In this document: positions 1-64,000 of the stretch, in pieces | Layout: every line of letters begins with the position of its first letter | How positions within the stretch are numbered: the first letter of the stretch is position 1 | Program-made: the position numbers and the translations under genes | The notes under the pieces: model-generated | The model's input: only the letters and a program-made list of their open reading frames with translations | Told to the model about the DNA's origin: nothing | The model's database searches: none | NCBI RefSeq assembly: GCF_009498275.1 | Contig: NZ_CP045643.1 | Span: forward strand, 8,680,001 to 8,744,000 | Reading direction: 5' to 3' | Source of the DNA: Streptomyces fagopyri | GTDB lineage: Bacteria > Actinomycetota > Actinomycetes > Streptomycetales > Streptomycetaceae | DNA length: 64,000 nucleotides

Positions 1-20
1 CCGCCCCGGCCACGCCGGTC

Positions 21-2345
21 TCAGGAGACCGGCGGTGCCAGGTCGCCCCGGACCTCACGGGCGGCCGCCACCAGGTTCTCCAGTGCCGCCCGCACCTCCG
101 GCCAGGCACGGGTCTTCAGGCCGCAGTCGGGATTGACCCACAGCCGCTCGGGCGGGATCGCCTCCAGGCCGGTACGCAGCAGTTCCGCGGCCTCCTGTGC
201 GCTCGGTACGCGGGGTGAGTGGATGTCGTACACACCGGGTCCGGCCTCACGCGGATAGCCGTGACCGGCGAGTTCGCGGGCGACCTGCATGTGGGACCGG
301 GCCGCCTCCAGGCTGATGACGTCCGCGTCGAGGTCGTCGATGGCCTGCACGATGTCGCCGAACTCCGCGTAGCACATGTGGGTGTGGATCTGGGTGTCCG
401 GCCGGACGCCGCCGGTGGTGAGCCGGAACGCCTCGGTGGCCCAGTCCAGGTAGGCGGGGCGGTCGGCGGCGCGCAGGGGCAGTGTCTCGCGCAGCGCGGG
501 TTCGTCGACCTGGATGACCGGGGTCCCGGCCGCCTCCAGGTCGTCGACCTCGTCGCGCAGGGCCAGGGCGACCTGGCGGGCGGTGTCGCCAAGGGGCTGG
601 TCGTCACGGACGAAGGACCACGCGAGCATGGTCACCGGTCCGGTGAGCATCCCCTTGACCGGCCTGGCGGTGAGCGACTGGGCGTACGTCGTCCAGCGCA
701 CGGTCATCGGTCCGGGCCGTGAGATGTCGCCGGCCAGGACCGGCGGGCGGACGTAGCGGGTGCCGTACGACTGGACCCACCCGTGCCGCGTGGCGAGGTA
801 ACCCGTCAGCTGTTCGGCGAAGTACTGCACCATGTCGTTGCGTTCGGGTTCGCCGTGCACCAGTACGTCGAGACCGGCCTCCTCCTGGAAGGAGATCACC
901 TGTCGGATCTCGTTCCTGACGCGCTCCTCGTACCCGTCGACGTCGATCCGGCGGCTCCGCAGGTCGGCGCGGGCCGTGCGCACGCGCGCGGTCTGCGGGA
1001 ACGACCCGATGGTGGTGGTCGGCAGCAGCGGCAGACCGAGGCGGGCGCGCTGGGCGCCGGCCCGCTCTGCGTACGGCAGGGAGCGGTGGCCGTCGGCGTC
1101 GGTGACCGCGGCCGTCCTGGCCCGTACGGCGCTGTCACGGGTGATCGCGGAGGCCGCACGGGACGCGAGGTCGGCCCGGTTGGCGGCCAGTTCGGCGGCG
1201 ATGGTGTCGGTTCCCCGGGCGAGGCCCCTGGCGAGGACGGAGATCTCCGCCGTCTTCTGGCGGGCGAAGGCGAGCCAGCGCAGGATCTGCGGGTCGATGT
1301 CCCGCTCGACGGACGCGTCGAGCGGAACGTGCACGAGCGAGCAGGAGGCGGAGACGTCCACCCGGCCGGCGAGCCCGAGCAGGGTGCCGAGGGTGCCGAG
1401 CGACCTCTCCAGGTCGGCGACCCAGATGTTGCGGCCGTCGACCACGCCGGCCACCAGGCGCTTTCCGGGTAGTCCGCCGACGGCGGCCAGGGCGTCGAGG
1501 TTGGCGGCCGCCGCGCCGGTGAAGTCCATGGCGAGACCGTCCACCGGCGCCTTGGCCAGGACGGGCAGCGCGTCGCCGAGCCGGTCGAAGTAGGAGGCGA
1601 TCAGCAGCTTCGGCCGGTCGGTCAGCGTGCCGAGACCGCGGTAGGCACGTGCGGTGGCGTCGAGTTCGGCCTGCGTACGGTCCTGGACTAGGGCGGGCTC
1701 GTCGAGCTGCACCCAGTCGGCTCCCGCCGCGCGCAGGTCGGCGAGCACCTCGGCGTACACGGGCAGCAGCCGGTCCAGCAGGGTCAGCGGCTCGAAGTCC
1801 GCGGCGACCCCGGGGGCCGGCTTGGCCAGCAGGAGATAGGTGACCGGACCGACGAGGACCGGCCGGGCCGCGAGACCGAGGGCGATCGCCTCCCTGAGTT
1901 GCCCGACCTGCTGGGCGGAGTCCGTCCTGAACACCGTGTCCGGACCCAACTCCGGCACCAGGTAGTGATAGTTGGTGTCGAACCACTTGGTCATCTCCAG
2001 CGGCGCCACGTCCTGGGTGCCGCGCGCCATCGCGAAGTACCCGTCGAGCGGGTCGGCTTCGACGGCCTTGCGGTGCCGCTCGGGGACGGCACCGACCATG
2101 ACACTGGTGTCGAGGACGTGGTCGTAGTACGAGAAGTCGCCGGTGGGCACCTCGTGGATGCCGGACTCCGCCAGGTCCCGCCAGTTCGACCGGCGCAGTC
2201 CGGAGGCGGTCTCCCGGAGGGCGTCGGCGGTGGTCCGGCCCTTCCAGTAGCCCTCGATCGCCTTCTTCAGCTCACGGTCCGGACCTTGGCGGGGGTAGCC
2301 GTACACGGTGGCCCGTGCTGCCGCGGCTGCGGGCTTGGCTGTCAC
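21..2345 (-). CDS. metE: Cobalamin-independent methionine synthase MetE
   Basis: Transfers the methyl group of 5-methyltetrahydropteroyl-polyglutamate to homocysteine, the last step of methionine synthesis, in the cytoplasm and without B12. The 774-residue length fits the two-barrel MetE family. The zinc site is visible near the C-terminus: HTHMCYAEF supplies His and Cys, [10 protein letters not shown] supplies the second Cys, and [12 protein letters not shown] is the conserved start of the catalytic barrel. The GTG start at 2345 has GGAGA about six bases upstream. The leader holds a cobalamin riboswitch (2518-2722), so the enzyme is expected to be made only when B12 is scarce. Nothing looks broken. 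Identification is secure. Confidence 0.97.
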
Positions 2346-2517
2346 GGAAATCTCCTTCGCGAGATGTCTCCCTGAGATCCCGGCGACGGGACGTGAGCGC
2401 GAAGGGGTGACGAACCGGCCGGGATCCGCCCGCGCCGCGAGGCGCGGCCGTCCGCCGGTATGTACGCCGACCCGCCCACGAGGTCACCGGGATGTCCGCG
2501 CGCGAACGGTCGCGCGC

Positions 2518-2722
2518 GGGCAACGGGCAGGTCTTCGGACTCGCGGGCACGGATTCCCCGAAGGGCGTCCACCTACTGGCCGTCGCTTCCCGGACCCGGT
2601 CGGACCCAGTGCGTATGACGGCGTTCGTTCCCACTCACCGCTGCGGGGCAGTCCCGGATTCCCACCGGGTTCCCTCTTACGACGCATCCCGCCTGGCGGA
2701 CGGGGCGAACCAGCTGCACCGA
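2518..2722 (-). promoter_or_regulatory. Cobalamin (B12) riboswitch upstream of metE
   Basis: Read on the minus strand, the leader contains the hallmark class blocks: a stretch ending in GGGAACCCGGTG, then GGAATCCGGGACTG, CCCCGCAGCGGTGAG as the conserved core next to the B12 box, and a closing CGAAGACCTGCCCG. This order is that of AdoCbl-binding riboswitches. It lies about 170 bases ahead of the metE start, where B12 would switch off the B12-independent methionine synthase. The exact ends are approximate. A covariance-model search (Rfam cobalamin family) would settle the limits. Confidence 0.9.
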
Positions 2723-2842
2723 CCACCCTAGGGTGCGACGCGGTCCCGTGGAGGGAGCGGCTCACATCGCGGACGGTGACATGGGACACCGGCCGCGGTG
2801 CCCGCTCCCCGGCAGGGCGTGACCAGGGGCCCGCACGGGCGG

Positions 2843-2871
2843 GCGCCGTGTCCGCCTCGGGGACACGGTGC
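2843..2871 (-). terminator. Hairpin downstream of meaB
   Basis: A stem with arms CCGTGTCC (2846-2853) and GGACACGG (2861-2868), extendable to about 11 pairs with one G-T, sits 36 bases past the meaB stop. It has a 7-base loop and no T-run, as is usual for Streptomyces terminators. It would end the mutA-mutB-meaB transcript. Confidence 0.55.
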
Positions 2872-2906
2872 CGGGTCCCGTCGTGGACGGGCCGTGCGGC
2901 GCCGGG

Positions 2907-3893
2907 TCAGTTCACCGCGCCGCCGAACACGCCCAGGATGCGCTCCGCCGCCAGCGTGGCCGTCACATCCCCGTCCCTGACCTGCTGTTCGAGGGCGGGC
3001 GTGAGGGCTCGTACCGCAGGATCCGCGTGCAGCCGGCCGAGGAGCTCGTCGCGGACCATCGTCCAGGTCCAGTCGACCTGCTGGTCGCGGCGTTTGGCGG
3101 TGAGGCGGCCGGTCGAGTCCAGCAGGACGCGGTGCTGTTCGAGACGTTCCCAGACGGTGTCCAGGCCGGTCGACTCGCGGGCGCTGCAACTCAGCACGGG
3201 GGGAGTCCAGGCCGCGTCCACCGGGTGCATCAGACGAAGGGCGCCCGCCAACTCCCGTGCCGCGGAACGCGCGTCGCGCTCGTGCGGTCCGTCCGCCTTG
3301 TTCACGGTGATCACGTCCGCGAGCTCCAGGACCCCCTTCTTGATGCCCTGCAACTGGTCGCCGGTGCGGGCCAGCGTGAGCAGCAGGAAGGAGTCGACCA
3401 TGTTCGCCACCGCGGTCTCCGACTGGCCGACGCCGACCGTCTCCACCAGGATCACGTCGTAGCCCGCGGCCTCCATCACCACCATCGACTCGCGCGTCGC
3501 CTTCGCCACCCCGCCGAGGGTGCCCGCGGTGGGGGAGGGACGTACGAAGGCGGCGGGGTCCACCGCCAGACGCTCCATACGGGTCTTGTCACCCAGGATC
3601 GAACCGCCCGTACGGCTCGACGAGGGGTCGACGGCGAGCACCGCGACCCGGTGCCCGAGCGAGGTGAGCATCGTGCCGAGGGCGTCGATGAAGGTCGACT
3701 TGCCCACACCGGGCACTCCGGTGATGCCGATGCGCCGGGCCCTGCCGCCGTGTGGCAGCAACTGGGTCAGCAGGGCCTGCGCCAGGGGACGGTGGTCGGC
3801 CCGGGTCGACTCGACGAGGGTGATGGCCCGTGCGATATACGCACGCTTCCCGTCGAGCACGCCCTTCACATAGGAGTCGAGGTCGATCGCCAT
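2907..3893 (-). CDS. meaB: Methylmalonyl-CoA mutase-associated GTPase MeaB
   Basis: G3E-family P-loop GTPase that gates adenosylcobalamin loading into methylmalonyl-CoA mutase and protects the mutase from inactivation. The 328-residue protein shows the Walker A GVPGVGKST (about residues 60-68), the base-recognition motif NKADG (about 197) and the family sequence ILGDKTRM. It follows mutB with a 5-base gap, so the two are almost certainly co-translated. Start: ATG at 3893 with GAGG just upstream. A hairpin after the stop probably ends the operon. It belongs functionally with the two mutase subunits and needs the same cofactor that represses metE. Confidence 0.95.
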   Translation of the reverse strand: MAIDLDSYVKGVLDGKRAYIARAITLVESTRADHRPLAQALLTQLLPHGGRARRIGITGVPGVGKSTFIDALGTMLTSLGHRVAVLAVDPSSSRTGGSILGDKTRMERLAVDPAAFVRPSPTAGTLGGVAKATRESMVVMEAAGYDVILVETVGVGQSETAVANMVDSFLLLTLARTGDQLQGIKKGVLELADVITVNKADGPHERDARSAARELAGALRLMHPVDAAWTPPVLSCSARESTGLDTVWERLEQHRVLLDSTGRLTAKRRDQQVDWTWTMVRDELLGRLHADPAVRALTPALEQQVRDGDVTATLAAERILGVFGGAVN

Positions 3894-3898
3894 GGGCC

Positions 3899-6070
3899 TC
3901 AGCCGTGTCCGAGACCGGTGGCCAGCCGTTCCACCAGGTCGTACGCCGCGTCCGGGATCACCGTGCCCGGCGGGAAGACGGCCGCCGCGCCCATCTCCAG
4001 CAGGGTCGGCACGTCCTGAGGCGGAATCACCCCGCCCACCACGATCATGATGTCCTCGCGCCCCTCCTCGGCCAGTTGCTCGCGCAGCGCCGGGACCAGG
4101 GTGAGGTGTCCGGCGGCCAGCGAGGACACCCCGACGATGTGCACGTCGGCCTCGACGGCCTGCCGTGCCACCTCGGCCGGGGTCTGGAACAGCGGGCCGA
4201 CGTCCACGTCGAAGCCGAGGTCGGCGAAGGCGGTGGCGATGACCTTCTGCCCGCGGTCATGCCCGTCCTGGCCCATCTTGGCCACCAGGATGCGCGGCCG
4301 GCGGCCCTCGGACTGCTCGAAGGCGTCCACCCGTGTGCGGGTGCGCTCCACGGACGGCGACTCGCCTGCTTCGTTGCGGTACACACCCGAGATCGTACGG
4401 ATCTGACTCGAATGCCGCCCGTAGACCTTCTCCAGAGCGTCGGAGATCTCACCGACGGTGGCCTTGGCGCGCGCCGCGTTCACCGCCAGCTCCAGCAGGT
4501 TGCCGGTGCCCTCGGCGGCCGCCGTCAGCGCGCGCAGCGAATCCTGGCACGCGGACTCGTCACGCTCCGCGCGCAGCCGCCGCAGCTTCTCGATCTGCTG
4601 AGTCCGCACGGAGGAGTTGTCGACCTTGAGGACGTCGATCTGTTCGTCGGTGTCGACCCGGTACTTGTTGACGCCGATGACCGGCTGGCGGCCCGAGTCG
4701 ATCCGCGCCTGGGTGCGGGCCGCGGCCTCCTCCACGCGCAGCTTCGGGATGCCCGCGTCGATGGCCTGCGCCATGCCGCCCGCCGCCTCGACCTCCTCGA
4801 TGTGCTGCCAGGCCCGGCGCGCCAGGTCGTACGTCAGCTTCTCCACGTACGCGCTGCCGCCCCACGGGTCGATCACCCGTGTCGTGCCCGACTCCTGCTG
4901 GATCAGGAGCTGGGTGTTGCGGGCGATGCGCGCCGAGAAGTCGGTGGGCAGGGCGAGCGCCTCGTCGAGGGCGTTGGTGTGCAGCGACTGGGTGTGGCCC
5001 TGGGTGGCGGCCATCGCCTCCACGCAGGTGCGCGTCACGTTGTTGAACACGTCCTGCGCGGTCAGCGACCAGCCCGAGGTCTGCGAATGCGTGCGCAGGG
5101 AGAGGGACTTGGCGTTCTGCGGGTCGAACTGTTCGACCAGCTTGGCCCACAGCAGCCGGGCGGCCCGCATCTTCGCGATCTCCATGAAGAAGTTCATGCC
5201 GATCGCCCAGAAGAACGAGAGCCGGGGGGCGAACGCGTCCACGTCCAGCCCGGCCTCCAGCCCTGCCCGCAGGTACTCCACGCCGTCCGCGAGGGTGTAG
5301 GCCAGCTCCAGGTCGGCCGTCGCGCCCGCCTCCTGGATGTGGTACCCGGAGATGGAGATGGAGTTGTAGCGCGGCATCCGCTGGGAGGTGTAGGCGAAGA
5401 TGTCCGAGATGATCCGCATCGACGGCTTCGGCGGATAGATGTAGGTGTTGCGGACCATGAACTCCTTGAGGATGTCGTTCTGGATGGTCCCGGCCAGCTT
5501 CTCGGGCGGAACGCCCTGCTCCTCGGCGGCCACGATGTACAGCGCGAGCACGGGCAGTACCGCGCCGTTCATCGTCATCGACACCGTCATCTTGTCCAGC
5601 GGAATGCCGTCGAAGAGCTGCCGCATGTCGTAGATCGAGTCGATGGCGACGCCCGCCATGCCGACGTCACCCGTCACCCGGGGGTGGTCGCTGTCGTAAC
5701 CGCGGTGGGTCGGCAGGTCGAAGGCGACGGACAGGCCCTTCTGGCCGGCCGCCAGATTCCGCCGGTAGAACGCGTTGGACTCCTCGGCGGTGGAGAAGCC
5801 GGCGTACTGGCGGATGGTCCAGGGCTGGTTGACGTACATCGTCGGGTACGGGCCGCGCAGATACGGCGCGACGCCCGGGTAGGTGCCCAGGAAGTCCAGG
5901 CCCTCCAGGTCACGGCCGGTGTACAGCGGCTTGACCGCGATGGCCTCGGGCGTCTCCCAGAGCAGGTCGTCGCCTCCGGAAGCCCCCTTCACGGCGGCGC
6001 GCCACTCGTCGGCGCCGCCCTCGGCGGTGGGCGTCCCCAGTTCGATCCCGGAGAAGTCGGGGATTCCCAT
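3899..6070 (-). CDS. mutB: Methylmalonyl-CoA mutase, large (catalytic) subunit
   Basis: Interconverts (R)-methylmalonyl-CoA and succinyl-CoA by a radical rearrangement with adenosylcobalamin, linking propionyl-CoA or odd-chain and branched-chain breakdown to the TCA cycle, or feeding methylmalonyl-CoA to polyketide synthesis. The 723 residues give an N-terminal substrate barrel and a C-terminal B12 domain. The lower cobalt ligand motif DGHDRG (D-x-H-x-x-G) lies near residue 600, followed by GVSSLAAGH. Start and upstream stop overlap as TGATG at 6068-6072, so translation is coupled to mutA. Length and motifs are complete. Confidence 0.97.
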
Positions 6071-7884
6071 CAGGACACTCCCATACGGTCGAGGGTGGTG
6101 GAGAGTACGTCCACGGCGTCGCAGCCCGCGAACACGTACGCGTCGACATCGGTGTACTGCCCGGGGCGCCCGGCGAGGAACACATGGTGCGCGCCCGCCG
6201 ACCTGAGCACCTCGGCCGCCGCTGCGGCCTGCTCCTCGTACAGCGCGTCACTGGAACACAGGCAGACCTCGGTGGCACCGCCGGCGCGGAACGCCTCGGC
6301 GGTGGGCTCTCCGGTGACAGGCTCGATACCGCCCGCCTGGAAGAGGTTCGAGGCGAAGGTCGCGCGCGCGGTGTGGGCGGCTGCGGGGCCCAGGGTGGCC
6401 AGGAAGATCCGCGGCCGGCTGCCGGTGGCCGCGAGATGGGCGTCGGAGCGGGCGCGCAGCGACTCGTACGCCTCGTCGCGCCGTACGCGGGGGAGGCCTC
6501 CCGGCGGCGGCTCGGGCGCCGGTTCGCGTTCCACGAGGCGCTCCGCGAGGTGCGGGAACTCGCTGACACCGGTGATGGGTTCGCGCCGTTTCGCGAGCTT
6601 CGCGCTGCGCGCGGCCCAGGTTCTGGCCAGGTCCTCGCCCACCCGGCCCGAGCGCAGCGCGGCGGCCTGGCCGCCCGAGCGTTCGATCTGCTGGAAGAAC
6701 TCCCAGCCGGCGTGGGCCAGTTCGTCGGTGAGTCGCTCCACGTACCAGGACCCGCCCGCCGGGTCGATCACCCGGGCCAGATGCGACTCCTCGACCAGGA
6801 TCGTCGAGGTGTTGCGGGCGACGCGCCGCGCGAACGCGTCCGGCACACCGAGCGCGTCGTCGAAGGGGAGCACGGTGACCGCGTCGGCGCCGCCCACTCC
6901 GGCGGCCAGCGTGGCGACCGTGGTGCGCAGCATGTTCACCCAAGGGTCGCGTCGCGACATCATCACCGGTGAGGTCACGGCGTGCTGGAGCTGCGCGCCG
7001 GGAGCCCCGCAGACCTCGGCGACCCGCGCCCAGAGCCTGCGCGCGGCCCGCAGCTTGGCGATGGTCAGGAACTGGTCGGCGGTGGCCGCGTAGCGGAACT
7101 CCAGCTGGCCGGAGGCGAGTTCGACGGGCATCCCGGCCGCGGTCAGCTCGCGGAGATAGGCGACGCCGGTGGCGAGTGAGCAGCCCAGTTCCTGCGCGGC
7201 CGAGCTGCCGGCCTCGTGGTACGGCAGCGCGTCCACGGTGAGCGCCCGCAGTCCCGGGTACTCGGCGGCACAGCGCCGCGCGAGCCCGGTCACCGGTCCG
7301 ACGTCGAACCCCTTCCCCGTACGGGCCTCATGGCCCAACGGGTCGGCGCCGAGGTTTCCGCGCACGTCCCCTGGCGCGACGCCGCGCTTCTCGTAGAGCG
7401 CGAGCAACTCCCTTGCCGCGGCATCGGTTTCGTGCCCGGCGTCCAGGACGACGGGCGCCAGGTCGAGATAGACGCCGTCCAGAAGTCCGGGGAGTGACGA
7501 CACCGGGATGCCGCGCTCGCCGACGAGCAGCCAGAGCGAGGTGACGCCGTTCTCCAGGTCCGCGAGCACCGCGCCGTCCTTGACCGCCGCGTGCCGCTGC
7601 CGTACGTCCCAGCCGCCGGTGGTGTTCCCCTCGGCGCGGCCTCCGCGTACGAAGGGAGCGAAGCCGGGGAAGCCGGGATCGGGCGCGGAGTCGAGCGCGG
7701 TGTACAGGGGGCGGGTCGTGAGCCCGTCCTCCACCGAGGTGGACAGGGCGTCTTCGGCCGCTGAGCCCGAGACTTCCTTGCCCGACTTGCGCAGAACGCC
7801 TGCCACGAGGCGCTGCCACTGCTCATGAGTCGCGTCAGGAAACTCGGCGGCCAGCGAAAACTCGTCGTCAGGCAGGACCGTCAT
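6070..7884 (-). CDS. mutA: Methylmalonyl-CoA mutase, small subunit
   Basis: Non-catalytic partner of the MutB subunit in the heterodimeric actinobacterial mutase. The 604-residue protein has the same two-domain layout as MutB (for example [32 protein letters not shown] barrel sequence around residues 365-395), but its C-terminal B12-like domain lacks the D-x-H-x-x-G cobalt-binding motif, as expected for this subunit. It is the first gene of the operon. A TAGCAT box sits about six bases before the ATG at 7884, which suggests a leaderless transcript. It overlaps mutB by one base. Confidence 0.95.
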
Positions 7885-8436
7885 GCTCGGATGCTAGGGC
7901 AGACCTACAAAGGTGCAGCAGAGGGCACGGCTGTGACCTAGCACTCTTCTCATATCTTTTGGCCGTTCGGCCGGTTCTCCGCCACGGGAACACCTCCGCG
8001 TCGGACAATGCCGGGTGCCTCGCGGCCCGCGGAGGCCCGAAGGCGGCGGCGCCGCCCGCCGGAGGGCGGGGCGCGGGCGCGCCGGGGCCGGAAGAAGGCG
8101 CGTGCCGCCGTGTTCTGACGGAAGGTCATCGCAGGCGCCCCGCCCTTGCGCGGCAACGGCGAAGCCGCGAGGTGGGTGGCCTGCTCCGGAGGGCACGGCC
8201 GGGGAACGGGGAGCCCTCACGAGTCGGGTTGTCCGTGAAGATGCGGGTGTCGACCGGCATGATCATCTTTCGACCGGGATCGCCGTCGAGGGCGTGGCGG
8301 GGCCGACCGAGGTCGCAGGGCCCGGCGGGGGATCGTCGCCGTGGGTGACCAGGGGTGTGACCAGGGTCGCCGGCCTGCTGTGACTTCTCCCACCCCCTCT
8401 TGCCCCAGCAAGAAAGGCAAACCTAAGTTCTGTGGC
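7885..8436. other. Intergenic region between mutA and the 8437 gene
   Basis: About 550 bases without a convincing gene. The mutA promoter should lie at its left edge (TAGCAT-like box on the minus strand near 7891-7896). The rest is very GC-rich. Open frames here on either strand show no recognisable domain and no good ribosome-binding site, so they were not called. Confidence 0.5.
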
Positions 8437-8751
8437 ATGGCTTCACATAACCCCCCACATCCGCACGGCCCGGACGAGGCCGCCGGCCGGCCCACGCCCG
8501 AAGCCGGACGACCTGAGCACCCCGAGCTGGTGGACTTCGCCGTCGACCTCACCTCGCAGGAGGTGCTCCGGCAGGTCCACGTTCTGGACGCGCTCGGCGC
8601 CGACTGGAGCCCGGTCGAGGCACTGCGCGGCGAGGAGGCGGCCTACGACCTCCTGTACTCCGGCCTCGACGACGAGCAGCGACGGGTGTACGACGAACTC
8701 GTCGCGGCCGGTGTGCTGCCCCGGCGAGGCGGCGGCCATGCTGCCGCTTGA
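8437..8751 (+). CDS. Small DUF6400-like hypothetical protein
   Basis: A 104-residue protein of unknown role with no signal peptide or membrane segment. The N-terminus is Pro/Gly/His-rich and likely disordered. The conserved-looking part runs from about residue 30 (FAVDLTSQEVL, DALGADWSPV, ALRGEEAAYDLLYSGLD, QRRVYDELVAAGVLP) and resembles the streptomycete DUF6400 family from memory. ATG at 8437 was chosen over an in-frame start at 8341 because conservation-like sequence starts soon after it. The next gene overlaps its last 14 bases, so the two are probably one transcript. Confidence 0.7.
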   Translation: MASHNPPHPHGPDEAAGRPTPEAGRPEHPELVDFAVDLTSQEVLRQVHVLDALGADWSPVEALRGEEAAYDLLYSGLDDEQRRVYDELVAAGVLPRRGGGHAAA

Positions 8752-8995
8752 CCCGCAGGCGGACCTCGGGCGCCGTGCGTGGGTGGCCTGTCCGAACTGC
8801 GACGACAGCCGCGGCTGCGAGCCGTGCGAGCAGCGGCGCTCGTGCTCCGCGCACTGGCGCTACCTGCTCACCAACACCGGCAGTCTGCTCCACCTCCAGT
8901 GCCCGTCGTGCACGCATGTCTGGGTGCACGAGAGCGGCTTCGGCGCCACGCGGTCCCTGTGGAACCGCGTCACCGGCGGCGGTCCGCGGAGCTGA
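8738..8995 (+). CDS. Small cysteine-rich, zinc-ribbon-like hypothetical protein
   Basis: An 85-residue protein with at least six cysteines in pairs: CPNCDD, CEPCEQ, a Cys-Ser-Ala-His, and CPSCTH. The spacing suggests one or two zinc-binding knuckles, and WRYLLTNTGSLLHLQCPSC looks like a compact ribbon. Starting at ATG 8738, it overlaps the upstream small gene by 14 bases, so expression is probably coupled. No catalytic motif is visible. DNA, RNA or protein binding are all possible. Confidence 0.65.
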   Translation: MLPLDPQADLGRRAWVACPNCDDSRGCEPCEQRRSCSAHWRYLLTNTGSLLHLQCPSCTHVWVHESGFGATRSLWNRVTGGGPRS

Positions 8996-9536
8996 CGCCC
9001 GGGCCCGGTCGACCGGTCGTCCCGGCCGGCTCCCGCACGGGGCCGCCCGAGGAGCCGCCGGGCGGCGCGTCCGTCCCGCCGTCGCCGCGGACACCCGGCC
9101 CTCGCGGCCCCTCCGGCCCCTCCGGGCCCGCCGCGCACCGGCGGCCCGCCGGTCGTCGGGGACGCGTCGGCCCAGTGACGTCGAGACACTCGTACGCGGC
9201 CCGCACCCGGCCTGCGGGCCCCTCGGACCCCGGGTGGCGGGATCGATCAGGAATCGAGAAGCCCGGACCCGCCGGCCGCGGCTACCGTGACGGTCATGGA
9301 CGTCACCCTTCCCGGGGGATTCCTCCGGCACGGCACGTCGGCCGGGTGCCGCCGGGACACCCCGGCGGCACTGCGTACGGCCGGGGTCCGGAGCCCATGG
9401 GGGCGTACGGCCGGGGTCCGGAGCCCATGGGTCGGAGCTGGAGCGTGCCGGCCGTAGTGCCCGAAGGTGGTTGGATCGAGCCGGGCGTCGACGACCGGGA
9501 CCGTGAGCGCGGCCCCGCGCAACAGATGGAGACACG
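8996..9536. other. Intergenic region before the UvrA-like gene
   Basis: About 540 bases with no supported gene. It contains a 30-bp tandem duplication (9373-9431, listed separately). The UvrA-like promoter presumably lies near its right end. Confidence 0.45.
9373..9431. repeat. 30-bp tandem duplication
   Basis: Two nearly perfect head-to-tail copies of a 30-base unit beginning GCGTACGGCCGGGG and containing CGGAGCCCATGG start at 9373 and 9403. They lie about 110-160 bases before the UvrA-like start, so a regulatory effect is possible, but a recent slippage duplication is the simplest reading. Confidence 0.8.
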
Positions 9537-11924
<2,388 letters not shown>

Positions 11925-12023
11925 CCCGGGGCGCCGGCCGCAGGGCCAACTGCTCCTCGGGACGAGCCGGTTCCCCCGATCCGGCTCGTCCCGCGCGGCT
12001 GATCCGGCGCGTCCCAGGGGCCG

Positions 12024-13391
12024 CTAGCGCACGGAGTCGAGCCTGAAGTCCGGGCCGACCACCAGGGTCACCGCGTCGGCCGTAGCCGTGCTGTTGCGCT
12101 CCGCGGCGACCCCGGGGAGCCGGGAGACGAGCACGGCCGCCTGCCGTTCGAGTCCCCGGGGGTGGCTGACCGTCGTCGTGCGCACCGGAGAGGGCGCGTT
12201 ACCGGTGGCGACGACGGTGAAGCCCACCTCGCGGAGCTGCTCCGCGACGGCCGCGGCCCGTCCGCCGATCCCCGTGCCGTTGAGGACCTGCACGCGCACC
12301 GACGACGCGTACACCAAGTCCGCCGCCCTCGCCTGGAGTTGCTTCTTGCGGACTTCGTGGTCCTTGGCCAGCGCCGTGAACAGATCGGCGGCCTGCGGGT
12401 ACTGCCACACCACGTTGGCCTGGTCGGCGGGCACGTCGGCCTCGCGCGGGTAGTTCGGCACGGTCAGGAAGGCGAGGCGGTCGCTCGGGATGCCCTTGAC
12501 CTGGGACGCCAGACCGTACAGGGGCTTGATGCCGGCCAGATCCTTGTCCGTGGTGAGCGACTTGGTCGCCGACTGAAGGAAGTCGTACAGGGAACCGGGA
12601 CTGGTCAGTTTCGACTGCGCCTTCTCGGCGAGGGCCTGCATGAACTCCTGCTGGCGGCCGATGCGTCCGAGGTCGGAGCCGTCGCCGACGCTGTAGCGGG
12701 CACGGACGTAACCGAGTGCCTTCTCGTCCCTGATGGTCTGGCACCCGGCCTTGAGGTCGAGGTGGGCCTTGGTGTCGTGGATGGCCCGCTCGGGGCAGAC
12801 CTCGATACCGTCCAGCGCGTTGACCATGCCCTTGAAGCCCTGGAAGTCGATGGACATGAAGTGGTCGATGCGCAGCCCGGTGTTCCGCTCGACCGTCTTG
12901 ATGGTGCAGGCGGCGGCGTCGGCGACCTTCCCGTTGCTCCCGCCGATCGCGAACGCCTCGTTGATCTTGAAGCGGTGGACGGTGGACGTACTTCCGTCGC
13001 CCTTGGCGCAGGCCGGGATCCGCACCCAGGAGTCCCGGGGGAACGACACGGCGGTGGCCCATTTCCGGTCGGCGGCGATGTGCAGGACCATCAGGGTGTC
13101 CGACTGCATGGTCGTCAGCCCCTTGCCGTACTTGGCGTTGCCGCCCGCGCGGGAGTCCGAACCGACCAGCAGGATGTTCTTGGAGCCCGGACTGAGGTTG
13201 GCGGGCCGGTCCTCGCCGAGCTTGTTGTCGAGGTCCGCTGCCTGGATGTTGCCGTTGAGATCCTTGTACACCCAGGCACCCACACCGGCGACGGCGAGGA
13301 GTATCGCCGACAGAACTCCCGCCACCCACAGCAGTGTTCGGCGTCCTCCCTTGCGCGTATCCCCCGATCGCTGTACGCCCCGCTGCCCCAC
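12024..13391 (-). CDS. LytR-CpsA-Psr family cell-envelope protein with LytR C-terminal domain
   Basis: Membrane-anchored LCP protein. The family attaches wall glycopolymers such as teichoic acids or arabinogalactan-like chains to peptidoglycan on the outer face of the membrane. One N-terminal membrane helix (LLWVAGVLSAILLAVAGVGAWVY), then the LCP domain beginning ILLVGSDSRAG, the conserved basic/acidic patch FPRDSWVRIP, and a C-terminal LytR_C-like domain (VRVQVLNGTGIGGRA). GTG 13391 is preferred because GGAGG lies eight bases upstream. The GTG at 13400 would overlap that site. It is a single-gene unit convergent with the UvrA-like gene. Confidence 0.9.
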   Translation of the reverse strand: MGQRGVQRSGDTRKGGRRTLLWVAGVLSAILLAVAGVGAWVYKDLNGNIQAADLDNKLGEDRPANLSPGSKNILLVGSDSRAGGNAKYGKGLTTMQSDTLMVLHIAADRKWATAVSFPRDSWVRIPACAKGDGSTSTVHRFKINEAFAIGGSNGKVADAAACTIKTVERNTGLRIDHFMSIDFQGFKGMVNALDGIEVCPERAIHDTKAHLDLKAGCQTIRDEKALGYVRARYSVGDGSDLGRIGRQQEFMQALAEKAQSKLTSPGSLYDFLQSATKSLTTDKDLAGIKPLYGLASQVKGIPSDRLAFLTVPNYPREADVPADQANVVWQYPQAADLFTALAKDHEVRKKQLQARAADLVYASSVRVQVLNGTGIGGRAAAVAEQLREVGFTVVATGNAPSPVRTTTVSHPRGLERQAAVLVSRLPGVAAERNSTATADAVTLVVGPDFRLDSVR

Positions 13392-13590
13392 CCCGACCAC
13401 CTCCGGCCCGATCGCCCGTCCGCTGCCACGCTGTTCACGACCGTCCGGTCACGTGAGCCTCGAACTCTACGCAGCCGTCGACGTAGTTACGGTCCCGGGC
13501 GACGCCGCGTTCACCACCTCACCGCCCCCTCGGGCCTTCCGGGTGCCGCACCGTCGTCGCGGTCGCCCAGCACCGCCCCCACCTTGATTT

Positions 13591-13604
13591 CTACAGTGTT
13601 GTAG
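13591..13604. promoter_or_regulatory. CTACA-N4-TGTAG operator-like palindrome before terD
   Basis: CTACAGTGTTGTAG, inside a locally AT-rich patch, 59 bases before the terD start. An almost identical element lies before tatA at 14977. TACA/TGTA half-sites are typical of BlaI/MecI/CopY-type winged-helix repressors. The regulator itself is not in this stretch. Confidence 0.55.
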
Positions 13605-13662
13605 ATTCTGAATGGGTCCGTTCGGCGGACCCGAACCGACCGACTACGTGGAGGGATCAGCC

Positions 13663-14238
13663 ATGGGTGTTTCCCTGGGCAAGGGCGGCAACGTCTCGCT
13701 GAGCAAGGAGGCGCCGGGTCTGACCGCGGTGCTGGTGGGGCTGGGCTGGGACGTTCGGACCACCACCGGCGCGGACTTCGACCTGGACGCCTCCGCGCTC
13801 CTGTTGAACACGTCGGGCAAGGTCGTCTCGGACCAGCACTTCGTCTTCTACAACAACCTGAAGAGCCCGGACGGTTCGGTCGAGCACACCGGCGACAACC
13901 TGACCGGCGAGGGCGAGGGCGACGACGAGAGTGTCAAGGTGAACCTCGCTGCCGTACCCGCCGACGTCGACAAGATCGTCTTCCCGGTGTCGATCCATGA
14001 CGCCGAGGCCCGCGGGCAGAGCTTCGGACAGATCCGTAACGCCTTCATCCGGGTGGTCAACCAGGCCGGCGGCACCGAACTCGCCCGCTACGACCTGTCC
14101 GAGGACGCCTCCACGGAGACCGCGATGGTCTTCGGGGAGCTGTACCGCAACGGTGCCGAGTGGAAGTTCCGCGCGGTGGGCCAGGGGTACGCCTCCGGAC
14201 TGGCAGGGATCGCAGCCGACTTCGGCGTCAACGTCTGA
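13663..14238 (+). CDS. TerD-family tellurium/stress protein
   Basis: A 191-residue cytoplasmic TerD-domain protein, of the family tied to tellurite resistance and general stress with calcium binding. Family marks are [15 protein letters not shown] at the N-terminus, [15 protein letters not shown], the acidic stretch [10 protein letters not shown], and the end region [21 protein letters not shown] 13663 has GGAGG-type sequence upstream, so the longer frame from 13612 is not needed. It is monocistronic. A CTACA/TGTAG palindrome in the promoter region is shared with tatA, which points to common control. Confidence 0.93.
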
Positions 14239-14686
14239 CGTCAACGTCTGACGGGCGCAGCGCCCGCGGTCGGAGGTGAGGGCCGTGCCGCGGTCCTCAC
14301 CCGCCCGCACGACGTGAACGCCGAACGGGCCGTCCGGCCAGGCCGCGAGGGGGTCGCCGGTTCCGTGCGTCCCGCCTCCGGCCGCCGGACGGCGCGGACT
14401 TCGTACGACCCCGGCGCATCGGTCGTCACGCGGGGCCGGACGCCGCCCTGGCCGCGGCGACCACCGCGCGTCACGGTCCGGAAGCCCCGTCCCGCACGCC
14501 GTCCGGGACGTGGCGTCGGCCGTCGACGCGCATCCGTGAACGGACGTCGCCATCGCCCGGTCGGGTCGGCGAAGTGGCGGACGACGTCTCGCGGTTGGCC
14601 GGGTGCGCGCGGTGCCGGGCGGCGCGCCCGGCCGGATGTGTGAGGTGACGGACGGGCGGCCGTGGCCACGCTCCACCCCAACTCCG
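14239..14686. other. Intergenic region between terD and tatA
   Basis: About 450 very GC-rich bases between convergent genes. Long frames exist on both strands but are rich in Arg/Pro/Gly and show no family motif or ribosome site. No gene is supported. Confidence 0.45.
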
Positions 14687-14911
14687 TCAGGTACGCGGTG
14701 ACCGCGTGTCCTCCTCCACGACCGTGCCCTGGACGATCCGGTCCGAACCGGCGGGCCCGCCACCGGAGTTCCGCTCCTTGAGCGCCCCGGTCTCGCTCTT
14801 GAAGATCCGGGCCGCCTTCCCCGCCGACCGGGTCAGCTCGGGCAGTTTCCTGATCCCGAGGACCACGACGACGACCAGCAGGATCACGGCCAGTTCGCTC
14901 ATGCCGAACAT
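14687..14911 (-). CDS. tatA: TatA/E-type twin-arginine translocase component
   Basis: A 74-residue TatA-like protein. One N-terminal membrane helix (ELAVILLVVVVVLGI) is followed at once by the amphipathic helix typical of TatA (RKLPELTRSAGKAARIFKSE), then a short polar tail. TatA forms the export pore for folded proteins carrying twin-arginine signals. Start at ATG 14911 (MFGMSEL), the only one that places the helix at the N-terminus. GAGAGAG lies upstream. There is no tatC or tatB beside it, so it is an extra paralogue. A CTACA/TGTAG palindrome lies 66 bases upstream. A Tat substrate (GH78) is encoded nearby at 16120-19326. Confidence 0.88.
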   Translation of the reverse strand: MFGMSELAVILLVVVVVLGIRKLPELTRSAGKAARIFKSETGALKERNSGGGPAGSDRIVQGTVVEEDTRSPRT

Positions 14912-14976
14912 CAGGTCTGCTCTCTCTCGGTGGCGGACGTCGCACGGTACGGCGTACCGGCCGACGCAGCGTAAAT

Positions 14977-14990
14977 CTACAGTGCTGTAG
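14977..14990. promoter_or_regulatory. CTACA-N4-TGTAG operator-like palindrome before tatA
   Basis: CTACAGTGCTGTAG, differing from the terD element by one base. It sits 66 bases before the tatA ATG on the minus strand. Two such matches within 1.4 kb, each before a gene start, make a shared repressor likely. Confidence 0.55.
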
Positions 14991-15220
14991 AAGTCTCCCG
15001 GCATCGTGATCTCCCGACAAGCCCGTGTTCCCGCTCGCCCGTGGGCCGTACAGGATCGCGCTCCTCGTCACGGGTGCGGGGCGCCCTGAGGACGCGCCGT
15101 TCGGCGTCACGCTCCCGTGAGCCGGGCCCGCACGCCCGCACACCCGATGCGAGCGTCGTCGCGCACTTCGGTGGCGGGTAGGGGTGATGTTCGTCGCCCC
15201 CCCGCGCACAGGTTCCGACC

Positions 15221-15991
15221 ATGACGTCCCACGCTCCACCACCCGGCGAGGTCCGCTTGAGGAAGTACCGCAGGAAGGCGCGCTGTCGGACGGCGGGCGT
15301 CGCCGCGCTCGTGCTCAGCGTGTTGGCGATACCGTCCGCCGCCATGGCCTCCCCGGCGGAACGGGGGACCGGGGATGTCGGGGCCCACGGCCGGAGGGCG
15401 GGTGGGAAGGGGGCGTCCGCCGAGGGGCGGTGGAGCGGTGGACCATGGACCTCGTGGCGGACGGTGACGACTGCACGGCCGGCCACCGTGCCCGGCTCCC
15501 CTGCACCCGCCGCGCGCCTGGGCGCCCCCGACGCGGCGGCCCCGGGTTCCCGGGTCGTGGATCACGTCGTGGCCCTCGTCAACAGGGCTCGTGGCAAGGC
15601 GGGTTGCTCACCGGTGACGCTGAACGCGAAGCTGTCGAAGGCCGCTCGGCGTCACAGTGCGGACATGGCGGGCCACCGGAACATGTCCCATCGGGGATCC
15701 GACGGTTCGGGTCCGGGCCGGCGGATCACCCGTGCCGGCTACGACTGGAGCGCGTACGGCGAGAACGTCGCGTACGGATACTCCACCGCCGCCGCGGTCA
15801 TGGCGGCCTGGATGTCCAGCCCCGGCCACAGGCGCAACATCCTGACGTGCGGGTTCACGGAGATCGGCGTCGGCCTCGCACAGCCCGGCAGCTACTGGAC
15901 CCAGGACTTCGGAACAGGCCGCCGGTCGGTGCCTTCCGGCAGTGCGCGCCCTTCTGGCGTACTCGGTGGCGCTGCGGCCGGGCGGGCGTGA
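15221..15991 (+). CDS. Secreted CAP-domain (SCP/PR1-like) protein
   Basis: A 256-residue exported protein. The signal peptide is visible as a basic start (LRKYRRKARCR) plus a hydrophobic stretch GVAALVLSVLAIPSAAMA with an Ala-x-Ala cleavage site near residue 44. After a low-complexity linker the CAP domain runs from about 110 to 240: VVALVNRAR, CSPVTLN, LSKAARRHSADMA, MSHRG, GENVAYGY, VMAAWMSSPGHRRNIL and IGVGLA. The family is secreted and its bacterial members have no agreed biochemical role. It faces away from tatA, so the two promoters lie in the same intergenic region. Confidence 0.88.
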   Translation: MTSHAPPPGEVRLRKYRRKARCRTAGVAALVLSVLAIPSAAMASPAERGTGDVGAHGRRAGGKGASAEGRWSGGPWTSWRTVTTARPATVPGSPAPAARLGAPDAAAPGSRVVDHVVALVNRARGKAGCSPVTLNAKLSKAARRHSADMAGHRNMSHRGSDGSGPGRRITRAGYDWSAYGENVAYGYSTAAAVMAAWMSSPGHRRNILTCGFTEIGVGLAQPGSYWTQDFGTGRRSVPSGSARPSGVLGGAAAGRA

Positions 15992-16119
15992 GCGGTCCGG
16001 CGGTCGGGGTGGCGCGGAGTGCGGCGCGCTGTCGCGCGGTGATGCCCGCGACCCGGGGGGTGAGGGGGTGCGGGGCCCGGCTTGTCCGCATGGCGCGGCC
16101 GGGCCCCGCACATTGCGCG

Positions 16120-19100
16120 CTACGCGCTGAACCGGTGGGTGCCGGAACCGACCCGGTACACCGCGCAGCCGTCCTCCTCGCGCAGGAAGGTGCCGTGGTC
16201 GTGGGTGACCGCGCGTCGGTCAGCCGCGGGGATCCACACCTCCGCCGTCGTGTTGGGAGGCACGCCGCAGGTCAGCGTGAAACGGCCGGACCGCTGGTGC
16301 CACTGGGTGGAGACAGGACCGTAGACCGAGGTGAACGTGGCGCGGGCGGAGGTGACGTCGCCGCCCGGGCGGGGCCGTACGACGATCTCGCGGTAGCCGG
16401 GCCGGCCCGCCGCGATACCGGCGATGTTCGTGTACATCCACTCGCCGACCGAGCCGTAGGCGTAGTGGTTGAAGGAGTTCATGTCCGGGGTCTGGAAGCT
16501 CCCGTCGGGTTTGATGGAGTCCCAGCGTTCCCACATCGTGGTGGAGCCCTTGTCGATCTGGTAACCCCAGCTGGGGAACGTGCGCTGCTGCAGCAGCCGG
16601 TAGGCGACGTCGGTGTGGCCCGTGTCGGTGAGGACGGGCAGCAGCCGGGGCGTACCGAGGAAACCCGTCGACAGATGCCAGTCCTTGGCCTCGATCAGGG
16701 CGACGAGACGGTCGGCCGCGGCCTTCCTCAGGGCGTCCGGCAGCAGGTTCATGGACAGGGAGAGGACGTACGCCGTCTGTGTGTCACCCTTCACCCTGCC
16801 CTCGGCGGTGACATAGGCCCGCTGGAACGCCTCGCGTATCCGGCCGAAGAGATCGAGCCAGGGAGCGGTGTCCTCGCCGATCTCCTGGGCGATCCGGGAC
16901 GCGAGGTCGGCACTGTGCGCGAAGTACGCGGTGGCGATGACGTCCTTCGGCGTCTCGTCGTCGACGTTCAGCCAGTCTCCGTATCCGCCGGCCGGCCGCA
17001 GCAGCCTGTCGCTGTTCTTCTCCAGGTACTTCAGCCAGGACCGGACCGACGGCCAGGCGTCCTCCAGCACCTGCCGGTCCCCGTACGCCTGGTACAGGGA
17101 CCAGGGGACCGTGACTCCCGCGTCGCCCCACCCGGCGACGCCGTTGCCGACCGTGCCGACCATGGGCGCCACGTCCGTGAACGCGCCGTCCGCCGTCTGC
17201 CCGTCGCGCAGGTCGACGAGCCACTTGCTGAGGAAGCGGGCCGACTCCATCGTGTAGGCCGCCGTCGGCGCGAAGACGTTGATGTCGCCGGTCCAGCCCA
17301 GCCGCTCGTCGCGCGCGGGGGTGTCCGTCGGGACGGAGAGGAAGTTGCCGCGCTGGCCCCAGGTGATGTTGCTGTGCAGCTGGTTGAGCATCGGGACGTT
17401 CGTCTCGAACTCGAAGGTGAAGGGGGCGGACGTGTGCATGACGCGGCCGGTCACGGCCTTCGCGGTGGGGGTGCCGGGGAAACCGGTCAGTTCGACGTAG
17501 CGGAAGCCGTGGAAGGTGAAGCGGGGCTCGTAGGTCTCCTCGCCGCCGCCCTTGAGGGTGTACGTGTCGGTCGCCGCGGCCGTGCGCAGGTTCGCGGTGT
17601 ACAGGGTGCCGTCCGGGTTGAGGACCTCGGCGTGCCGCAGACGTACGGTCGTTCCCGCCCTGCCCTTCACCCGCAGACGCACGGAGCCGACCATGTTCTG
17701 GCCCAGGTCGAGGACGAAGACTCCCGGCTCGGGTTCGGTCACCTTCTTGACCGGGAGTTCCTCGGCCACCCGGACCGGACCGTCCACCTGCGCGACGATC
17801 CGGGCGGGAACGGCGTCGCCCGCGCCACGGACGGCGAGCCAGGCCCGGTCGTCGAAACCGGGCGAGGTCCAGCCGGCGGTCTCCTTGCGCGCGTCGTACG
17901 TCTCGCCTCCCAGCAGATCGGCGGCGACGATCGGCCCGGAGGTGGCCCGCCAGTCCGGTCCCGAGGTGATCCGCTCGCTCGTCCCGTCGGCGTACTCGAC
18001 CTCCAACTGAGCAAGCAGCGCGGGGCGTTCACCGTACTGGTGGGGACCGAACATGCCGACGTTGCCCGCGTACCAGCCCGGCGCCACGTACACGCCGAGG
18101 GCGTTGCCGCCCGACCGCAGCAGCGCGGTGACGTCGTAAGTCTGGTACTGGACGCGCTCGCGGTAGTCGGTCCAGCCCGGAGCGAGCTGGTCACGGCCCA
18201 CGCGGCGGCCGTTGAGATGGGCCTCGTACAGACCGAGGGCCGTGGCGTACAGGCGCGCACGGGAGACCTTCTTGCGGGGCAGCCTGAACTCGTGCCGCAG
18301 CTGGTTGGCGGCGTACGAAGCGGGGACGACCCGGCCCCACGGTCCCGCTCCCCACGCGGCGGCCTCCTTGGCCGCGGGCCAGGCGCTGTCGTCGAAACCG
18401 GCTTCGCGCCAGGCGCCGGCGGGTTCCTTGTCCGTCGACCTCCACGAGGCGTCGGTGACGATCCGCTGCTCGCCCGACGCGGTGTGGAGCGTGAGGACGG
18501 CAACCAGGCCGGCGGGTCCCTCGCTCGCGTTGGTCGCCGAGACCGCGAGGACGTTCGTGCCGGAACGGACCTGGGCGAGGACGTCGACGACGGCCGGACG
18601 GCGCCAGCCCTCGTTGTCCGTCGCCAGGTCGGTGCGGGCCACCTCGGTGCCGTTCACGGAGACGGCGTAGACGTTGTCCGCGGTGATGGCCAGGGTCGCC
18701 GCGGTGATTCCGCCGGGGAGCTCGACGCCACGGCGGAACCAACGGGTCACCGCCGGGGCGCTGTTGGCCGGGTCCCCCTCCGGGAACCAGATCCAGGCAC
18801 TGCCTTCGAGGGACGGCGCGTCGGTGAGGGCCGGGGGAGCGGAGACCCACTGCGCGGACCACTGGGCGGCGTCCATGAGACCGGTCTCCCACCACGACGG
18901 CTCGCTCCAGCCGGAGACACCGCCGTCGGTGCCCCACACCCGCACGGTCCAGAAGTAGCGTGTCCGCGGCTCGAGTCGGGGGCCCGCGTAGGGCACGAGG
19001 ACCGAGTCGCCGGAGGTGACCTTCCCGCTGTCCCAGACGTCAGGGTGGGAGAGACCCGGGGCGCTGGAGGCGACGCGAATCTGATAGGCGCTCTGGCGCA

Positions 19101-19326
19101 TGCCCGGCTCGTCCGAGGCCACCGGCCAGCTCAGCCGGGGGTGTTGAGCGTCGATGCCCAAAGGGTGCTGAACGTACTCGACGGTCGGCACCGTGACGCG
19201 CGGGGCGCCGTGCCGGGCTCCCGCCGGAGCGGATGCGGACGGTGCGGCCACGGCTGGTCCGGCTCCGACGGCCACGGCACTCACCGTGGCCGCCGCGCCC
19301 GCCAGGATGTTCCTCCTACTGATCAC
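16120..19326 (-). CDS. Tat-exported alpha-L-rhamnosidase (GH78)
   Basis: A 1068-residue extracellular glycoside hydrolase predicted to remove terminal alpha-L-rhamnose from plant glycosides or polysaccharides. The N-terminus MISRRNILAGAAATVSAVAV is a twin-arginine signal. Beta-sandwich domains follow (a fibronectin-like segment near 45-145), and the (alpha/alpha)6 catalytic domain contains the family signature PARDERLGWTGD (about residue 690). It ends with a C-terminal sandwich. The gene is monocistronic. Two LacI-type palindromes lie upstream (19350-19361 and 19490-19505), suggesting sugar-induced derepression. ATG 19326 gives the Tat signal at the very N-terminus. Confidence 0.93.
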   Translation of the reverse strand: MISRRNILAGAAATVSAVAVGAGPAVAAPSASAPAGARHGAPRVTVPTVEYVQHPLGIDAQHPRLSWPVASDEPGMRQSAYQIRVASSAPGLSHPDVWDSGKVTSGDSVLVPYAGPRLEPRTRYFWTVRVWGTDGGVSGWSEPSWWETGLMDAAQWSAQWVSAPPALTDAPSLEGSAWIWFPEGDPANSAPAVTRWFRRGVELPGGITAATLAITADNVYAVSVNGTEVARTDLATDNEGWRRPAVVDVLAQVRSGTNVLAVSATNASEGPAGLVAVLTLHTASGEQRIVTDASWRSTDKEPAGAWREAGFDDSAWPAAKEAAAWGAGPWGRVVPASYAANQLRHEFRLPRKKVSRARLYATALGLYEAHLNGRRVGRDQLAPGWTDYRERVQYQTYDVTALLRSGGNALGVYVAPGWYAGNVGMFGPHQYGERPALLAQLEVEYADGTSERITSGPDWRATSGPIVAADLLGGETYDARKETAGWTSPGFDDRAWLAVRGAGDAVPARIVAQVDGPVRVAEELPVKKVTEPEPGVFVLDLGQNMVGSVRLRVKGRAGTTVRLRHAEVLNPDGTLYTANLRTAAATDTYTLKGGGEETYEPRFTFHGFRYVELTGFPGTPTAKAVTGRVMHTSAPFTFEFETNVPMLNQLHSNITWGQRGNFLSVPTDTPARDERLGWTGDINVFAPTAAYTMESARFLSKWLVDLRDGQTADGAFTDVAPMVGTVGNGVAGWGDAGVTVPWSLYQAYGDRQVLEDAWPSVRSWLKYLEKNSDRLLRPAGGYGDWLNVDDETPKDVIATAYFAHSADLASRIAQEIGEDTAPWLDLFGRIREAFQRAYVTAEGRVKGDTQTAYVLSLSMNLLPDALRKAAADRLVALIEAKDWHLSTGFLGTPRLLPVLTDTGHTDVAYRLLQQRTFPSWGYQIDKGSTTMWERWDSIKPDGSFQTPDMNSFNHYAYGSVGEWMYTNIAGIAAGRPGYREIVVRPRPGGDVTSARATFTSVYGPVSTQWHQRSGRFTLTCGVPPNTTAEVWIPAADRRAVTHDHGTFLREEDGCAVYRVGSGTHRFSA

Positions 19327-19349
19327 TACGGCCCCTCACGCAGAAATGA

Positions 19350-19361
19350 TGAATCGATTCA
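19350..19361. promoter_or_regulatory. LacI-type operator before the GH78 gene
   Basis: TGAATCGATTCA, a perfect palindrome with a central CG, lies 24 bases before the rhamnosidase start. This form is typical of LacI/GalR-family operators that control sugar-use genes. No LacI-family gene is present in the window. Confidence 0.6.
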
Positions 19362-19489
19362 CATGGGTGGACTTAGGTGAACGTAGGGGCGCGCGGGGTG
19401 AGGGTCAATGAGTGTGCAGGGACTTTCTTGACGGGCCGTCACCGTGGAACGCGCTTTCGGCGCCCCCTGGGGCGCTCGCGGATCGCTCG

Positions 19490-19505
19490 ATTGAACGGTT
19501 TCAAT
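19490..19505. promoter_or_regulatory. Second operator-like palindrome upstream of GH78
   Basis: ATTGAA-CGGT-TTCAAT, perfect 6-base arms with a CG in the spacer, about 165 bases upstream of the rhamnosidase start. It may be an auxiliary LacI-type site or belong to the divergent small gene at 19639. Confidence 0.4.
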
Positions 19506-19638
19506 TCCCGGATGCCCGAAGGCCGGTCGCCGGCACGCGGCCTCGCCGTCTTCGATGTCCGCCGTCAGCGGCCGTCAGTGGCCGTCGAAGGTCCGGCGCG
19601 TGCTGTTTCGGATGGGCGGGGGTGGGCAACCGGCCGCT

Positions 19639-19899
19639 ATGAACAACGGCGAAGACCAGGTGGAAGCGATCGAGACCCGGGGGGACGAACACCATGTCGT
19701 CCTCAGTGCCGACACCAATGGTGACGGCAAGCCCGATGTGTGGATGACCGACACCACGGGCGACGGCAAGGCCGACCTCTACCAGTTCGACACGACGGGC
19801 GACGGGCAGGTGGACGTCACGATGGTCGAACGAGCCGACGAGCCGGGCGAGGACCGTGTCGTCGTCGACGGCGACGGCGGTCATCCGATCGAGTTCTGA
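19639..19899 (+). CDS. Small acidic protein with three calcium-loop-like repeats
   Basis: An 86-residue acidic protein without signal peptide or membrane helix. Residues 25-60 hold three tandem copies of a 13-residue unit, D-T-[NT]-[GT]-G-D-G-[KQ]-x-D, beginning at Asp25, Asp38 and Asp51. The spacing and the Asp/Asn/Gly pattern resemble calcium-binding loops of dockerin, thrombospondin type-3 or EF-hand proteins. No catalytic feature is seen. ATG 19639 was chosen; an in-frame ATG at 19612 would add nine mainly Gly residues. It stands alone. Confidence 0.7.
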   Translation: MNNGEDQVEAIETRGDEHHVVLSADTNGDGKPDVWMTDTTGDGKADLYQFDTTGDGQVDVTMVERADEPGEDRVVVDGDGGHPIEF

Positions 19900-20234
19900 A
19901 GCTCACTGTGCCGCGTCCGCGAGCCCGTCCGCGGGCTTCGGGGCGGGGACTTCAGGGTGGGACTTCAGACGCCGGTGATTCGTCGGCGGTACGCGCCGGG
20001 CCGGCGGCCGGGTGGACCGCCGGCCCGGCCGGACCACGGTCGGCGCCGGGCCCGGGTTCCGGTCTCAGTGAGGGAGCCGGGCGAAGGCCCTCTCCCGCGG
20101 CGCGCACTCCGGCCCGGCGCCTTCCGGGCGGGCCGGCACGTCCCGGCACGGTCGGCCGCCCCCGAGCCCGGCGCCCGCGTGTGACAGGCGGACTGTCGCG
20201 GGCCGGGCCCGGGGGAGTCGACGAACGGTGGCTG
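19900..20234. other. Intergenic region between two convergent genes
   Basis: About 335 GC-rich bases with short repeated gggcgg/ccggcc runs able to form hairpins. No gene is supported. Confidence 0.4.
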
Positions 20235-20732
20235 TCAGGCCCCGACGACGCCGGACTTGGCGATCGTGACCTTCGCCTTGGTGGAACCGTCGCGGGAGCC
20301 GAGAGCCTCGACCTGCTTGACGATGTCCATGCCCTCGACGACCTCGCCGAAGACGACGTGCTTGTTGTCGAGCCAGTCGGTCACGATGGTGGTGATGAAG
20401 AACTGCGAGCCGTTGGTGTTCGGCCCCGCGTTCGCCATCGACAGCTGACCGGGCTTGGTGTGCTTGAGCTGGAAGTTCTCGTCGGCGAACTTCTCGCCGT
20501 AGATGCTCTTGCCGCCGGTGCCGTTGCCCCGGGTGAAGTCGCCGCCCTGCAGCATGAAGTCCGGGATGACCCGGTGGAAGCTCGAACCCTCGTAGCCGAA
20601 GCCGTGCTCGCCCGTGGCCAGCTCGCGGAAGTTCCTCGCGGTCTTGGGTACCTCTTCGTCGAACAGCTTGAAGACGATCCGTCCCGCGGGCTCGTCGTTG
20701 ATGGTGATGTCGAAGTAGACGTTGTCGCTCAT
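20235..20732 (-). CDS. Peptidyl-prolyl cis-trans isomerase, cyclophilin type
   Basis: A 165-residue cytoplasmic cyclophilin that speeds proline isomerisation during folding. Active-site blocks are intact: [32 protein letters not shown], and the Trp in [13 protein letters not shown] that contacts cyclosporin. ATG 20732 is used because GGATG lies upstream and the family begins right there; the longer frame to 20801 adds unrelated residues. It is a single gene, typical of the second streptomycete cyclophilin. Confidence 0.95.
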
Positions 20733-20920
20733 GAAGACATCCTCACATCTCTTGGTTCTCGGATGGCACACACCTCCCCGGGTGACGCGCGGCGACCCCA
20801 CGTGCTAACCAGCGGACGGGCGCACGCCAGGACGGCCGGGACCGCGTATCGACGGCGGCGGTCCGCGCGGCGGCGGCATGACAAGCTGTACCTTCCAGCG
20901 CCCGAACCCAGGAGGTCAGC

Positions 20921-21163
20921 ATGACTGCCGAGTCACAGCCACAAGAAGGTTCGGAGCCCACCGAGGCCGAGAGCACCGCCCTGACGCCCGACGAGGACGG
21001 CCAGTACGACCTGAAGCGGAAGTTCCGGGAGGCTCTGGAGCGCAAGCGCGGGACGCAGACGGACGGCACCGGAGGCAACGGCAAACCGGACGCCTCGAAG
21101 ATCCGCGGAGCGCACGGACCGGCGTCCAGCCAGCGGTCGTTCCGCCGCAAGAGCGGCGGCTGA
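20921..21163 (+). CDS. DUF5302 protein
   Basis: An 80-residue hydrophilic protein. The core YDLKRKFREALERKRG (about residues 28-43) and the C-terminal KIRGAHGPASSQRSFRRKSGG-like tail match the DUF5302 family common in actinomycetes. A strong AGGAGG lies eight bases before ATG 20921. The function is unknown. The acidic N-terminus and basic C-terminus suggest a binding protein without a fixed fold. Confidence 0.85.
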   Translation: MTAESQPQEGSEPTEAESTALTPDEDGQYDLKRKFREALERKRGTQTDGTGGNGKPDASKIRGAHGPASSQRSFRRKSGG

Positions 21164-22005
21164 GCCGAACGGCACCACGCGGGCCCTCCTCATGCGGGCC
21201 TTGCCTTCCTCATGAGTGCGTTCCCGGGAGCCGGGAGCCGGGAGCCGGGAGCCGGGAGCCGGGCCGGGATCGGTCGTGCGCGGGTGTGTCGGCGCCCGCG
21301 GGGGGCAGGGGCGGCCCACGTGAAGTCGTACGTCGGCGGTCCGCGGCTGCCGGGTGGGCATCCCCGGGCGGGAGCGGAGCCAGCCGTACGGCTCGGCTCG
21401 CCAGGCGGCGCCGCCGCGCCACGACGGCAGAAGCGGCGGCGCCGCTGCCGCTCCGTACACCGGATACACCGGCGGGAGCGCACGGTGTGGAGCGCACCGG
21501 TCGGAGCCCGCACTGTGTCGCGCGGGGCAACTGTCCTGCCCGTCACGCTGCCGTCGTGACGGCGCCGGCAACTACCCCGGCGGAGCGGTGGGTTGACCTT
21601 GAGGCAAGGACGCCCGCCCTTGCACGACAGCAATGCGCGGGTGTACCGGCCGGTGGCTTGGCGGTGACGCGCAGTTCGCGCTCGTCGTGGTGCAGGGCCG
21701 TCCGGGCGGACGAGCGTTCGGAACCGATGATCCGGCTCGGCCGGGCGAAGCCGTGAACCACGGGCCGGTCCAGGCCCTGCCCGGCCGCCGGCGTCGTCCC
21801 TCACCCGACTCTTACCTTGAGGCCCGACTGGACGGGATCGGAGCCGACCGCGGGTGCGTGCGCCGTGTTGAGGGTGGGAAGCGTGTGGCGGCGACTGCGG
21901 GCGGTCGCGTCGGGCGACGAGCGGTCACGTCAGGTAAGAAGTCAGGAAGACCTCGCCGGGCCCGGGTGATCCTCGGGTTCGCGGCACCGCCCGCCGCGGT
22001 GCACT
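21164..22005. other. Intergenic region with a heptamer repeat
   Basis: About 840 bases. It holds the GGGAGCC heptamer array at 21226-21260. Frames on both strands are open but low-complexity (Arg/Gly/Pro/Ala) and lack ribosome sites and domains, so no gene is called. The promoter of the phosphatase gene should lie at the right end. Confidence 0.45.
21226..21260. repeat. Five tandem GGGAGCC heptamers
   Basis: Five perfect head-to-tail copies of the 7-base unit GGGAGCC, about 60 bases after the DUF5302 stop. The copy number probably varies between strains through slippage. Confidence 0.85.
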
Positions 22006-23160
22006 GTGGAAACCATGACGGCGTGGAATCGGGGCTTGGCGCAGGCGGGCCGGACCAACCGTCTGCTGCTGCTGATCCCGGTGGCGCTCATCGTCCTGAT
22101 CACCATCGCGGACATCGTCGCACCCTCAGACATCGTGCTCGGGCCGCTTCTGGTCATCGCGCCGGCCATCACCGCATGGGGCGCGGGCCCGCTGGTCACG
22201 GGAGGCGTGGGCGCCGCGGCGATGGCGGCCCAGGCGTTCATCGGCTGGCGCTCGGGCCTGCTCCTCTCCCGGAACGTGCTGGTGCAGCTGTTCGCCCTGG
22301 CGGTGCTCTCCGCGCTGATCGTCATCCTGTCCGTGATCCGCGACCGGCACAGCCGCGAGCTCGCCCGGGTACGGTCGGTCGCCGAAGCCGCACAGCGGGT
22401 ACTGCTCTGGCCGCTGCCGAGCCGGCTCGGCACCCTGCGGCTCTCCTGTGTCTACCTGGCCGCCGAAGAGGACGCCGAGATCGGCGGCGACCTCTACGCG
22501 GCCGCCCGCAGCGCGCAGGGCACCCGTGTCGTGATCGGGGACGTGCGCGGCAAGGGCCTGCCGGCCATCGGCGAGGCCGCCTTCCTGCTCGGCGCCTTCC
22601 GTGAGGCCGTGCACCAGAACGCCGGGCTGCCCGCGCTGGCCGGCTCCCTGGAGCGGAGCCTCACCAGATACCTCGACGACTTCGAGCCCACCGACGAAGC
22701 GGGGGAGCGCTTCGTCACGGCCCTCCTGCTGGAGATCCCGGACGACGATCCCGTCGTCCGGCTGGTCAGCTGCGGCCACCTCGCGCCGCTGCTGCTCCGG
22801 CCGGGCCGCGCGGTGAGCGCCCCGGATCTGGCCCCCGCGCCCCCGCTCGGCGTCGGACTCACCGATCCCGGCGAGGTCACGGTCGCCGTGCTGCCCTTCG
22901 CCGTCGACGACACGCTGCTCCTGTTCACCGACGGTGTCGTCGAAGCCCGCGACCGCGACGGTGTCTTCTATCCGCTCACGGAACGCGTCGCCCAGTGGGT
23001 CGGCCGACCGCCGGAGTCGCTGCTCCGGCATGTGCAGCGCGATCTGCTCGCCCACGCCGGCGGACGCTTCGGCGACGACGCCGCCCTCATCGCCATCCGC
23101 CGCACCGGAGAACTCGCGCCGCCGGCCCGCGCGCGATACGGGCGGCCCCCGGGCCGGTGA
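22006..23160 (+). CDS. Membrane-anchored SpoIIE/PP2C-type serine phosphatase
   Basis: A 384-residue protein with about four N-terminal membrane helices (LLLLIPVALIVLITIADIVA, VLGPLLVIAPAITAWGAG, a Gly/Ala-rich third and LFALAVLSALIVILSVI) followed by a cytosolic SpoIIE-type PP2C phosphatase. Metal-binding acids are in EIGGDLYAA, VIGDVRGKG, LFTDGVVEARD and FGDDAALIAI. Such phosphatases reset anti-anti-sigma proteins in partner-switching pathways. GTG 22006 and ATG 22015 are both possible starts and neither has a strong ribosome site. No partner gene is adjacent; an RsbW-like ATPase lies 2.5 kb away at 25689. Confidence 0.9.
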   Translation: METMTAWNRGLAQAGRTNRLLLLIPVALIVLITIADIVAPSDIVLGPLLVIAPAITAWGAGPLVTGGVGAAAMAAQAFIGWRSGLLLSRNVLVQLFALAVLSALIVILSVIRDRHSRELARVRSVAEAAQRVLLWPLPSRLGTLRLSCVYLAAEEDAEIGGDLYAAARSAQGTRVVIGDVRGKGLPAIGEAAFLLGAFREAVHQNAGLPALAGSLERSLTRYLDDFEPTDEAGERFVTALLLEIPDDDPVVRLVSCGHLAPLLLRPGRAVSAPDLAPAPPLGVGLTDPGEVTVAVLPFAVDDTLLLFTDGVVEARDRDGVFYPLTERVAQWVGRPPESLLRHVQRDLLAHAGGRFGDDAALIAIRRTGELAPPARARYGRPPGR

Positions 23161-23524
23161 GGACGGGAACCACCTCACCAGGGCCGCATTCGACCGGGAC
23201 GGGACGGAGCGGAGTGACGCAGGGTGGGACGAGGTGGGTGCGGGTGACCTGAGTGGAGTGACGCGGGTCGGTCGACGTGGTGTGCTCCGAGTGGGGCGAC
23301 GCGGGTCGGCCGACATGGTGTGCCCGGGCGCAGGGCGCGCACGATCCGACGCCGGGCGTACGGTCCTGGTGATCGTCCCAGGCGGTGGCGGCGGCCTATG
23401 GCACTTTTCACATTCCGGCCGGGAAGAGGCCCGTCGTGACCCCGGTCACCCCGAGTGGTGCGCGATTTGTTTATGTTCGCTCTTCAGTGACCCTTCCACA
23501 CCACTTGTCGAGGCTCGCTTGAAG
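23161..23524. other. Intergenic region with a 26-bp imperfect direct repeat
   Basis: About 360 bases. A 26-base unit (GACGCGGGTCGG followed by YCGACRTGGTGTGC) occurs at 23260-23285 and 23298-23323 with two differences. An AT-richer patch at 23465-23480 (GATTTGTTTATG) may be part of the promoter for the next gene. Confidence 0.5.
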
Positions 23525-24433
23525 ATGCCGAACCAACCGCGCCCCCCGCAGCACGCGCAGGACCACGCGAGACACCGAGGCAGGCGCGCCCTCGCCGGTG
23601 CCGGTGTCCTGCTGGCCCTGTCGACGGCGCTCGTCGCGGGCGGTACGGCCCACGCGGCACCAGCGGCCGCCGCGGTCGACAGGCCTTCCGGACAGGCGGT
23701 GGCCGAGACCGGCGCTCCGGCGGCGTCCCCGGCTCGGCACAAGTCACGCGTCACGGCCGCCGTGCTCGACCTCGACGGCACGGGCCGGGAGCCCACGGTG
23801 TACGGCGACGACGTCACCTACGACACCGCGAGCATCATCAAGGTCGACATTCTCGCGACACTGCTGCTTCAGGCGCAGGACGCGGGACGCCGTCTCACCG
23901 CGCAGGAACGCGCGCACGCCGAACCGATGATCCGGCACAGCGACAACGCGGCGGCCAACGCGCTGTGGCGTGAGATCGGCCGGGCGCCGGGTCTGGAGGC
24001 GGCGAACAAGCGCCTCGGCCTGACCGAGACCAAGGGCGGATCCGGCACTCGCTGGGGGCTGACCCGGACGACGGCCAGTGACCAGATCCGGTTGCTGCGC
24101 GCGGTGTTCGGTACGGCTGGGAAGCCGGACACGGGCGCCACCGCGCTCGACGCGGAGTCCCGGACCTATGTCCGGACCCTGATGGCCGGCGTCGCGAACG
24201 AACAGGCGTGGGGTGTCTCGGCGGCCTCGGCCTCCGGGTGGGCCCTGAAGAACGGCTGGCTGCAGCGCAGTACGTCCGGGCTGTGGGACGTCAACAGCGT
24301 GGGACGGATCGTGGTGGACGGACACCGCTATCTCGTCGCGGTCCTCTCGGACGGCAGCATCTCGATGAAGGACGGTGTCGCGCTGGTGGAGAGGACCGCG
24401 CGGGCAGCCCTCACCTCGGCGTCCGGACACTGA
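23525..24433 (+). CDS. Exported serine hydrolase of the class A beta-lactamase fold
   Basis: A 302-residue secreted protein with a signal peptide (RRALAGAGVLLALSTALVAGGTAHA). The penicillin-recognising fold is shown by the active-site SIIK (Ser about 102), SDN (about 138) and KNGW in place of KTG (about 241). There is no clear class A Glu166 loop (E-x-E-L-N), so true beta-lactamase activity is uncertain. Many actinomycete proteins of this kind are uncharacterised serine hydrolases or D,D-peptidase relatives. ATG 23525 puts a basic stretch right before the hydrophobic core. A strong hairpin follows the stop. Confidence 0.85.
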   Translation: MPNQPRPPQHAQDHARHRGRRALAGAGVLLALSTALVAGGTAHAAPAAAAVDRPSGQAVAETGAPAASPARHKSRVTAAVLDLDGTGREPTVYGDDVTYDTASIIKVDILATLLLQAQDAGRRLTAQERAHAEPMIRHSDNAAANALWREIGRAPGLEAANKRLGLTETKGGSGTRWGLTRTTASDQIRLLRAVFGTAGKPDTGATALDAESRTYVRTLMAGVANEQAWGVSAASASGWALKNGWLQRSTSGLWDVNSVGRIVVDGHRYLVAVLSDGSISMKDGVALVERTARAALTSASGH

Positions 24434-24467
24434 CCCGCGTCGGCGGCGGGGAGCCGCCGGCCACGAC

Positions 24468-24502
24468 GTGGTGCACCGGGTACCGACGACCCGGTGCACC
24501 AC
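24468..24502. terminator. Strong hairpin after the serine hydrolase gene
   Basis: Perfect 14-base arms, GTGGTGCACCGGGT (24468-24481) and ACCCGGTGCACCAC (24489-24502), with a 7-base loop, 35 bases past the stop. There is no T-run, as usual in this genus. Confidence 0.8.
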
Positions 24503-24694
24503 GCCGACCGGGGAGCCTCCCGGGTCGGGCGGCGGGGGTGTCGTCGGCCGGCCTTGTCGCGCAGGTGCCGGACCGCCACGGGCGGCGCCGGTGTCCCGGC
24601 CGCCCCGAACGCTCCCACACTAGGGAATTCCTCGTGACGGGTGCCGCAGGCTGTCTCCTGCCGGAGTACGGATCATCAGGAGAAGGAGACAGGT

Positions 24695-24925
24695 ATGCGC
24701 TCTCGTTTCGTCGCCCTGGCCACGGCCACGACCACGACTCTCGGGGCTCTCGGCCTCATCCTCGCCACGGGGGCGGCCGCCGACGCCGCCTCCCGGCCCG
24801 CGGTCACCAAGGCCGAGTGCGTGGCGACAGGGGGCATCGTCTTCGACATCCCCATGAAGACGACCTTCTGTCTCTATGACCACCACGACGGGACGATCGA
24901 CATCGCGCCCATCGTCCCGTCCTGA
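24695..24925 (+). CDS. Small secreted hypothetical protein
   Basis: A 76-residue precursor with a signal peptide (MRSRFVALATATTTTLGALGLILATGAAADA) and a mature part of about 44 residues holding two cysteines (ECVATGG, FCLYDHHDGT) that could form a disulfide. ATG 24695 is preceded by GGAGAAGGAGA, a very strong ribosome site, which settles the start. It is a single gene. No family was recognised; small secreted peptides of this layout in Streptomyces are mostly uncharacterised. Confidence 0.75.
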   Translation: MRSRFVALATATTTTLGALGLILATGAAADAASRPAVTKAECVATGGIVFDIPMKTTFCLYDHHDGTIDIAPIVPS

Positions 24926-25149
24926 GGCATCGAGCGACCGAGGGTCCGTGCCCGCGGCGGGAGCACCCGCACGTCCGCACGTCCGAGCGCTACCGGTACG
25001 GCCCGCGGCGCGCGTAAGGCGCCAGGGTGTCCAACTGCCGGTCGCCGAAACGCCCGTCCGGGACCCGGAGGCGCGCCCGGCGGCGTGAGGTGGCCAGGGG
25101 CGGTCGAACGCGGCGCGCGCGGCGGTCGGGTCGCCCGGCCGACGGCGTG

Positions 25150-25623
25150 TCAGTCGGTGAGGGCGGAGGCGAGTTCCCTCGTCGCCTCGACGACTTCCCT
25201 GTCCGGTTCCGCGAGCAGGTGTTGGATGGTCCCGCGTTGGTCCCGTACGGCGCGACGTGCCGCGCGCTCCCAACCCACGTAGTTCTCGGGGCGGTTGAGC
25301 AGCTTGGGGTAGGCCGTGGCGGTGCTCTCCCACTGCCGGGCCTCGGCGATGTTCTTCAGCAGTTGGAGGATCTGCACGCGGCAGGCGACCTGGGGAAGCT
25401 GTGCGAGTTCCCACAGGAACGGGACCGTGGCGGCGGTCGCCTGGTCCACGACGAAGCCGTACTGGCAGATGCGCTGCCTCAGACGCACGAGGGCGGCGAC
25501 GGCGGTGGGCTCGTCGTCCGACGTGATGGCGGTGAGCAGGGAGGGGATGGCCGTGGCCGCTCCGGTGGAGTCCTGGAGCTCGCGCCAGGGGATGTGTCCG
25601 AGGTCTTTCAGGGCTGTCTTCAT
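25150..25623 (-). CDS. HEAT-repeat-like hypothetical protein
   Basis: A 157-residue all-alpha protein. Repeating helical units with Ala/Leu patterns (AIPSLLTAITSDDEPTAVAALVRL, ATVPFLWELAQLPQVACRVQILQLLKNIA) look like HEAT/ARM repeats, which usually bind other proteins. ATG 25623 has GGGAG upstream. An in-frame ATG at 25692 overlaps the stop of the ATPase gene as ATGA, so translational coupling with a 23-residue longer product is possible. It shares the strand with the anti-sigma-like ATPase and is likely co-transcribed with it. Confidence 0.7.
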   Translation of the reverse strand: MKTALKDLGHIPWRELQDSTGAATAIPSLLTAITSDDEPTAVAALVRLRQRICQYGFVVDQATAATVPFLWELAQLPQVACRVQILQLLKNIAEARQWESTATAYPKLLNRPENYVGWERAARRAVRDQRGTIQHLLAEPDREVVEATRELASALTD

Positions 25624-25688
25624 GTCCGCTCCCGCGCGAGGAGTTCCGTGATGAGCCGCGCCGGGACGCTCCGCCGCCGAGGCGTGCG

Positions 25689-26345
25689 TCATGCCGGGCC
25701 CTGCCAGGCCGGCGACGTGTGCCGAGGAGGGGCCGGCAGCATGGCCCACACGGTCTTGCCGGCGGGCGAGCGGGTCCAGCCCCAGTGCTCGGACAGCGCC
25801 TCGACGATGCGCAGTCCGCGACCGTGGACCTCCAGCGCGCCGTCCGTACGAGGGCACAGCGGCGGGCTGTCGCTCTGATCGGTGACGGCGCACACGACAT
25901 GGGCGCGGCGGAGCGTCAACTTCAGCCACACCCCCGACTGCCCGGCACGGGCCTGCGGAGCCGCGTGGAGCAGCGCGTTGGTGGCCAGCTCGGTGACGAC
26001 GAGGACGGCGTCGTCACTGCGGTCGCCGAGCGCCCAGCGTCCGAGGGTGCGGCGCGTGAAGTCGCGTGCCTGGGCGAACCCCTGGGGTGATTCCGTGATG
26101 CGCAGGCTCGCGGATCTGGGCACGTCACCCGTGGGCTCGACCCTCCCGGCCCGCTCCTGTCCCGGGACGCGATCAGGCGCTCCGTCCACGGGGAGACCGG
26201 CCGGAAGCGTCCGACCCGCCCGCGGTGCAGCCCTTCCACCTGCGGGACTTGGTGCTTGGCGTGCGGATAACGACACGGCATCTCCCTGATGCGACGTCAG
26301 GTCCGGTGCGCCAACGGTGCGGTTGACGCCCGAGCTATTATCCAT
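25689..26345 (-). CDS. ATP-binding protein, RsbW/anti-sigma (HATPase_c) type
   Basis: A 218-residue protein whose last 135 residues form a GHKL ATPase: N-box ELATNALLHA, G1-like VTDQSD, and G2 VHGRGLRIVEAL. Streptomyces has dozens of these. Several sit next to XRE/DUF397 pairs and are thought to act on sigma factors or developmental regulators. The N-terminal 75 residues are low complexity, so the true start may be later than 26345. It diverges from the DUF397 gene across a 26-bp palindrome at 26361-26386 that covers its promoter region. Confidence 0.8.
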   Translation of the reverse strand: MDNSSGVNRTVGAPDLTSHQGDAVSLSARQAPSPAGGRAAPRAGRTLPAGLPVDGAPDRVPGQERAGRVEPTGDVPRSASLRITESPQGFAQARDFTRRTLGRWALGDRSDDAVLVVTELATNALLHAAPQARAGQSGVWLKLTLRRAHVVCAVTDQSDSPPLCPRTDGALEVHGRGLRIVEALSEHWGWTRSPAGKTVWAMLPAPPRHTSPAWQGPA

Positions 26346-26360
26346 CCTGTCGACGCCCGC

Positions 26361-26386
26361 TGTGCAATTTCACGGGAAATTGCACA
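26361..26386. promoter_or_regulatory. 26-bp palindrome between the ATPase and DUF397 genes
   Basis: Perfect 11-base arms, TGTGCAATTTC and GAAATTGCACA, with an ACGG spacer. It is strikingly AT-rich for this genome and centred in the divergent promoter region, so it is probably the operator of a dimeric regulator, most likely the XRE partner normally encoded with DUF397. Confidence 0.75.
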
Positions 26387-26477
26387 GGTGTGGCTGGAAC
26401 AGGACCACGCGGGACCGGTCCGACCCAGGGGGCGGCCGACGTGTACACCGTGGTGGAACGTGAGCAAGGAGAGTCCG

Positions 26478-26708
26478 GTGCCATCAGTGCGAAACGGAAC
26501 GCGGGCCAGTTCGCTGGGTGTCCGCTGGGTGAAGAGCCGGCACAGCAACGCCGAGGGCAACTGCGTCGAGGTGGCGCCCCTGCACGAGGGCGGGGTGGCG
26601 CTGCGCAACTCACGCGACCCCGACGGACCGGCCCTCATCTACACGGCCGCCGAACTGGCCGCCTTCCTGGCAGGAGCGAAGGACGGGGAGTTCGATCACC
26701 TGGTGTGA
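26478..26708 (+). CDS. DUF397 protein, orphan
   Basis: A 76-residue DUF397 protein. Family blocks: WVKSRHSNAEGNCVEVAPL, VALRNSRDPDGPALIYTAAELAAFLAGAKDGEFDHL. DUF397 proteins are small partners of XRE regulators (WhiJ-like systems) in streptomycete development and antibiotic control. GTG 26478 follows AAGGAGAG. The XRE gene that normally precedes it is absent: only 91 bases separate the palindrome from this start. Either the regulator is elsewhere or it was deleted. Confidence 0.85.
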   Translation: MPSVRNGTRASSLGVRWVKSRHSNAEGNCVEVAPLHEGGVALRNSRDPDGPALIYTAAELAAFLAGAKDGEFDHLV

Positions 26709-26921
26709 AGCGGAGCCGTACGGTTCCACTTCCGCCGGAGTATGCGACAGAGGGCCGAAAGGTGCGAGGATGCCAGGGAGCTCGGGGGACGATCCGGGTG
26801 CCCTACCGGGGCCGCTGGAGCACTCCCAGCCGGGAACCGGGCGGTGAACTCCCCCGTCCCTCTCGACCCTCGCCCGGCCAGGTAGAGCATCATGCTGGCA
26901 AGGCGACGTGAGGGGGGTTCG

Positions 26922-27443
26922 GTGAAGTGTGGCGTAGTGACGCGAGGTCTGCGGTTCGGCCTGGTTGTCGGAGGGGTCTGCGCGCTGGGCTGGGGCGTCG
27001 TTTGGACGGCTGGCGTGATGGTCGCGTTGGCGTTGAGGCACGGGCACGGTGTGCCCTCGGCTCTCGTCTCGGAAGGGATCCTCATGGGTGGCAGTCTGCT
27101 CGTGGGTGCGGCGCTGGGTCTGGTACTCGGTGCGGTATTGGCACTCGCGCCCGGCCGGCTGACCTCTCATGGGCTGGTCCGTCGGCTTCTGGCGGGCGCG
27201 GTCGCTGGAACGCTTTTCCTCGGCGAGGTTGTGGTCAGCGCGGAGGGCGGCATTCTGCCGGTGCTGGTGATGCTCATGGCTATCCCGGTGGTTGGCGTGC
27301 TAGCGGCTGCGTGCAGTGGTGACATTGCAGGAAGCAGCCGCCGTCATGCCTGGTTGTGGTCGCGCACGCTTCTGCGGGCTGATTTTCGAGCACTAGCCTG
27401 GCGCGGGAGGCTGCGTGCCGCGGTTGACCTGCTGTGGAACTGA
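26922..27443 (+). CDS. Hypothetical integral membrane protein
   Basis: A 173-residue protein with about four membrane helices (FGLVVGGVCALGWGVVW-type, ILMGGSLLVGAALGLVLGAVLAL, LLAGAVAGTLFLGEVVVS, LPVLVMLMAIPVVGVLAAA) and a basic C-terminal tail. GTG 26922 was chosen because AGGGGGG lies eight bases upstream; the ATG at 26892 lacks one. No family was recognised. It is the last gene before the IS-rich zone. Confidence 0.65.
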   Translation: MKCGVVTRGLRFGLVVGGVCALGWGVVWTAGVMVALALRHGHGVPSALVSEGILMGGSLLVGAALGLVLGAVLALAPGRLTSHGLVRRLLAGAVAGTLFLGEVVVSAEGGILPVLVMLMAIPVVGVLAAACSGDIAGSSRRHAWLWSRTLLRADFRALAWRGRLRAAVDLLWN

Positions 27444-27699
27444 TCCCTGCCATTTGAGAAGCCGGGCGCCCGGGCGAAATGGGGCGGCCGGCCGCGCGGG
27501 AACCGAGCCGTTGGGTCGTTCAGCGCGAACCGACTCCCCGCAGAAAGCCGAGACTCTCGGTGTCCGCCCGACCTTGCCGGTGCACGTAGCTGCGCTCGCG
27601 CAGCCGTGCGTCTGCACATGGGGGACGCAGGCCGTAGCCGGACAGCAGCCCTCCGCTTTATGGCAGAGCGGCTCGTGGCGCCGCCCGAGGACCTCCTAA

Positions 27700-28068
27700 G
27701 GCGGGGCGAGAGCCGGTTACGCCGATCTCGCCCTGCTGTTCAAGGACGAGGGCGGAGTATCGCAGGGCAGGAAGCTGCTGCTGGCGGACGACGGGAAGCT
27801 CCGGCGTGCCGACGGCGGCCCTGCCACGGACAGGAAGGACGGCTCGCGGCGGCCCCGCTGGAGGCCCTTTTTCCAGCCGGCTCGCGGCGAGACAGTGGGC
27901 GACAAGGGCCTGGCCGTGCCCGACGCCTTGAAGAAGCGCATGTTCTACCTGCACCCGGGGCTGAACTGGGTGGAGGAGGAAGGCCACGTACATGACAGGG
28001 ACGTGGCGAGGATGAGCGGGCCGTCGCTCCGGTTGTCGCGAGCATGGAAGGCACCGCGGGTGCGGTGA
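27700..28068 (+). pseudogene. Internal fragment of an unidentified gene
   Basis: An open stretch of 122 codons without a credible start, bounded by TAA at 27697 and TGA at 28066. The sequence is protein-like (ADLALLFKDEGG, QGRKLLLADDGKL, FFQPARGETVGDKGLAVP, ALKKRMFYLHPGLNWVEEEG) until about 27995, then runs into the transposase remnant. It resembles part of a large cytoplasmic protein, but no family is assigned. It is probably a segment left after transposon-driven deletion. Confidence 0.5.
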
Positions 28069-28700
28069 TGCGGGCCCGGATGATCGAGCTGAGCTGGTCT
28101 AGGTGCGCCGGCGACCGCCGTGGAGCTCAACTGCAGCCAGAAACGGTCCGCCGCTGGCTGCACCGCTTCAACAGCGCGGGCCTGCAGGGGCTGGAGGATC
28201 TGGGCGGGCAGGGCGCAAGCGGCGGATCACCGAAGAGGAACGATCCCGGATCATCTCCCGGATCGAGACCGTGCCGCCGGGCGACTGCGGTGGGAGCCCG
28301 CCGGGGAACTCTGAGCCTTCGATGAGTCCGGACCACCGAGCGGACACTGGATTTCCTGGCCGCCGCCGGCACGGGCCGGGGGATCGAGGTGGGCCGCTCG
28401 CAAGGCAGACGCATCCTGCTCGCCGAGGGTATGCGCTGGAGCCACCCTCGGTCCTGGATGCGATCGAAGGACCCGGACTTCGTCCCCCAAGGACACGGAT
28501 CATCTGCCTCTACACCCATCTGCCCGACGATGCGACGGTGATCTGCGCTACGGGCTGGGGCCGGTGATCCCTCGGGCTTTCCTGCCGGCACCAGCCTGGT
28601 CACCCGGCGGCCACCGGATCAAAGCGGAACTCGACTACAGCCGCGGACCAGAGATGACCTGGGCCTACGACGGCCTGCGGGGAGCAGACGCTGCCTGTCG
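28008..28700 (+). pseudogene. Decayed IS630-family transposase
   Basis: Pieces of one transposase lie in all three frames. The helix-turn-helix part is MRARMIELSWS, then ELNCSQKTVRRWLHRFNSAGLQGLEDLGGQG after a shift, then KRRITEEERSRIISRIETVPPG. Later come RSQ-RILLAEGMRWSHPRSW, KDPDFVP and VIPRAFLPAPAWSPGGHRIKAELDYSRGPE. At least four frameshifts are present, and the catalytic C-terminal half is missing beyond 28700, where a CRISPR repeat begins within five bases. It is non-functional. Confidence 0.75.
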
Positions 28701-28704
28701 GGGA

Positions 28705-28733
28705 GGGACCATCCCCGCGTGCGCGGGGAGCAG
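28705..28733 (-). CRISPR. Solitary CRISPR repeat (type I-E-like)
   Basis: A 29-base match on the minus strand to the repeat of the 36586 array: CTGCTCCCCGCG, then CACGCGGGGATGG, then TCCC. It is alone, with no second repeat at 61-base spacing on either side. It directly follows the truncated IS630 remnant. Confidence 0.75.
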
Positions 28734-28822
28734 GTCCCGGCGTGGGGACTGGAAGCCGGACGGAGAGCCCGAACGCGCGGAGGTGACCCGCCCCAGAACG
28801 GGACGGGCCACCTCTTCAGCGG

Positions 28823-29020
28823 TTACCGCGTCTGCCGTGCCCGCACCCCCATGACGGTGGCGACGGTCATGCAGACGGTGCTGATGATCGTGCAGACACC
28901 GATGGCCCCGATGGGAGTGGCGAGACCCACGGTGACGATGATGACGACCACGACGACTGCGATGCCGAGAAGTGGTTCATGATCTTTATTGCGGGAATGA
29001 ATAGCTTCGGACGATGGCAC
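28823..29020 (-). CDS. Possible small membrane protein
   Basis: A 65-residue frame from GTG 29020: a 20-residue polar N-terminus, then two hydrophobic segments (LLGIAVVVVVIIVTVGLATPIGAI and VCTIISTVCMTVATVMGV) and a basic end. GAGAGGG lies about 12 bases upstream, a little far. Composition and the helix pair favour a real two-helix membrane peptide, but there is no family match. Confidence 0.4.
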   Translation of the reverse strand: MPSSEAIHSRNKDHEPLLGIAVVVVVIIVTVGLATPIGAIGVCTIISTVCMTVATVMGVRARQTR

Positions 29021-29662
29021 TCGTTGCCTACCCTCTCTGGTGCGAGCCCGTGTGGTTGGTAGCCCGGTTCGGGCCCGCGCCGGTCGTTGAAGCCGACGCG
29101 TATGCGTCGGCTTCTTCGTGTTCACGAGGTAGATTCCCGGAGTGCAGGACCAAACTTCGATATCGCCTTGATTGATCTGAGCTTTTTTGGTGTCCGGCAC
29201 GCTGAACGGGCTCTGAGCTGGCCTTCTTTGTGGAGAAAAGCTCCAAAAAAAATCTTGGAACTCATCCAGCCGCCACGTCCAACGCGGCGCGGTCGCTTGG
29301 CCGGTGTCACGATGCTGGCGGATGAGCTGGCGCTGTGCGCAGCATCGGGGCTTCCATGCCGTGCGCGGCCGCCACCATCTAGCAGGCCGCGCACGGCGCC
29401 CCGGTTCCCCATGCCCCGCCCTGGGCCGAGGACCATGACGGTCACGGTCGGAGTGTGGAGCGTGACGAGAATGTGGCCGCATCGGCGCCCTACCGTTCGT
29501 GCATCTGTGGGTTTTGCGCAGGCCAACGGATTCATCGGAGAGCGGTGGGGGTCTGGATGTCTCCCGTGGCGCTCCCATGCCCTGACTACCCCTCCAGAAC
29601 ATGAGAGAACCGCAGTGACGGGCGCCGGTCCCCGGAGGCATCCTCCGGGGACCGGCCCCGCC
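29021..29662. other. Intergenic region with a terminator
   Basis: About 640 bases holding one clear hairpin (29089-29114). Around 29185-29260 the DNA is unusually AT-rich, with runs of T and A (CTTTTTTGG, CCAAAAAAAATC). No coding frame with a family motif was found. Confidence 0.45.
29089..29114. terminator. Terminator hairpin
   Basis: Perfect 11-base arms GAAGCCGACGC and GCGTCGGCTTC with a GTAT loop, followed on the + strand by TTCGTGTT. It could end transcripts from either side. No intact gene ends right next to it, which fits remnants of a lost gene. Confidence 0.75.
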
Positions 29663-30184
29663 TCAATCCCATCCGAGTGCGCCGCCGTTCACGACCGGCG
29701 TCTCGCCGACGAACGACGTCCCCTCCTCCACAGCGTCGGCCAGGGCCACCAGAAACGCGGTGAGCGAGGGCCAAAGTTGTGCTTCCCCGCCCGACTCCTG
29801 GAAGAAGTAGCCGATGGCGCCCCGGCCAGGGCCCGGCCCAGTGTCGACGAAGAGGCAGCTCGCGCCGTCATGGTTCGCCGCCCACGGGACCCAGTCCAGA
29901 CGCCACCAGTCGGCTTCCACGTCCGGTCCGTCCACCAGGGACACCAGGCGCGCGCGCAGCGACACGGACTCTTCCACGCTGAGGAGGCCGCACCCGGACA
30001 CCAGGAACCGACCTGCCTCCGTGGGGAGTGTGCCGTCGCAATGCGCGTACAACTCACCCAGTTCCGGGAGGATCCCCTCTCTGGCAACCGGCGGCCGCAC
30101 TGCAGCCAGACTCTCCGGTGCCATCACGGCCAGCCACTCCGTCAGCCGCGCCCAGGTCTCCCCGAACGAGCCGTTCCGCGTCAC
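29663..30184 (-). CDS. SMI1/KNR4 (SUKH) family protein
   Basis: A 173-residue cytoplasmic protein of the SUKH superfamily, whose bacterial members are often immunity proteins of polymorphic toxin systems. Family marks: LPELGELYAHCDG near the N-terminus, DWWRLDWVPWAANHDGASCLFVDTGPG in the middle, GAIGYFFQESGG and LTAFLVALADAVEEG. GTG 30184 follows GGAGG at ideal spacing. No toxin gene is adjacent, so if it is an immunity gene it is an orphan. Confidence 0.8.
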   Translation of the reverse strand: MTRNGSFGETWARLTEWLAVMAPESLAAVRPPVAREGILPELGELYAHCDGTLPTEAGRFLVSGCGLLSVEESVSLRARLVSLVDGPDVEADWWRLDWVPWAANHDGASCLFVDTGPGPGRGAIGYFFQESGGEAQLWPSLTAFLVALADAVEEGTSFVGETPVVNGGALGWD

Positions 30185-30435
30185 GCGCACCCTCCGTAGG
30201 ATCCGGCCTTGCACCGGCGGACACCCATTCGATCACGACCGCACCCGGTGCCTCTGGACCCGGCCAGCTGGGCAGTGCTTCAACGCTGCCTGGCTGGCCG
30301 TGAGGCTTTTCCGACCTGGTTGCGTGGGTCAAGGTCGTTCGTCCGGCAGGGCGCTCCACCTTGACGCCCTGAACCACGCCCGCTCCACGGAGTGTGGGTC
30401 GACGGCAGACAGGATGGGAGCTGGGGAGTGGTGGG

Positions 30436-31050
30436 TCAAGGCCGAAGTGCGGGTTTGAGGTAGGGCCTGTCCGACGGATCATTGCGGGGGCCGTTACGCA
30501 CCCAGCGGTGGGAGGGAGGAAGTGCAGTGCCCTGAGGGACGAACCGGAGTCCTCCCCTCCCCGCGATGATGGCGCTGTGCACGATCTTCTCGAACCAGGC
30601 AGCGGCGATCCGGCCGAGATGTTTCGGAGGTCCGGCCGAAGTCAGTGGCTGTACGTGCCTCGTTGGTTCCGGATCCTGCCAGTTCTGAGTGTGGCGCTCG
30701 CTGCAGAAGACCCGGTCGCCGAGGATCGTTGCGCCCACACACATGAAGACTGAACTCTTTCTGCCCTCGTGCCGATCGACCAGATCCACGATGAGCGTGA
30801 CTCTCTCGTCTCCCCGGGCTATCGCCTCGTCCAACGCGGCGTAGTAGGCCGCGTGCTCGGCGGGGGGCTCCCACTGCGATTCCTGCGCGGCGGCGCGTCC
30901 GTCTGCTTCCTCTTCTTCCGGCTCGAAGACGAGCGCAACAGTGTCCATGGGATCGCATTCAGGCCAGGATCGGGCGGACTCCCTCACGACGTCCACGAAG
31001 GCCTTCTGCTCGGTGTTCAGTTCGTCGTCTTCAAACCAGTCCTCGTACAC
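30436..31050 (-). CDS. Hypothetical protein
   Basis: A 204-residue soluble protein, acidic in the first third (EDDELNTEQKAFVDVV, FEPEEEEADG) and basic near the end. The central part has alternating strands and helices (RVTLIVDLVDRH, SSVFMCVGATILGDRVFCSERHTQNW, AAWFEKIVHSAIIA). No signal, membrane helix or catalytic motif was recognised. The end (RPYLKPALRP) is Pro/Arg-rich and may read past the original stop. Confidence 0.55.
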   Translation of the reverse strand: MYEDWFEDDELNTEQKAFVDVVRESARSWPECDPMDTVALVFEPEEEEADGRAAAQESQWEPPAEHAAYYAALDEAIARGDERVTLIVDLVDRHEGRKSSVFMCVGATILGDRVFCSERHTQNWQDPEPTRHVQPLTSAGPPKHLGRIAAAWFEKIVHSAIIAGRGGLRFVPQGTALPPSHRWVRNGPRNDPSDRPYLKPALRP

Positions 31051-31175
31051 GCGCGTGAGAGTACGCGGTGAACAGGAGAAGCTCGTCGGCCGACGTACCC
31101 TCCCTCGTGGCCGATTGCCCTAGTCAAAGGACAGCAGTGGAAGGGTGTCAGAGCCGAGCGTTATGGTGCGTGGTC

Positions 31176-31553
31176 GTGGACGCTACTGATCTTGAACGCC
31201 AGGACAGGACACGATCCGGCTGTATCCCACCGGAACTGGTCTCGAAGCTGCTGGAACGCGGCCATATCGACGAGGTGGAGCTGTACGCAGGCCGCGGGGA
31301 ATGGTTCTGCGCGCTGGCGTGGGCGCGGTTGCTGGGGGAGCAGGGCTGGCAGGCCGACGCGTCCCCACTGGAGGAAGCCGGGGCGCCAGCCGCAGCTACC
31401 ACACCCCAGTCCTGGCCGCCCATTCCGTGCGAGAACAGACTGCTGGGGTACTCCGCGCGGAACGTCAGCCTTCTCGGACCGGGTTCGGGCGCTGGACAGC
31501 TGCAGTTCAGGTGCGCGACAGGGGGAAGCACAGCGAGCAGGTCGAGGGCGTGA
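31176..31553 (+). pseudogene. Truncated gene fragment
   Basis: About 125 codons from GTG 31176. The first 70 residues look like a helical repeat unit (PPELVSKLLERGHIDEVELYAGRGEWFCALAWARLLGEQG) of the kind found at the start of streptomycete repeat proteins with a conserved Gly-x-Trp-x-Cys. After about residue 75 the composition turns to Pro/Ala/Ser and protein-like patterning stops, suggesting a frameshift or deletion junction. Confidence 0.45.
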
Positions 31554-31751
31554 CCGCCCACTGATCGTGATGTCAGAAGCTCGCGGCCTTGCCGATGTTG
31601 AAGTGACGGTTCCGCCGATGCCGTGCGAACGGGAAGTTTACGGCGCATGCTGTTCTAGAGCTGAGGGAACGGCCGGTTTTACCGGGGGACGCAGGGTGTC
31701 CATAGTGGGTTCCGCGCCCGCTCCAGGCAGGCGCGGGCAGAGGGGGATGCC

Positions 31752-32270
31752 ATGGTGCGCTACGTTCACTTTCAGTTGGCGACGATCTTCGAGGTGGGGG
31801 CTGCCATTGGCGTCACTGCGCCTGTGGTCCTCGGCGTGCACGGGCTGCCGCAGAGCAACTATGCACTTCCTCTTTTGTGTGTTTTGGGAGCCAGCGCACT
31901 CTTCGGCCTGCTGGCGGTTTCAACCCGCTCGGGCTGGTTGGGCGGCGAGAAGCGCGATTTCGAGAACGCAGTCCCCCTGGCCGACCCTGAGACGGTACTC
32001 CCCGCCCCTCGCGAGTCGATGCGCCGCAGCTTCGACGGATCCTTCGTTGTCATCGTGGCTCTGCCGACCCTGGTTTTCGGCCTGCTCTGGGGTCCTTGGG
32101 TCATCAGCTGGGGCCTCTTTTTTGTACCGGAGCGGATCGTCAAGGGCGTGTACATGTTCTTCTGGGAGCGACGCCACGGCGTACTCCTGTGGCGTGGAAA
32201 GGTCGAGGAACAGCCCCTGGGTAAGGACCAGTTCCTGTACTCTTCGCCGCGGATCGCGACGCTCGGGTGA
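31752..32270 (+). CDS. Hypothetical integral membrane protein
   Basis: A 172-residue protein with about three to four membrane helices (FEVGAAIGVTAPVVLGVHGL, LPLLCVLGASALFGLLAV, SFVVIVALPTLVFGLLWGPWVISWGLFFV) and a polar C-terminal tail (ERRHGVLLWRGKVEEQPLGKDQ). ATG 31752 has GAGGGGG at good spacing. No family was recognised. It looks intact although its neighbours are broken. Confidence 0.65.
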   Translation: MVRYVHFQLATIFEVGAAIGVTAPVVLGVHGLPQSNYALPLLCVLGASALFGLLAVSTRSGWLGGEKRDFENAVPLADPETVLPAPRESMRRSFDGSFVVIVALPTLVFGLLWGPWVISWGLFFVPERIVKGVYMFFWERRHGVLLWRGKVEEQPLGKDQFLYSSPRIATLG

Positions 32271-32464
32271 GTTCGTACCGCCGGACCGCTACTGACTACC
32301 ACCATCCCTGTGCACCTTCTTCGCCGTCCTGTTCCTTGGCCTCACCTGCCCTACACGCCAGTCATCCCGAGAACACTCCACGACGAGCACCGGTGAATCC
32401 GAGATCCTTTTCAAGATCTGCGAGCACCTCGAAACGGTCCCGATGTGGCCCGACGGGGTATCGC

Positions 32465-32626
32465 ATGGCGCGCCCGCTGAGCGAAGCCACGGTCCGGGCT
32501 CGGGAGCGCGTCCGCGATCTCGGGTTCTTCGACCACTAGGTCGCGGTGGCCATCGATGCCGCCGTCGCAGCCCCGCACGCGACGTATCCACCGGCCGACT
32601 GGGACGCCTACTGCGCGCAACGTTGA
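32465..32626 (+). pseudogene. Small gene broken by an in-frame TAG
   Basis: ATG 32465 opens a frame (ARPLSEATVRARERVRDLGFFDH) stopped by TAG at 32537. The same frame then continues with equally protein-like residues (VAVAIDAAVAAPHATYPPADWDAYCAQR) to TGA at 32624. One base change would restore a 53-residue protein. Function unknown. Confidence 0.5.
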
Positions 32627-32706
32627 CGAACACCCGGAAACGGGACCGTGCTCACCTTTAGAACTCCTAACGAAATGAGCAGTGGGGAACGTTAGGATCG
32701 GTGGTC

Positions 32707-33051
32707 ATGAGTCAGAGTGGTTCGCAAGCGGCAGCGTTCTTCCGGGACGTCCGCCAGAGCGGAGTGGTCTGGCTTGTCCGGGATGACGACGGAAGCCCGG
32801 CTCCCCTTTCCGCGGACGGCACGCGAAGTCTTCCCTTCTGGTCGACCTCGGCCCGCGCCCAGAGGGCGGCGAAGATCTGGGGGCATGGGCTACGGGTCGA
32901 ATCCACGCTCCTGGAAGGCTGGTGCGACCGCGAACTGCCCGATGCCGCCCGGGAGGGACTCATGATCGGCATCAACTGGAGCGGGCCGCGCCTCGTTGGC
33001 TGGAGCTTCACCCCGATGGAAGTCCTCAACCGACTGGCAGCGGCTGACTAG
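32707..33051 (+). CDS. DUF2750 protein, passenger of an IS5-like element
   Basis: A 115-residue soluble protein with the DUF2750 layout: QAAAFFRDVRQSGVVWLVRDDDGSPAPL, LPFWSTSARAQRAAKIWG, and INWSGPRLVGWSFTPMEVLNRL. The biochemical role of the family is unknown. The gene lies inside the terminal repeats of the IS, 29 bases from the left end. Its TAG overlaps the stop of the opposing transposase gene (shared CTAG at 33048-33051), so it is built into the element. ATG 32707 was chosen; GTG 32701 is in frame. Confidence 0.82.
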   Translation: MSQSGSQAAAFFRDVRQSGVVWLVRDDDGSPAPLSADGTRSLPFWSTSARAQRAAKIWGHGLRVESTLLEGWCDRELPDAAREGLMIGINWSGPRLVGWSFTPMEVLNRLAAAD

Positions 33052-33953
33052 CTCACGACATCGCTCGCCAGAACGCGCAGGCGTCGCCAGCAGATGAGTG
33101 CGCATCCGAGGGCGAGGAAGGCTTCGTGGATGTCGTCGCGGATCTCCCAGCGGATCCGCAGGCGGCGGAACCAGTGCAGATGGGCAAACGCGCGCTCCAC
33201 AACCCAGCGTTGAGTACCCAGGCCGGAGCCGTGCTCGGTGCCGCGGCGGGCGATCAGCGGCTTCACGCCGAGGTCCCGGACCAGCCGGCGGTACTTGTCG
33301 TGGTCGTAGCCGCGGTCACCCAGCACCACGTCCGGGCGGCGGCGGGGGCGGCCGTGTTTGCCCCGCACAGGCGGCACGGCCTGGAGCAGGGGGACCAACT
33401 GGGTGACATCGTTGCGGTTGCCGCCGGTCAGGGTGACGGCGAGCGGGATGCCGGTGGCATCGGTGATCAAGTGGTGCTTGCTGCCCGCCCTGCCCCGGTC
33501 GACAGGGCTTCGTCCCGTCTTGGGCCCCCCTTTAACGCCCGGATGTGGGAGCCGTCGACCACCGCCCGAGAGAAGTCCAGGGCGTTCGCGGCACGGAGCT
33601 TGGCAAGGAGGACCTCGTGCAGCCGGGACCACACACCGGCTTCTGTCCACTCGGCCAGGCGACGCCAGCAGGTCATGCCCGAGCCGAAGCCGAGTTCCTG
33701 CGGCAGGTGTTCCCAGGCGATCCCGGTGTGCAGCACGAACAGGATGCCCTGGAACACCAGCCGGTCCGGATGCCGCTTGCGTCCCGGATGCCGAGCTCGA
33801 CGATCGACCCTGGGGAACAGCGGCTCGACCACCGTCCACCCTGGGGAACAGCGGCTCGACCACCGTCCACAACGCGTCATCGACTTCCCACGGCTTCGGC
33901 CGAGCCACCCCGCACCCCCGGATCAATGGTCCCGGAGCGATCCAACCACTCAA
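33048..33953 (-). pseudogene. IS5-family transposase, inactivated by a 31-bp duplication
   Basis: DDE transposase in two overlapping frames. N-terminal part: LVFQGILFVLHTGIAWEHLPQELGFGSGMTCWRRL, with the first Asp in AVVDGSH. C-terminal part after a -1 shift at the slippery AAAGGGGGG: VVLGDRGYDHDKYR with the second Asp and RWVVERAFAHLHWFRRLRIRWE with the Glu. The programmed shift is normal for this group. However, a 31-bp tandem duplication at 33808-33869 near the 5' end throws the original start (VDDALWTVVEPLFPR) out of frame with the rest, so this copy is probably dead. Confidence 0.8.
33808..33869. repeat. 31-bp tandem duplication in the IS5 transposase
   Basis: Two perfect head-to-tail copies of a 31-base unit starting CCCTGGGGAACAGC (33808-33838 and 33839-33869). 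Since 31 is not a multiple of three, it shifts the reading frame. Confidence 0.9.
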
Positions 33954-33975
33954 AGATCATTTCGTTAGGAGTTCT

Positions 33976-35407
33976 TAGTAGGACTCCGTTAGGTCTTTCG
34001 GTTTGCGCTGATCAAGAGCATGTTGGGGTGGTGGATTTACATGAAGTGAGGCGTGTTCGGGCGACGTTGGCGTTGTTCGTGGCCGATGTGTTCGCTTCGG
34101 TGCCGCGGAAGGACCAGCGGGCCAAGGGTGACTGTTATCTGCGGGGACTGATGCTGGACGGCCGTCGCAAGTCGATCCAGGCGATGGCGGCGCGACTGCC
34201 GGACGGCAACGAGCAGAACCTGCAGCAGTTCGTGAACCAGTCGACCTGGGATCCGGTGCCCGTGCAGCGGCGGATCAACGAACGTCTGCTGCCGCTGGTC
34301 GACCCGGTGGCGTGGGTGATCGACGATGTGTCGATGCCGAAAGACGGCCGGATGTCGGTCGGTGTGGCTCCGCAGTACTGCGGAGCCCTGGGCAAACGGG
34401 CGAACTGCCAGGTCGCCGTCAGTGTCCACGCCGCCAGTGACACTGCCTCATGCCCCCTGCAGTGGAGGCTGTTCCTGCCCGAGGACTGGGCTGCGGACGG
34501 CCACCGCCGCACCAGGACCCAGGTTCCGCCCGAGGTCATACACCGGGAGAAATGGCGTCTGGCACTGGACATGCTCGACGCTCTCGCGGACTGGGGCATG
34601 ACACCGCCGGCGGTGGTGTCCGACGCCGCCTACGGCACCAACGCACACCTGCGGGCCGCCCTCTCGGAGCGAGGACTCACCTATGTCCTGTCCGTCCGCT
34701 CGGACGTGAGCGCCCACCCGTTCGACGCACAGCCCATGGCTCCGGACCGCAAAGGAGATATCGGCTGCTGGCCCCAGCCGCGTTACCGCCAGAAGGCGCC
34801 GTCAGTGGCGGCTCTTGCCACGGCTCTGGGGCGAGAGGCATTCACCCCGCTCACGTGGCGCCAGGGTTCGAAAGGGGAGTTACGTTCCCGCTTCGCGGCG
34901 GTGCGCGTGCGTCCGGCCGGAAAAGCCGTCGAACGACCGATCAAAGCAGCGGCCTCAGCCGGACAGGGCTGGTGGGACGGGGTCCTGCCCGACTGCTGGC
35001 TCCTGGCCGAATGGCCCGCCGGAGCCGACGCGCCAAGCGAATACTGGCTTTCCAACCTCCCGCCCGACACCCCGATCGCCGATCTGGTCCGCCTGGCCAA
35101 GGTCCGCTGGCGCATCGAGCACGACTACCGCGAGCTCAAGCACGGCCTGGGCCTGGACCACTTCGAAGGCCGTTCCTGGCCCGGCTGGCACCACCACGTC
35201 ACCCTCGTGACCGCCGCCCAAGCCTTCCTCACCGAACAGCGCCTGGCCCCAAAAGCACCGCACCCAGCATCACCCTCTACCAGATCCTCGACGCTCTCCA
35301 AGACACCCTGAGGTGCTGGACCGGGATCTGCAGCAGCTGCCGGCAACCCCTCCCCACCAGAGCCCGCACGACAACAAGATCAAGAAAGACCTAACGGAGT
35401 CCTACTA
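33976..35407. mobile_element. IS701-family insertion sequence
   Basis: Inverted repeats of 24 bases (TAGTAGGACTCC then GTTAGGTCTTTC at 33976-33999; complement at 35384-35407) enclose one transposase. The outermost TA at each end is shared with the neighbouring IS elements, so the true ends may be two bases further in. It abuts the IS5-like element on the left and the 1,070-bp IS on the right. Confidence 0.8.
34028..35394 (+). pseudogene. IS701-family transposase with a late frameshift
   Basis: DDE transposase starting near GTG 34028. Catalytic residues are visible: WVIDDVSMPK (Asp), VVSDAAYG (Asp) and RWRIEHDYRELKHGLGLDHFEGR (Glu). The main frame runs to 35311, but the family-like C-terminus (STAPSITLYQILDALQDTL, CWTGICSSCRQPLP) lies one frame over from about 35250 to 35394. 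A one-base loss in the CCCCAAAAGC run explains this. The core is intact, so activity cannot be excluded. Confidence 0.75.
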
Positions 35408-36477
35408 GGGCCTGTGTGATGTCGTGATCATTCTTGGGTTTTGTCCTGTTCGAGGGGTGGAATCCGATAGGACAGTGGTCGTGACACGTAGGCAACTCAC
35501 CAATGCCCAGTGGAAGTTCATCGAGCCGTACCTGCCGATCGGTAGGTACGGCCCGTACCCGGAGCGGTTGCGGGAGCAGTTCGAGGGTGTGATCTGGCGG
35601 TTTCGGTCCAGTGGTCAGTGGCGGGAGATGCCTGCCGAGTTCGGGCCGTGGGCGACCGTCTACGGACGCTTCCGTGTCTGGCGGGACGCCGCTGTGTTCA
35701 CCGACCTGCTGGAAGGCCTGATCGCCGAGGGTGCCCGTATGGGAAGAACGGACTTGTCGCTGGTCAGCGTGGATTCCACCACGGTCCGCGCCCACCACGA
35801 TGCCGCAGGGCTGCGCGTCAGCAAGCACCTCATGGAGGCTCTGGAAGAAGCCGCGCAGGAGCAAGAGGCAGCCCGACAAAAAGGGGTGGCCCGGAGGAAC
35901 AGAACGGACACACAGAGCGCCGGCGCGTCCGACGCAGACACAAGCTCCGCCTGAGGGAAGCCTTGCTCGGCAGATCCCGGGGCGGCCTGACCAGCAAGAT
36001 TCACCTTGCCGCGGATCGCAGGTGCCGTCCGCTCGCACTGGTCCTGACCGTCGGACAGGCCGGGGACAGTCCGCAGTTCGTCCCCGTCCTCGCGAAGGTG
36101 AGAATCCGTCTGCCCGCCGGCCCTCCCCGCACCAAGCCCGGCGCGGTCGCCGCGGACAAGGCCTACTCGTCGCATGACAACCGCGCCTACCTGCGCAAAC
36201 GTGGAATCAAGGCAGTCATCCCGGAAAAACGGGACCAGGCCGCCAACCGCAAGAAGAAGGGCACACGAGGCGGTCGGCCCGTCAGCCACGACGCCGACCT
36301 CTACAAGGAACGCAACACCGTCGAACGCCTGATCAACAAGCTGAAGGCCTGGCGCGGCATCGCCACCCGCTACGACAAGACCCCGGACAGCTACCTCGCC
36401 GGCCTCCACCTCCGCGCCGCAATGATCTGGATCGATGACCTGATCAAGACCACATGATCACGACATCACACAGGCTC
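35408..36477 (+). mobile_element. 1,070-bp IS5-family element, copy A
   Basis: Ends begin GGGCCTGTGTGATGTCGTG and match in inverted orientation (right end has GGCTC instead of GGCCC). TA is duplicated on both sides (35406-35407 and 36478-36479). It is nearly identical to copies at 47433-48502 and 50789-51858. It lies directly against the IS701 element and next to the CRISPR array, where it may have removed the leader. Confidence 0.93.
35481..36457 (+). CDS. IS5-family transposase, made by -1 frameshifting (copy A)
   Basis: Two overlapping frames make one DDE transposase. The first (GTG 35481 to 35954) has RRQLTNAQWKFIEPYLP and the first Asp in VSVDSTTVRAHHDAAG. The second (about 35880 to 36457) has GGLTSKIHLAAD, the second Asp in AVAADKAYSS and the Glu in NTVERLINKLKAWRGIATRYDK. 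The probable slip site is ACAAAAAGGGG at 35875-35885, the usual -1 signal in this family. The same arrangement in all three copies shows that it is normal rather than damage. Confidence 0.9.
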
Positions 36478-36585
36478 TAGTACTCACACGCCAAGGCCCG
36501 CATGTCGGAATCACCAGAAATGCCGGAATCGATGAAAGTCAACAGAAACGTGCCTCCCAGCCGCTAACGCCCCAGGTCAGGCAGC

Positions 36586-36795
36586 CTGCTCCCCGCGCGC
36601 GGGGATGGTCCCCTCTTCGATCCGGCGAACCTGGGCGGGAAGGTCTGCTCCCCGCGCGTGCGGGGATGGTCCCAGGGACGAGGTCTTCGGGTCTGCTCAC
36701 CAGTTCTGCTCCCCGCGTGTGCAGGGATGGCCCCCGCTCCTGACTCCGCTTGTCGGGGTCTTACGCCTGCTCCCCGCGCGTGCGGGGATGGTCCT
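36586..36795 (+). CRISPR. Four-repeat CRISPR array, type I-E-like, no cas genes
   Basis: Repeats at 36586-36612, 36645-36673, 36706-36734 and 36767-36795. Consensus: CTGCTCCCCGCGCG, then TGCGGGGATGG, then TCCC (29 bases). Repeat 1 lacks two bases and repeat 3 has three changes. The three spacers are exactly 32 bases each. Length, spacer size and the hairpin CCCCGCGCG/CGGGG fit subtype I-E. No cas gene lies within the window. Upstream there are only 108 bases before IS copy A, so a leader is missing or shortened. Confidence 0.93.
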
Positions 36796-36952
36796 TGGGT
36801 GCGCATCGCGTACATCACCTTCGACGGCCGCCTGTCGGCAGCTCGTCAGTAACCCCAACTACTTCAAGTACACCGCTCGTTTGACAGACCCCAAACTTCA
36901 ACTGGAGCTGTAAGAGTGGCCGTGGTTTGAGTGGGTATACCGGTGATCGGGT

Positions 36953-37666
36953 ATGGATAGCGTGAGTCATCTAAATTGTCGCGCAGCGCAGTCAAGGTCA
37001 GAACAGGATATGGGCATGACAGATGCGGGAGTGCCGTCTTCGCCGCAAATGCAAAGTACACCTGAGCAGATAACAGAGTGGCTAATCGACGAATGTCGAG
37101 ATGTTGGCAATCGCGTGACTGAACTACTCATGGTTGGCGAGCGAGTGCTCGCGACTACTTGTGCCCTGCTTGCGATCGCCTCCACAGTTGCTCTCGGTAG
37201 CGGGCAGGGGCATTGGTTGATGGCCCTCCCATTTGCAATCTCCTCCATTCTTGTCTACATGCTTTTTCTGAATAATGAAGCGATGTCTCAGGGGGGGTAC
37301 AGGGAAGCGTTGGAAGTGGAAATCCAGCGGAGGACTGGATTTCCAGTATCGCAATGGGAGTCACTGTCGAGTCGTATCAGGAACAACAAGGTGCAGGTTA
37401 ATTGGACTGTTGGCGGTATGGGGTCGGCTCAGCTGTTGGTTTCCGTGGTTGCCATTCAGCAGGCATTAGCGACGCGTTCTGCGCACCATTGGGGTCATGA
37501 AGCGTGGATTTGGTATGTGACGCTAACGAGCATCTCTGCGGTAGCGGGGCCGATAGCGGTATATTCCTGTTTTCGGGCGCAAGTGTCGAGTCGGCAGCGA
37601 GTTAAAGCGGACGCTCTTGCAGCTTTTGAGCGTTCGCGTGGAAGCAGAACGACACCTAACACTTGA
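36953..37666 (+). CDS. Four-helix hypothetical membrane protein with unusual base composition
   Basis: A 237-residue protein with four membrane helices: VLATTCALLAIASTVAL, WLMALPFAISSILVYMLFL, AQLLVSVVAIQQALAT and WIWYVTLTSISAVAGPIAVYSCF. Between helices 2 and 3 is a cytosolic stretch EALEVEIQRRTGFPVSQWE. The DNA is clearly less GC-rich than its surroundings and uses many A/T-ending codons, which suggests recent acquisition. ATG 36953 is used; in-frame ATGs at 37010 and 37016 are alternatives. It lies right after the CRISPR array. The role is unknown; a membrane effector of a defence module is possible but unproven. Confidence 0.65.
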   Translation: MDSVSHLNCRAAQSRSEQDMGMTDAGVPSSPQMQSTPEQITEWLIDECRDVGNRVTELLMVGERVLATTCALLAIASTVALGSGQGHWLMALPFAISSILVYMLFLNNEAMSQGGYREALEVEIQRRTGFPVSQWESLSSRIRNNKVQVNWTVGGMGSAQLLVSVVAIQQALATRSAHHWGHEAWIWYVTLTSISAVAGPIAVYSCFRAQVSSRQRVKADALAAFERSRGSRTTPNT

Positions 37667-37670
37667 CTCG

Positions 37671-37742
37671 TTGCCCGCGATCGCCCGCCGCGGCGCCCTA
37701 TATGGCACCGGACTGGGCTCCTATCGCTGGGTCGTGGAGAGA
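37671..37742 (+). pseudogene. Tiny IS5 transposase fragment
   Basis: Encodes LPAIARRGALYGTGLGSYRWVVER, split here as IARRG and GTGLGSYRWVVER, the conserved C-terminal segment with the catalytic Glu of an IS5-type transposase. Nothing else of the element remains. It starts five bases after the membrane protein stop. Confidence 0.6.
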
Positions 37743-37938
37743 CGACCACCCCGATACCCACGGTCACGACCGTCGAGGCGTTGTAGAGTCTCGCCCGCTG
37801 CCTCGCCTCCGGCGAGCCCTCTGCGGGGTCCTGGGGCAGGAACACGCCCACCACACCGATGTCGCCCCCGCCGTCGCCCTCCGCGTGAATCGCCTGTGTG
37901 ACGGCTGACGTGAGGGCCGCACGCGGAAGGCATGCCGC

Positions 37939-38913
37939 GTGACCTGGACGCTGCCTGATCCCATGCTGACTTCCCCCACACCCCTACCGAGGCTCACGCC
38001 CGGGTGGACGGGGGAACCGAAATGGGACGGATTCCGCGCCCTGCTCCACACCGACGCCGGGCAGGTGGTGCTGCGCTCGAGGCGCGGCACCGAGATGTCG
38101 CCGGCGTTCCCCGACATCGCGGCCGCCGCGGTGCAGCTGCCGGACGCCACCGCGCTGGACGGGGAACTGGTCGTGTGGGAGGACGACCGGCTCGCGTTCG
38201 AGCGGCTGCAGAACCGTCTCCAGCGCAGGGGCGCCGCGGCCGCCCAGGCCGCACAGGACTGGCCCGCCCACTTCGTGGCCTTCGACCTCCTGCGACTGTC
38301 CGGTACGGACACGACCGCTTGGCCCTACCAGCGCCGCCGGGCCGCACTGGAATCGGTGTTCACCTCCTGGGGGCTGACCGCCCCCTGGACGCTGTCCCCG
38401 TCGACCACCAACCCCGACAGCATCCGCGAATGGCTCACCTGGACCACGGTGGGCATCGAAGGGGTCGTCTTCAATCGGCTGAACGAGCCCTACCGGCCCG
38501 CAGCCAGAAGCTGTCGAAAGTACGAAGTCCGCGAGACCACCGAAGCCATCGCCGGAGCCATCACCAGCCAACTGTCCACTCGCACCACGCTTCTGCTCGG
38601 CCGGTACAACAACCACAAACAGCTGCAGTACATCGGCCGCACTACCACCCTCCCCCACACCGCCGGCAGCGCGGTCGCCGGACTCCTCACCGCGGCCCCG
38701 GCTGGCCACCCATGGACAGGATGGTCGTTCTCCGCAGGATGGGGCAGCCGCGAGACTCTCGACGTCACCATGGTCGAACCCGAACTGGTCGTGGAAGTCA
38801 GCGCCGACGTCGCCCGCGACCCGGTCGGCCGCTGGCGCCACCCCGCACGCTGGCACCGAGCCCGCACCGACCTCACCCCCAACGACATCCCGCGCAGCGC
38901 AACGTCCCCGTGA
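37939..38913 (+). CDS. ATP-dependent DNA ligase (LigC-like)
   Basis: A 324-residue ligase of the nucleotidyltransferase superfamily that seals nicks in double-stranded DNA using ATP. Motif I EPKWDGFR has the adenylated Lys (about 28); motif III LDGELVVW (about 75), motif IV IEGVVFNRL (about 175) and motif V CRKYEVRE follow. The C-terminal OB fold is present (LLLGRYNN, LVVEVSAD, RHPARWHR). The size fits the small actinomycete LigC type that works in repair or NHEJ. No ku or polymerase gene is nearby. GTG 37939 gives the expected N-terminus. Confidence 0.9.
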   Translation: MTWTLPDPMLTSPTPLPRLTPGWTGEPKWDGFRALLHTDAGQVVLRSRRGTEMSPAFPDIAAAAVQLPDATALDGELVVWEDDRLAFERLQNRLQRRGAAAAQAAQDWPAHFVAFDLLRLSGTDTTAWPYQRRRAALESVFTSWGLTAPWTLSPSTTNPDSIREWLTWTTVGIEGVVFNRLNEPYRPAARSCRKYEVRETTEAIAGAITSQLSTRTTLLLGRYNNHKQLQYIGRTTTLPHTAGSAVAGLLTAAPAGHPWTGWSFSAGWGSRETLDVTMVEPELVVEVSADVARDPVGRWRHPARWHRARTDLTPNDIPRSATSP

Positions 38914-38985
38914 CCAGGAGTCTCACATGTGCGGCATTATCGACGCCGTGATCGCCTAACTGACCTCGTACGTCCTTTAGACCGG

Positions 38986-39876
38986 TCAGGTCGGCTCTGT
39001 GCTGGTCAGGGACAGCCAGGTCTTCTCGTCAACAGCACCGGTGTCGGGGAGCCCTTGCTGGCGCTGGAAGCTCCGCACCATCCGCTGGGTGGCAGCGGTG
39101 TACACCCCGGTGATGTCAGAGGGCTGCCCGGCGCGATGCAGCAGGTCCTGCACCGCCTCCACCTGCGGGCCAGTGTCCCCCGGGGATGCAGGAAGGACCA
39201 GCATCGGCCAGGTGTCTTTTCCGACCTTGCCGTCCGGCTGAAGACCGCGCTTCTTCTGGAACGCGATGACCTGGGCGCGGGTTTCCGAGCCGAAGATGCC
39301 GTCTGTGCGCAGTTGGTGGTGATGGGCTTTCAGCAGGCGTTGGACGGTCCACGTAAGGGATGACGTCTCTCCCTTACGGACGAGAGGCCACTGCGTCGCG
39401 TTCGGATGGGCGGGCGCGGCCACAGGTTTCACGGTGCGACCGGTCTCCAGCACAGTGCGGCCGACGCTCCAGACGGCGATCAGGGCCCCCGCCATCATCG
39501 CGGCGATCGCAAGGTTGCGCCGGGCACCGCGGCCCTCGGGCAACCGTCTCTTACGGGCCGGCATCAAGGCTGATGCGGTCGGCCGCTGCTCGGACCGCAC
39601 GCCGCAGGCGAGCGCAACGGCCTTCTCCAGTTCCTCGGGCGGTGCACCGAGCGCGGCATGCAGGACGCGCACGGTGTCGGCTGGTGCCATCAGCGGGTGA
39701 GCCGGGCTGAGGTAGCGGGACAGGGTCGCTTGGGTGACGCCGATCTGCCTGGCGAGCGCCTCCTGGGTCGGTTTCCGCCCCTGTGCCTGCACCGAGTTCT
39801 CCCACCAGGCACGCAGCAACGACGACAGTTCCCGGCCCAGCGGGTCGCCCGTCCCGTCCCCCAGCGCTTCGGCCAT
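38986..39876 (-). CDS. XRE-type DNA-binding protein with membrane helix and two peptidoglycan-binding domains
   Basis: A 296-residue protein with three parts. An N-terminal helix-turn-helix (about 30-70: KPTQEALARQIGVTQATLSRYLS) is followed by one membrane helix (NLAIAAMMAGALIAVWSVG, about 125-145) and two PG_binding_1 domains outside the membrane (WTVQRLLKAHHHQLRTDGIFGSETRAQVIAFQKKRG; VEAVQDLLHRAG, MVRSFQRQQGLPDTGAVDEKTW). This layout suggests a one-component sensor that binds wall material outside and DNA inside. ATG 39876 has GGGAGG upstream. It is divergent from the L,D-transpeptidase gene. Confidence 0.85.
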   Translation of the reverse strand: MAEALGDGTGDPLGRELSSLLRAWWENSVQAQGRKPTQEALARQIGVTQATLSRYLSPAHPLMAPADTVRVLHAALGAPPEELEKAVALACGVRSEQRPTASALMPARKRRLPEGRGARRNLAIAAMMAGALIAVWSVGRTVLETGRTVKPVAAPAHPNATQWPLVRKGETSSLTWTVQRLLKAHHHQLRTDGIFGSETRAQVIAFQKKRGLQPDGKVGKDTWPMLVLPASPGDTGPQVEAVQDLLHRAGQPSDITGVYTAATQRMVRSFQRQQGLPDTGAVDEKTWLSLTSTEPT

Positions 39877-40132
39877 GTGCCCTCCCACGATTCATTCGCG
39901 TGTATAACCGCAGGTCATCGGCCTGCATGAGTGCATGCATGATTCCGCATCAGACGGACGACGGAAGCCCCACCGTGTGGACCTCGTGGTGCAGCATGGT
40001 GGTTCCCGTCGGCCCACGCCGCCACAGTCTCCGCAGTTCCCCCAAGGGCTGCGACGACGCTCTGCCGTGCTCGGTCGTCCCGAAGGGGACGGGGCACAGC
40101 TCCCCAGCAGACACCCGAAGGAGTGATCACTC

Positions 40133-40786
40133 ATGCCCAAGAACCCGTCCAGCGGTGTCCGGGCCGCCCTGATCGGCGCCAGTGCCCTCGCCGCACTGGC
40201 GAGCGGCCTCATGACCGCCCCCTCACACGCTGCCGCCCCGACCGGCCCCACTCCAGGCCGCCACGGAATCCCCCTCGCAGACCACACCTTCTCCCGGATC
40301 GACCCGCACACCACGCTGAAGTTCATCCGCAACCGGAACAACCCCCGGCACTCGCTGCTTCAGGTGGTGCGCTACGGACGCGTCGCGGTGCAGTTCCGTG
40401 CCGGATCCGGAGCAGGACTCGGGGAAAGGAAAGACGCCGGCCGCAATGAGTGCGCCTCGGGCAAGGGGTGGCTACCCAAGGGCACCTACACCGTCGGCAC
40501 CCCCGACACCCGCTACAACGGCGATCTCATCAAGGGCTACGCGATCCCCCTCAGCGACAAGGCATGCACCAACGGAACCAAGCGCACCCAACTGTTCATC
40601 CACAGCGAGATGACCCGCGCCGGCGGCCAGGCACCGGCCGTACCCGGCAAGGACGTACGCCAGCGCTGGGACCACGACTACGACTACGAGAGCGCCGGCT
40701 GCATCAAGCTCACCCCCGGCAACATCAAGAAGCTGTTCCGCAACCTCGCCCGGTTCCCGCTCCCCACCAAGCTCACCGTCATCTGA
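40133..40786 (+). CDS. Secreted L,D-transpeptidase-like (YkuD-type) protein
   Basis: A 217-residue exported protein with a signal peptide (AALIGASALAALASGLMTAPSHAA). The catalytic segment fits the YkuD pattern His-x(n)-Ser-x-Gly-Cys: FIHSEM (His about 156) and YESAGCIKL (Cys about 189). L,D-transpeptidases make 3-3 crosslinks in peptidoglycan or attach proteins to it. No separate wall-binding domain is present; such domains are on the divergently encoded XRE protein at 38986. ATG 40133 lies after AAGGAG. The two genes share a 256-bp promoter region. Confidence 0.82.
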   Translation: MPKNPSSGVRAALIGASALAALASGLMTAPSHAAAPTGPTPGRHGIPLADHTFSRIDPHTTLKFIRNRNNPRHSLLQVVRYGRVAVQFRAGSGAGLGERKDAGRNECASGKGWLPKGTYTVGTPDTRYNGDLIKGYAIPLSDKACTNGTKRTQLFIHSEMTRAGGQAPAVPGKDVRQRWDHDYDYESAGCIKLTPGNIKKLFRNLARFPLPTKLTVI

Positions 40787-41090
40787 CCCCGCCACTCCCC
40801 CTGCCCGGCTCATGCGGATGCGGCCCGATCTCCAGCGGACCGCATCCGCACAGGGCTCAACCGGGCCGCGGCACCGGTGTACCGCACTTTCGACGGCAGG
40901 CTCATGACGCCGCTGAACAAGGCCAACGAGTTCCACCGTTCGCTAAACAGACCCGGCCGCTACGGATGGAGCGCGCCGCCTGGCCGCATCCACTGATCCG
41001 ACGGCCGGCGGCCGGCTCCCCATCTGCCGATGGACCCGGACTGATCGTGGTGTAGATAGCCACTCAACATGGTGATGAACGGGCAGCGTT
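40787..41090. other. Intergenic region with a short coding remnant
   Basis: About 300 bases. A protein-like piece (VYRTFDGRLMTPLNKANEFHRSLNRPG, about 40873-40950) has no start and ends soon after. It is probably a leftover of a lost gene. The transposon end begins near 41091. Confidence 0.35.
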
Positions 41091-41160
41091 GTGCCATTGG
41101 CGATGGTGATGGCGAAGTAGTGGGTGCCGGAGGGTTGATCTTCCTGATGCTGGGCGGCAC

Positions 41161-41222
41161 CGTGATCATGTCCTGAACATGATCACGGCCCTCCCGATCG
41201 TTTGCCGACGCCCGGGAGGGCC
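41161..41222. repeat. Two hairpins at the transposon left end
   Basis: The first has perfect 11-base arms CGTGATCATGT / ACATGATCACG (41161-41171, 41177-41187). The second has 10-base arms GGCCCTCCCG / CGGGAGGGCC (41187-41196, 41213-41222). They lie before the DUF6431 start and may be terminators guarding the transposon from outside transcription, or transposase binding structures. Confidence 0.7.
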
Positions 41223-41246
41223 GTGTGAGCGCCAACGGAGGGCGCT

Positions 41247-41831
41247 TTGGTCACGGTAGAGGTGACAGCCGCGGCTGTCGAACAGAGGCTGTCGGCGGGC
41301 GAGTTGTCGTGCCCGGACTGCGGAGGGGTGCTGGCCCGGTGGGGCTGGGGACGGCTGCGGGGCCTGCGGGGTCCGGACGGGGTCGTGTCGGTGCGGCCGC
41401 GTCGGGCCAGATGTCGGGACTGCGAGGCGACGCACATCCTGCTGCCGGTGTTGTCCCTGGTCAGGCGGGCTGATGCGGTGGAGGTGGTCGGGGCTGGGCT
41501 GGAGTTGGCGGCGGCGGGCTGGGGCTGTCGGCGGATCGCGGAGCGATTGGGCAGGCCGGTGACGACTGTGAGGGGCTGGCTGCGGTGCTGGTCGCGTCGG
41601 GTGGGGCGAACCGCGGCGGTGTTCACGTCCCTGCTGGTCGCGCTGGCCGATGATCCAGCGGCGATGCTGCCCACGGCGGCGGGGTCGGCGGCCCAGGACG
41701 CGGTCTGCGCGGTGACCGGGTTCGCGTTCGCCGCCCGGGCCAGGCTCGAGATGTTGAAGGTGCCTACCTGGTTGCTGGTCTCGGCGGCCTGCCATGGTCG
41801 CCTGCTGGCGCCGGGTTGGCCACCGGCCTGA
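41247..41831 (+). CDS. DUF6431 transposon protein
   Basis: A 194-residue protein. Two cysteine pairs (CPDCGG about 22, CRDCEATHILLP about 55) form a zinc ribbon, and a helix-turn-helix follows (RRIAERLGRPVTTVRGWLRCW, about 95-115). These features match the DUF6431 proteins that begin DDE/AAA transposons in streptomycetes; the likely job is binding the element ends. TTG 41247 has GGAGG at good spacing. It is the only gene of the module that appears unbroken. Confidence 0.75.
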   Translation: MVTVEVTAAAVEQRLSAGELSCPDCGGVLARWGWGRLRGLRGPDGVVSVRPRRARCRDCEATHILLPVLSLVRRADAVEVVGAGLELAAAGWGCRRIAERLGRPVTTVRGWLRCWSRRVGRTAAVFTSLLVALADDPAAMLPTAAGSAAQDAVCAVTGFAFAARARLEMLKVPTWLLVSAACHGRLLAPGWPPA

Positions 41832-41930
41832 CGGTGAAGTCGATCAACACGAACTCGCCCTGACGAAGATCGGCAGGTGGGTCCCATCCTGGCGGCTGGC
41901 ATGTCCACAGCTGTTTCGGGAGGCCTACAG

Positions 41931-43299
41931 ATGGCGTTGGTCGATGAGGAGGAGCGACGGCGGGCCGAGCGGGCCCACCAGGTCGCCTTGTTCCGTTACC
42001 AGTTGATCCGTGAGGCGGCTGACGCTGCCCTGAGCCCGCGGCAGCGCGGGGCGATGGTCCGCGCGGTCGGCCGCCCGGGTCCACACGGATCCGTTCGGGA
42101 AGCCAGTCAAGATCACGCGGGGGACGGTGGACCGCTGGCTCAAGCTCTGGCGCGAGGGCGGCTTCGACGCGCTCCTGCCGCCGACCAGGCAGGTCACCCC
42201 GCGCACGCCGGAGGAGGTGCTGGACCTGGCAGCCGCGCTCAAGCGGGAGAACCCGGCCAGGTCGACCGCGCAGGTGGTGCGGATCCTGCAGCAGCACCTG
42301 GGCTGGGGACCGTCCTACCGCACCGTCCAACGGCACCTTCAGCGCCTCGAGCTGCTCAGCCGCCCCGACGGCCAGGCCCCGGAGGCATTCGGCCGCTTCG
42401 AGGCGAACCCCCCGAACGAACTCTGGGTCGGGGACGCGCTCCACGGACCGAAGATCGCAGGCCACAAGGCCTATCTCTTCGCTTTCGTCGACGACCACAG
42501 CCGGGCGGTGGTCGGCCATCGCTGGGGCGGCGCCGAGGACAGCGTCCGTCTGGCGGCAGCCCTGCGGCCGGCCCTGGCCGCCGGCGGTGTCCCCGAAGGC
42601 GTCTATGTCGACAACGGCTCCGCGTTCGTGGACTCCGCCCTGCTCAGGGCATGCGCGAGGCTGGGGATCAAGCTGATCCACTCCACGCCGGGGCGCCCCC
42701 AGGGCAGGGGTAAAATCGAACGGTTCTTCCGGACCGTCCGGGAACAGTTCCTGGTCGAAGTCGACACAGAGAAGGTCACCGACCTGGCCATGTTGAACAG
42801 GCTCTTCACGGCCTGGGTCGAGCAGGTCTACCACCGGCGGTCGCACTCCGAGACCGGGCAGCAGCCGCTGGAACGCTGGCTGGCGGGGGCGCCGTTCCCC
42901 ACGCCGACGCCGGACGCGCTGCGGGAGGCTTTCCGCTGGTCAGAGCTGCGGAAGGTCGCCAGGACCGCCACCGTCTCGCTCCAGTCCAACACCTACAACG
43001 TCGACGCGTCGCTGGTCGGGCGGCAGCTCGAGCTGGTCTTCGACCCGTTCGACCTGACCGACATCGACGTCCGCTCCTTCGGCAAGACGATCCCGCACCT
43101 GATCACCCGGCACGCGCACCCCAAGGCCAAGCCCGAGACCCCGGTCGCGGCCCCGCCGGCGCCGACCGGGATCGACTACCTGCGGCTGATCGACACCGAG
43201 CGCACCACAGAGCTCGGGCAGCGGATCAACTACGAGGTCTTCCTGCCCGGCCAGGCCCAGCCGATCGAAGCAGTCGAGCTGGGCGAGGAGAGCTCGTGA
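41931..43299 (+). pseudogene. Mu-like DDE integrase, frameshifted near the N-terminus
   Basis: Starts at ATG 41931 (GGGAGG upstream) with LVDEEERRRAERAHQVALFRY and SPRQRGAMVR. The matching continuation (AARVHTDPFGKPVKITRGTVDRW) is one frame over from about 42065, so an indel lies there. From 42127 the frame is open to 43299: winged helix (LDLAAALKRE, YRTVQRHLQRL), then the rve catalytic core with Asp in ELWVGDALHG, Asp in VYVDNGSAF and Glu in GRGKIERFFRTV, and a C-terminal Mu-type barrel (TVSLQSNTYNVD). It would be the strand-transfer enzyme of the element. Confidence 0.8.
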
Positions 43300-43819
43300 C
43301 CAGCGGAAACCCGGTGCAGGACGGCCGGTTGAACTCGACGACACGAGCCGGTCACGCGGACGCTTGGGCGCCTGGCTCTGGGGCCATCTGGAAATCGACG
43401 AAGAAGGTCCCGGGGTTGCCGGGCACGACACGGCAACTGAAGTGGCACCCCGGCAACGAACCGACCTCGGTCTTGAGGTTCTGCGCGAGTACGGCGGCCG
43501 TGCTCACGTATTTCTTCGTCGGGTCCTCGACGGCTCGGGCGTCGACGAGCGCCCCGCGGATCCCGGTCACGACGTATTCGACGCGTCGACCGCCGCTGAG
43601 GTCGGGCTCTTCGCCGTCGTGGTCGCAGTTCGCAACGTGGGCAAGCACGTCACCCAGGCCGGTCTTCGGATGGTCGGTCATGAGCGCACACGCTACTTGG
43701 TTGCCACCGCAGCCGCACACAGCCTGCGGTTCACGTTTCGCCTCCACCGCTGGGCCGAACGTGCCGCGGCCGAACTGGACTTCGTAGTCGCTTACTTGGA
43801 GAGGATGGACGGACGTTGA
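43296..43819 (+). pseudogene. Possible small transposon gene between integrase and ATPase
   Basis: GTG 43296 overlaps the integrase TGA, and the matching end of a frame at 43819 overlaps the ATPase TTG start, as in a coupled operon. The parts lie in two frames: VQDGRLNSTTRAGHADAW in the first, then LGAWLWGHLE, LGLEVLREYGGRAHVFLRRVLDG and AELDFVVAYLERMDG in the second, with a shift near 43365. On the minus strand an open frame (43352-43747) is also protein-like, so the coding strand is not certain. Confidence 0.4.
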
Positions 43820-44460
43820 TAGACAAGCTGACTGCGCACTGGGGCTTCACGCGGATGCCGTTCGGCAAGGACCTGGCCCCCTCGATGCTGCACCGGCACT
43901 CCTCCCACGCGCAGGCCGTCGCCCGCATCACCTGGTGCATCGGCGAACGCGCGCTGGGGGTGATCACCGGCGAGGTCGGCGCGGGCAAGACCGTCGCGGT
44001 CCGCGCCTCGCTGTCCCAGCTGGACCACCCACGCCACAAGGTCATCTACCTGGCCAACCCCGCCGTCGGCGTCGCAGGGATCCACCACGCGATCGTCACC
44101 GCGCTCGGCGGCGTCCCGCGTCCGCACAAGTCCACGCTGATCCCGCAGGCCACCGACCTGCTGGCCACCGAGAACAACGAGCGCGGCCGCGTCCCCATCC
44201 TGATCATCGAGGAGGCCCACCTGCTCGACCACGAGTAACTGGAAGCCATCCGGATGCTGACCAACGACGAGATGGACTCCAACAGCTCCTGGCCTGCCTG
44301 CTGATCGGCCAGCCGACCCTGCGGCACAAGATCAAGCTCGGTGTCCTGGCCGCCCTGGACCAGCGCATCCAGGTCCGCTACAACATGCCGTCCATGACCG
44401 GCGAGGAGACCCCCTCCTACCTGGTCCACCACCTCCAACTCGCCGGCCGCAGCGACAACC
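43816..44460 (+). pseudogene. AAA ATPase of the transposon (ExeA/TniB-like), broken
   Basis: Target-selection ATPase partner of a DDE integrase. The N-terminus HWGFTRMPFGKDL is typical; Walker A GEVGAGKTVAVRA (about 50) and Walker B VPILIIEEAHLL follow. A TAA at 44236 stops it at residue 140. The frame then continues (LEAIRMLTNDEMDSN), shifts near 44283 and goes on as LACLLIGQPTLRHKIKLGVLAALDQRIQVRYNM to about 44460, where it joins Rhs sequence. Two lesions make it non-functional. Confidence 0.8.
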
Positions 44461-45604
44461 ACGGCACATCCAGCTTGGTCTTCGACGCCACGACACTGGC
44501 CTACACCAAGCGTTACACGTCGCCGTTCGGCTCCTCACGCGGCACCAGGCCCTCCAGCTGGCCGGACGACAAGAGGTTCCTCGGCAAGCCGGCCGATGAC
44601 ACCACCGGCCTGACGCAGCTGGGGGCCCGCCAGTACGACCCGATCACGGCGCGATTCCTGAGCACCGACCCGGTCTTCGAACCGCAGAAACGGCAGTCGC
44701 TCAACGGATACTCCTACGCCGCCAACAACCCGACGACCTTCACCGAACCCATCGGCATGTCCTACGACGACATCATCGGCGGAGTCGTCGGCGCGGTGCT
44801 CGGCGTTGTGGGGGCCGTGCTCGGCGCCATCGGCAACACCGGCGGCACCGCCTCCACCAGCAGCACCGGCAACACCGGCGGATCGACCAACCACTGGACG
44901 CCAGGGGCGACCTACAACTTCATGACAAAGTCGTGGGACACCCCGTTCATGAACCGGGGCGGCATGTCCCTCCAGGAGATGCTCGCCGCCCAGCCTGACT
45001 GGGGCATCGTCCGAGACAACAAGGCTGACAACGCCTGGGAGAACCGTTCGATGTTCATTGGTTGGCTGTGGGGAGGCGGGTTTCCGCTCGGCCCGCACCA
45101 GCAGTTCCGCGGCGGTGACGCGTTCCTCTTGGCGCTGGCAGTCGACTACACCGTCACCGAGATGCGTTCGAACTTGCTCGGCCAGGCAATGGATCAGGGC
45201 ATGAAGGTCCCTGCAGCCAAGGAAGCGCTCCCCATTCGTTACCAGGACACGGGGCCGGACCCGGGGTCCCCTGGTGGCACTTCAACACCGGACAAGGTGT
45301 CCTGAGCGACCTCGGGAGCATCTTCACCAACGGGGCCGTCGGCACAAAGAACCGGGCTGATGCCTTCCTGGGAACGTGGTCCGGCGAGGCGAGCATCAAG
45401 TCGATCAACAAAAAGGCTGGCACGGTGACGCTGAAGTTCCACGCGTACAACACCTCCGATTGGCAGTCCGCCACAAATCTCGTGCCGCGATCTCGGAACC
45501 CGCCATTCACGAACTATAACGGTGCCGCAGTGAGGGAAGACTTCAACTGGGAGGAGAAGTGGCCAGTCAATCAATGCATCACCACCTCGGACTGGCTGAA
45601 CTAG
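44461..45604 (+). pseudogene. C-terminal fragment of an Rhs-repeat polymorphic toxin
   Basis: Begins inside the Rhs core end (LVFDATTLAYTKRYTSPFGSSRG, GLTQLGARQYDPITARFLSTDPVFEP, LNGYSYAANNP), the hallmark that precedes a variable toxin tip. Then a Gly/Ala-rich linker (IIGGVVGAVLGVVGAVLGAIG) and a tip of about 220 residues. A frameshift near 45265 separates QDTGPDPG from WWHFNTGQGVLSDLGSIF. The rest reads to TAG at 45602 (IKSINKKAGTVTLKFHAYNTSDWQSATNL). The tip was not assigned to a known toxin family. The N-terminal part was replaced by the transposon. Confidence 0.75.
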
Positions 45605-45629
45605 CCGGGATCATCACCAGATCGCGCAC

Positions 45630-45673
45630 AACGGGGCGATACGGAGCTGAGTCAGGCACCGTACCGCCCCGTT
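45630..45673 (+). terminator. Terminator after the Rhs fragment
   Basis: 15-base arms AACGGGGCGATACGG and CCGTACCGCCCCGTT with one mismatch and a 14-base loop, 25 bases past the stop. The following GTTGTTATAGT may serve as the -10 region of the lipoprotein gene. Confidence 0.75.
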
Positions 45674-45687
45674 GTTATAGTGGCCGC

Positions 45688-46128
45688 GTGCACCGAACCA
45701 CCCTGAAAATGCTTGTCGGCCTGGCGCCGTTCCTGCTGCTCACCGGATGTGTAGGAAGCCAGCCGACCACCAAAGTGGCGGTCGACCGCATCACCGGGAG
45801 CTGGGCGGGACCGCACGGCGAAAAGTTCACCATTTCCGCCGACCGGACGTTTACCACCAGCGGTCTCGATTCGAAGAAACTCGCTGTGACAAGGTGCCCT
45901 GGAAAGCCCTCCGAAGGCGGTTGGTCTTTCTACGTCTCAGAGGGCCATGGCACCGAAATCGGAGAGAAAACTGCCAAGTCCGGTTCCTGGATCGGCCTTT
46001 CATTCCATGGCGCGGCCGAGAACTGCCATTTCGACCTCGCGGTGGTGGACGGCGGTAAGGCCCTGTGTGCGACAGACGACCGAGATTTGCCGTGCGGGCT
46101 AGACGTAAAATTCACCAGAAGGTCGTAG
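45688..46128 (+). CDS. Lipoprotein, candidate immunity protein for the Rhs toxin
   Basis: A 146-residue lipoprotein. The signal ends in the lipobox LLTGC (Cys21) after the hydrophobic MLVGLAPFLLLT. The mature part is a beta-rich domain with four more cysteines (RCPG, NCHFDL, LCATDD, PCGLD) and ITGSWAGPHGEKFTIS. GTG 45688 lies just after a TTGTTATAGT box, so the transcript is nearly leaderless. It follows the Rhs toxin fragment, the usual place for an immunity gene. A surface lipoprotein could neutralise an incoming toxin. This role is inferred from position only. Confidence 0.7.
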   Translation: MHRTTLKMLVGLAPFLLLTGCVGSQPTTKVAVDRITGSWAGPHGEKFTISADRTFTTSGLDSKKLAVTRCPGKPSEGGWSFYVSEGHGTEIGEKTAKSGSWIGLSFHGAAENCHFDLAVVDGGKALCATDDRDLPCGLDVKFTRRS

Positions 46129-46225
46129 CACCGGGGGAGAGCGCTCAGAAGCCGATCGCCGTCCACAAGTCTCTGGCCGCCGCCTGCGAAGTCACACACT
46201 GGCTCAAACGGCCAGCGGCCCCGGG

Positions 46226-46315
46226 ACCATCCCCGCGCGGGCAGGGATGGTCTCTGCACCGCACCGAAGTTGAGGCCGCTGAGCCCCTGCTCCCCACGCG
46301 TGCTGGGATCGCCCC
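46226..46315 (+). CRISPR. Decayed two-repeat CRISPR remnant
   Basis: Repeat-like sequences at 46226-46254 (first four bases changed, then TCCCCGCGCG and GGGATGGTCTC) and 46287-46315 (CTGCTCCCCACGCGTGC, then TGGGATCGCCCC) are separated by exactly 32 bases, the spacer length of the 36586 array. Several point changes show decay. A truncated P-loop gene starts at the end of the second repeat. Confidence 0.65.
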
Positions 46316-46602
46316 GCCCTGGAGTCCCCCGTCTTCGCTCTGATCCCCTCCCACAGGGCGCGGGTCTTGCCCGTGGACGATCCCCCGACCAGGACCGCGA
46401 TCCCGCTGCGACCGTCTTTCGCCGCGTCGAACACCGTCTTTAGACGAGCGTCGCTCGGTGGCAGCCCGACCATCGTCGGCTGCGGCTCGTCCGCAAAGCG
46501 CAGGGGCGACGGTGTGGCGAGTGTCTGGCGGCGACGCCCCTCGTCCGGCTGTGGCTGCGCTGTCACCTCCCGCGGGTAGCGTGGCGGGTGCGGGGAGATC
46601 AC
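46316..46602 (-). pseudogene. N-terminal fragment of a P-loop NTPase
   Basis: From ATG 46602 the frame encodes a low-complexity start, then PPSDARLKTVFDAAKDGRSGIAVLVGGSSTGKTRALWEGIRAKTGDS, where GGSSTGKT is a Walker A loop. This matches the beginning of large streptomycete signal-transduction ATPases. It is cut about 20 residues after the P-loop, exactly where the decayed CRISPR repeats begin, so everything downstream is gone. Confidence 0.65.
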
Positions 46603-47204
46603 TCAGGAGCCCAAAGGTGCTGTGGTGCTGATGCGTTCCGGACCTCAAGAATGCGTCGCCGGGCTCAATGCCCTCCACCGGGGAGGTGACCGCAACCATG
46701 CCCGACCGGCTCCGAACGTCCGACTCCCCAAAGACGGCGGTCTTTCGCCGCAACGCGATCTTGGCGTCTCCCCCTCTCGCAGGTGCCCGATCGACTACTC
46801 AAGTGGACACCGCGACGGCCCCTGTTCAGCAACCAGCTCACCAACCCCACCATCCTCGCGATCGAGAGCCCGCGTAGCGTGCGGACATGCGCTTTCGCTG
46901 CGGGTAGATCGAGCACGTGATCCCTATGCCGTACGTGCCGCCCCTCGCCCCTGTCCACCCTGCCTGGCCACTCCCCACCCTGCTTGCTGCAGCGGTGGCA
47001 GTGGCCGGTGCGTCCCCGCCGACAAGGACCTCCTGCCGTGGCCTCTGCCCGCGGAGAGACTGAAGACCGCGCCAAGGCCGAGACTCGCCCTGCGGGCCTC
47101 GGGTCCTCCCCCGCCTTCTGGCAGAGCACCCGACGGTTCCTGGGACGGTCCCTGGTGAGGTGGCGCATCCTTGGGCAGAGATGTGTTGTGGGCGGGGGTT
47201 TGGT
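46603..47204. other. Region without a recognisable gene
   Basis: About 600 bases between two truncated NTPase genes. Frames are short or low complexity, and none has both a ribosome site and family-like sequence. It may contain further unrecognised remnants. Confidence 0.4.
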
Positions 47205-47432
47205 ATGGCCAGTGGCAGGCGTGCGCGGGTGGGTTCCGTCGTCAGCGGGTCGGGAGCAATGGCAACGTTTGCGCTAGGGGTGGTGACGAACATCGCCCCG
47301 AACTGGGCGTCCCGCCCATGGGTGGTGTGGTCGCTCTTCGGTGTACTGGCAGTGGCGGCGCTGGTTTTGGAGCTGGTCAGCCGTCGTTTAGACGCCATCG
47401 ACTCCATGGTAGGTGGTGGACCTGTGCGGCTA
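47205..47432 (+). pseudogene. STAND-type NTPase gene, 5' part (cut by IS copy B)
   Basis: ATG 47205 follows GGGGG. The 76 residues up to the IS hold two membrane helices (MATFALGVVTNIAPNW region and WVVWSLFGVLAVAALVLELV), the usual N-terminus of membrane-linked NB-ARC/TPR proteins in Streptomyces. The frame ends at the TA target of IS copy B (reading ...GGGPVR-Leu). It continues in the same frame at 50408 once the IS and the IS630 element are removed. Confidence 0.75.
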
Positions 47433-48502
47433 GGGCCTGTGTGATGTCGTGATCATGTGGTCTTGATCAGGTCATCGATCCAGATCATTGCGGCGCGGAG
47501 GTGGAGGCCGGCGAGGTAGCTGTCCGGGGTCTTGTCGTAGCGGGTGGCGATGCCGCGCCAGGCCTTCAGCTTGTTGATCAGGCGTTCGACGGTGTTGCGT
47601 TCCTTGTAGAGGTCGGCGTCGTGGCTGACGGGCCGACCGCCTCGTGTGCCCTTCTTCTTGCGGTTGGCGGCCTGGTCCCGTTTTTCCGGGATGACTGCCT
47701 TGATTCCACGTTTGCGCAGGTAGGCGCGGTTGCCATGCGACGAGTAGGCCTTGTCCGCGGCGACCGCGCCGGGCTTGGTGCGGGGACGGCCGGCGGGCAG
47801 ACGGATTCTCACCTTCGCGAGGACGGGGACGAACTGCGGACTGTCCCCGGCCTGTCCGACGGTCAGGACCAGTGCGAGCGGACGGCACCTGCGATCCGCG
47901 GCAAGGTGAATCTTGCTGGTCAGGCCGCCCCGGGATCTGCCGAGCAAGGCTTCCCTCAGGCGGAGCTTGTGTCTGCGTCGGACGCGCCGGCGCTCTGTGT
48001 GTCCGTTCTGTTCCTCCGGGCCACCCCTTTTTGCCGGGCTGCCTCTTGCTCCTGCGCGGCTTCTTCCAGAGCCTCCATGAGGTGCTTGCTGACGCGCAGC
48101 CCTGCGGCATCGTGGTGGGCGCGGACCGTGGTGGAATCCACGCTGACCAGCGACAAGTCCGTTCTTCCCATACGCGCACCCTCGGCGATCAGGCCTTCCA
48201 GCAGGTCGGTGAACACAGCGGCGTCCCGCCAGACACGGAAGCGTCCGTAGACGGTCGCCCACGGCCCGAACTCGGCAGGCATCTCCCGCCACTGACCACT
48301 GGACCGAAACCGCCAGATCACACCCTCGAACTGCTCCCGCAACCGCTCCGGGTACGGGCCGTACCTACCGATCGGCAGGTACGGCTCGATGAACTTCCAC
48401 TGGGCATTGGTGAGTTGCCTACGTGTCACGACCACTGTCCTATCGGATTCCACCCCTCGAACAGGACAAAACCCAAGAATGATCACGACATCACACAGGC
48501 CC
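47433..48502 (-). mobile_element. 1,070-bp IS5-family element, copy B
   Basis: The same element as copies A and C, in minus orientation, with TA on both sides (47431-47432, 48503-48504). It inserted into the STAND NTPase gene. The right-hand TA also borders the IS630 element. Confidence 0.93.
47453..48429 (-). CDS. IS5-family transposase, -1 frameshift (copy B)
   Basis: Same two-frame transposase as at 35481, with Asp (VSVDSTTVRAHHDAAG), Asp (AVAADKAYSS) and Glu (NTVERLINKLKAWRG). A few substitutions distinguish it (for example PAGRPRTK and SSHGNR versus PAGPPRTK and SSHDNR), so it is a separate but recent copy. GTG 48429 corresponds to the start used in copy A. Confidence 0.9.
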
Positions 48503-48591
48503 TAGTGCTCTGACCGAGAAGGTTCGCCGGGTTGGTGATTCCGGCGGTTGGATGTGCGGTGGCGTCCGTTGATCTGACCGTTGGGGGTGTG

Positions 48592-49710
48592 GTGGCAGAG
48601 CCCGTCCGTGTGCGCAGGTTGACCGACCAGGAGAAGCAGACGCTGCAGCGGATCGTGCGTCGGGGCAGCACCAGTTCGGTGGGGTTCCGGCGCGCGATGA
48701 TGCTGCTGGCCTCGGCCGGCGGGAACCGGGCTTCGGCGATCGCACAGCTCGTGCAGGCCGACGAGGACACCGTCCGCGACGTGATCCACCGGTTCAACGA
48801 GATCGGCCTGGCCTGCCTGGACCCTCAGTGGGCGGGAGGCCGTCCCCGCCTTCTCACTCCTGACGAGGAGGACTTCGTCGTCCAGATGGCCACCACCCGC
48901 CCGACCAAGCTCGGCCAGCCCTTCACTCGCTGGTCCATCCGCAAGCTCGCCGCCTGTCTGCGGAAAGTCCGCGGCCGCGTCATCCGAATCGGCCGCGAGG
49001 CGTTACGTTGCCTGCTCGCCCGCCGCGGCATCACCTTCCAGCGCACCAAGACCTGGAAGGAGTCACCCGACCCCGACCGTGACACCAAGCTCGACCGCAT
49101 CGAGCACGTCCTGCACCACTTCCCCGACCGGGTTTTCGCGTTCGACGAATTCGGACCGCTCGGCATCCGGCCCACGATGGGCTCGGACTGGGCTCCTGCC
49201 GGCCACCCCGAGCGGCACCCCGCGACCTACCACCGCACGCACGGAGTGCGGTACTTCCACGGTTGCTACTCGATCAGCGACGACACCATCTGGGGCGTGA
49301 ACCGGCGCAAGAAGGGCGCCGTCAACACCCTGGCCGCGTTCAGATCGATCCGCGCGGCCCGCCCGGACGGCGCCCCGATCTACGTCATCCTGGACAACCT
49401 CTCCGCCCACAAGGGCGACAAGATCCGGCGCTGGGCGAAGAAAAACCGCGTCGAGCTGTGCTTCACACCGACCTACGCGTCCTGGGCCAACCCGATCGAG
49501 GCCCACTTCGGACCGCTGCGGCAGTTCACCATCGCCAACTCCCACCACTGCAACCACACCGTCCAGACCCGGGCCCTGCACGCCTACCTCCGATGGCGCA
49601 ACACCAACGCCCGCCACCCCGACGTCCTCGCTGCCCAACGACGCGAGCGCGCACGCATACGCAGCGAAAAGGGCATCCGCTGGGGCGGCAGACCCGCCGT
49701 CGCCGCGTGA
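48592..49710 (+). CDS. IS630-family transposase
   Basis: A 372-residue transposase. N-terminal helix-turn-helix domains (VRVRRLTDQEKQTLQRIVRRG, DTVRDVIHRFNEIGLACLDP, WSIRKLAACLRK) are followed by the DDE_3 core: Asp in VFAFDEFGPL, Asp in YVILDNLSAHKG, and Glu in WANPIEAHFGPLRQF. The C-terminus is Arg-rich. GTG 48592 was chosen with a GGGGG stretch upstream; an in-frame ATG/GTG start further left (48532) would lie only 27 bases from the IS end. No lesion is visible. Confidence 0.9.
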   Translation: MAEPVRVRRLTDQEKQTLQRIVRRGSTSSVGFRRAMMLLASAGGNRASAIAQLVQADEDTVRDVIHRFNEIGLACLDPQWAGGRPRLLTPDEEDFVVQMATTRPTKLGQPFTRWSIRKLAACLRKVRGRVIRIGREALRCLLARRGITFQRTKTWKESPDPDRDTKLDRIEHVLHHFPDRVFAFDEFGPLGIRPTMGSDWAPAGHPERHPATYHRTHGVRYFHGCYSISDDTIWGVNRRKKGAVNTLAAFRSIRAARPDGAPIYVILDNLSAHKGDKIRRWAKKNRVELCFTPTYASWANPIEAHFGPLRQFTIANSHHCNHTVQTRALHAYLRWRNTNARHPDVLAAQRRERARIRSEKGIRWGGRPAVAA

Positions 49711-49735
49711 GAAGGCTGCCTGCCTGATTGCTGGG

Positions 49736-50293
49736 CTACTTGACCAGCCGGAAGCCGGGCTGGTCGACCCAAGCCCGCAGGAATTCCGCAGTGCCGAGCA
49801 CCATCGGATACTCCTCGTGCGTGAAGCCCAGCACCCCTGGAAGTCCGGCGACCACCGCCTCCTGCCCTTCAAGCAATTCGGCCTTGACCACACCCCCGAG
49901 GACGTCGACGACTGCCGCAGCGAGCAGGGCAGTGGCCGCGTGGTCGATCCCACGGTTGCAGCCGGCGCTGACGTTCACGGCATGGGTCGGTCTGAAGCCG
50001 AGGACCGCTTCCACCTCAGGCTCGTCCGCGTGTTCGGCCTCGAAGATGCTCTCGTCGCCGACCTCAGGCCCCATCAGGTAGACCAGAAAGGGCCGCTGAC
50101 CGTCTACGCCCTGCGCGTCGTGGGCCGTCGGTACCTCCATGCCCAGCCGCTCGACAGGCACGTTGACGTCAAAGTATCCGTTTCGCCGCTGCTCGAAGTG
50201 AGTGGAGATCCCACGCATCAACGCACTGAACTCAGTCAGCGCAGTCGAGGAGACAGGCTCCGCGAATTCGATCACCAGGGTCGGACCAGCCAT
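49736..50293 (-). CDS. DUF6368 protein, passenger of the IS630 element
   Basis: A 185-residue cytoplasmic protein that resembles the DUF6368 family from memory: MAGPTLVIEFAEPV at the start, GISTHFEQRRNGYFDVNVPVERLGME, VYLMGPEVGDE, AVLGFRPTHAVNVSAGCNR, DHAATALLAAAVVDVLGGV, and the end FLRAWVDQPGFRLVK. The function is unknown; the acidic alpha/beta layout recalls immunity proteins. It lies inside the IS630 inverted repeats and converges on the transposase, so it moves with the element. Confidence 0.8.
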   Translation of the reverse strand: MAGPTLVIEFAEPVSSTALTEFSALMRGISTHFEQRRNGYFDVNVPVERLGMEVPTAHDAQGVDGQRPFLVYLMGPEVGDESIFEAEHADEPEVEAVLGFRPTHAVNVSAGCNRGIDHAATALLAAAVVDVLGGVVKAELLEGQEAVVAGLPGVLGFTHEEYPMVLGTAEFLRAWVDQPGFRLVK

Positions 50294-50407
50294 GCCGGGA
50301 GCCTAGACCGCTACCTGGCCCGGCACAGCTCAAATTCTCGTCACCTCGAACCCCACGGACCGGTCGTCGAGCCGCCAACCCGGCGAACCTTCCCGGTCAG
50401 AGCACTA

Positions 50408-50788
50408 GAGCCGCTGAGGCGGGACCTCAGTGGCATGACGTCTCTGCGCGCACCTCACGGTTCCGGGCCCATCCGGGGCCGCGACGGAGAACTCGAGCTG
50501 TTACGGGGGCTGTTGGCCCGACCGCTGGGAAGGTACGCCGTGGTGTGCGGGGTGGGCGGAATTGGCAAGACCACAATGGCCTCGGCCCTGGCCAACATCG
50601 CCCACGCGGAGGGCCGACGTGTGTTCTGGATCCGCTGGCGCAGCACCGAGGAGCTAGCCGAGCAGATGACCCGCACCGCCCTGGCCTGTGGCCTTCCCGA
50701 AGCCCGGCTTGAGGAGGCACGGTCAGGGCGGGCCGGGCTGCCTGATGTGGTGTGGGAGCAACTGGAGCAAACCGCCAGGTGGCTCCTA
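50408..50788 (+). pseudogene. STAND-type NTPase gene, middle part (cut by IS copy C)
   Basis: Continues the 47205 gene in frame: EPLRRDLSGM, then GPIRGRDGELELLRGLL, Walker A CGVGGIGKTTMASALA, FWIRWRSTEELAEQM and GLPDVVWEQLEQTARWLL. These are the RGRD helix and P-loop of NB-ARC/STAND proteins. It stops at the TA target of IS copy C, just before the expected Walker B (normally LVVDN). The sequence after the IS (51861 on) does not resume the family, so the 3' part is deleted. Confidence 0.8.
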
Positions 50789-51858
50789 GGGCCTGTGTGA
50801 TGTCGTGATCATGTGGTCTTGATCAGGTCATCGATCCAGATCATTGCGGCGCGGAGGTGGAGGCCGGCGAGGTAGCTGTCCGGGGTCTTGTCGTAGCGGG
50901 TGGCGATGCCGCGCCAGGCCTTCAGCTTGTTGATCAGGCGTTCGACGGTGTTGCGTTCCTTGTAGAGGTCGGCGTCGTGGCTGACGGGCCGACCGCCTCG
51001 TGTGCCCTTCTTCTTGCGGTTGGCGGCCTGGTCCCGTTTTTCCGGGATGACTGCCTTGATTCCACGTTTGCGCAGGTAGGCGCGGTTGTCATGCGACGAG
51101 TAGGCCTTGTCCGCGGCGACCGCGCCGGGCTTGGTGCGGGGAGGGCCGGCGGGCAGACGGATTCTCACCTTCGCGAGGACGGGGACGAACTGCGGACTGT
51201 CCCCGGCCTGTCCGACGGTCAGGACCAGTGCGAGCGGACGGCACCTGCGATCCGCGGCAAGGTGAATCTTGCTGGTCAGGCCGCCCCGGGATCTGCCGAG
51301 CAAGGCTTCCCTCAGGCGGAGCTTGTGTCTGCGTCGGACGCGCCGGCGCTCTGTGTGTCCGTTCTGTTCCTCCGGGCCACCCCTTTTTGTCGGGCTGCCT
51401 CTTGCTCCTGCGCGGCTTCTTCCAGAGCCTCCATGAGGTGCTTGCTGACGCGCAGCCCTGCGGCATCGTGGTGGGCGCGGACCGTGGTGGAATCCACGCT
51501 GACCAGCGACAAGTCCGTTCTTCCCATACGGGCACTCTCGGCGATCAGGCCTTCCAGCAGGTCGGTGAACACAGCGGCGTCCCGCCAGACACGGAAGCGT
51601 CCGTAGACGGTCGCCCACGGCCCGAACTCGGCAGGCATCTCCCGCCACTGACCACTGGACCGAAACCGCCAGATCACACCCTCGAACTGCTCCCGCAACC
51701 GCTCCGGGTACGGGCCGTACCTACCGATCGGCAGGTACGGCTCGATGAACTTCCACTGGGCATTGGTGAGTTGCCTACGTGTCACGACCACTGTCCTATC
51801 GGATTCCACCCCTCGAACAGGACAAAACCCAAGAATGATCACGACATCACACAGGCCC
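50789..51858 (-). mobile_element. 1,070-bp IS5-family element, copy C
   Basis: Third copy, minus orientation, with TA on both sides (50787-50788, 51859-51860). Together with copy B it brackets the IS630 element and an NTPase segment in the same orientation, giving a 4.4-kb composite-like unit. Confidence 0.93.
50809..51785 (-). CDS. IS5-family transposase, -1 frameshift (copy C)
   Basis: Same two-frame DDE transposase as copies A and B. The second half matches copy A in the positions where B differs (PAGPPRTK, SSHDNR). One change, GLIAES in place of GLIAEG, is specific to this copy. The catalytic residues are intact. Confidence 0.9.
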
Positions 51859-51940
51859 TAGCAGGATGCGGCGCGGGATCAGGATGGCCTCGCGGACCCA
51901 CTTGCCAACGCCTCGTCGATTTGGATCTAGGGTCTGCTGC

Positions 51941-52150
51941 TCAGGCGACAGACGGCCGACCCTCGACCGGGGAGGATTGTTTACCCAGGTTTCGCCACCC
52001 TATGGCGCCCAGAACGGGGAACAGAACCAGGACGGCCAGCCAGCCCACTTTGGGCAGCAGTCGCATGCGCGCCGCGGGGGTCCTGATGCAGTCGACCAGG
52101 GCATAAAAGTACAAAGCGGCAATTATCACGTAAATCGCGTAGACCAACAT
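51941..52150 (-). CDS. Small membrane protein with PLDc_N domain
   Basis: A 69-residue protein with two membrane helices: VYAIYVIIAALYFYALVDCI and WLAVLVLFPVLGAIGWRNLG. The charged loop CIRTPAARMRLLPKVGW between them fits the phospholipase D N-terminal (PLDc_N) family of short two-helix proteins, whose role is unknown. ATG 52150 lies after GAGGTGA. It is one of the few intact small genes inside the IS zone. Confidence 0.82.
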   Translation of the reverse strand: MLVYAIYVIIAALYFYALVDCIRTPAARMRLLPKVGWLAVLVLFPVLGAIGWRNLGKQSSPVEGRPSVA

Positions 52151-52314
52151 CGAGTCACCTCATGTGCAAGGGCGAACGCCCCGTCCGTGTGCGACTCGGT
52201 CCGGCCCCACTGGCGGACGATATTACCGGGCGCCTCGCAACTATCGGACATCTCGCACGCTGAGTGGTCACCCTCGAAAAGAATTCACTTTGGCAACATG
52301 CCCTAGCTTGATCT

Positions 52315-53676
52315 TTAACTTGTGCGGCGTGGTCGTGAAGCAGTTGGCTTCTTCTGTTGGCGCTTCGCTGGGTGGTGTCTGGTGGATGTGTGCACGTCGT
52401 GGCGTGGTGTGGGCCAGGTGTTCTTCTGGCCTGGTGGCCGTCCGGTGCCGGGGCGGGAGGGTTTCGGTGCTCGGGCCGGGCAGGTGGTGTGTGGGGGTAT
52501 GTGCCGAAAGTCGCGGCGGACGCGGGCCGGGGTGAGCCTGTCCGGGGAACTCGGTTTCTCCCAGGGGTGGTGCCGGTCGGCGGCCAGGGGGCGGGCCAGT
52601 CGTAGTTGGGTGTAGGCGGCGAGGACGAGCCAGGTCCAGCGGTCGGCCGCCTCGGGAGTTCGGATCTTGGGGCAGGTCCAGCCGAGGGTCTGTTTGAACA
52701 GGGGGAAGGTGTGCTCGATGTCGAAGCGTCGCAGGTAGGTCTGCCAGAGCCGGTCGGTGTCCGCGGTAGTGGCGTCGGTGCCCGACCACCACAGCCAGAC
52801 CGGCTTCGGGGTGGCTCCACTGGGCAGGTGGCTGATGTCCAGACGGATCACCGTGCCCTCCACGATCGGCAGAGCGCCGTCGGCTGCTGCCCAGGACGAG
52901 CGGTGGGTCAGTTTCGGGTACAGCCGGTTCCAGGAACGGGCGAGAGCGGTGCCGTAGAGGCGGGTGTCTGTGAGGGTTTCGACGTCCGGTGTGCCCCAGG
53001 TGTCGGGCTTGCCGAAGACGAACTCGCCGCCGTGCCGGGGCGGCCGGCCCTGAGTGTGTGGCCTGCGGGGCGGAACGGGTCTGCGCATGACGCGGTCGGA
53101 CCGCAGCCGGGCCAGCACCTGAACGGGCAGGTCACGCAGCAGGAAGGCCAGACGGGGTGCGTCGTAGCCGGCATCGGCGACGATGAGAATGTCCGGATCG
53201 CCGGGCTGCCACTGGTCCACGGCGATGAGTCGTTCGACCAGGTCACGCAGTTGCCGGGCGGTGACGGTGGCTGTGTCGTCGCCGGGTGCCAGACGTCGCG
53301 CGTCCAGGGGTGCGGTCCAGGAGCTGCGGCCCGGCTCGAGCGCGCAGACGATGGAGTAGGGCCAGCCCGGGACAGGAATGTGCTGGTCCTTGCCCCGCCC
53401 GTAGGTGTGGCAGAGGATCCGCTCCGGTGAGGTGTGGGCAGCGGGCCGTAGCCAGCAGGTGATATCCACGGCCAGGACCAGTCGGCCGTCGACGGCTCGC
53501 GGCAGCGGCACCGAAGCCAGCGCTTCCCGCAGACGGTCGCTGTCGATACGGCCTCGGGCAACAGCGGCATAGAGGCCACCGTGACCGCGGCGATGCTCAC
53601 CGACCAATGACAACCCGACCAGTGACTTCACCGGTCCGTCACTACACAGCACGGCATCGGCCAGCTCGAACAGCAC
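52315..53676 (-). CDS. DDE transposase, NF041680/IS701-like family
   Basis: A 453-residue transposase. Catalytic acids: LVLAVDITCWLRP (Asp), ILIVADAGYDAPRL (Asp) and FDIEHTFPLFKQTLGWTCPKIRTPEAADRW (Glu region). The C-terminal 60 residues are Pro/Arg/His-rich. GTG 53676 opens the frame, but protein-like residues (FRAEFYASLTARSD) lie in frame upstream, so the real start is probably some 60 bases further right. No matching terminal repeats were found by eye. Confidence 0.82.
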   Translation of the reverse strand: MLFELADAVLCSDGPVKSLVGLSLVGEHRRGHGGLYAAVARGRIDSDRLREALASVPLPRAVDGRLVLAVDITCWLRPAAHTSPERILCHTYGRGKDQHIPVPGWPYSIVCALEPGRSSWTAPLDARRLAPGDDTATVTARQLRDLVERLIAVDQWQPGDPDILIVADAGYDAPRLAFLLRDLPVQVLARLRSDRVMRRPVPPRRPHTQGRPPRHGGEFVFGKPDTWGTPDVETLTDTRLYGTALARSWNRLYPKLTHRSSWAAADGALPIVEGTVIRLDISHLPSGATPKPVWLWWSGTDATTADTDRLWQTYLRRFDIEHTFPLFKQTLGWTCPKIRTPEAADRWTWLVLAAYTQLRLARPLAADRHHPWEKPSSPDRLTPARVRRDFRHIPPHTTCPARAPKPSRPGTGRPPGQKNTWPTPRHDVHTSTRHHPAKRQQKKPTASRPRRTS

Positions 53677-53825
53677 ATCCGAACGGGCGGTGAGACTGGC
53701 GTAGAACTCCGCCCGGAAGGGCGGTATTCCCCTGTGCGGGTGGTGTCGGATCGCGGGATTCGTCAGTGAGAAGGGTCGCCCCGGCAGTAGCCTCCTGTGG
53801 CGCTGTGTGAGGCATTGGGGGGCTC

Positions 53826-54060
53826 GTGGCCGGGAGTCGGTGGCCGGGACTAGCTGCGTCTGCCGTGATCACGGCGGTGGTTAGTGCGGTGACGTCGTTG
53901 GCGGAGAACGCGGCCACCAGTCAGGACCGGTGGCCGGGTCGGCTCGACCAGGTTCGGGTGGGGCGCCGCCCTCTTCGCCGGGCTGCTCCTCGACCTCACG
54001 GGACGCTCGACGGCAGCCCTGCACCCTCGCCTGTCCACCACCGAACCGCCGTCACGGTAA
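53826..54060 (+). pseudogene. Frameshifted small membrane-protein remnant
   Basis: GTG 53826 follows GGGGGG. The first frame reads AASAVITAVVSAVTSLAENAATSQDRWPGRLDQ, then shifts near 53960 to GWGAALFAGLLLDLTGRSTAALHPRLSTTEPPSR, ending at TAA 54060. Two hydrophobic segments resemble the N-terminal membrane part of the NB-ARC-type proteins seen at 47205. It is probably the stump of another such gene. Confidence 0.4.
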
Positions 54061-54106
54061 GGACACTTCCGACCTCCCGGCGCCGGCGGTCGCTACGATC
54101 TGCGGC

Positions 54107-54877
54107 GTGTGCGCAAACATTGTGGTCGCCGAAGACGACGCGAAGCAGGCCGAACTGGTGCGCCGCTACCTGGAGCACGAGGGTCACGCCGTCACGGTCG
54201 TCGAGGACGGCCGGACGGCTCTCGAGACGGTCCGGCACCAGGAACCCGACCTGGTCGTCCTCGACGTGATGATGCCCGGGGCCGACGGTCTCGACGTCGT
54301 ACGGATCCTGCGCGCCGAACGCCGGGAGGTGCCGGTGCTGATGCTGACGGCCCGCAGCACCGAGGATGATCTGCTGCTCGGCCTCGACCTCGGCGCCGAC
54401 GACTACATGACCAAGCCGTTCAGTCCGCGTGAACTCACCGCCCGGGTAAGGACTTTGCTTCGCCGCAACCGGCGCGGCCCCGACCCGGCTCCGGCGACCG
54501 TACCCGCCCCCGTTCCCGCCTCGGAGCCCGAAGCGGCCCCGGACGACGAGGTGTTGACGGTCGGCGTGCTCAGGGTCGATCCCTCGCGGCACGAGGTGTC
54601 GGTCGCCGGGACGCCCGTCGAGTGCACGCCCGGTGAGTTCCGTCTCCTCGCGGCGATGGCGGCCGAGCCCGGCCGGGTCTTCACCAGGGCACGGCTCCTG
54701 GACGAGCTGCACGGCTTCGACAAGTACATCAGCGGCCGGACCGTCGACGTGCACGTCATGAACCTGCGCAAGAAGATCGAGCGCACCCCACGACGGCCGG
54801 CCCGCCTCATCACCGTCTTCGGCGTCGGCTACAAACTCACGGACCCCGCGAAGAACGTGCGCCATGCGTCGTCCTGA
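54107..54877 (+). CDS. OmpR/PhoB-family response regulator
   Basis: A 256-residue two-component regulator. Receiver domain: acidic pair AEDD (10-11), phospho-acceptor Asp53 in VVLDVMMPG, and Lys in YMTKPFSP (about 102). After an Ala/Pro-rich linker, a winged-helix DNA-binding domain (ECTPGEFRLLAAMAAEPGRVFTRARLLDEL, RTVDVHVMNLRKKI, GVGYKL). GTG 54107 lies six to seven bases after TACGAT, so the mRNA is probably leaderless. It overlaps the kinase gene by 14 bases. Confidence 0.93.
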   Translation: MCANIVVAEDDAKQAELVRRYLEHEGHAVTVVEDGRTALETVRHQEPDLVVLDVMMPGADGLDVVRILRAERREVPVLMLTARSTEDDLLLGLDLGADDYMTKPFSPRELTARVRTLLRRNRRGPDPAPATVPAPVPASEPEAAPDDEVLTVGVLRVDPSRHEVSVAGTPVECTPGEFRLLAAMAAEPGRVFTRARLLDELHGFDKYISGRTVDVHVMNLRKKIERTPRRPARLITVFGVGYKLTDPAKNVRHASS

Positions 54878-56939
54878 CAGGGGAGGTGCGGCGGGGGCCG
54901 CCCGGCTGCCGCTACGCAAGAGCCTGGCGGGGCGGCTGTTGACCGTGACGGCGCTGGTGGCCTCGTGCTCGGTCGCCGCGACCGCCTGGCTGGCCGTGCA
55001 GACGACCTCCGTCGCGATCCGCCAGGAGCAGGGTCAGAACCTCAAGTCCGACGCGAATATCTACAACACCCTCCTCGGCTACGCGGCCACCCACCCCGAC
55101 TGGGACGGCGTCGACACCACCGTGCGAGATCTGGCCCTGGAGTCCGGGCGCCGGATCGTGCTCACCACGCCGGGCCGACGCCCGTTCGTGGACTCTGCCG
55201 ACTCGCGCTCAGCGGGCGGCGGTTCGTCCGACGATCTGCTCGCTCAGCAGGCCTCGGCGGTCGTGGATCCACGCTCCGTCGACACCGTGCTGGTGCCCGA
55301 CGCGGCCAAGGCCAGCGCGGACCGCGTCGATCCACGGGCCGTGGGGCCCTTCCGGCTGCCCGCGAAGGAACACGACGCACTGCGGAAGGCCGCCGCCGGG
55401 AGGGTGGAGTGCCTCAGCCAGATGGGTATCGCCGCCGACGTCGTCGAGAGCCCGGGCGGACGGCCCCGCGTCCAGTTCGTGAGCGAAGAGACCGAGGGGG
55501 GGACCGATAGCGTCACCGACCGTGACATGGAGGCCAAGTGCTTTGCACCCTACCCGGTCGGTCCCACCGCGACCGAGCGGAAGGCCCTGAGCGCCCTCAA
55601 CCAACTGGCTGACGCCTGTCTGAAACGACAGGGTCGCACCGCCGTGAAACTGAACCTGGACCTGTCCTGGGACCGGAGTTACGCATACGGGCGGGACGAC
55701 GCGGTCTCCGGCGCCGAGGACGGCCTCAGCGATCGGGAGGCGAAGGCCCTGGCCGCCAAGAAGGCGGAGGACGCCGCGACGGCCGAACGTAAAGCGGCTT
55801 CCGGCGGCGCACTCGACTACGCCCCCGCCGAGATCCGCGACAGCGCGTACGACCGGGCCGTGGCCAACTGTGTCGAAAGCGCCCGCCGGGAACAGCTCAC
55901 GGACTATGTCGCCGAGCCCGCACTCCTGTTCATCGACGGCCCCGGTGCCGCCGGCGTGCCTGGCTTCGACCTCTCCCGCGCCAACACCGCACGCATCGCC
56001 GGTGTCACCGCTCTGGTCCTCGCCCTCACCGTCGGCGCCTCGGTGCTCGCCGGAGCCAGGCTCGTACGCCCATTGCACGCGCTCACCGGCGCCGCCCAGC
56101 GCATGCGGGAGGGCCTGGACGCGACGCCGGTGCCCGTGCCCGTCGTCTCCGACAATGAGATCGGACGGCTGACGGCGGCCTTCAACGACATGGCCGCGCA
56201 CCGGGCCCGCCTGGAGGAGCAGCGCAAGGTGATGGTCAGCGATGTCGCCCATGAGCTGCGAACGCCGCTGAGCAACATCCGGGGCTGGCTGGAGGCGGCC
56301 CACGACGGACTGGCCGTGCCGGACCCCGCGTTCGTCTCCTCGCTCCTGGAGGAGGCGGTGCAGCTCCAGCACCTCATCAACGACCTCCAGGACCTGGGCG
56401 CGGCTGACGCGGGCGCCCTGCGGCTGCAGCGGAAGCCGGTACGGATCGACGAGCTGCTCGGCCAGGTCGCCGCCGCGCACCAGGGGTTGGCCGAGACGGC
56501 GGGCGTCACCCTCACAGTCCTGACACCGCCGCCGGGCACCCCTCACCCACCGCTCCTCGACGCCGACCCCGTACGGCTGCGGCAGACCGTCAGCAACCTG
56601 CTCTCCAACGCGGTGCGCCACACCCCGGCCGGCGGCACGGTGACCCTGCGCCGGTACGTCACCGACCCGGGGGACGAGCTCGCCGTGGAGGTGTCCGACA
56701 CCGGCAGTGGCATTCCGGCGGGCGACCTCCCGTACGTGTTCGACCGTTTCTGGCGGGCGGAGAAGTCCCGCAATCGCAGCACCGGCGGCAGCGGCCTCGG
56801 CCTGGCGATCGTCCTCAAGCTCGCCGAGGCACACGGCGGCACGGTGGACGTGGCGAGCGCGGAGGGGGAGGGGGCCACCTTCACCCTGCGGCTGCCGACA
56901 GCCGAGTCACGGAAGCCGGAGGGCCCCGGTCGACCCTGA
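54864..56939 (+). CDS. Sensor histidine kinase
   Basis: A 691-residue membrane kinase. Helix 1 (LLTVTALVASCSVAATAWLAV, about 25-45), a large extracellular sensor of about 320 residues with four cysteines, helix 2 (IAGVTALVLALTVGASVLAGA, about 375), HAMP, then the H-box DVAHELRTPLSN (His about 462), N-box SNLLSNAVRHTP, G1 DTGSGIP and G2 GGSGLGLAIV. The long external domain probably reads a wall or envelope signal. It forms an operon with the response regulator. A sortase pair follows 125 bases later. Confidence 0.93.
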   Translation: MRRPDRGGAAGAARLPLRKSLAGRLLTVTALVASCSVAATAWLAVQTTSVAIRQEQGQNLKSDANIYNTLLGYAATHPDWDGVDTTVRDLALESGRRIVLTTPGRRPFVDSADSRSAGGGSSDDLLAQQASAVVDPRSVDTVLVPDAAKASADRVDPRAVGPFRLPAKEHDALRKAAAGRVECLSQMGIAADVVESPGGRPRVQFVSEETEGGTDSVTDRDMEAKCFAPYPVGPTATERKALSALNQLADACLKRQGRTAVKLNLDLSWDRSYAYGRDDAVSGAEDGLSDREAKALAAKKAEDAATAERKAASGGALDYAPAEIRDSAYDRAVANCVESARREQLTDYVAEPALLFIDGPGAAGVPGFDLSRANTARIAGVTALVLALTVGASVLAGARLVRPLHALTGAAQRMREGLDATPVPVPVVSDNEIGRLTAAFNDMAAHRARLEEQRKVMVSDVAHELRTPLSNIRGWLEAAHDGLAVPDPAFVSSLLEEAVQLQHLINDLQDLGAADAGALRLQRKPVRIDELLGQVAAAHQGLAETAGVTLTVLTPPPGTPHPPLLDADPVRLRQTVSNLLSNAVRHTPAGGTVTLRRYVTDPGDELAVEVSDTGSGIPAGDLPYVFDRFWRAEKSRNRSTGGSGLGLAIVLKLAEAHGGTVDVASAEGEGATFTLRLPTAESRKPEGPGRP

Positions 56940-57063
56940 TGGGATGACGACAGCGCTCTGACAGTTTCCGCACAAGTGGCCGTCAGGGTGAAGCCATGCC
57001 CGGAACCTGGTGCGGATCAGCAACCAGGAAACGACCAAGCCGGGCTGGAACTGGAGCCCTCAC

Positions 57064-57456
57064 ATGTCCCGCCGTCTCACCCTGCGCCCACTGCGTATCG
57101 CTGTCCTGACCGGCGTCGCGGCCGGCGCGCTGCTCGTCCCGGCCACCGCGGCCTTCGCCACCGATCAGACTCCGACGCCGGGCGCGACCGACTCGACCTC
57201 GGCCGACAAGGAGGCCCTGGCGAAGAAGAAGGCCGAGGACGCCAGGACGCTCAAGGAGGCCGAGGCCCGGAAGGCCGCCGAAGCCCAGAAGGCCGGAGGC
57301 AAGGACTACCCGCGTGGCGGTGTCGCCGCGGGCGAGGCCCCCTCCCAGGACGACAACACCGGCACGCTCATCGGTTCGGCCACCGGCGCGCTGCTGCTCG
57401 CGGGCGCCGGCACCTACGTACTGCGCCGCCGCACCACCGCCCGCCGCGAAGGCTGA
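57064..57456 (+). CDS. Secreted wall-associated protein, likely sortase-system partner
   Basis: A 130-residue precursor. Signal peptide IAVLTGVAAGALLVPATAAFA, a charged Ala/Lys/Glu coiled-coil-like stretch (EALAKKKAEDARTLKEAEARKAAEAQKAGG), then a C-terminal membrane helix (IGSATGALLLAGAGTYVL) and an RRRTTARREG tail. This is the layout of sortase-anchored proteins, but no clear LPxTG or LAxTG is seen before the helix (the nearest is NTGTL). It sits directly upstream of a class F sortase. ATG 57064 is used. Confidence 0.8.
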   Translation: MSRRLTLRPLRIAVLTGVAAGALLVPATAAFATDQTPTPGATDSTSADKEALAKKKAEDARTLKEAEARKAAEAQKAGGKDYPRGGVAAGEAPSQDDNTGTLIGSATGALLLAGAGTYVLRRRTTARREG

Positions 57457-57485
57457 CCCGGCAGCACGACCTCTCGTACGAAACG

Positions 57486-58181
57486 GTGGCGCCGCCCTTC
57501 ACCAGGCGGCGCCCTGTGCGTTCCGGCGAACCCTCGCACCCTGTTCTGGAGCCCGAGTTGCCCCCTGCACACCGTCCGGCCCTGTCCCGGGCCCGCCTCG
57601 CGACCCTCACCCTGTTGACCCTCGTCACCCTGCTCACCGGCTGTTCGTCCGGCCCCGACCCGACGGTCCGGGTCGCCCCAACCGCCCCCGCCGCCGCGTC
57701 GGGCGCTGCGAAGTCCGAGCGGCCTGCGGACGACGCTCCGGCGGCCCCTGCCAAGGTGGCCATTCCCTCCGTGGGGATCACCAGTTCGCTGATGGAGTTG
57801 GGCCTCAACACGGACCGGACAGTCCAGGTCCCGCCGGCCGAGGAGGGGATGACCGCGGGCTGGTACACGGGCGGTGCGGTGCCCGGTGAGATCGGCGCGG
57901 CCGTCATCATCGGCCACAACGACACCCGCTTCGGCGAGGCCGTCTTCCACGACCTGAAGAAGATCAAGGAGGGTGCGGACATCACCGTCACCGACAAGAC
58001 GGGAAAAGCCCTCCACTTCACCGTCACGGCCACGGAGAGCGTTGCCAAGAACGCCTTCCCGACGGAGAAGGTCTACGGGCCGACCCAGGAACGTGCTCTA
58101 CGGCTCATCACGTGCGACGGCGACTTCGACGCGCAGGGGCACCCTGTCGACAACCTCATCGTGTACGCGACAGCGAGCTGA
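57486..58181 (+). CDS. Class F sortase
   Basis: A 231-residue membrane-bound transpeptidase. The N-terminal hydrophobic segment ends in LLTGC, so it may be a lipoprotein. After an Ala/Pro linker the sortase barrel starts at VAIPSVGITSSLMELGL, with catalytic His in VIIGHNDTRFG, Cys in LRLITCDGDFD and Arg-containing ERALRL nearby. Class F enzymes in actinomycetes attach proteins to the wall, and the neighbour at 57064 is the obvious candidate. GTG 57486 lacks a strong ribosome site; GTG 57519 is possible. Confidence 0.88.
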   Translation: MAPPFTRRRPVRSGEPSHPVLEPELPPAHRPALSRARLATLTLLTLVTLLTGCSSGPDPTVRVAPTAPAAASGAAKSERPADDAPAAPAKVAIPSVGITSSLMELGLNTDRTVQVPPAEEGMTAGWYTGGAVPGEIGAAVIIGHNDTRFGEAVFHDLKKIKEGADITVTDKTGKALHFTVTATESVAKNAFPTEKVYGPTQERALRLITCDGDFDAQGHPVDNLIVYATAS

Positions 58182-58901
58182 GGGCCGTAGGCGTGTCCGT
58201 TTCGCCCTGTCGTCACGAGTAACGCCCGCAGCTCAATCGTCAGACGCCGACGCCACCCCACCACCCCCGATGGGGCTACTCAAAGCCCTCTTCGGCCGCC
58301 CCGACAAGGACACCCCACCCCGGCCCCAGCCGGGCTGTAAAAGCAGCCTTCAACTGGCCGACGATAGACGGAAGTTGAGCAGCACACTCACACACAAAGC
58401 GCCTGTGGCCTGTGCCACGATGATCCAGGAGTCCCACCCACCCAGGGGCGCCTGCCGTGCGCAGCCGTTTCGCCACCCCGCCGGCGGCTGCGCGCGGCAC
58501 CCCTGCCGCCCGGGCGACACGGTGTCCGAACCCGTCGCCGGCTGCCAGGACATAATCACCCCGCCGCGCGCAGTCCATCGTCGTCGTCCGCTCTGGGGGC
58601 TGCGCACGGCACCCGGTCTTGTGAGCCGGACCCCGGGTTCGACGCCGGGGCCCGGCTCGCGCGCCGTACGGCGGGAGGTGGTCCGGCGCTGCCATGTGCA
58701 ACCTGGTGATCTGGTCCCGCGTTACGGCCCCGATGCGGATAATCCTGGGCATGAACGTCCCACGCGATGCGCAGCTGCGCGCGGCGGTTGTGATGCTGGG
58801 CCCGTAGCCGGAGAATCCGGGGAGCGAAACGCGACGGGTTTCCGACTGCCGTCGCCGATACCGGGAATCGCTGTGCTGTGCCGGGTGGCTAGCCTGTCGG
58901 T
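58182..58901. other. Intergenic region after the sortase
   Basis: About 720 bases. A short protein-like start (GLLKALFGRPDKD from ATG 58270) soon degenerates. No full gene is supported. A TAGCCT box at 58889-58894 probably gives the leaderless promoter of the next gene. Confidence 0.45.
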
Positions 58902-60254
58902 ATGTCAGAGCGTGTCACCGCGGGCCGCGTAGACGGTTTGATCTCTCTGGGTGCCGCGGATGCCTTGTGGGCCGGTTTGACTGCCGGCAGCGTTGTGCCG
59001 ACGGCCTCTGCGGTATTCACCTCCTTTCCCGTGCATGTCCAGGCAGGGTATGTGCTGCTCGGCCGGCGTGTGGTGGCGATGGTGAAGGCCAGCGGCGGCC
59101 CGTGGGGCGTTTCGGAGATGGAGGTGCGCCGGGCTGCCACGGAGTTGAGCGCGGTGGAGATGGACCGCCAGGACCTGGTCCGTATCGGCCCATTCGGCAG
59201 TGCGCTGAAGCCGGAACAGAACGAGGGAACGCTGGTGCCGTGGCGCGAGCGCATCTCCCGGGATCTGCAGGAAGCGGGCGGCCCCGGGCGCCCAGGACAA
59301 GGCGGAGACGCCCGGCCGTCCCATCTGGCGGGGATCGACTGGCGGAGGCTGCTCGTGCAACGGCCTCATGGCCGGACGGCACGGGCGTGGTGGCTGCCGC
59401 GCGCGGTGGTCAGGCTGCTGGACGCGGCAGCCCACACGGAAACACAGTGGCAGCATGCCAGGCGGGCCCGCCAGGCGAACACGGCCGTGACCGAGCTGCC
59501 CGACCGCCCTGGGCGGACCCGGGCCGCCGACGGCGGGCAGACGACGAGCCCCGATGCCCCAGCCGTCCCGCTGCGTCCCTATAACGGGGAACTGCAGGGC
59601 CAGCTGTACTCGGTGCTCAGCAGGAAGCCCGGCATGGCACGGAAGGTGGCCCGGTGGCAGTGTGCGGTCTGCCGCACCGCACCCGCGACGGTGCTGGACC
59701 ATTGCCATGAACACGGTTATGCCCGTGCCCCGGTCTGCCAGTCCTGCAACACGCAGGAGCGCCCCGACCACCTCTACAGCAACGACATCCGAGTGGCCGG
59801 CCACTACACCCGCCTCTTCGACACCCAGGCTGCCGACTGGCTCCGGCACTGGCACCGCTGCCCCGGCTGCCGCGCCCGCACCACCCTGCCACTCGCCCAC
59901 CTCGCCGCATGGACCGCCCACGTAGCGTGCCGGCCACAACGCCCGACCCACCGCGATGCCCGCAGCTCCCGCGGACGTAAACCCTGCGGAGCGCTGCGCG
60001 TTTCGTGGACCGGCAGCCACCACGCGCCGCATGCCTGCGTCCTCACGGTCGCCGTCGACTTCTGTCCGTCCGGCGAGCACCGTGTCCTGGCGCACGTCTC
60101 CTACCGTGAAGCCGCCGAACAGTTCCGTACCTGGCTGGCCGAGACCGCCCCCTCTGTGGCCGCTGCGGCCGGACCCGATCGCACCGATGACCTCCCCGCT
60201 CAGCCCCGGCCCGTCATCGCGGACACCAACGGTGACGGCCTGGCCCTGTTCTGA
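58902..60254 (+). CDS. Protein with endonuclease VII-like (HNH) domain
   Basis: A 450-residue protein. The N-terminal 200 residues are of unknown type with a Trp-rich block (WRRLLVQRPHGRTARAWWLP). Residues about 250-300 carry the recombination endonuclease VII pattern: CAVCRTAP, DHCHEHGYARAPVCQSCNTQE, with two zinc Cys pairs around the D-H-C-H catalytic core. A second Cys pair (CPGCRA) follows at about 325. Phage endonuclease VII cuts branched DNA. ATG 58902 follows a TAGCCT box by seven bases. It is close to a decayed CRISPR array, but no link is proven. Confidence 0.78.
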   Translation: MSERVTAGRVDGLISLGAADALWAGLTAGSVVPTASAVFTSFPVHVQAGYVLLGRRVVAMVKASGGPWGVSEMEVRRAATELSAVEMDRQDLVRIGPFGSALKPEQNEGTLVPWRERISRDLQEAGGPGRPGQGGDARPSHLAGIDWRRLLVQRPHGRTARAWWLPRAVVRLLDAAAHTETQWQHARRARQANTAVTELPDRPGRTRAADGGQTTSPDAPAVPLRPYNGELQGQLYSVLSRKPGMARKVARWQCAVCRTAPATVLDHCHEHGYARAPVCQSCNTQERPDHLYSNDIRVAGHYTRLFDTQAADWLRHWHRCPGCRARTTLPLAHLAAWTAHVACRPQRPTHRDARSSRGRKPCGALRVSWTGSHHAPHACVLTVAVDFCPSGEHRVLAHVSYREAAEQFRTWLAETAPSVAAAAGPDRTDDLPAQPRPVIADTNGDGLALF

Positions 60255-60297
60255 AAGAACAGCACCCGATCCGACATCACCCTCACCTGCGCCGACT

Positions 60298-60313
60298 GAA
60301 GAAAAATTTCTTC
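60298..60313. promoter_or_regulatory. AT-rich palindrome GAAGAAA-N2-TTTCTTC
   Basis: Perfect 7-base arms around AA, 44 bases after the endonuclease stop, unusual in this GC-rich DNA. It could be an operator for a lost downstream gene. Confidence 0.4.
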
Positions 60314-60633
60314 GCCCGGATAGAACCCTCCACGTCCCCATCTCCGTAGTACGGGATGGATGCCAAGTGCTGCTGCCGTTTGTCGTCCCCCCCGACGGTC
60401 AGGCGGGCGCACGGGGCATTCGGGGATTCCCTCTCGCCCATGGAGTAGGGAAGTAAGCCGTGGCCTGGGCATGTGCCGCCTCAGGCCACGGCACCCACAA
60501 CAGAAAGTGAACCCGCTGCGCGCTCCGGCCGCACTCGGGTATGACGCTCCCGTCGAACGTGACGACGGGATCTCGGTGGCTACCGTGGGGGTGCCCTGCC
60601 GATCCTTATCGTCCGCCGGACTCAGGTATCAAA

Positions 60634-60665
60634 GCGTGGCCCCGCAAGGCTCCGCGGGGCCACGC
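60634..60665. terminator. Strong 12-bp hairpin
   Basis: Perfect arms GCGTGGCCCCGC and GCGGGGCCACGC with an 8-base loop. It separates the endonuclease region from the CRISPR remnant. Confidence 0.8.
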
Positions 60666-60762
60666 TCCTGCGCTTCGCGGATGCAGATGCCCGTGATCAC
60701 GTTCTGGGCGTGCGAACGCCGGGCCCTGACCCCGGACTCTCGTCACTCAGCAAGAGACGCGT

Positions 60763-60982
60763 CTGCTCCCCGCGCCCGCGAGGATGATCCCGAGACGTGC
60801 CCGCCTTGCTCTCATCGGAAGCGCTGCTACCTGCGCCTCGCGCCCCGCAGGGACGCTCTCGTTCCTGGATACGACCCGGGGGCGTTCCCGGCCTGCTTCC
60901 CGCGCCAGCGGGGATGGTCTCCTCGAGCGCGGCGGCACCCCGGCCGGATGCCGCCGCTTTCCGCGCCTGCGGGGATGGTCGG
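60763..60982 (+). CRISPR. Decayed four-repeat CRISPR array
   Basis: Repeat-like units at 60763-60791, about 60831-60860 (one inserted base), 60893-60921 and 60954-60982. Each aligns to the 36586 repeat with 3-10 changes, best in CGCGCCTGCGGGGATGGTC of the last unit. The second and third gaps are exactly 32 bases; the first is 39. The orientation is the same as the intact array. No cas gene is near, and a toxin-antitoxin operon follows. Confidence 0.72.
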
Positions 60983-61016
60983 AGCGATGCTTCTTGCGGA
61001 AGGTGCTGCAGCGGAG

Positions 61017-61033
61017 TTCTACCAGCGGTAGAA
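61017..61033. promoter_or_regulatory. Operator of the toxin-antitoxin operon
   Basis: TTCTACC-AGC-GGTAGAA, perfect 7-base arms, ending seven bases before the antitoxin ATG. This is the expected place for autorepression by a ribbon-helix-helix antitoxin. Confidence 0.75.
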
Positions 61034-61040
61034 TCGCGGT

Positions 61041-61295
61041 ATGAGCAGGCCCACGAGCATCAAGACGAGTGAGGAAGTACGCGACCGGCTGCGTGTCCTC
61101 GCTGCCGAGCGCGGTACCACGATCACTGAGCTCCTCGAGGAGCTCGCGAGCCGTGAGCTCACCGACGCCGAGAGGCAGCGGCGTGCCGTGGAGGCGGCTG
61201 CCGAGCTCGGCGTCGACTACAGCGAGCAGGTCCAGCACGCCGGTCAGGACGCCTGGGCGAAGATCCGTGCTCATCAGGGCGGCGCCGCCGCGTGA
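61041..61295 (+). CDS. Ribbon-helix-helix antitoxin
   Basis: An 84-residue DNA-binding antitoxin of type II systems. The N-terminal RHH reads TSIKTSEEVRDRLRVLAAERGTTITELLEELASREL; the C-terminal half (RRAVEAAAELGVDYSEQVQHAGQ) should wrap the toxin. ATG 61041 lies seven bases after a perfect palindrome, so it likely represses its own operon. The stop overlaps the toxin start as GTGA. It resembles MazE/VapB-like antitoxins of Streptomyces. Confidence 0.88.
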   Translation: MSRPTSIKTSEEVRDRLRVLAAERGTTITELLEELASRELTDAERQRRAVEAAAELGVDYSEQVQHAGQDAWAKIRAHQGGAAA

Positions 61296-61666
61296 ACCTG
61301 ACGGCCGTCCTGGACCACACCGCCCTGGCCGCTCTGTACCGTGCGGATCCCTTCTTCACCGGCCTGTACATCGAAGCCTCACGCGGTACCGGCCGCGTTC
61401 TCATCCCGTTGCTGTCTGTCCTTGCAGCCGAGCGCCGGCTCACGGGGGCGGGCCGGCACGCGGCGTCCCTGCGTTTCGCGGAGAGTGTTCCCTTCACCGC
61501 GGATCACGCGAGGGATGCAATGGACTGGGGAAAGGTGGAGATGCCTGTCGCTCACGCGGCGGCGATCGCCTGGCACGCGGTGAAGGCGGGAGAGCCGCTC
61601 ACCGTCCTGTCCTTGGAGCCCGAGCTGTATACGGGCACCGGCATCACACCCCTCAACCCCACCTGA
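61292..61666 (+). CDS. PIN-like toxin of the type II toxin-antitoxin pair
   Basis: A 124-residue protein with a PIN/VapC-like fold pattern: TAVLDHTALAALYRADPFFTGLY at the start (Asp8 where VapC has its first catalytic Asp), a helical centre (HAASLRFAESVPFTADHARDAMDW) and VAHAAAIAWHAVKAGEPLTVLSLEPELYTG at the end. PIN toxins are RNases, but not all four acids are obvious here, so catalytic competence is uncertain. GTG 61292 overlaps the antitoxin stop, giving coupled translation. Confidence 0.82.
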   Translation: MNLTAVLDHTALAALYRADPFFTGLYIEASRGTGRVLIPLLSVLAAERRLTGAGRHAASLRFAESVPFTADHARDAMDWGKVEMPVAHAAAIAWHAVKAGEPLTVLSLEPELYTGTGITPLNPT

Positions 61667-61752
61667 CCCCACACCCCAACCCGAGGCAACCCGGGCACTC
61701 GCTGGAATGCCTGGACCACGCCCGCGGGTAGTCCCGTCCTGGGATCTTAGGG

Positions 61753-61781
61753 CTGCTCTCCGCACGCGCGGGAATGGTCCC
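61753..61781 (+). CRISPR. Solitary CRISPR repeat fused to a truncated gene
   Basis: CTGCTCTCCGCACGCGCGG, then GAATGGTCCC, a 29-base match with three or four changes to the array repeat. Immediately after it a truncated hydrolase gene starts. No second repeat follows at 61-base spacing. Confidence 0.65.
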
Positions 61782-62502
61782 ATTCGGTCCTGGAGACCGA
61801 GCCGGGCTCGGCGCGAGTGGTCCCGCGATGCCGGCCACGATCGACTCTGCGGTCGACGACCTGAGCGCGCTCTTATCCCATACGGGAAACGGGGCATGCG
61901 TCCTGGTCGGCCACAGCTGGGGCGGCATGCTGGCCCAACTCGTCGCCTGGGCCCAGCCGAAGCTGATTGCGGAGCTGGTCCTCGTGGACCCTGCGCACGA
62001 GGACTTCCAGCCCTGGACCATCCGCGCAGCTGAAGCAGTGCTTACCTGGCCGTCCGTCCTAAGGAGGGCCGTGGGGTCAGCTGATCGTTCTCTTCGCGAG
62101 CAGGCCGCGCAGGAAGCGGGCAAAAGGAGCGGCGATCCGCGTGTCCAGGGCCTGCTCGTCGAGGCAGAGATGGCCTGCAACGCGCACGAGTATCAAACCC
62201 GCACCAGCACTGCGGAGAGCCGGCTGCTCCGCACCCATGTCCCGGCTGTCCGGCGGCTACGTGCCTGCTCGCAGCTGCCCGACGTGCCGGTGGTCGTCCT
62301 GAGTGCGACCCGGGGTTTACCGAAGGGCCTGCGGACTCGGTGGACCTCGTTGCAAGCCCAGATCGCCGCCACGACCGTTCGAGGCGAGCACGTCGTGGTG
62401 CCCGACGCAGCCCATTACATACATGACAGCCAGCCTGGGGCCGTCACGACATCGGTGCTCACCGTTGTCGATCTCGCACGAGACGGGCAAGCCTCGCAAT
62501 GA
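61774..62502 (+). pseudogene. Alpha/beta hydrolase lacking its N-terminal part
   Basis: Homologous sequence starts abruptly at GDRAGLGASGP (about 61788), the segment that in complete hydrolases follows strands 1-3, so about 60-80 residues are missing. The rest is good: nucleophile elbow VLVGHSWGGM (Ser), AELVLVDPAHEDF and the His segment VVVPDAAHYIHDSQP. The in-frame ATG at 61774 lies inside the CRISPR repeat, so the frame is open only by chance. An enzyme without the first strands is unlikely to fold. Confidence 0.7.
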
Positions 62503-62594
62503 GGCATGGGCGCGCCGCTGCCCGCGCCGAAGCACACCGGGCCCGGGCCCGGCGCTGTGGCGGACGGGGGGCGGGAATTGCGGCGCCCTGTGCG

Positions 62595-63188
62595 TCAGGC
62601 CCGGGCCCGTCGGTCGGCGGTGCCAAGGAGTCTGTCGACCAGGAGTTGCGGGTAGCCGGTGGCCGGTAGGCCGATGCCGAAGATCGCCCGGATGTAGAAG
62701 GGCGCGATCAGCTGGTCGAGGATCTGCTCCAGCGGTGGCGGGTCCTCGCCCCGGGCTGTGGCCCGTTCGCGGATCTGCTCGATGGAGTGCATGCGGCGCA
62801 GGAAGTGCTGGGAGCGCTCGGTCTGGTCCTGGGTGCTGCTCGGCATGGACAGGATGACGGCGCGTACGAGGGCGCGTCCTTCGGGTGTGTGCATGCTCCG
62901 GGCGCTGGCTTCGGCCCAGGCGGTGAGGTCACCGCGCAGGCTGCCGGTGTCGTTCAGTGGCGAGTCGCGCTCGAGGCGGGTGGTGACCGTGTCCGCCAGC
63001 AGTGCGTCGAGGCTGCCCCAGCGCCGGTAGAGGCTGGTGTGGTTGACGCCGGAGCGCTGTGCGATCGCGGGGATGGTGAGGTCCTCGCCCTCCGGTTCCG
63101 AGAGGAGGTCGATGACCGCTTGGTGGACGGCTGCGCGGACCTGTTCGGGGCTTCTTCTGATGCGCGCGGCCGGTTGTTTCTGAGTCAC
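62595..63188 (-). CDS. TetR/AcrR-family repressor
   Basis: A 197-residue regulator. The N-terminal helix-turn-helix is IPAIAQRSGVNHTSLYRRWGSLDALLADTV (about 40-70), and the C-terminal half is a helical ligand pocket (FLRRMHSIEQIRERATARGED, PFYIRAIFGIGLPATGYPQLLVDRLLG). It diverges from the hydrolase gene at 63293. Two matching 18-bp palindromes lie between them, so it most likely controls both its own gene and the hydrolase. Confidence 0.9.
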   Translation of the reverse strand: MTQKQPAARIRRSPEQVRAAVHQAVIDLLSEPEGEDLTIPAIAQRSGVNHTSLYRRWGSLDALLADTVTTRLERDSPLNDTGSLRGDLTAWAEASARSMHTPEGRALVRAVILSMPSSTQDQTERSQHFLRRMHSIEQIRERATARGEDPPPLEQILDQLIAPFYIRAIFGIGLPATGYPQLLVDRLLGTADRRARA

Positions 63189-63199
63189 GCCTCCATCAT

Positions 63200-63217
63200 A
63201 AGCACAGATATTTGCTT
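63200..63217. promoter_or_regulatory. TetR operator 1 (AAGCACA-N4-TTTGCTT)
   Basis: Near the repressor start (12 bases from its ATG). It differs by one arm base from operator 2 and lies exactly 50 bases from it. Confidence 0.7.
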
Positions 63218-63249
63218 CTGGTCGGGTCAGGGCCTACAGTCGACCGGGC

Positions 63250-63267
63250 AAGCACAAATCTGTGCTT
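63250..63267. promoter_or_regulatory. TetR operator 2 (AAGCACA-N4-TGTGCTT)
   Basis: Perfect 7-base arms, 26 bases before the hydrolase ATG. Placed to block the hydrolase promoter. Confidence 0.75.
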
Positions 63268-63292
63268 GTGATCCGGGTCGGAGGAGACCGTC

Positions 63293-64000
63293 ATGAAGCA
63301 GCTGCTGTTCCCGAACAACGCCCAGTTCTGGTACGAGACCCTGCGCTCGATGAGCCACATCGCCTACGGCGGCGCCGACTTCGGCGAGGTCGTCTCCACC
63401 GCCGCGCGGATCACCGAGGACGACTACGACAGCTGGTACACCGAATGGTTCGCCACTGCCGACCGGGTGTCCTCGGAAGCCGAGACGGCTCTGGCGGCCG
63501 GCCACCCGATCAGCGCCCGCGACGGGTTCCTGCGTGCCTCGAACTACTACCGGTCGGCGGAGTTCTTCCTGCACAGCAAGGAGTGCGACCCGCGGCACGA
63601 CCACGCCTACGACCGCTCCGTCGAGTGCTTCAGGGCCGCCGCCGCCCTCTACACCACCCCGCGCATCGAGCCGGTCCAGATCCCCTACGAGGGCACCACG
63701 CTGCCCGGCTACCTCTACCGGGCCGACGACTCGGGCACACCCCGTCCGACGGTGATCATGCACAACGGCTTCGACGGCACCGCGGAGGAGATGCACTTCT
63801 TCGGCGCGCCGGCCGCCATCGAGCGGGGCTACACCGTGCTCGTCTTCGACGGCCCCGGCATGCCCGGGCCGCGCCACCACCAGGGCCTGGTCTTCCGCCC
63901 CGACTGGGAGAACGTCATCACCCCAGTGATCGACTTCGCCGAGACGATCCCGGAGGTCGACAACAGCCGCATCGCACTGCTCGGTCTCAGCATGGGCGGC
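63293..64000 (+). CDS. Alpha/beta hydrolase (FrsA/acyl-peptidase-like), cut by the window end
   Basis: The first 236 residues of a larger enzyme. An N-terminal helical lid/cap domain (FWYETLRSMSHIAYGGADFGEV, FLRASNYYRSAEFFLHS) precedes the hydrolase core: VQIPYEGTTLPGYLYRA, oxyanion region VIMHNGFDGTAEEM, LVFDGPGMPGPRH and the nucleophile elbow LLGLSMGG at the very end. This layout fits the family with 2,6-dihydroxypseudooxynicotine hydrolase and FrsA-like esterases. ATG 63293 follows GGAGGAG. Two TetR palindromes upstream indicate substrate-induced control. Confidence 0.88.
   Translation, partial: MKQLLFPNNAQFWYETLRSMSHIAYGGADFGEVVSTAARITEDDYDSWYTEWFATADRVSSEAETALAAGHPISARDGFLRASNYYRSAEFFLHSKECDPRHDHAYDRSVECFRAAAALYTTPRIEPVQIPYEGTTLPGYLYRADDSGTPRPTVIMHNGFDGTAEEMHFFGAPAAIERGYTVLVFDGPGMPGPRHHQGLVFRPDWENVITPVIDFAETIPEVDNSRIALLGLSMGG

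What the first reader, a model, noticed from the sequence alone, without database searches (positions are those of the whole stretch)
28705..61781. One CRISPR repeat family dispersed over five loci without any cas gene
The same 29-base I-E-like repeat occurs as a lone copy (28705), a 4-repeat array (36586), a decayed pair (46226), a decayed 4-repeat array (60763) and another lone copy (61753). Exact 32-base spacing survives even in degenerate loci, so these are relics of real arrays rather than chance hairpins. Lone copies this far from cas genes suggest either breakup of one large array by rearrangement, or repeats that spread by other means.
Basis: partly seen in the sequence, partly recalled or inferred. 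Interest (0 to 1): 0.75.

Follow-up and report, generated by a model that had tools for sequence, protein, structure and literature searches.

The report
Dead CRISPR arrays with palindromic joints
The scattered repeats are the remains of bacterial immune-memory arrays in a Streptomyces chromosome where the immune-system genes looked for were not found; the remains themselves are ordinary, but some contain an odd mirror-image repeat that probably marks where two arrays were cut and joined head to head.

Summary
One 29-nt type I-E repeat family occupies all five reported places, far beyond chance. In the 8.88-Mb single-contig genome it forms 13 loci, 8 of them in the last 172 kb; Cas1, Cse1 and the Cas3 HD domain were not found. 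One array (36586) keeps a recognisable leader. A sister array at 8.767 Mb holds a spacer matching a Streptomyces phage capsid gene (30/32, AAN PAM). So these are relics of real arrays. Dispersed and Cas-less arrays of this family are common in Streptomyces and its plasmids, so this part is ordinary. Breakup of one array fits poorly; several separate arrays, plausibly plasmid-derived, that lost cas and decayed among insertion sequences fit better.

What my literature searches did not show described: the 46226 repeat is palindromic (b'-core-b). Four such repeats occur in this genome. An exact-pattern scan of a collection of 84,980 species genomes found 36; 26 have a repeat in 61-nt register facing outward. 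The opposite form (a-core-a') is rare. I read them as scars of recombination between the palindromic cores of two divergent arrays, deleting both leaders (and cas, if it lay between). That step is inferred, and some loci do not fit it.

The parts
28705..28733 (-). lone 29-nt I-E repeat
   Evidence: E=4.8e-8
28674..28687 (-). 14-nt truncated second repeat, 17 nt beyond the lone copy; the copy was probably part of an array
36503..36583 (+). CRISPR leader, the only match in the G000 stretches examined
   Evidence: nhmmer profile of 26 leaders from relatives, E=6.5e-9
36586..36612 (+). first repeat, 27 nt (2-nt deletion)
36645..36673 (+). repeat 2, exact consensus
36706..36734 (+). repeat 3
36767..36795 (+). 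repeat 4
35600..36481 (+). insertion sequence (DDE transposase 35618-36457); plasmid homology from the start of the query (35600) to 36464-36501, ending within about 40 nt of the leader match
46223..46254 (.). palindromic repeat b'-core-b (BB), read as an array junction
46287..46315 (+). decayed ordinary repeat, in 61-nt register with the palindromic one
60763..60791 (+). decayed array, repeat 1
60824..60860 (+). decayed array, repeat 2 (heavily mutated, about 8 nt longer)
60893..60921 (+). decayed array, repeat 3
60954..60982 (+). decayed array, repeat 4
61753..61781 (+). lone decayed repeat

Best explanation
These are dead remnants of several type I-E CRISPR arrays in a Streptomyces chromosome in which Cas1, Cse1 and Cas3 were not found. 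Live relatives carry multiple leader-bearing arrays of the same family, on chromosomes and on plasmids, often with divergent arrays either side of the cas operon. Inferred history: such arrays entered the chromosome, plausibly by exchange with linear plasmids (9 of the 13 loci lie within 172 kb of an end of the contig); cas was lost; insertion sequences and point mutation eroded the rest. Without Cas machinery the relics cannot now act as immune memory. The palindromic repeats (window 46223 and three more in the genome) most likely formed when the palindromic 16-nt cores of two oppositely oriented repeats recombined, deleting everything between them. That removes both leaders, plus cas if it lay between, and leaves b'-core-b with the rest of each array pointing outward in register. 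Shown: family, map, absence of the tested Cas proteins, leader, phage spacer, outward-facing register, excess of b'-core-b over a-core-a'. Inferred: the deletion itself, that cas was inside it, and the plasmid origin.
For: Relics: family and periodicity; no Cas1/Cse1/Cas3_HD; leader; phage spacer 30/32, 5' AAC; AAN PAM as reported in PMC12231136; one-sided decay; 109 plasmid records with the family, 106 Streptomyces. Divergent arrays around cas: G025, G052, G054, plasmid L190, and PMC4762764. Junctions: 26 of 36 palindromes have a repeat (8 or fewer mismatches) in 61-nt register facing outward. In 392 genus genomes the exact 24-mer form was found in 19 genomes for b'-core-b against 3 for a-core-a'; 11 of 19 b'-core-b loci examined and 0 of 3 a-core-a' loci have in-register array neighbours. 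The two facing spacers are unrelated at 10 of 10 loci compared (7-11 of 32 columns alike), which speaks against fold-back duplication. In 9 of 13 two-sided loci the core loop equals a prefix of the left array's loop plus a suffix of the right array's (mean 3.4 when loops are permuted, P=0.0002). In G000 at 1457998 the left half shares a core variant with the left arm that its own right half lacks. S. microflavus plasmid L191 has the palindrome, and no leader match, beside a gene that three S. anulatus plasmids have followed by a leader and an array. 8 of 36 arms end in a truncated, tail-like repeat, each arm tested at two places (43 of 4000 random places).
Against: No before-and-after pair with cas between the two arrays was found. 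4 of 13 two-sided loops are not explained as chimeras, among them G000's own 1457998 and the plasmid L191 (also L107, L087). L117 and L087 have unusual changes mirrored on both halves, which suggests copying between halves. Sixteen of 26 armed palindromes have one arm only. Same-orientation neighbours exist: L135 stands in a long one-way array, and L116 has a truncated repeat 59 nt upstream. Many arms are one or two repeats long, and some genomes have two palindromes close together. Genomes with palindromes are not clearly poorer in Cse1: 7 of 19 have it against 21 of 43 repeat-bearing same-genus genomes (counted). The leader profile found nothing in L190, which has long arrays beside cas, so 'no leader match' is weak evidence of no leader. 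In L191 the left flank and the 318 nt beside the short arm have no match in the S. anulatus plasmids. G000 has no close relative in the set, so plasmid origin and its own syntenic history were not shown.
Confidence: 0.7

Rival explanations
1. Template-switch (quasi-palindrome) copying: at a leader-proximal repeat, replication or repair copies the 3' half onto the 5' half, turning a-core-b into b'-core-b in place.
For: Sixteen of the 26 armed palindromes have an arm on one side only. Mirrored unusual changes in L117 and L087. 11 of 13 two-sided palindromes have perfectly matching halves, although most came from a pattern that demands most of this. L135 and, by a truncated repeat, L116 have a same-orientation neighbour.
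Against: Does not by itself explain in-register arms of opposite orientation with unrelated spacers, or chimeric loops in 9 of 13. Predicts palindromes mostly inside single-orientation arrays and about as many a-core-a' (3 against 19 genomes).
Confidence: 0.2
2. Inversion inside or between same-oriented arrays through the palindromic core, giving b'-core-b at one end and a-core-a' at the other.
For: Arrays in the S. anulatus plasmid stretches run in one orientation. Loosely defined a-core-a' elements end arrays in L193 and L194 and occur in L132 and L071.
Against: Within 2.5 kb of 30 palindromes (two of them the same locus under two ids) no a-core-a' at 3 or fewer mismatches was found; the three weak calls were ordinary repeats. 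Exact a-core-a' is rare and without array neighbours.
Confidence: 0.12
3. Divergent palindrome-centred mini-arrays are a functional design: one repeat serves two outward-transcribed guide units that work in trans with a distant or plasmid-borne I-E system.
For: Intact repeats (0-2 mismatches) in many arms and perfect palindromes in several genomes. Seven of 19 such genomes encode Cse1.
Against: In 41 loci scanned no full leader match abuts a palindrome; there is a partial match about 100 nt upstream in L116 (the profile can miss leaders). In G000 the copies are decayed and Cas1, Cse1 and Cas3_HD were not found.
Confidence: 0.08
4. A non-CRISPR hairpin or MITE-like repeat family.
For: Lone copies exist and the loci share no flanks.
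Against: Leader, 61-nt period, phage-matching spacer, and the same repeats in cas-flanking arrays of relatives. No Rfam family matched at E<=1.
Confidence: 0.02

Closest known systems
Type I-E CRISPR arrays of Streptomyces (S. avermitilis CRISPR I/II, PMC4762764, passages seen; linear plasmid pSHK1, as summarised in PMC12231136, passages seen)
   Same: 29-nt repeat with CCCCGC-N4-GCGGGG core, 32-nt spacers, leader, several arrays per replicon, insertion sequences splitting arrays
   Different: No Cas1, Cse1 or Cas3_HD found in this genome; repeats decayed; one leader match; palindromic junction repeats
Cas-less (orphan) Streptomyces arrays (SCP1 array; 46 of 70 genomes with an array against 26 of 70 with cas, PMC12231136)
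   Same: Short arrays without cas, on chromosome or linear plasmid
   Different: 13 mapped loci in one chromosome, 4 of them with a palindromic repeat
Divergent arrays flanking a cas operon (described for most actinomycete I-E systems in PMC4762764)
   Same: Same outward orientation as the two arms around a palindromic repeat
   Different: Here a single chimeric repeat joins the arms, with neither cas nor a leader match between them

Membership tests
Type I-E CRISPR array | 29-nt repeat with palindromic core, about 61-nt period | tested here: met
   one period in the 60763 array is 69
Type I-E CRISPR array | leader next to the first repeat | tested here: met
   met at 36586 only; no match at the other G000 loci, by a profile that also finds none in the plasmid locus L190 with cas
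Type I-E CRISPR array | spacers from mobile elements | tested here: met
   1 of the 6 spacers in the two arrays searched against phages matches a capsid gene 30/32; the remaining spacers were not searched against phages
[quoted passage not shown]
   no PF01867, PF09481, PF18019; other cas families not searched
Type I-E CRISPR array | transcription and Cas6e processing | not testable with these tools
   needs RNA data
Structured RNA or hairpin family of Rfam | match to a curated covariance model | tested here: not met
   no match at E<=1 in window 28000-62500
Structured RNA under selection | compensatory changes in the stem | tested here: not met
   0 of 6 pairs with a change on both sides in 18 copies
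Scar of deletion between divergent arrays | two outward, in-register arms with unrelated spacers | tested here: met
   10 of the 26 armed palindromes have both arms; spacers unrelated at 10 of 10 loci compared; 16 of 26 have one arm only
Scar of deletion between divergent arrays | pre-deletion state in a relative, with leaders and cas between | tested here: inconclusive
   leader-bearing state at the syntenic plasmid site; cas between not shown

The most novel reading that the evidence does not exclude
Palindromic b'-core-b repeats are a recurrent, recognisable product of one joining reaction at the hairpin core of divergent type I arrays. They are molecular scars that mark where leaders, and in many cases a whole cas operon, were deleted, so past CRISPR losses can be counted and dated from sequence alone.
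Probability: 0.35. Interest if true: 0.6.

Novelty: new variant of a known kind. Interest (0 to 1): 0.4.

Why it matters
How bacteria lose CRISPR-Cas is usually inferred from absence. If palindromic repeats are scars of loss, each is a positive record: it shows the joint, what survives of each array, and by its decay roughly how old the loss is. It would also mean that the hairpin core that guide RNA processing relies on is a weak point at which arrays in opposite orientation delete what lies between them, which matters because actinomycete I-E cas operons usually sit in that place. The relic loci on their own are ordinary for Streptomyces.

Tried and rejected
Single broken-up array: rejected as main reading, no shared flanks among the loci and one leader match. 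Fold-back inverted duplication: rejected, arm spacers unrelated. Selection on the hairpin: no compensatory changes. Empty-site comparison for the lone copy at 1.1008 Mb (100 genomes): the best relative matched about 415 nt on one side at 81%, and a homologous segment found in many genomes ends near the repeat; no usable empty site. Toxin-antitoxin association: the pair at 61041-61666 lies between the 60763 array and the 61753 copy; outside the G000 loci a tblastn against the sequences then held found only a 29-residue match at the edge of L107, so I treat it as coincidence. Cas genes beside palindromes: tblastn with Cas proteins recovered from L072 (not the whole set) found them in 3 of the 35 stretches, L116, L129 and L135. 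Phage search with the 36586 array: no match. Cse1 in palindrome-bearing genomes: no clear depletion. Rfam: nothing. The shared 2-nt deletion in the first repeats of the 36586 and 8767550 arrays stays unexplained, as does GGGAC directly before the repeats at 28705 and 8796607. Some palindromes without arms (L103, L112, L133, L137 and others) may be ordinary terminator-like hairpins (my judgement); all were kept in the denominator of 36. Eleven of the 19 loci repeat loci, so those two surveys are not independent; one of the 20 places had no locus and was not examined. G000's own four palindromes carry mismatches and do not count in the exact tests.
Full report
WHAT IS THERE. The window is G000:C1:8680001-8744000 of a single-contig 8,880,330-bp genome, 99.98% complete. 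The genus is Streptomyces: survey loci of same-genus genomes are identical in sequence to stretches of named Streptomyces contigs. The repeat CTGCTCCCCGCGCGTGCGGGGATGGTCCC is present at all five reported places. At 5 or fewer mismatches the window has 9 copies; ten shuffles had none at 6 or fewer.

WHOLE GENOME. A covariance model from 18 copies gave 30 hits at E<=1 and 22 at E<=0.001. I group them into 13 loci: 21.95 kb, 1.1008 Mb, three between 1.4498 and 1.4581 Mb, and eight between 8.7087 and 8.7967 Mb, the last 172 kb; the one at 8.7494 Mb is weak (E=0.009). Eight of 13 in that stretch gives a binomial P of 2e-11, with the stretch chosen after seeing the data. Cas1, Cse1 and the Cas3 HD domain were not found in the genome while control genomes ring. 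The part of the window around the loci is rich in transposases (window 33545, 35618, 42127, 48535, 52315), and the insertion sequence at 35618 ends within about 40 nt of the leader match of the 36586 array.

REAL ARRAYS, NOW DEAD. A leader profile from 26 arrays of relatives hits one place in the G000 stretches examined (window and L039-L045), window 36503-36583, E=6.5e-9, abutting the 36586 array. The profile is not exhaustive: it found nothing in L190, a plasmid stretch with long arrays beside cas. The third spacer of the sister array at 8.7674 Mb matches the major capsid gene of Streptomyces phages (7 records); against phage Quantum it is 30 of 32 identical with AAC directly 5', which fits the AAN PAM reported for S. 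avermitilis (PMC12231136, passages seen). The 36586 spacers match no phage record. The stem pairs decay on one side only, with no compensation. With these Cas proteins missing I infer no present immune function.

CONTEXT IN RELATIVES. The repeat family was found in 48 of 120 genomes searched, G000 included. Counting same-genus handles from the listings, 43 of 73 have it and 22 of those 43 lack Cse1. On plasmids the family is in 109 of 72,556 records, 106 of them Streptomyces; the five plasmids I opened are linear. S. anulatus plasmid stretches L193-L195 carry many arrays of one orientation among plasmid genes, with 20 leader matches. A review reports at least one array in 46 of 70 Streptomyces genomes but cas in only 26 of 70, a Cas-less array on SCP1, and seven arrays on pSHK1 (PMC12231136, passages seen). 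In S. avermitilis cas is flanked by two arrays, one of them split by four transposase genes, and in most actinomycete I-E systems the two arrays run in opposite directions (PMC4762764, passages seen); G025, G052, G054 and plasmid L190 show the same. So dispersed, Cas-less loci are an expected state in this genus, and the plasmids are a plausible vehicle (inferred).

THE PALINDROMIC REPEATS. An ordinary repeat is a-core-b, with a = CTGCT and b = ATGGTCCC. At window 46223, and at 22012, 1449780 and 1457998 of the genome, the repeat is b'-core-b, with two mismatches to the search pattern each. At 1457998 it stands between a minus repeat and a plus repeat, in 61-nt register. An exact-pattern scan of the collection of 84,980 species genomes found 36 such palindromes in 35 stretches, all in records whose names I recognise as actinobacteria. 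Of the 36, 26 have a repeat with 8 or fewer mismatches at the 61-nt position facing outward, and 10 of these have both arms. L135 stands in a one-way array and L116 has a truncated same-orientation repeat 59 nt upstream. Ten have no arm; some of these may be plain terminators. In 392 genus genomes a 24-mer test of equal stringency found b'-core-b in 19 genomes and a-core-a' in 3. Of the 19 b'-core-b loci examined (of 20 places), 11 have an outward repeat in register (L149's is shifted by 2 nt); of the 3 a-core-a' loci, none. Eleven of these 19 repeat the loci.

HOW THEY ARISE. At 10 of 10 two-sided loci compared the facing spacers are unrelated, which speaks against fold-back duplication. In 9 of 13 the loop reads as the left array's loop up to a point and the right array's after it (permuted mean 3.4, P=0.0002). 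At G000 1457998 the left half carries a C-to-T core variant shared with the left arm and absent from its own right half, although its loop is one of the four that do not read as a chimera. Eight of 36 arms end in a truncated repeat typical of array tails. On the S. microflavus plasmid L191, nine minus repeats, a palindrome and a plus repeat lie beside a gene that in three S. anulatus plasmids is followed by decayed repeats, a leader and an array pointing away from it; L191 has no leader match there, and the homology breaks at the start of a decayed repeat. The simplest reading is recombination between the palindromic cores of two divergent repeats, deleting what lay between. Against it: 4 of 13 loops do not fit, L191's among them; L117 and L087 have mirrored unusual changes that suggest copying between halves; 16 of 26 armed palindromes have one arm only; genomes with palindromes still have Cse1 in 7 of 19; loosely defined a-core-a' elements do occur (L132, L071; L193, L194); no case with cas demonstrably between the arrays was found; and the 318 nt beside the short arm in L191 have only short matches elsewhere. 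I put about 0.5 on the junction reading and 0.9 on the relic reading.

PRINT. Papers that describe palindromic junction repeats or array-to-array scars did not appear in the searches (listings of the best hits seen; open-licence library only). That is not proof of absence from print.

Noticed in passing
L053-L060 (G031): A Cse1-bearing Streptomyces genome has at least 11 small arrays, ten with a clearly shared leader, at places from 1.69 to 6.91 Mb; how leader plus array copies move is not explained.
   Followed up: partly
L193, L194, L195: S. anulatus linear plasmids carry long successions of leader-bearing I-E arrays in one orientation, interleaved with genes; 20 leader matches in three stretches of 40-45 kb.
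   Followed up: partly
window 61041-61666: A ribbon-helix-helix antitoxin-like gene and its downstream partner lie between the 60763 array and the lone 61753 repeat.
   Followed up: partly
window 36586-36612 and L044:3551-3577: The first repeats of two arrays 51 kb apart in opposite orientation share the same 2-nt deletion, with different spacers and a leader match at only one.
   Followed up: no
window 28734-28738 and L045:12637-12641: The lone repeats at 28705 and 8796607 are both preceded by GGGAC, the start of the b' sequence.
   Followed up: no
L087:1500-1531 and L117:6373-6404: Palindromic repeats with unusual base changes mirrored on both halves, as if one half had been copied onto the other.
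   Followed up: no
window 37939-38913: ATP-dependent DNA ligase domain protein (its C-terminal domain scores just under the cut-off) in the transposase-rich stretch, 1.1 kb after the 36586 array.
   Followed up: no
L104:1802 and L104:5385; G391:C1:788053 and 789767: Two palindromic repeats lie only 3.6 kb and 1.7 kb apart in one genome, which a single cas deletion does not explain.
   Followed up: no
L190: Long minus and plus arrays flank I-E cas genes on a linear plasmid, yet the leader profile from other Streptomyces arrays finds no leader there; its leaders may be of another type.
   Followed up: no
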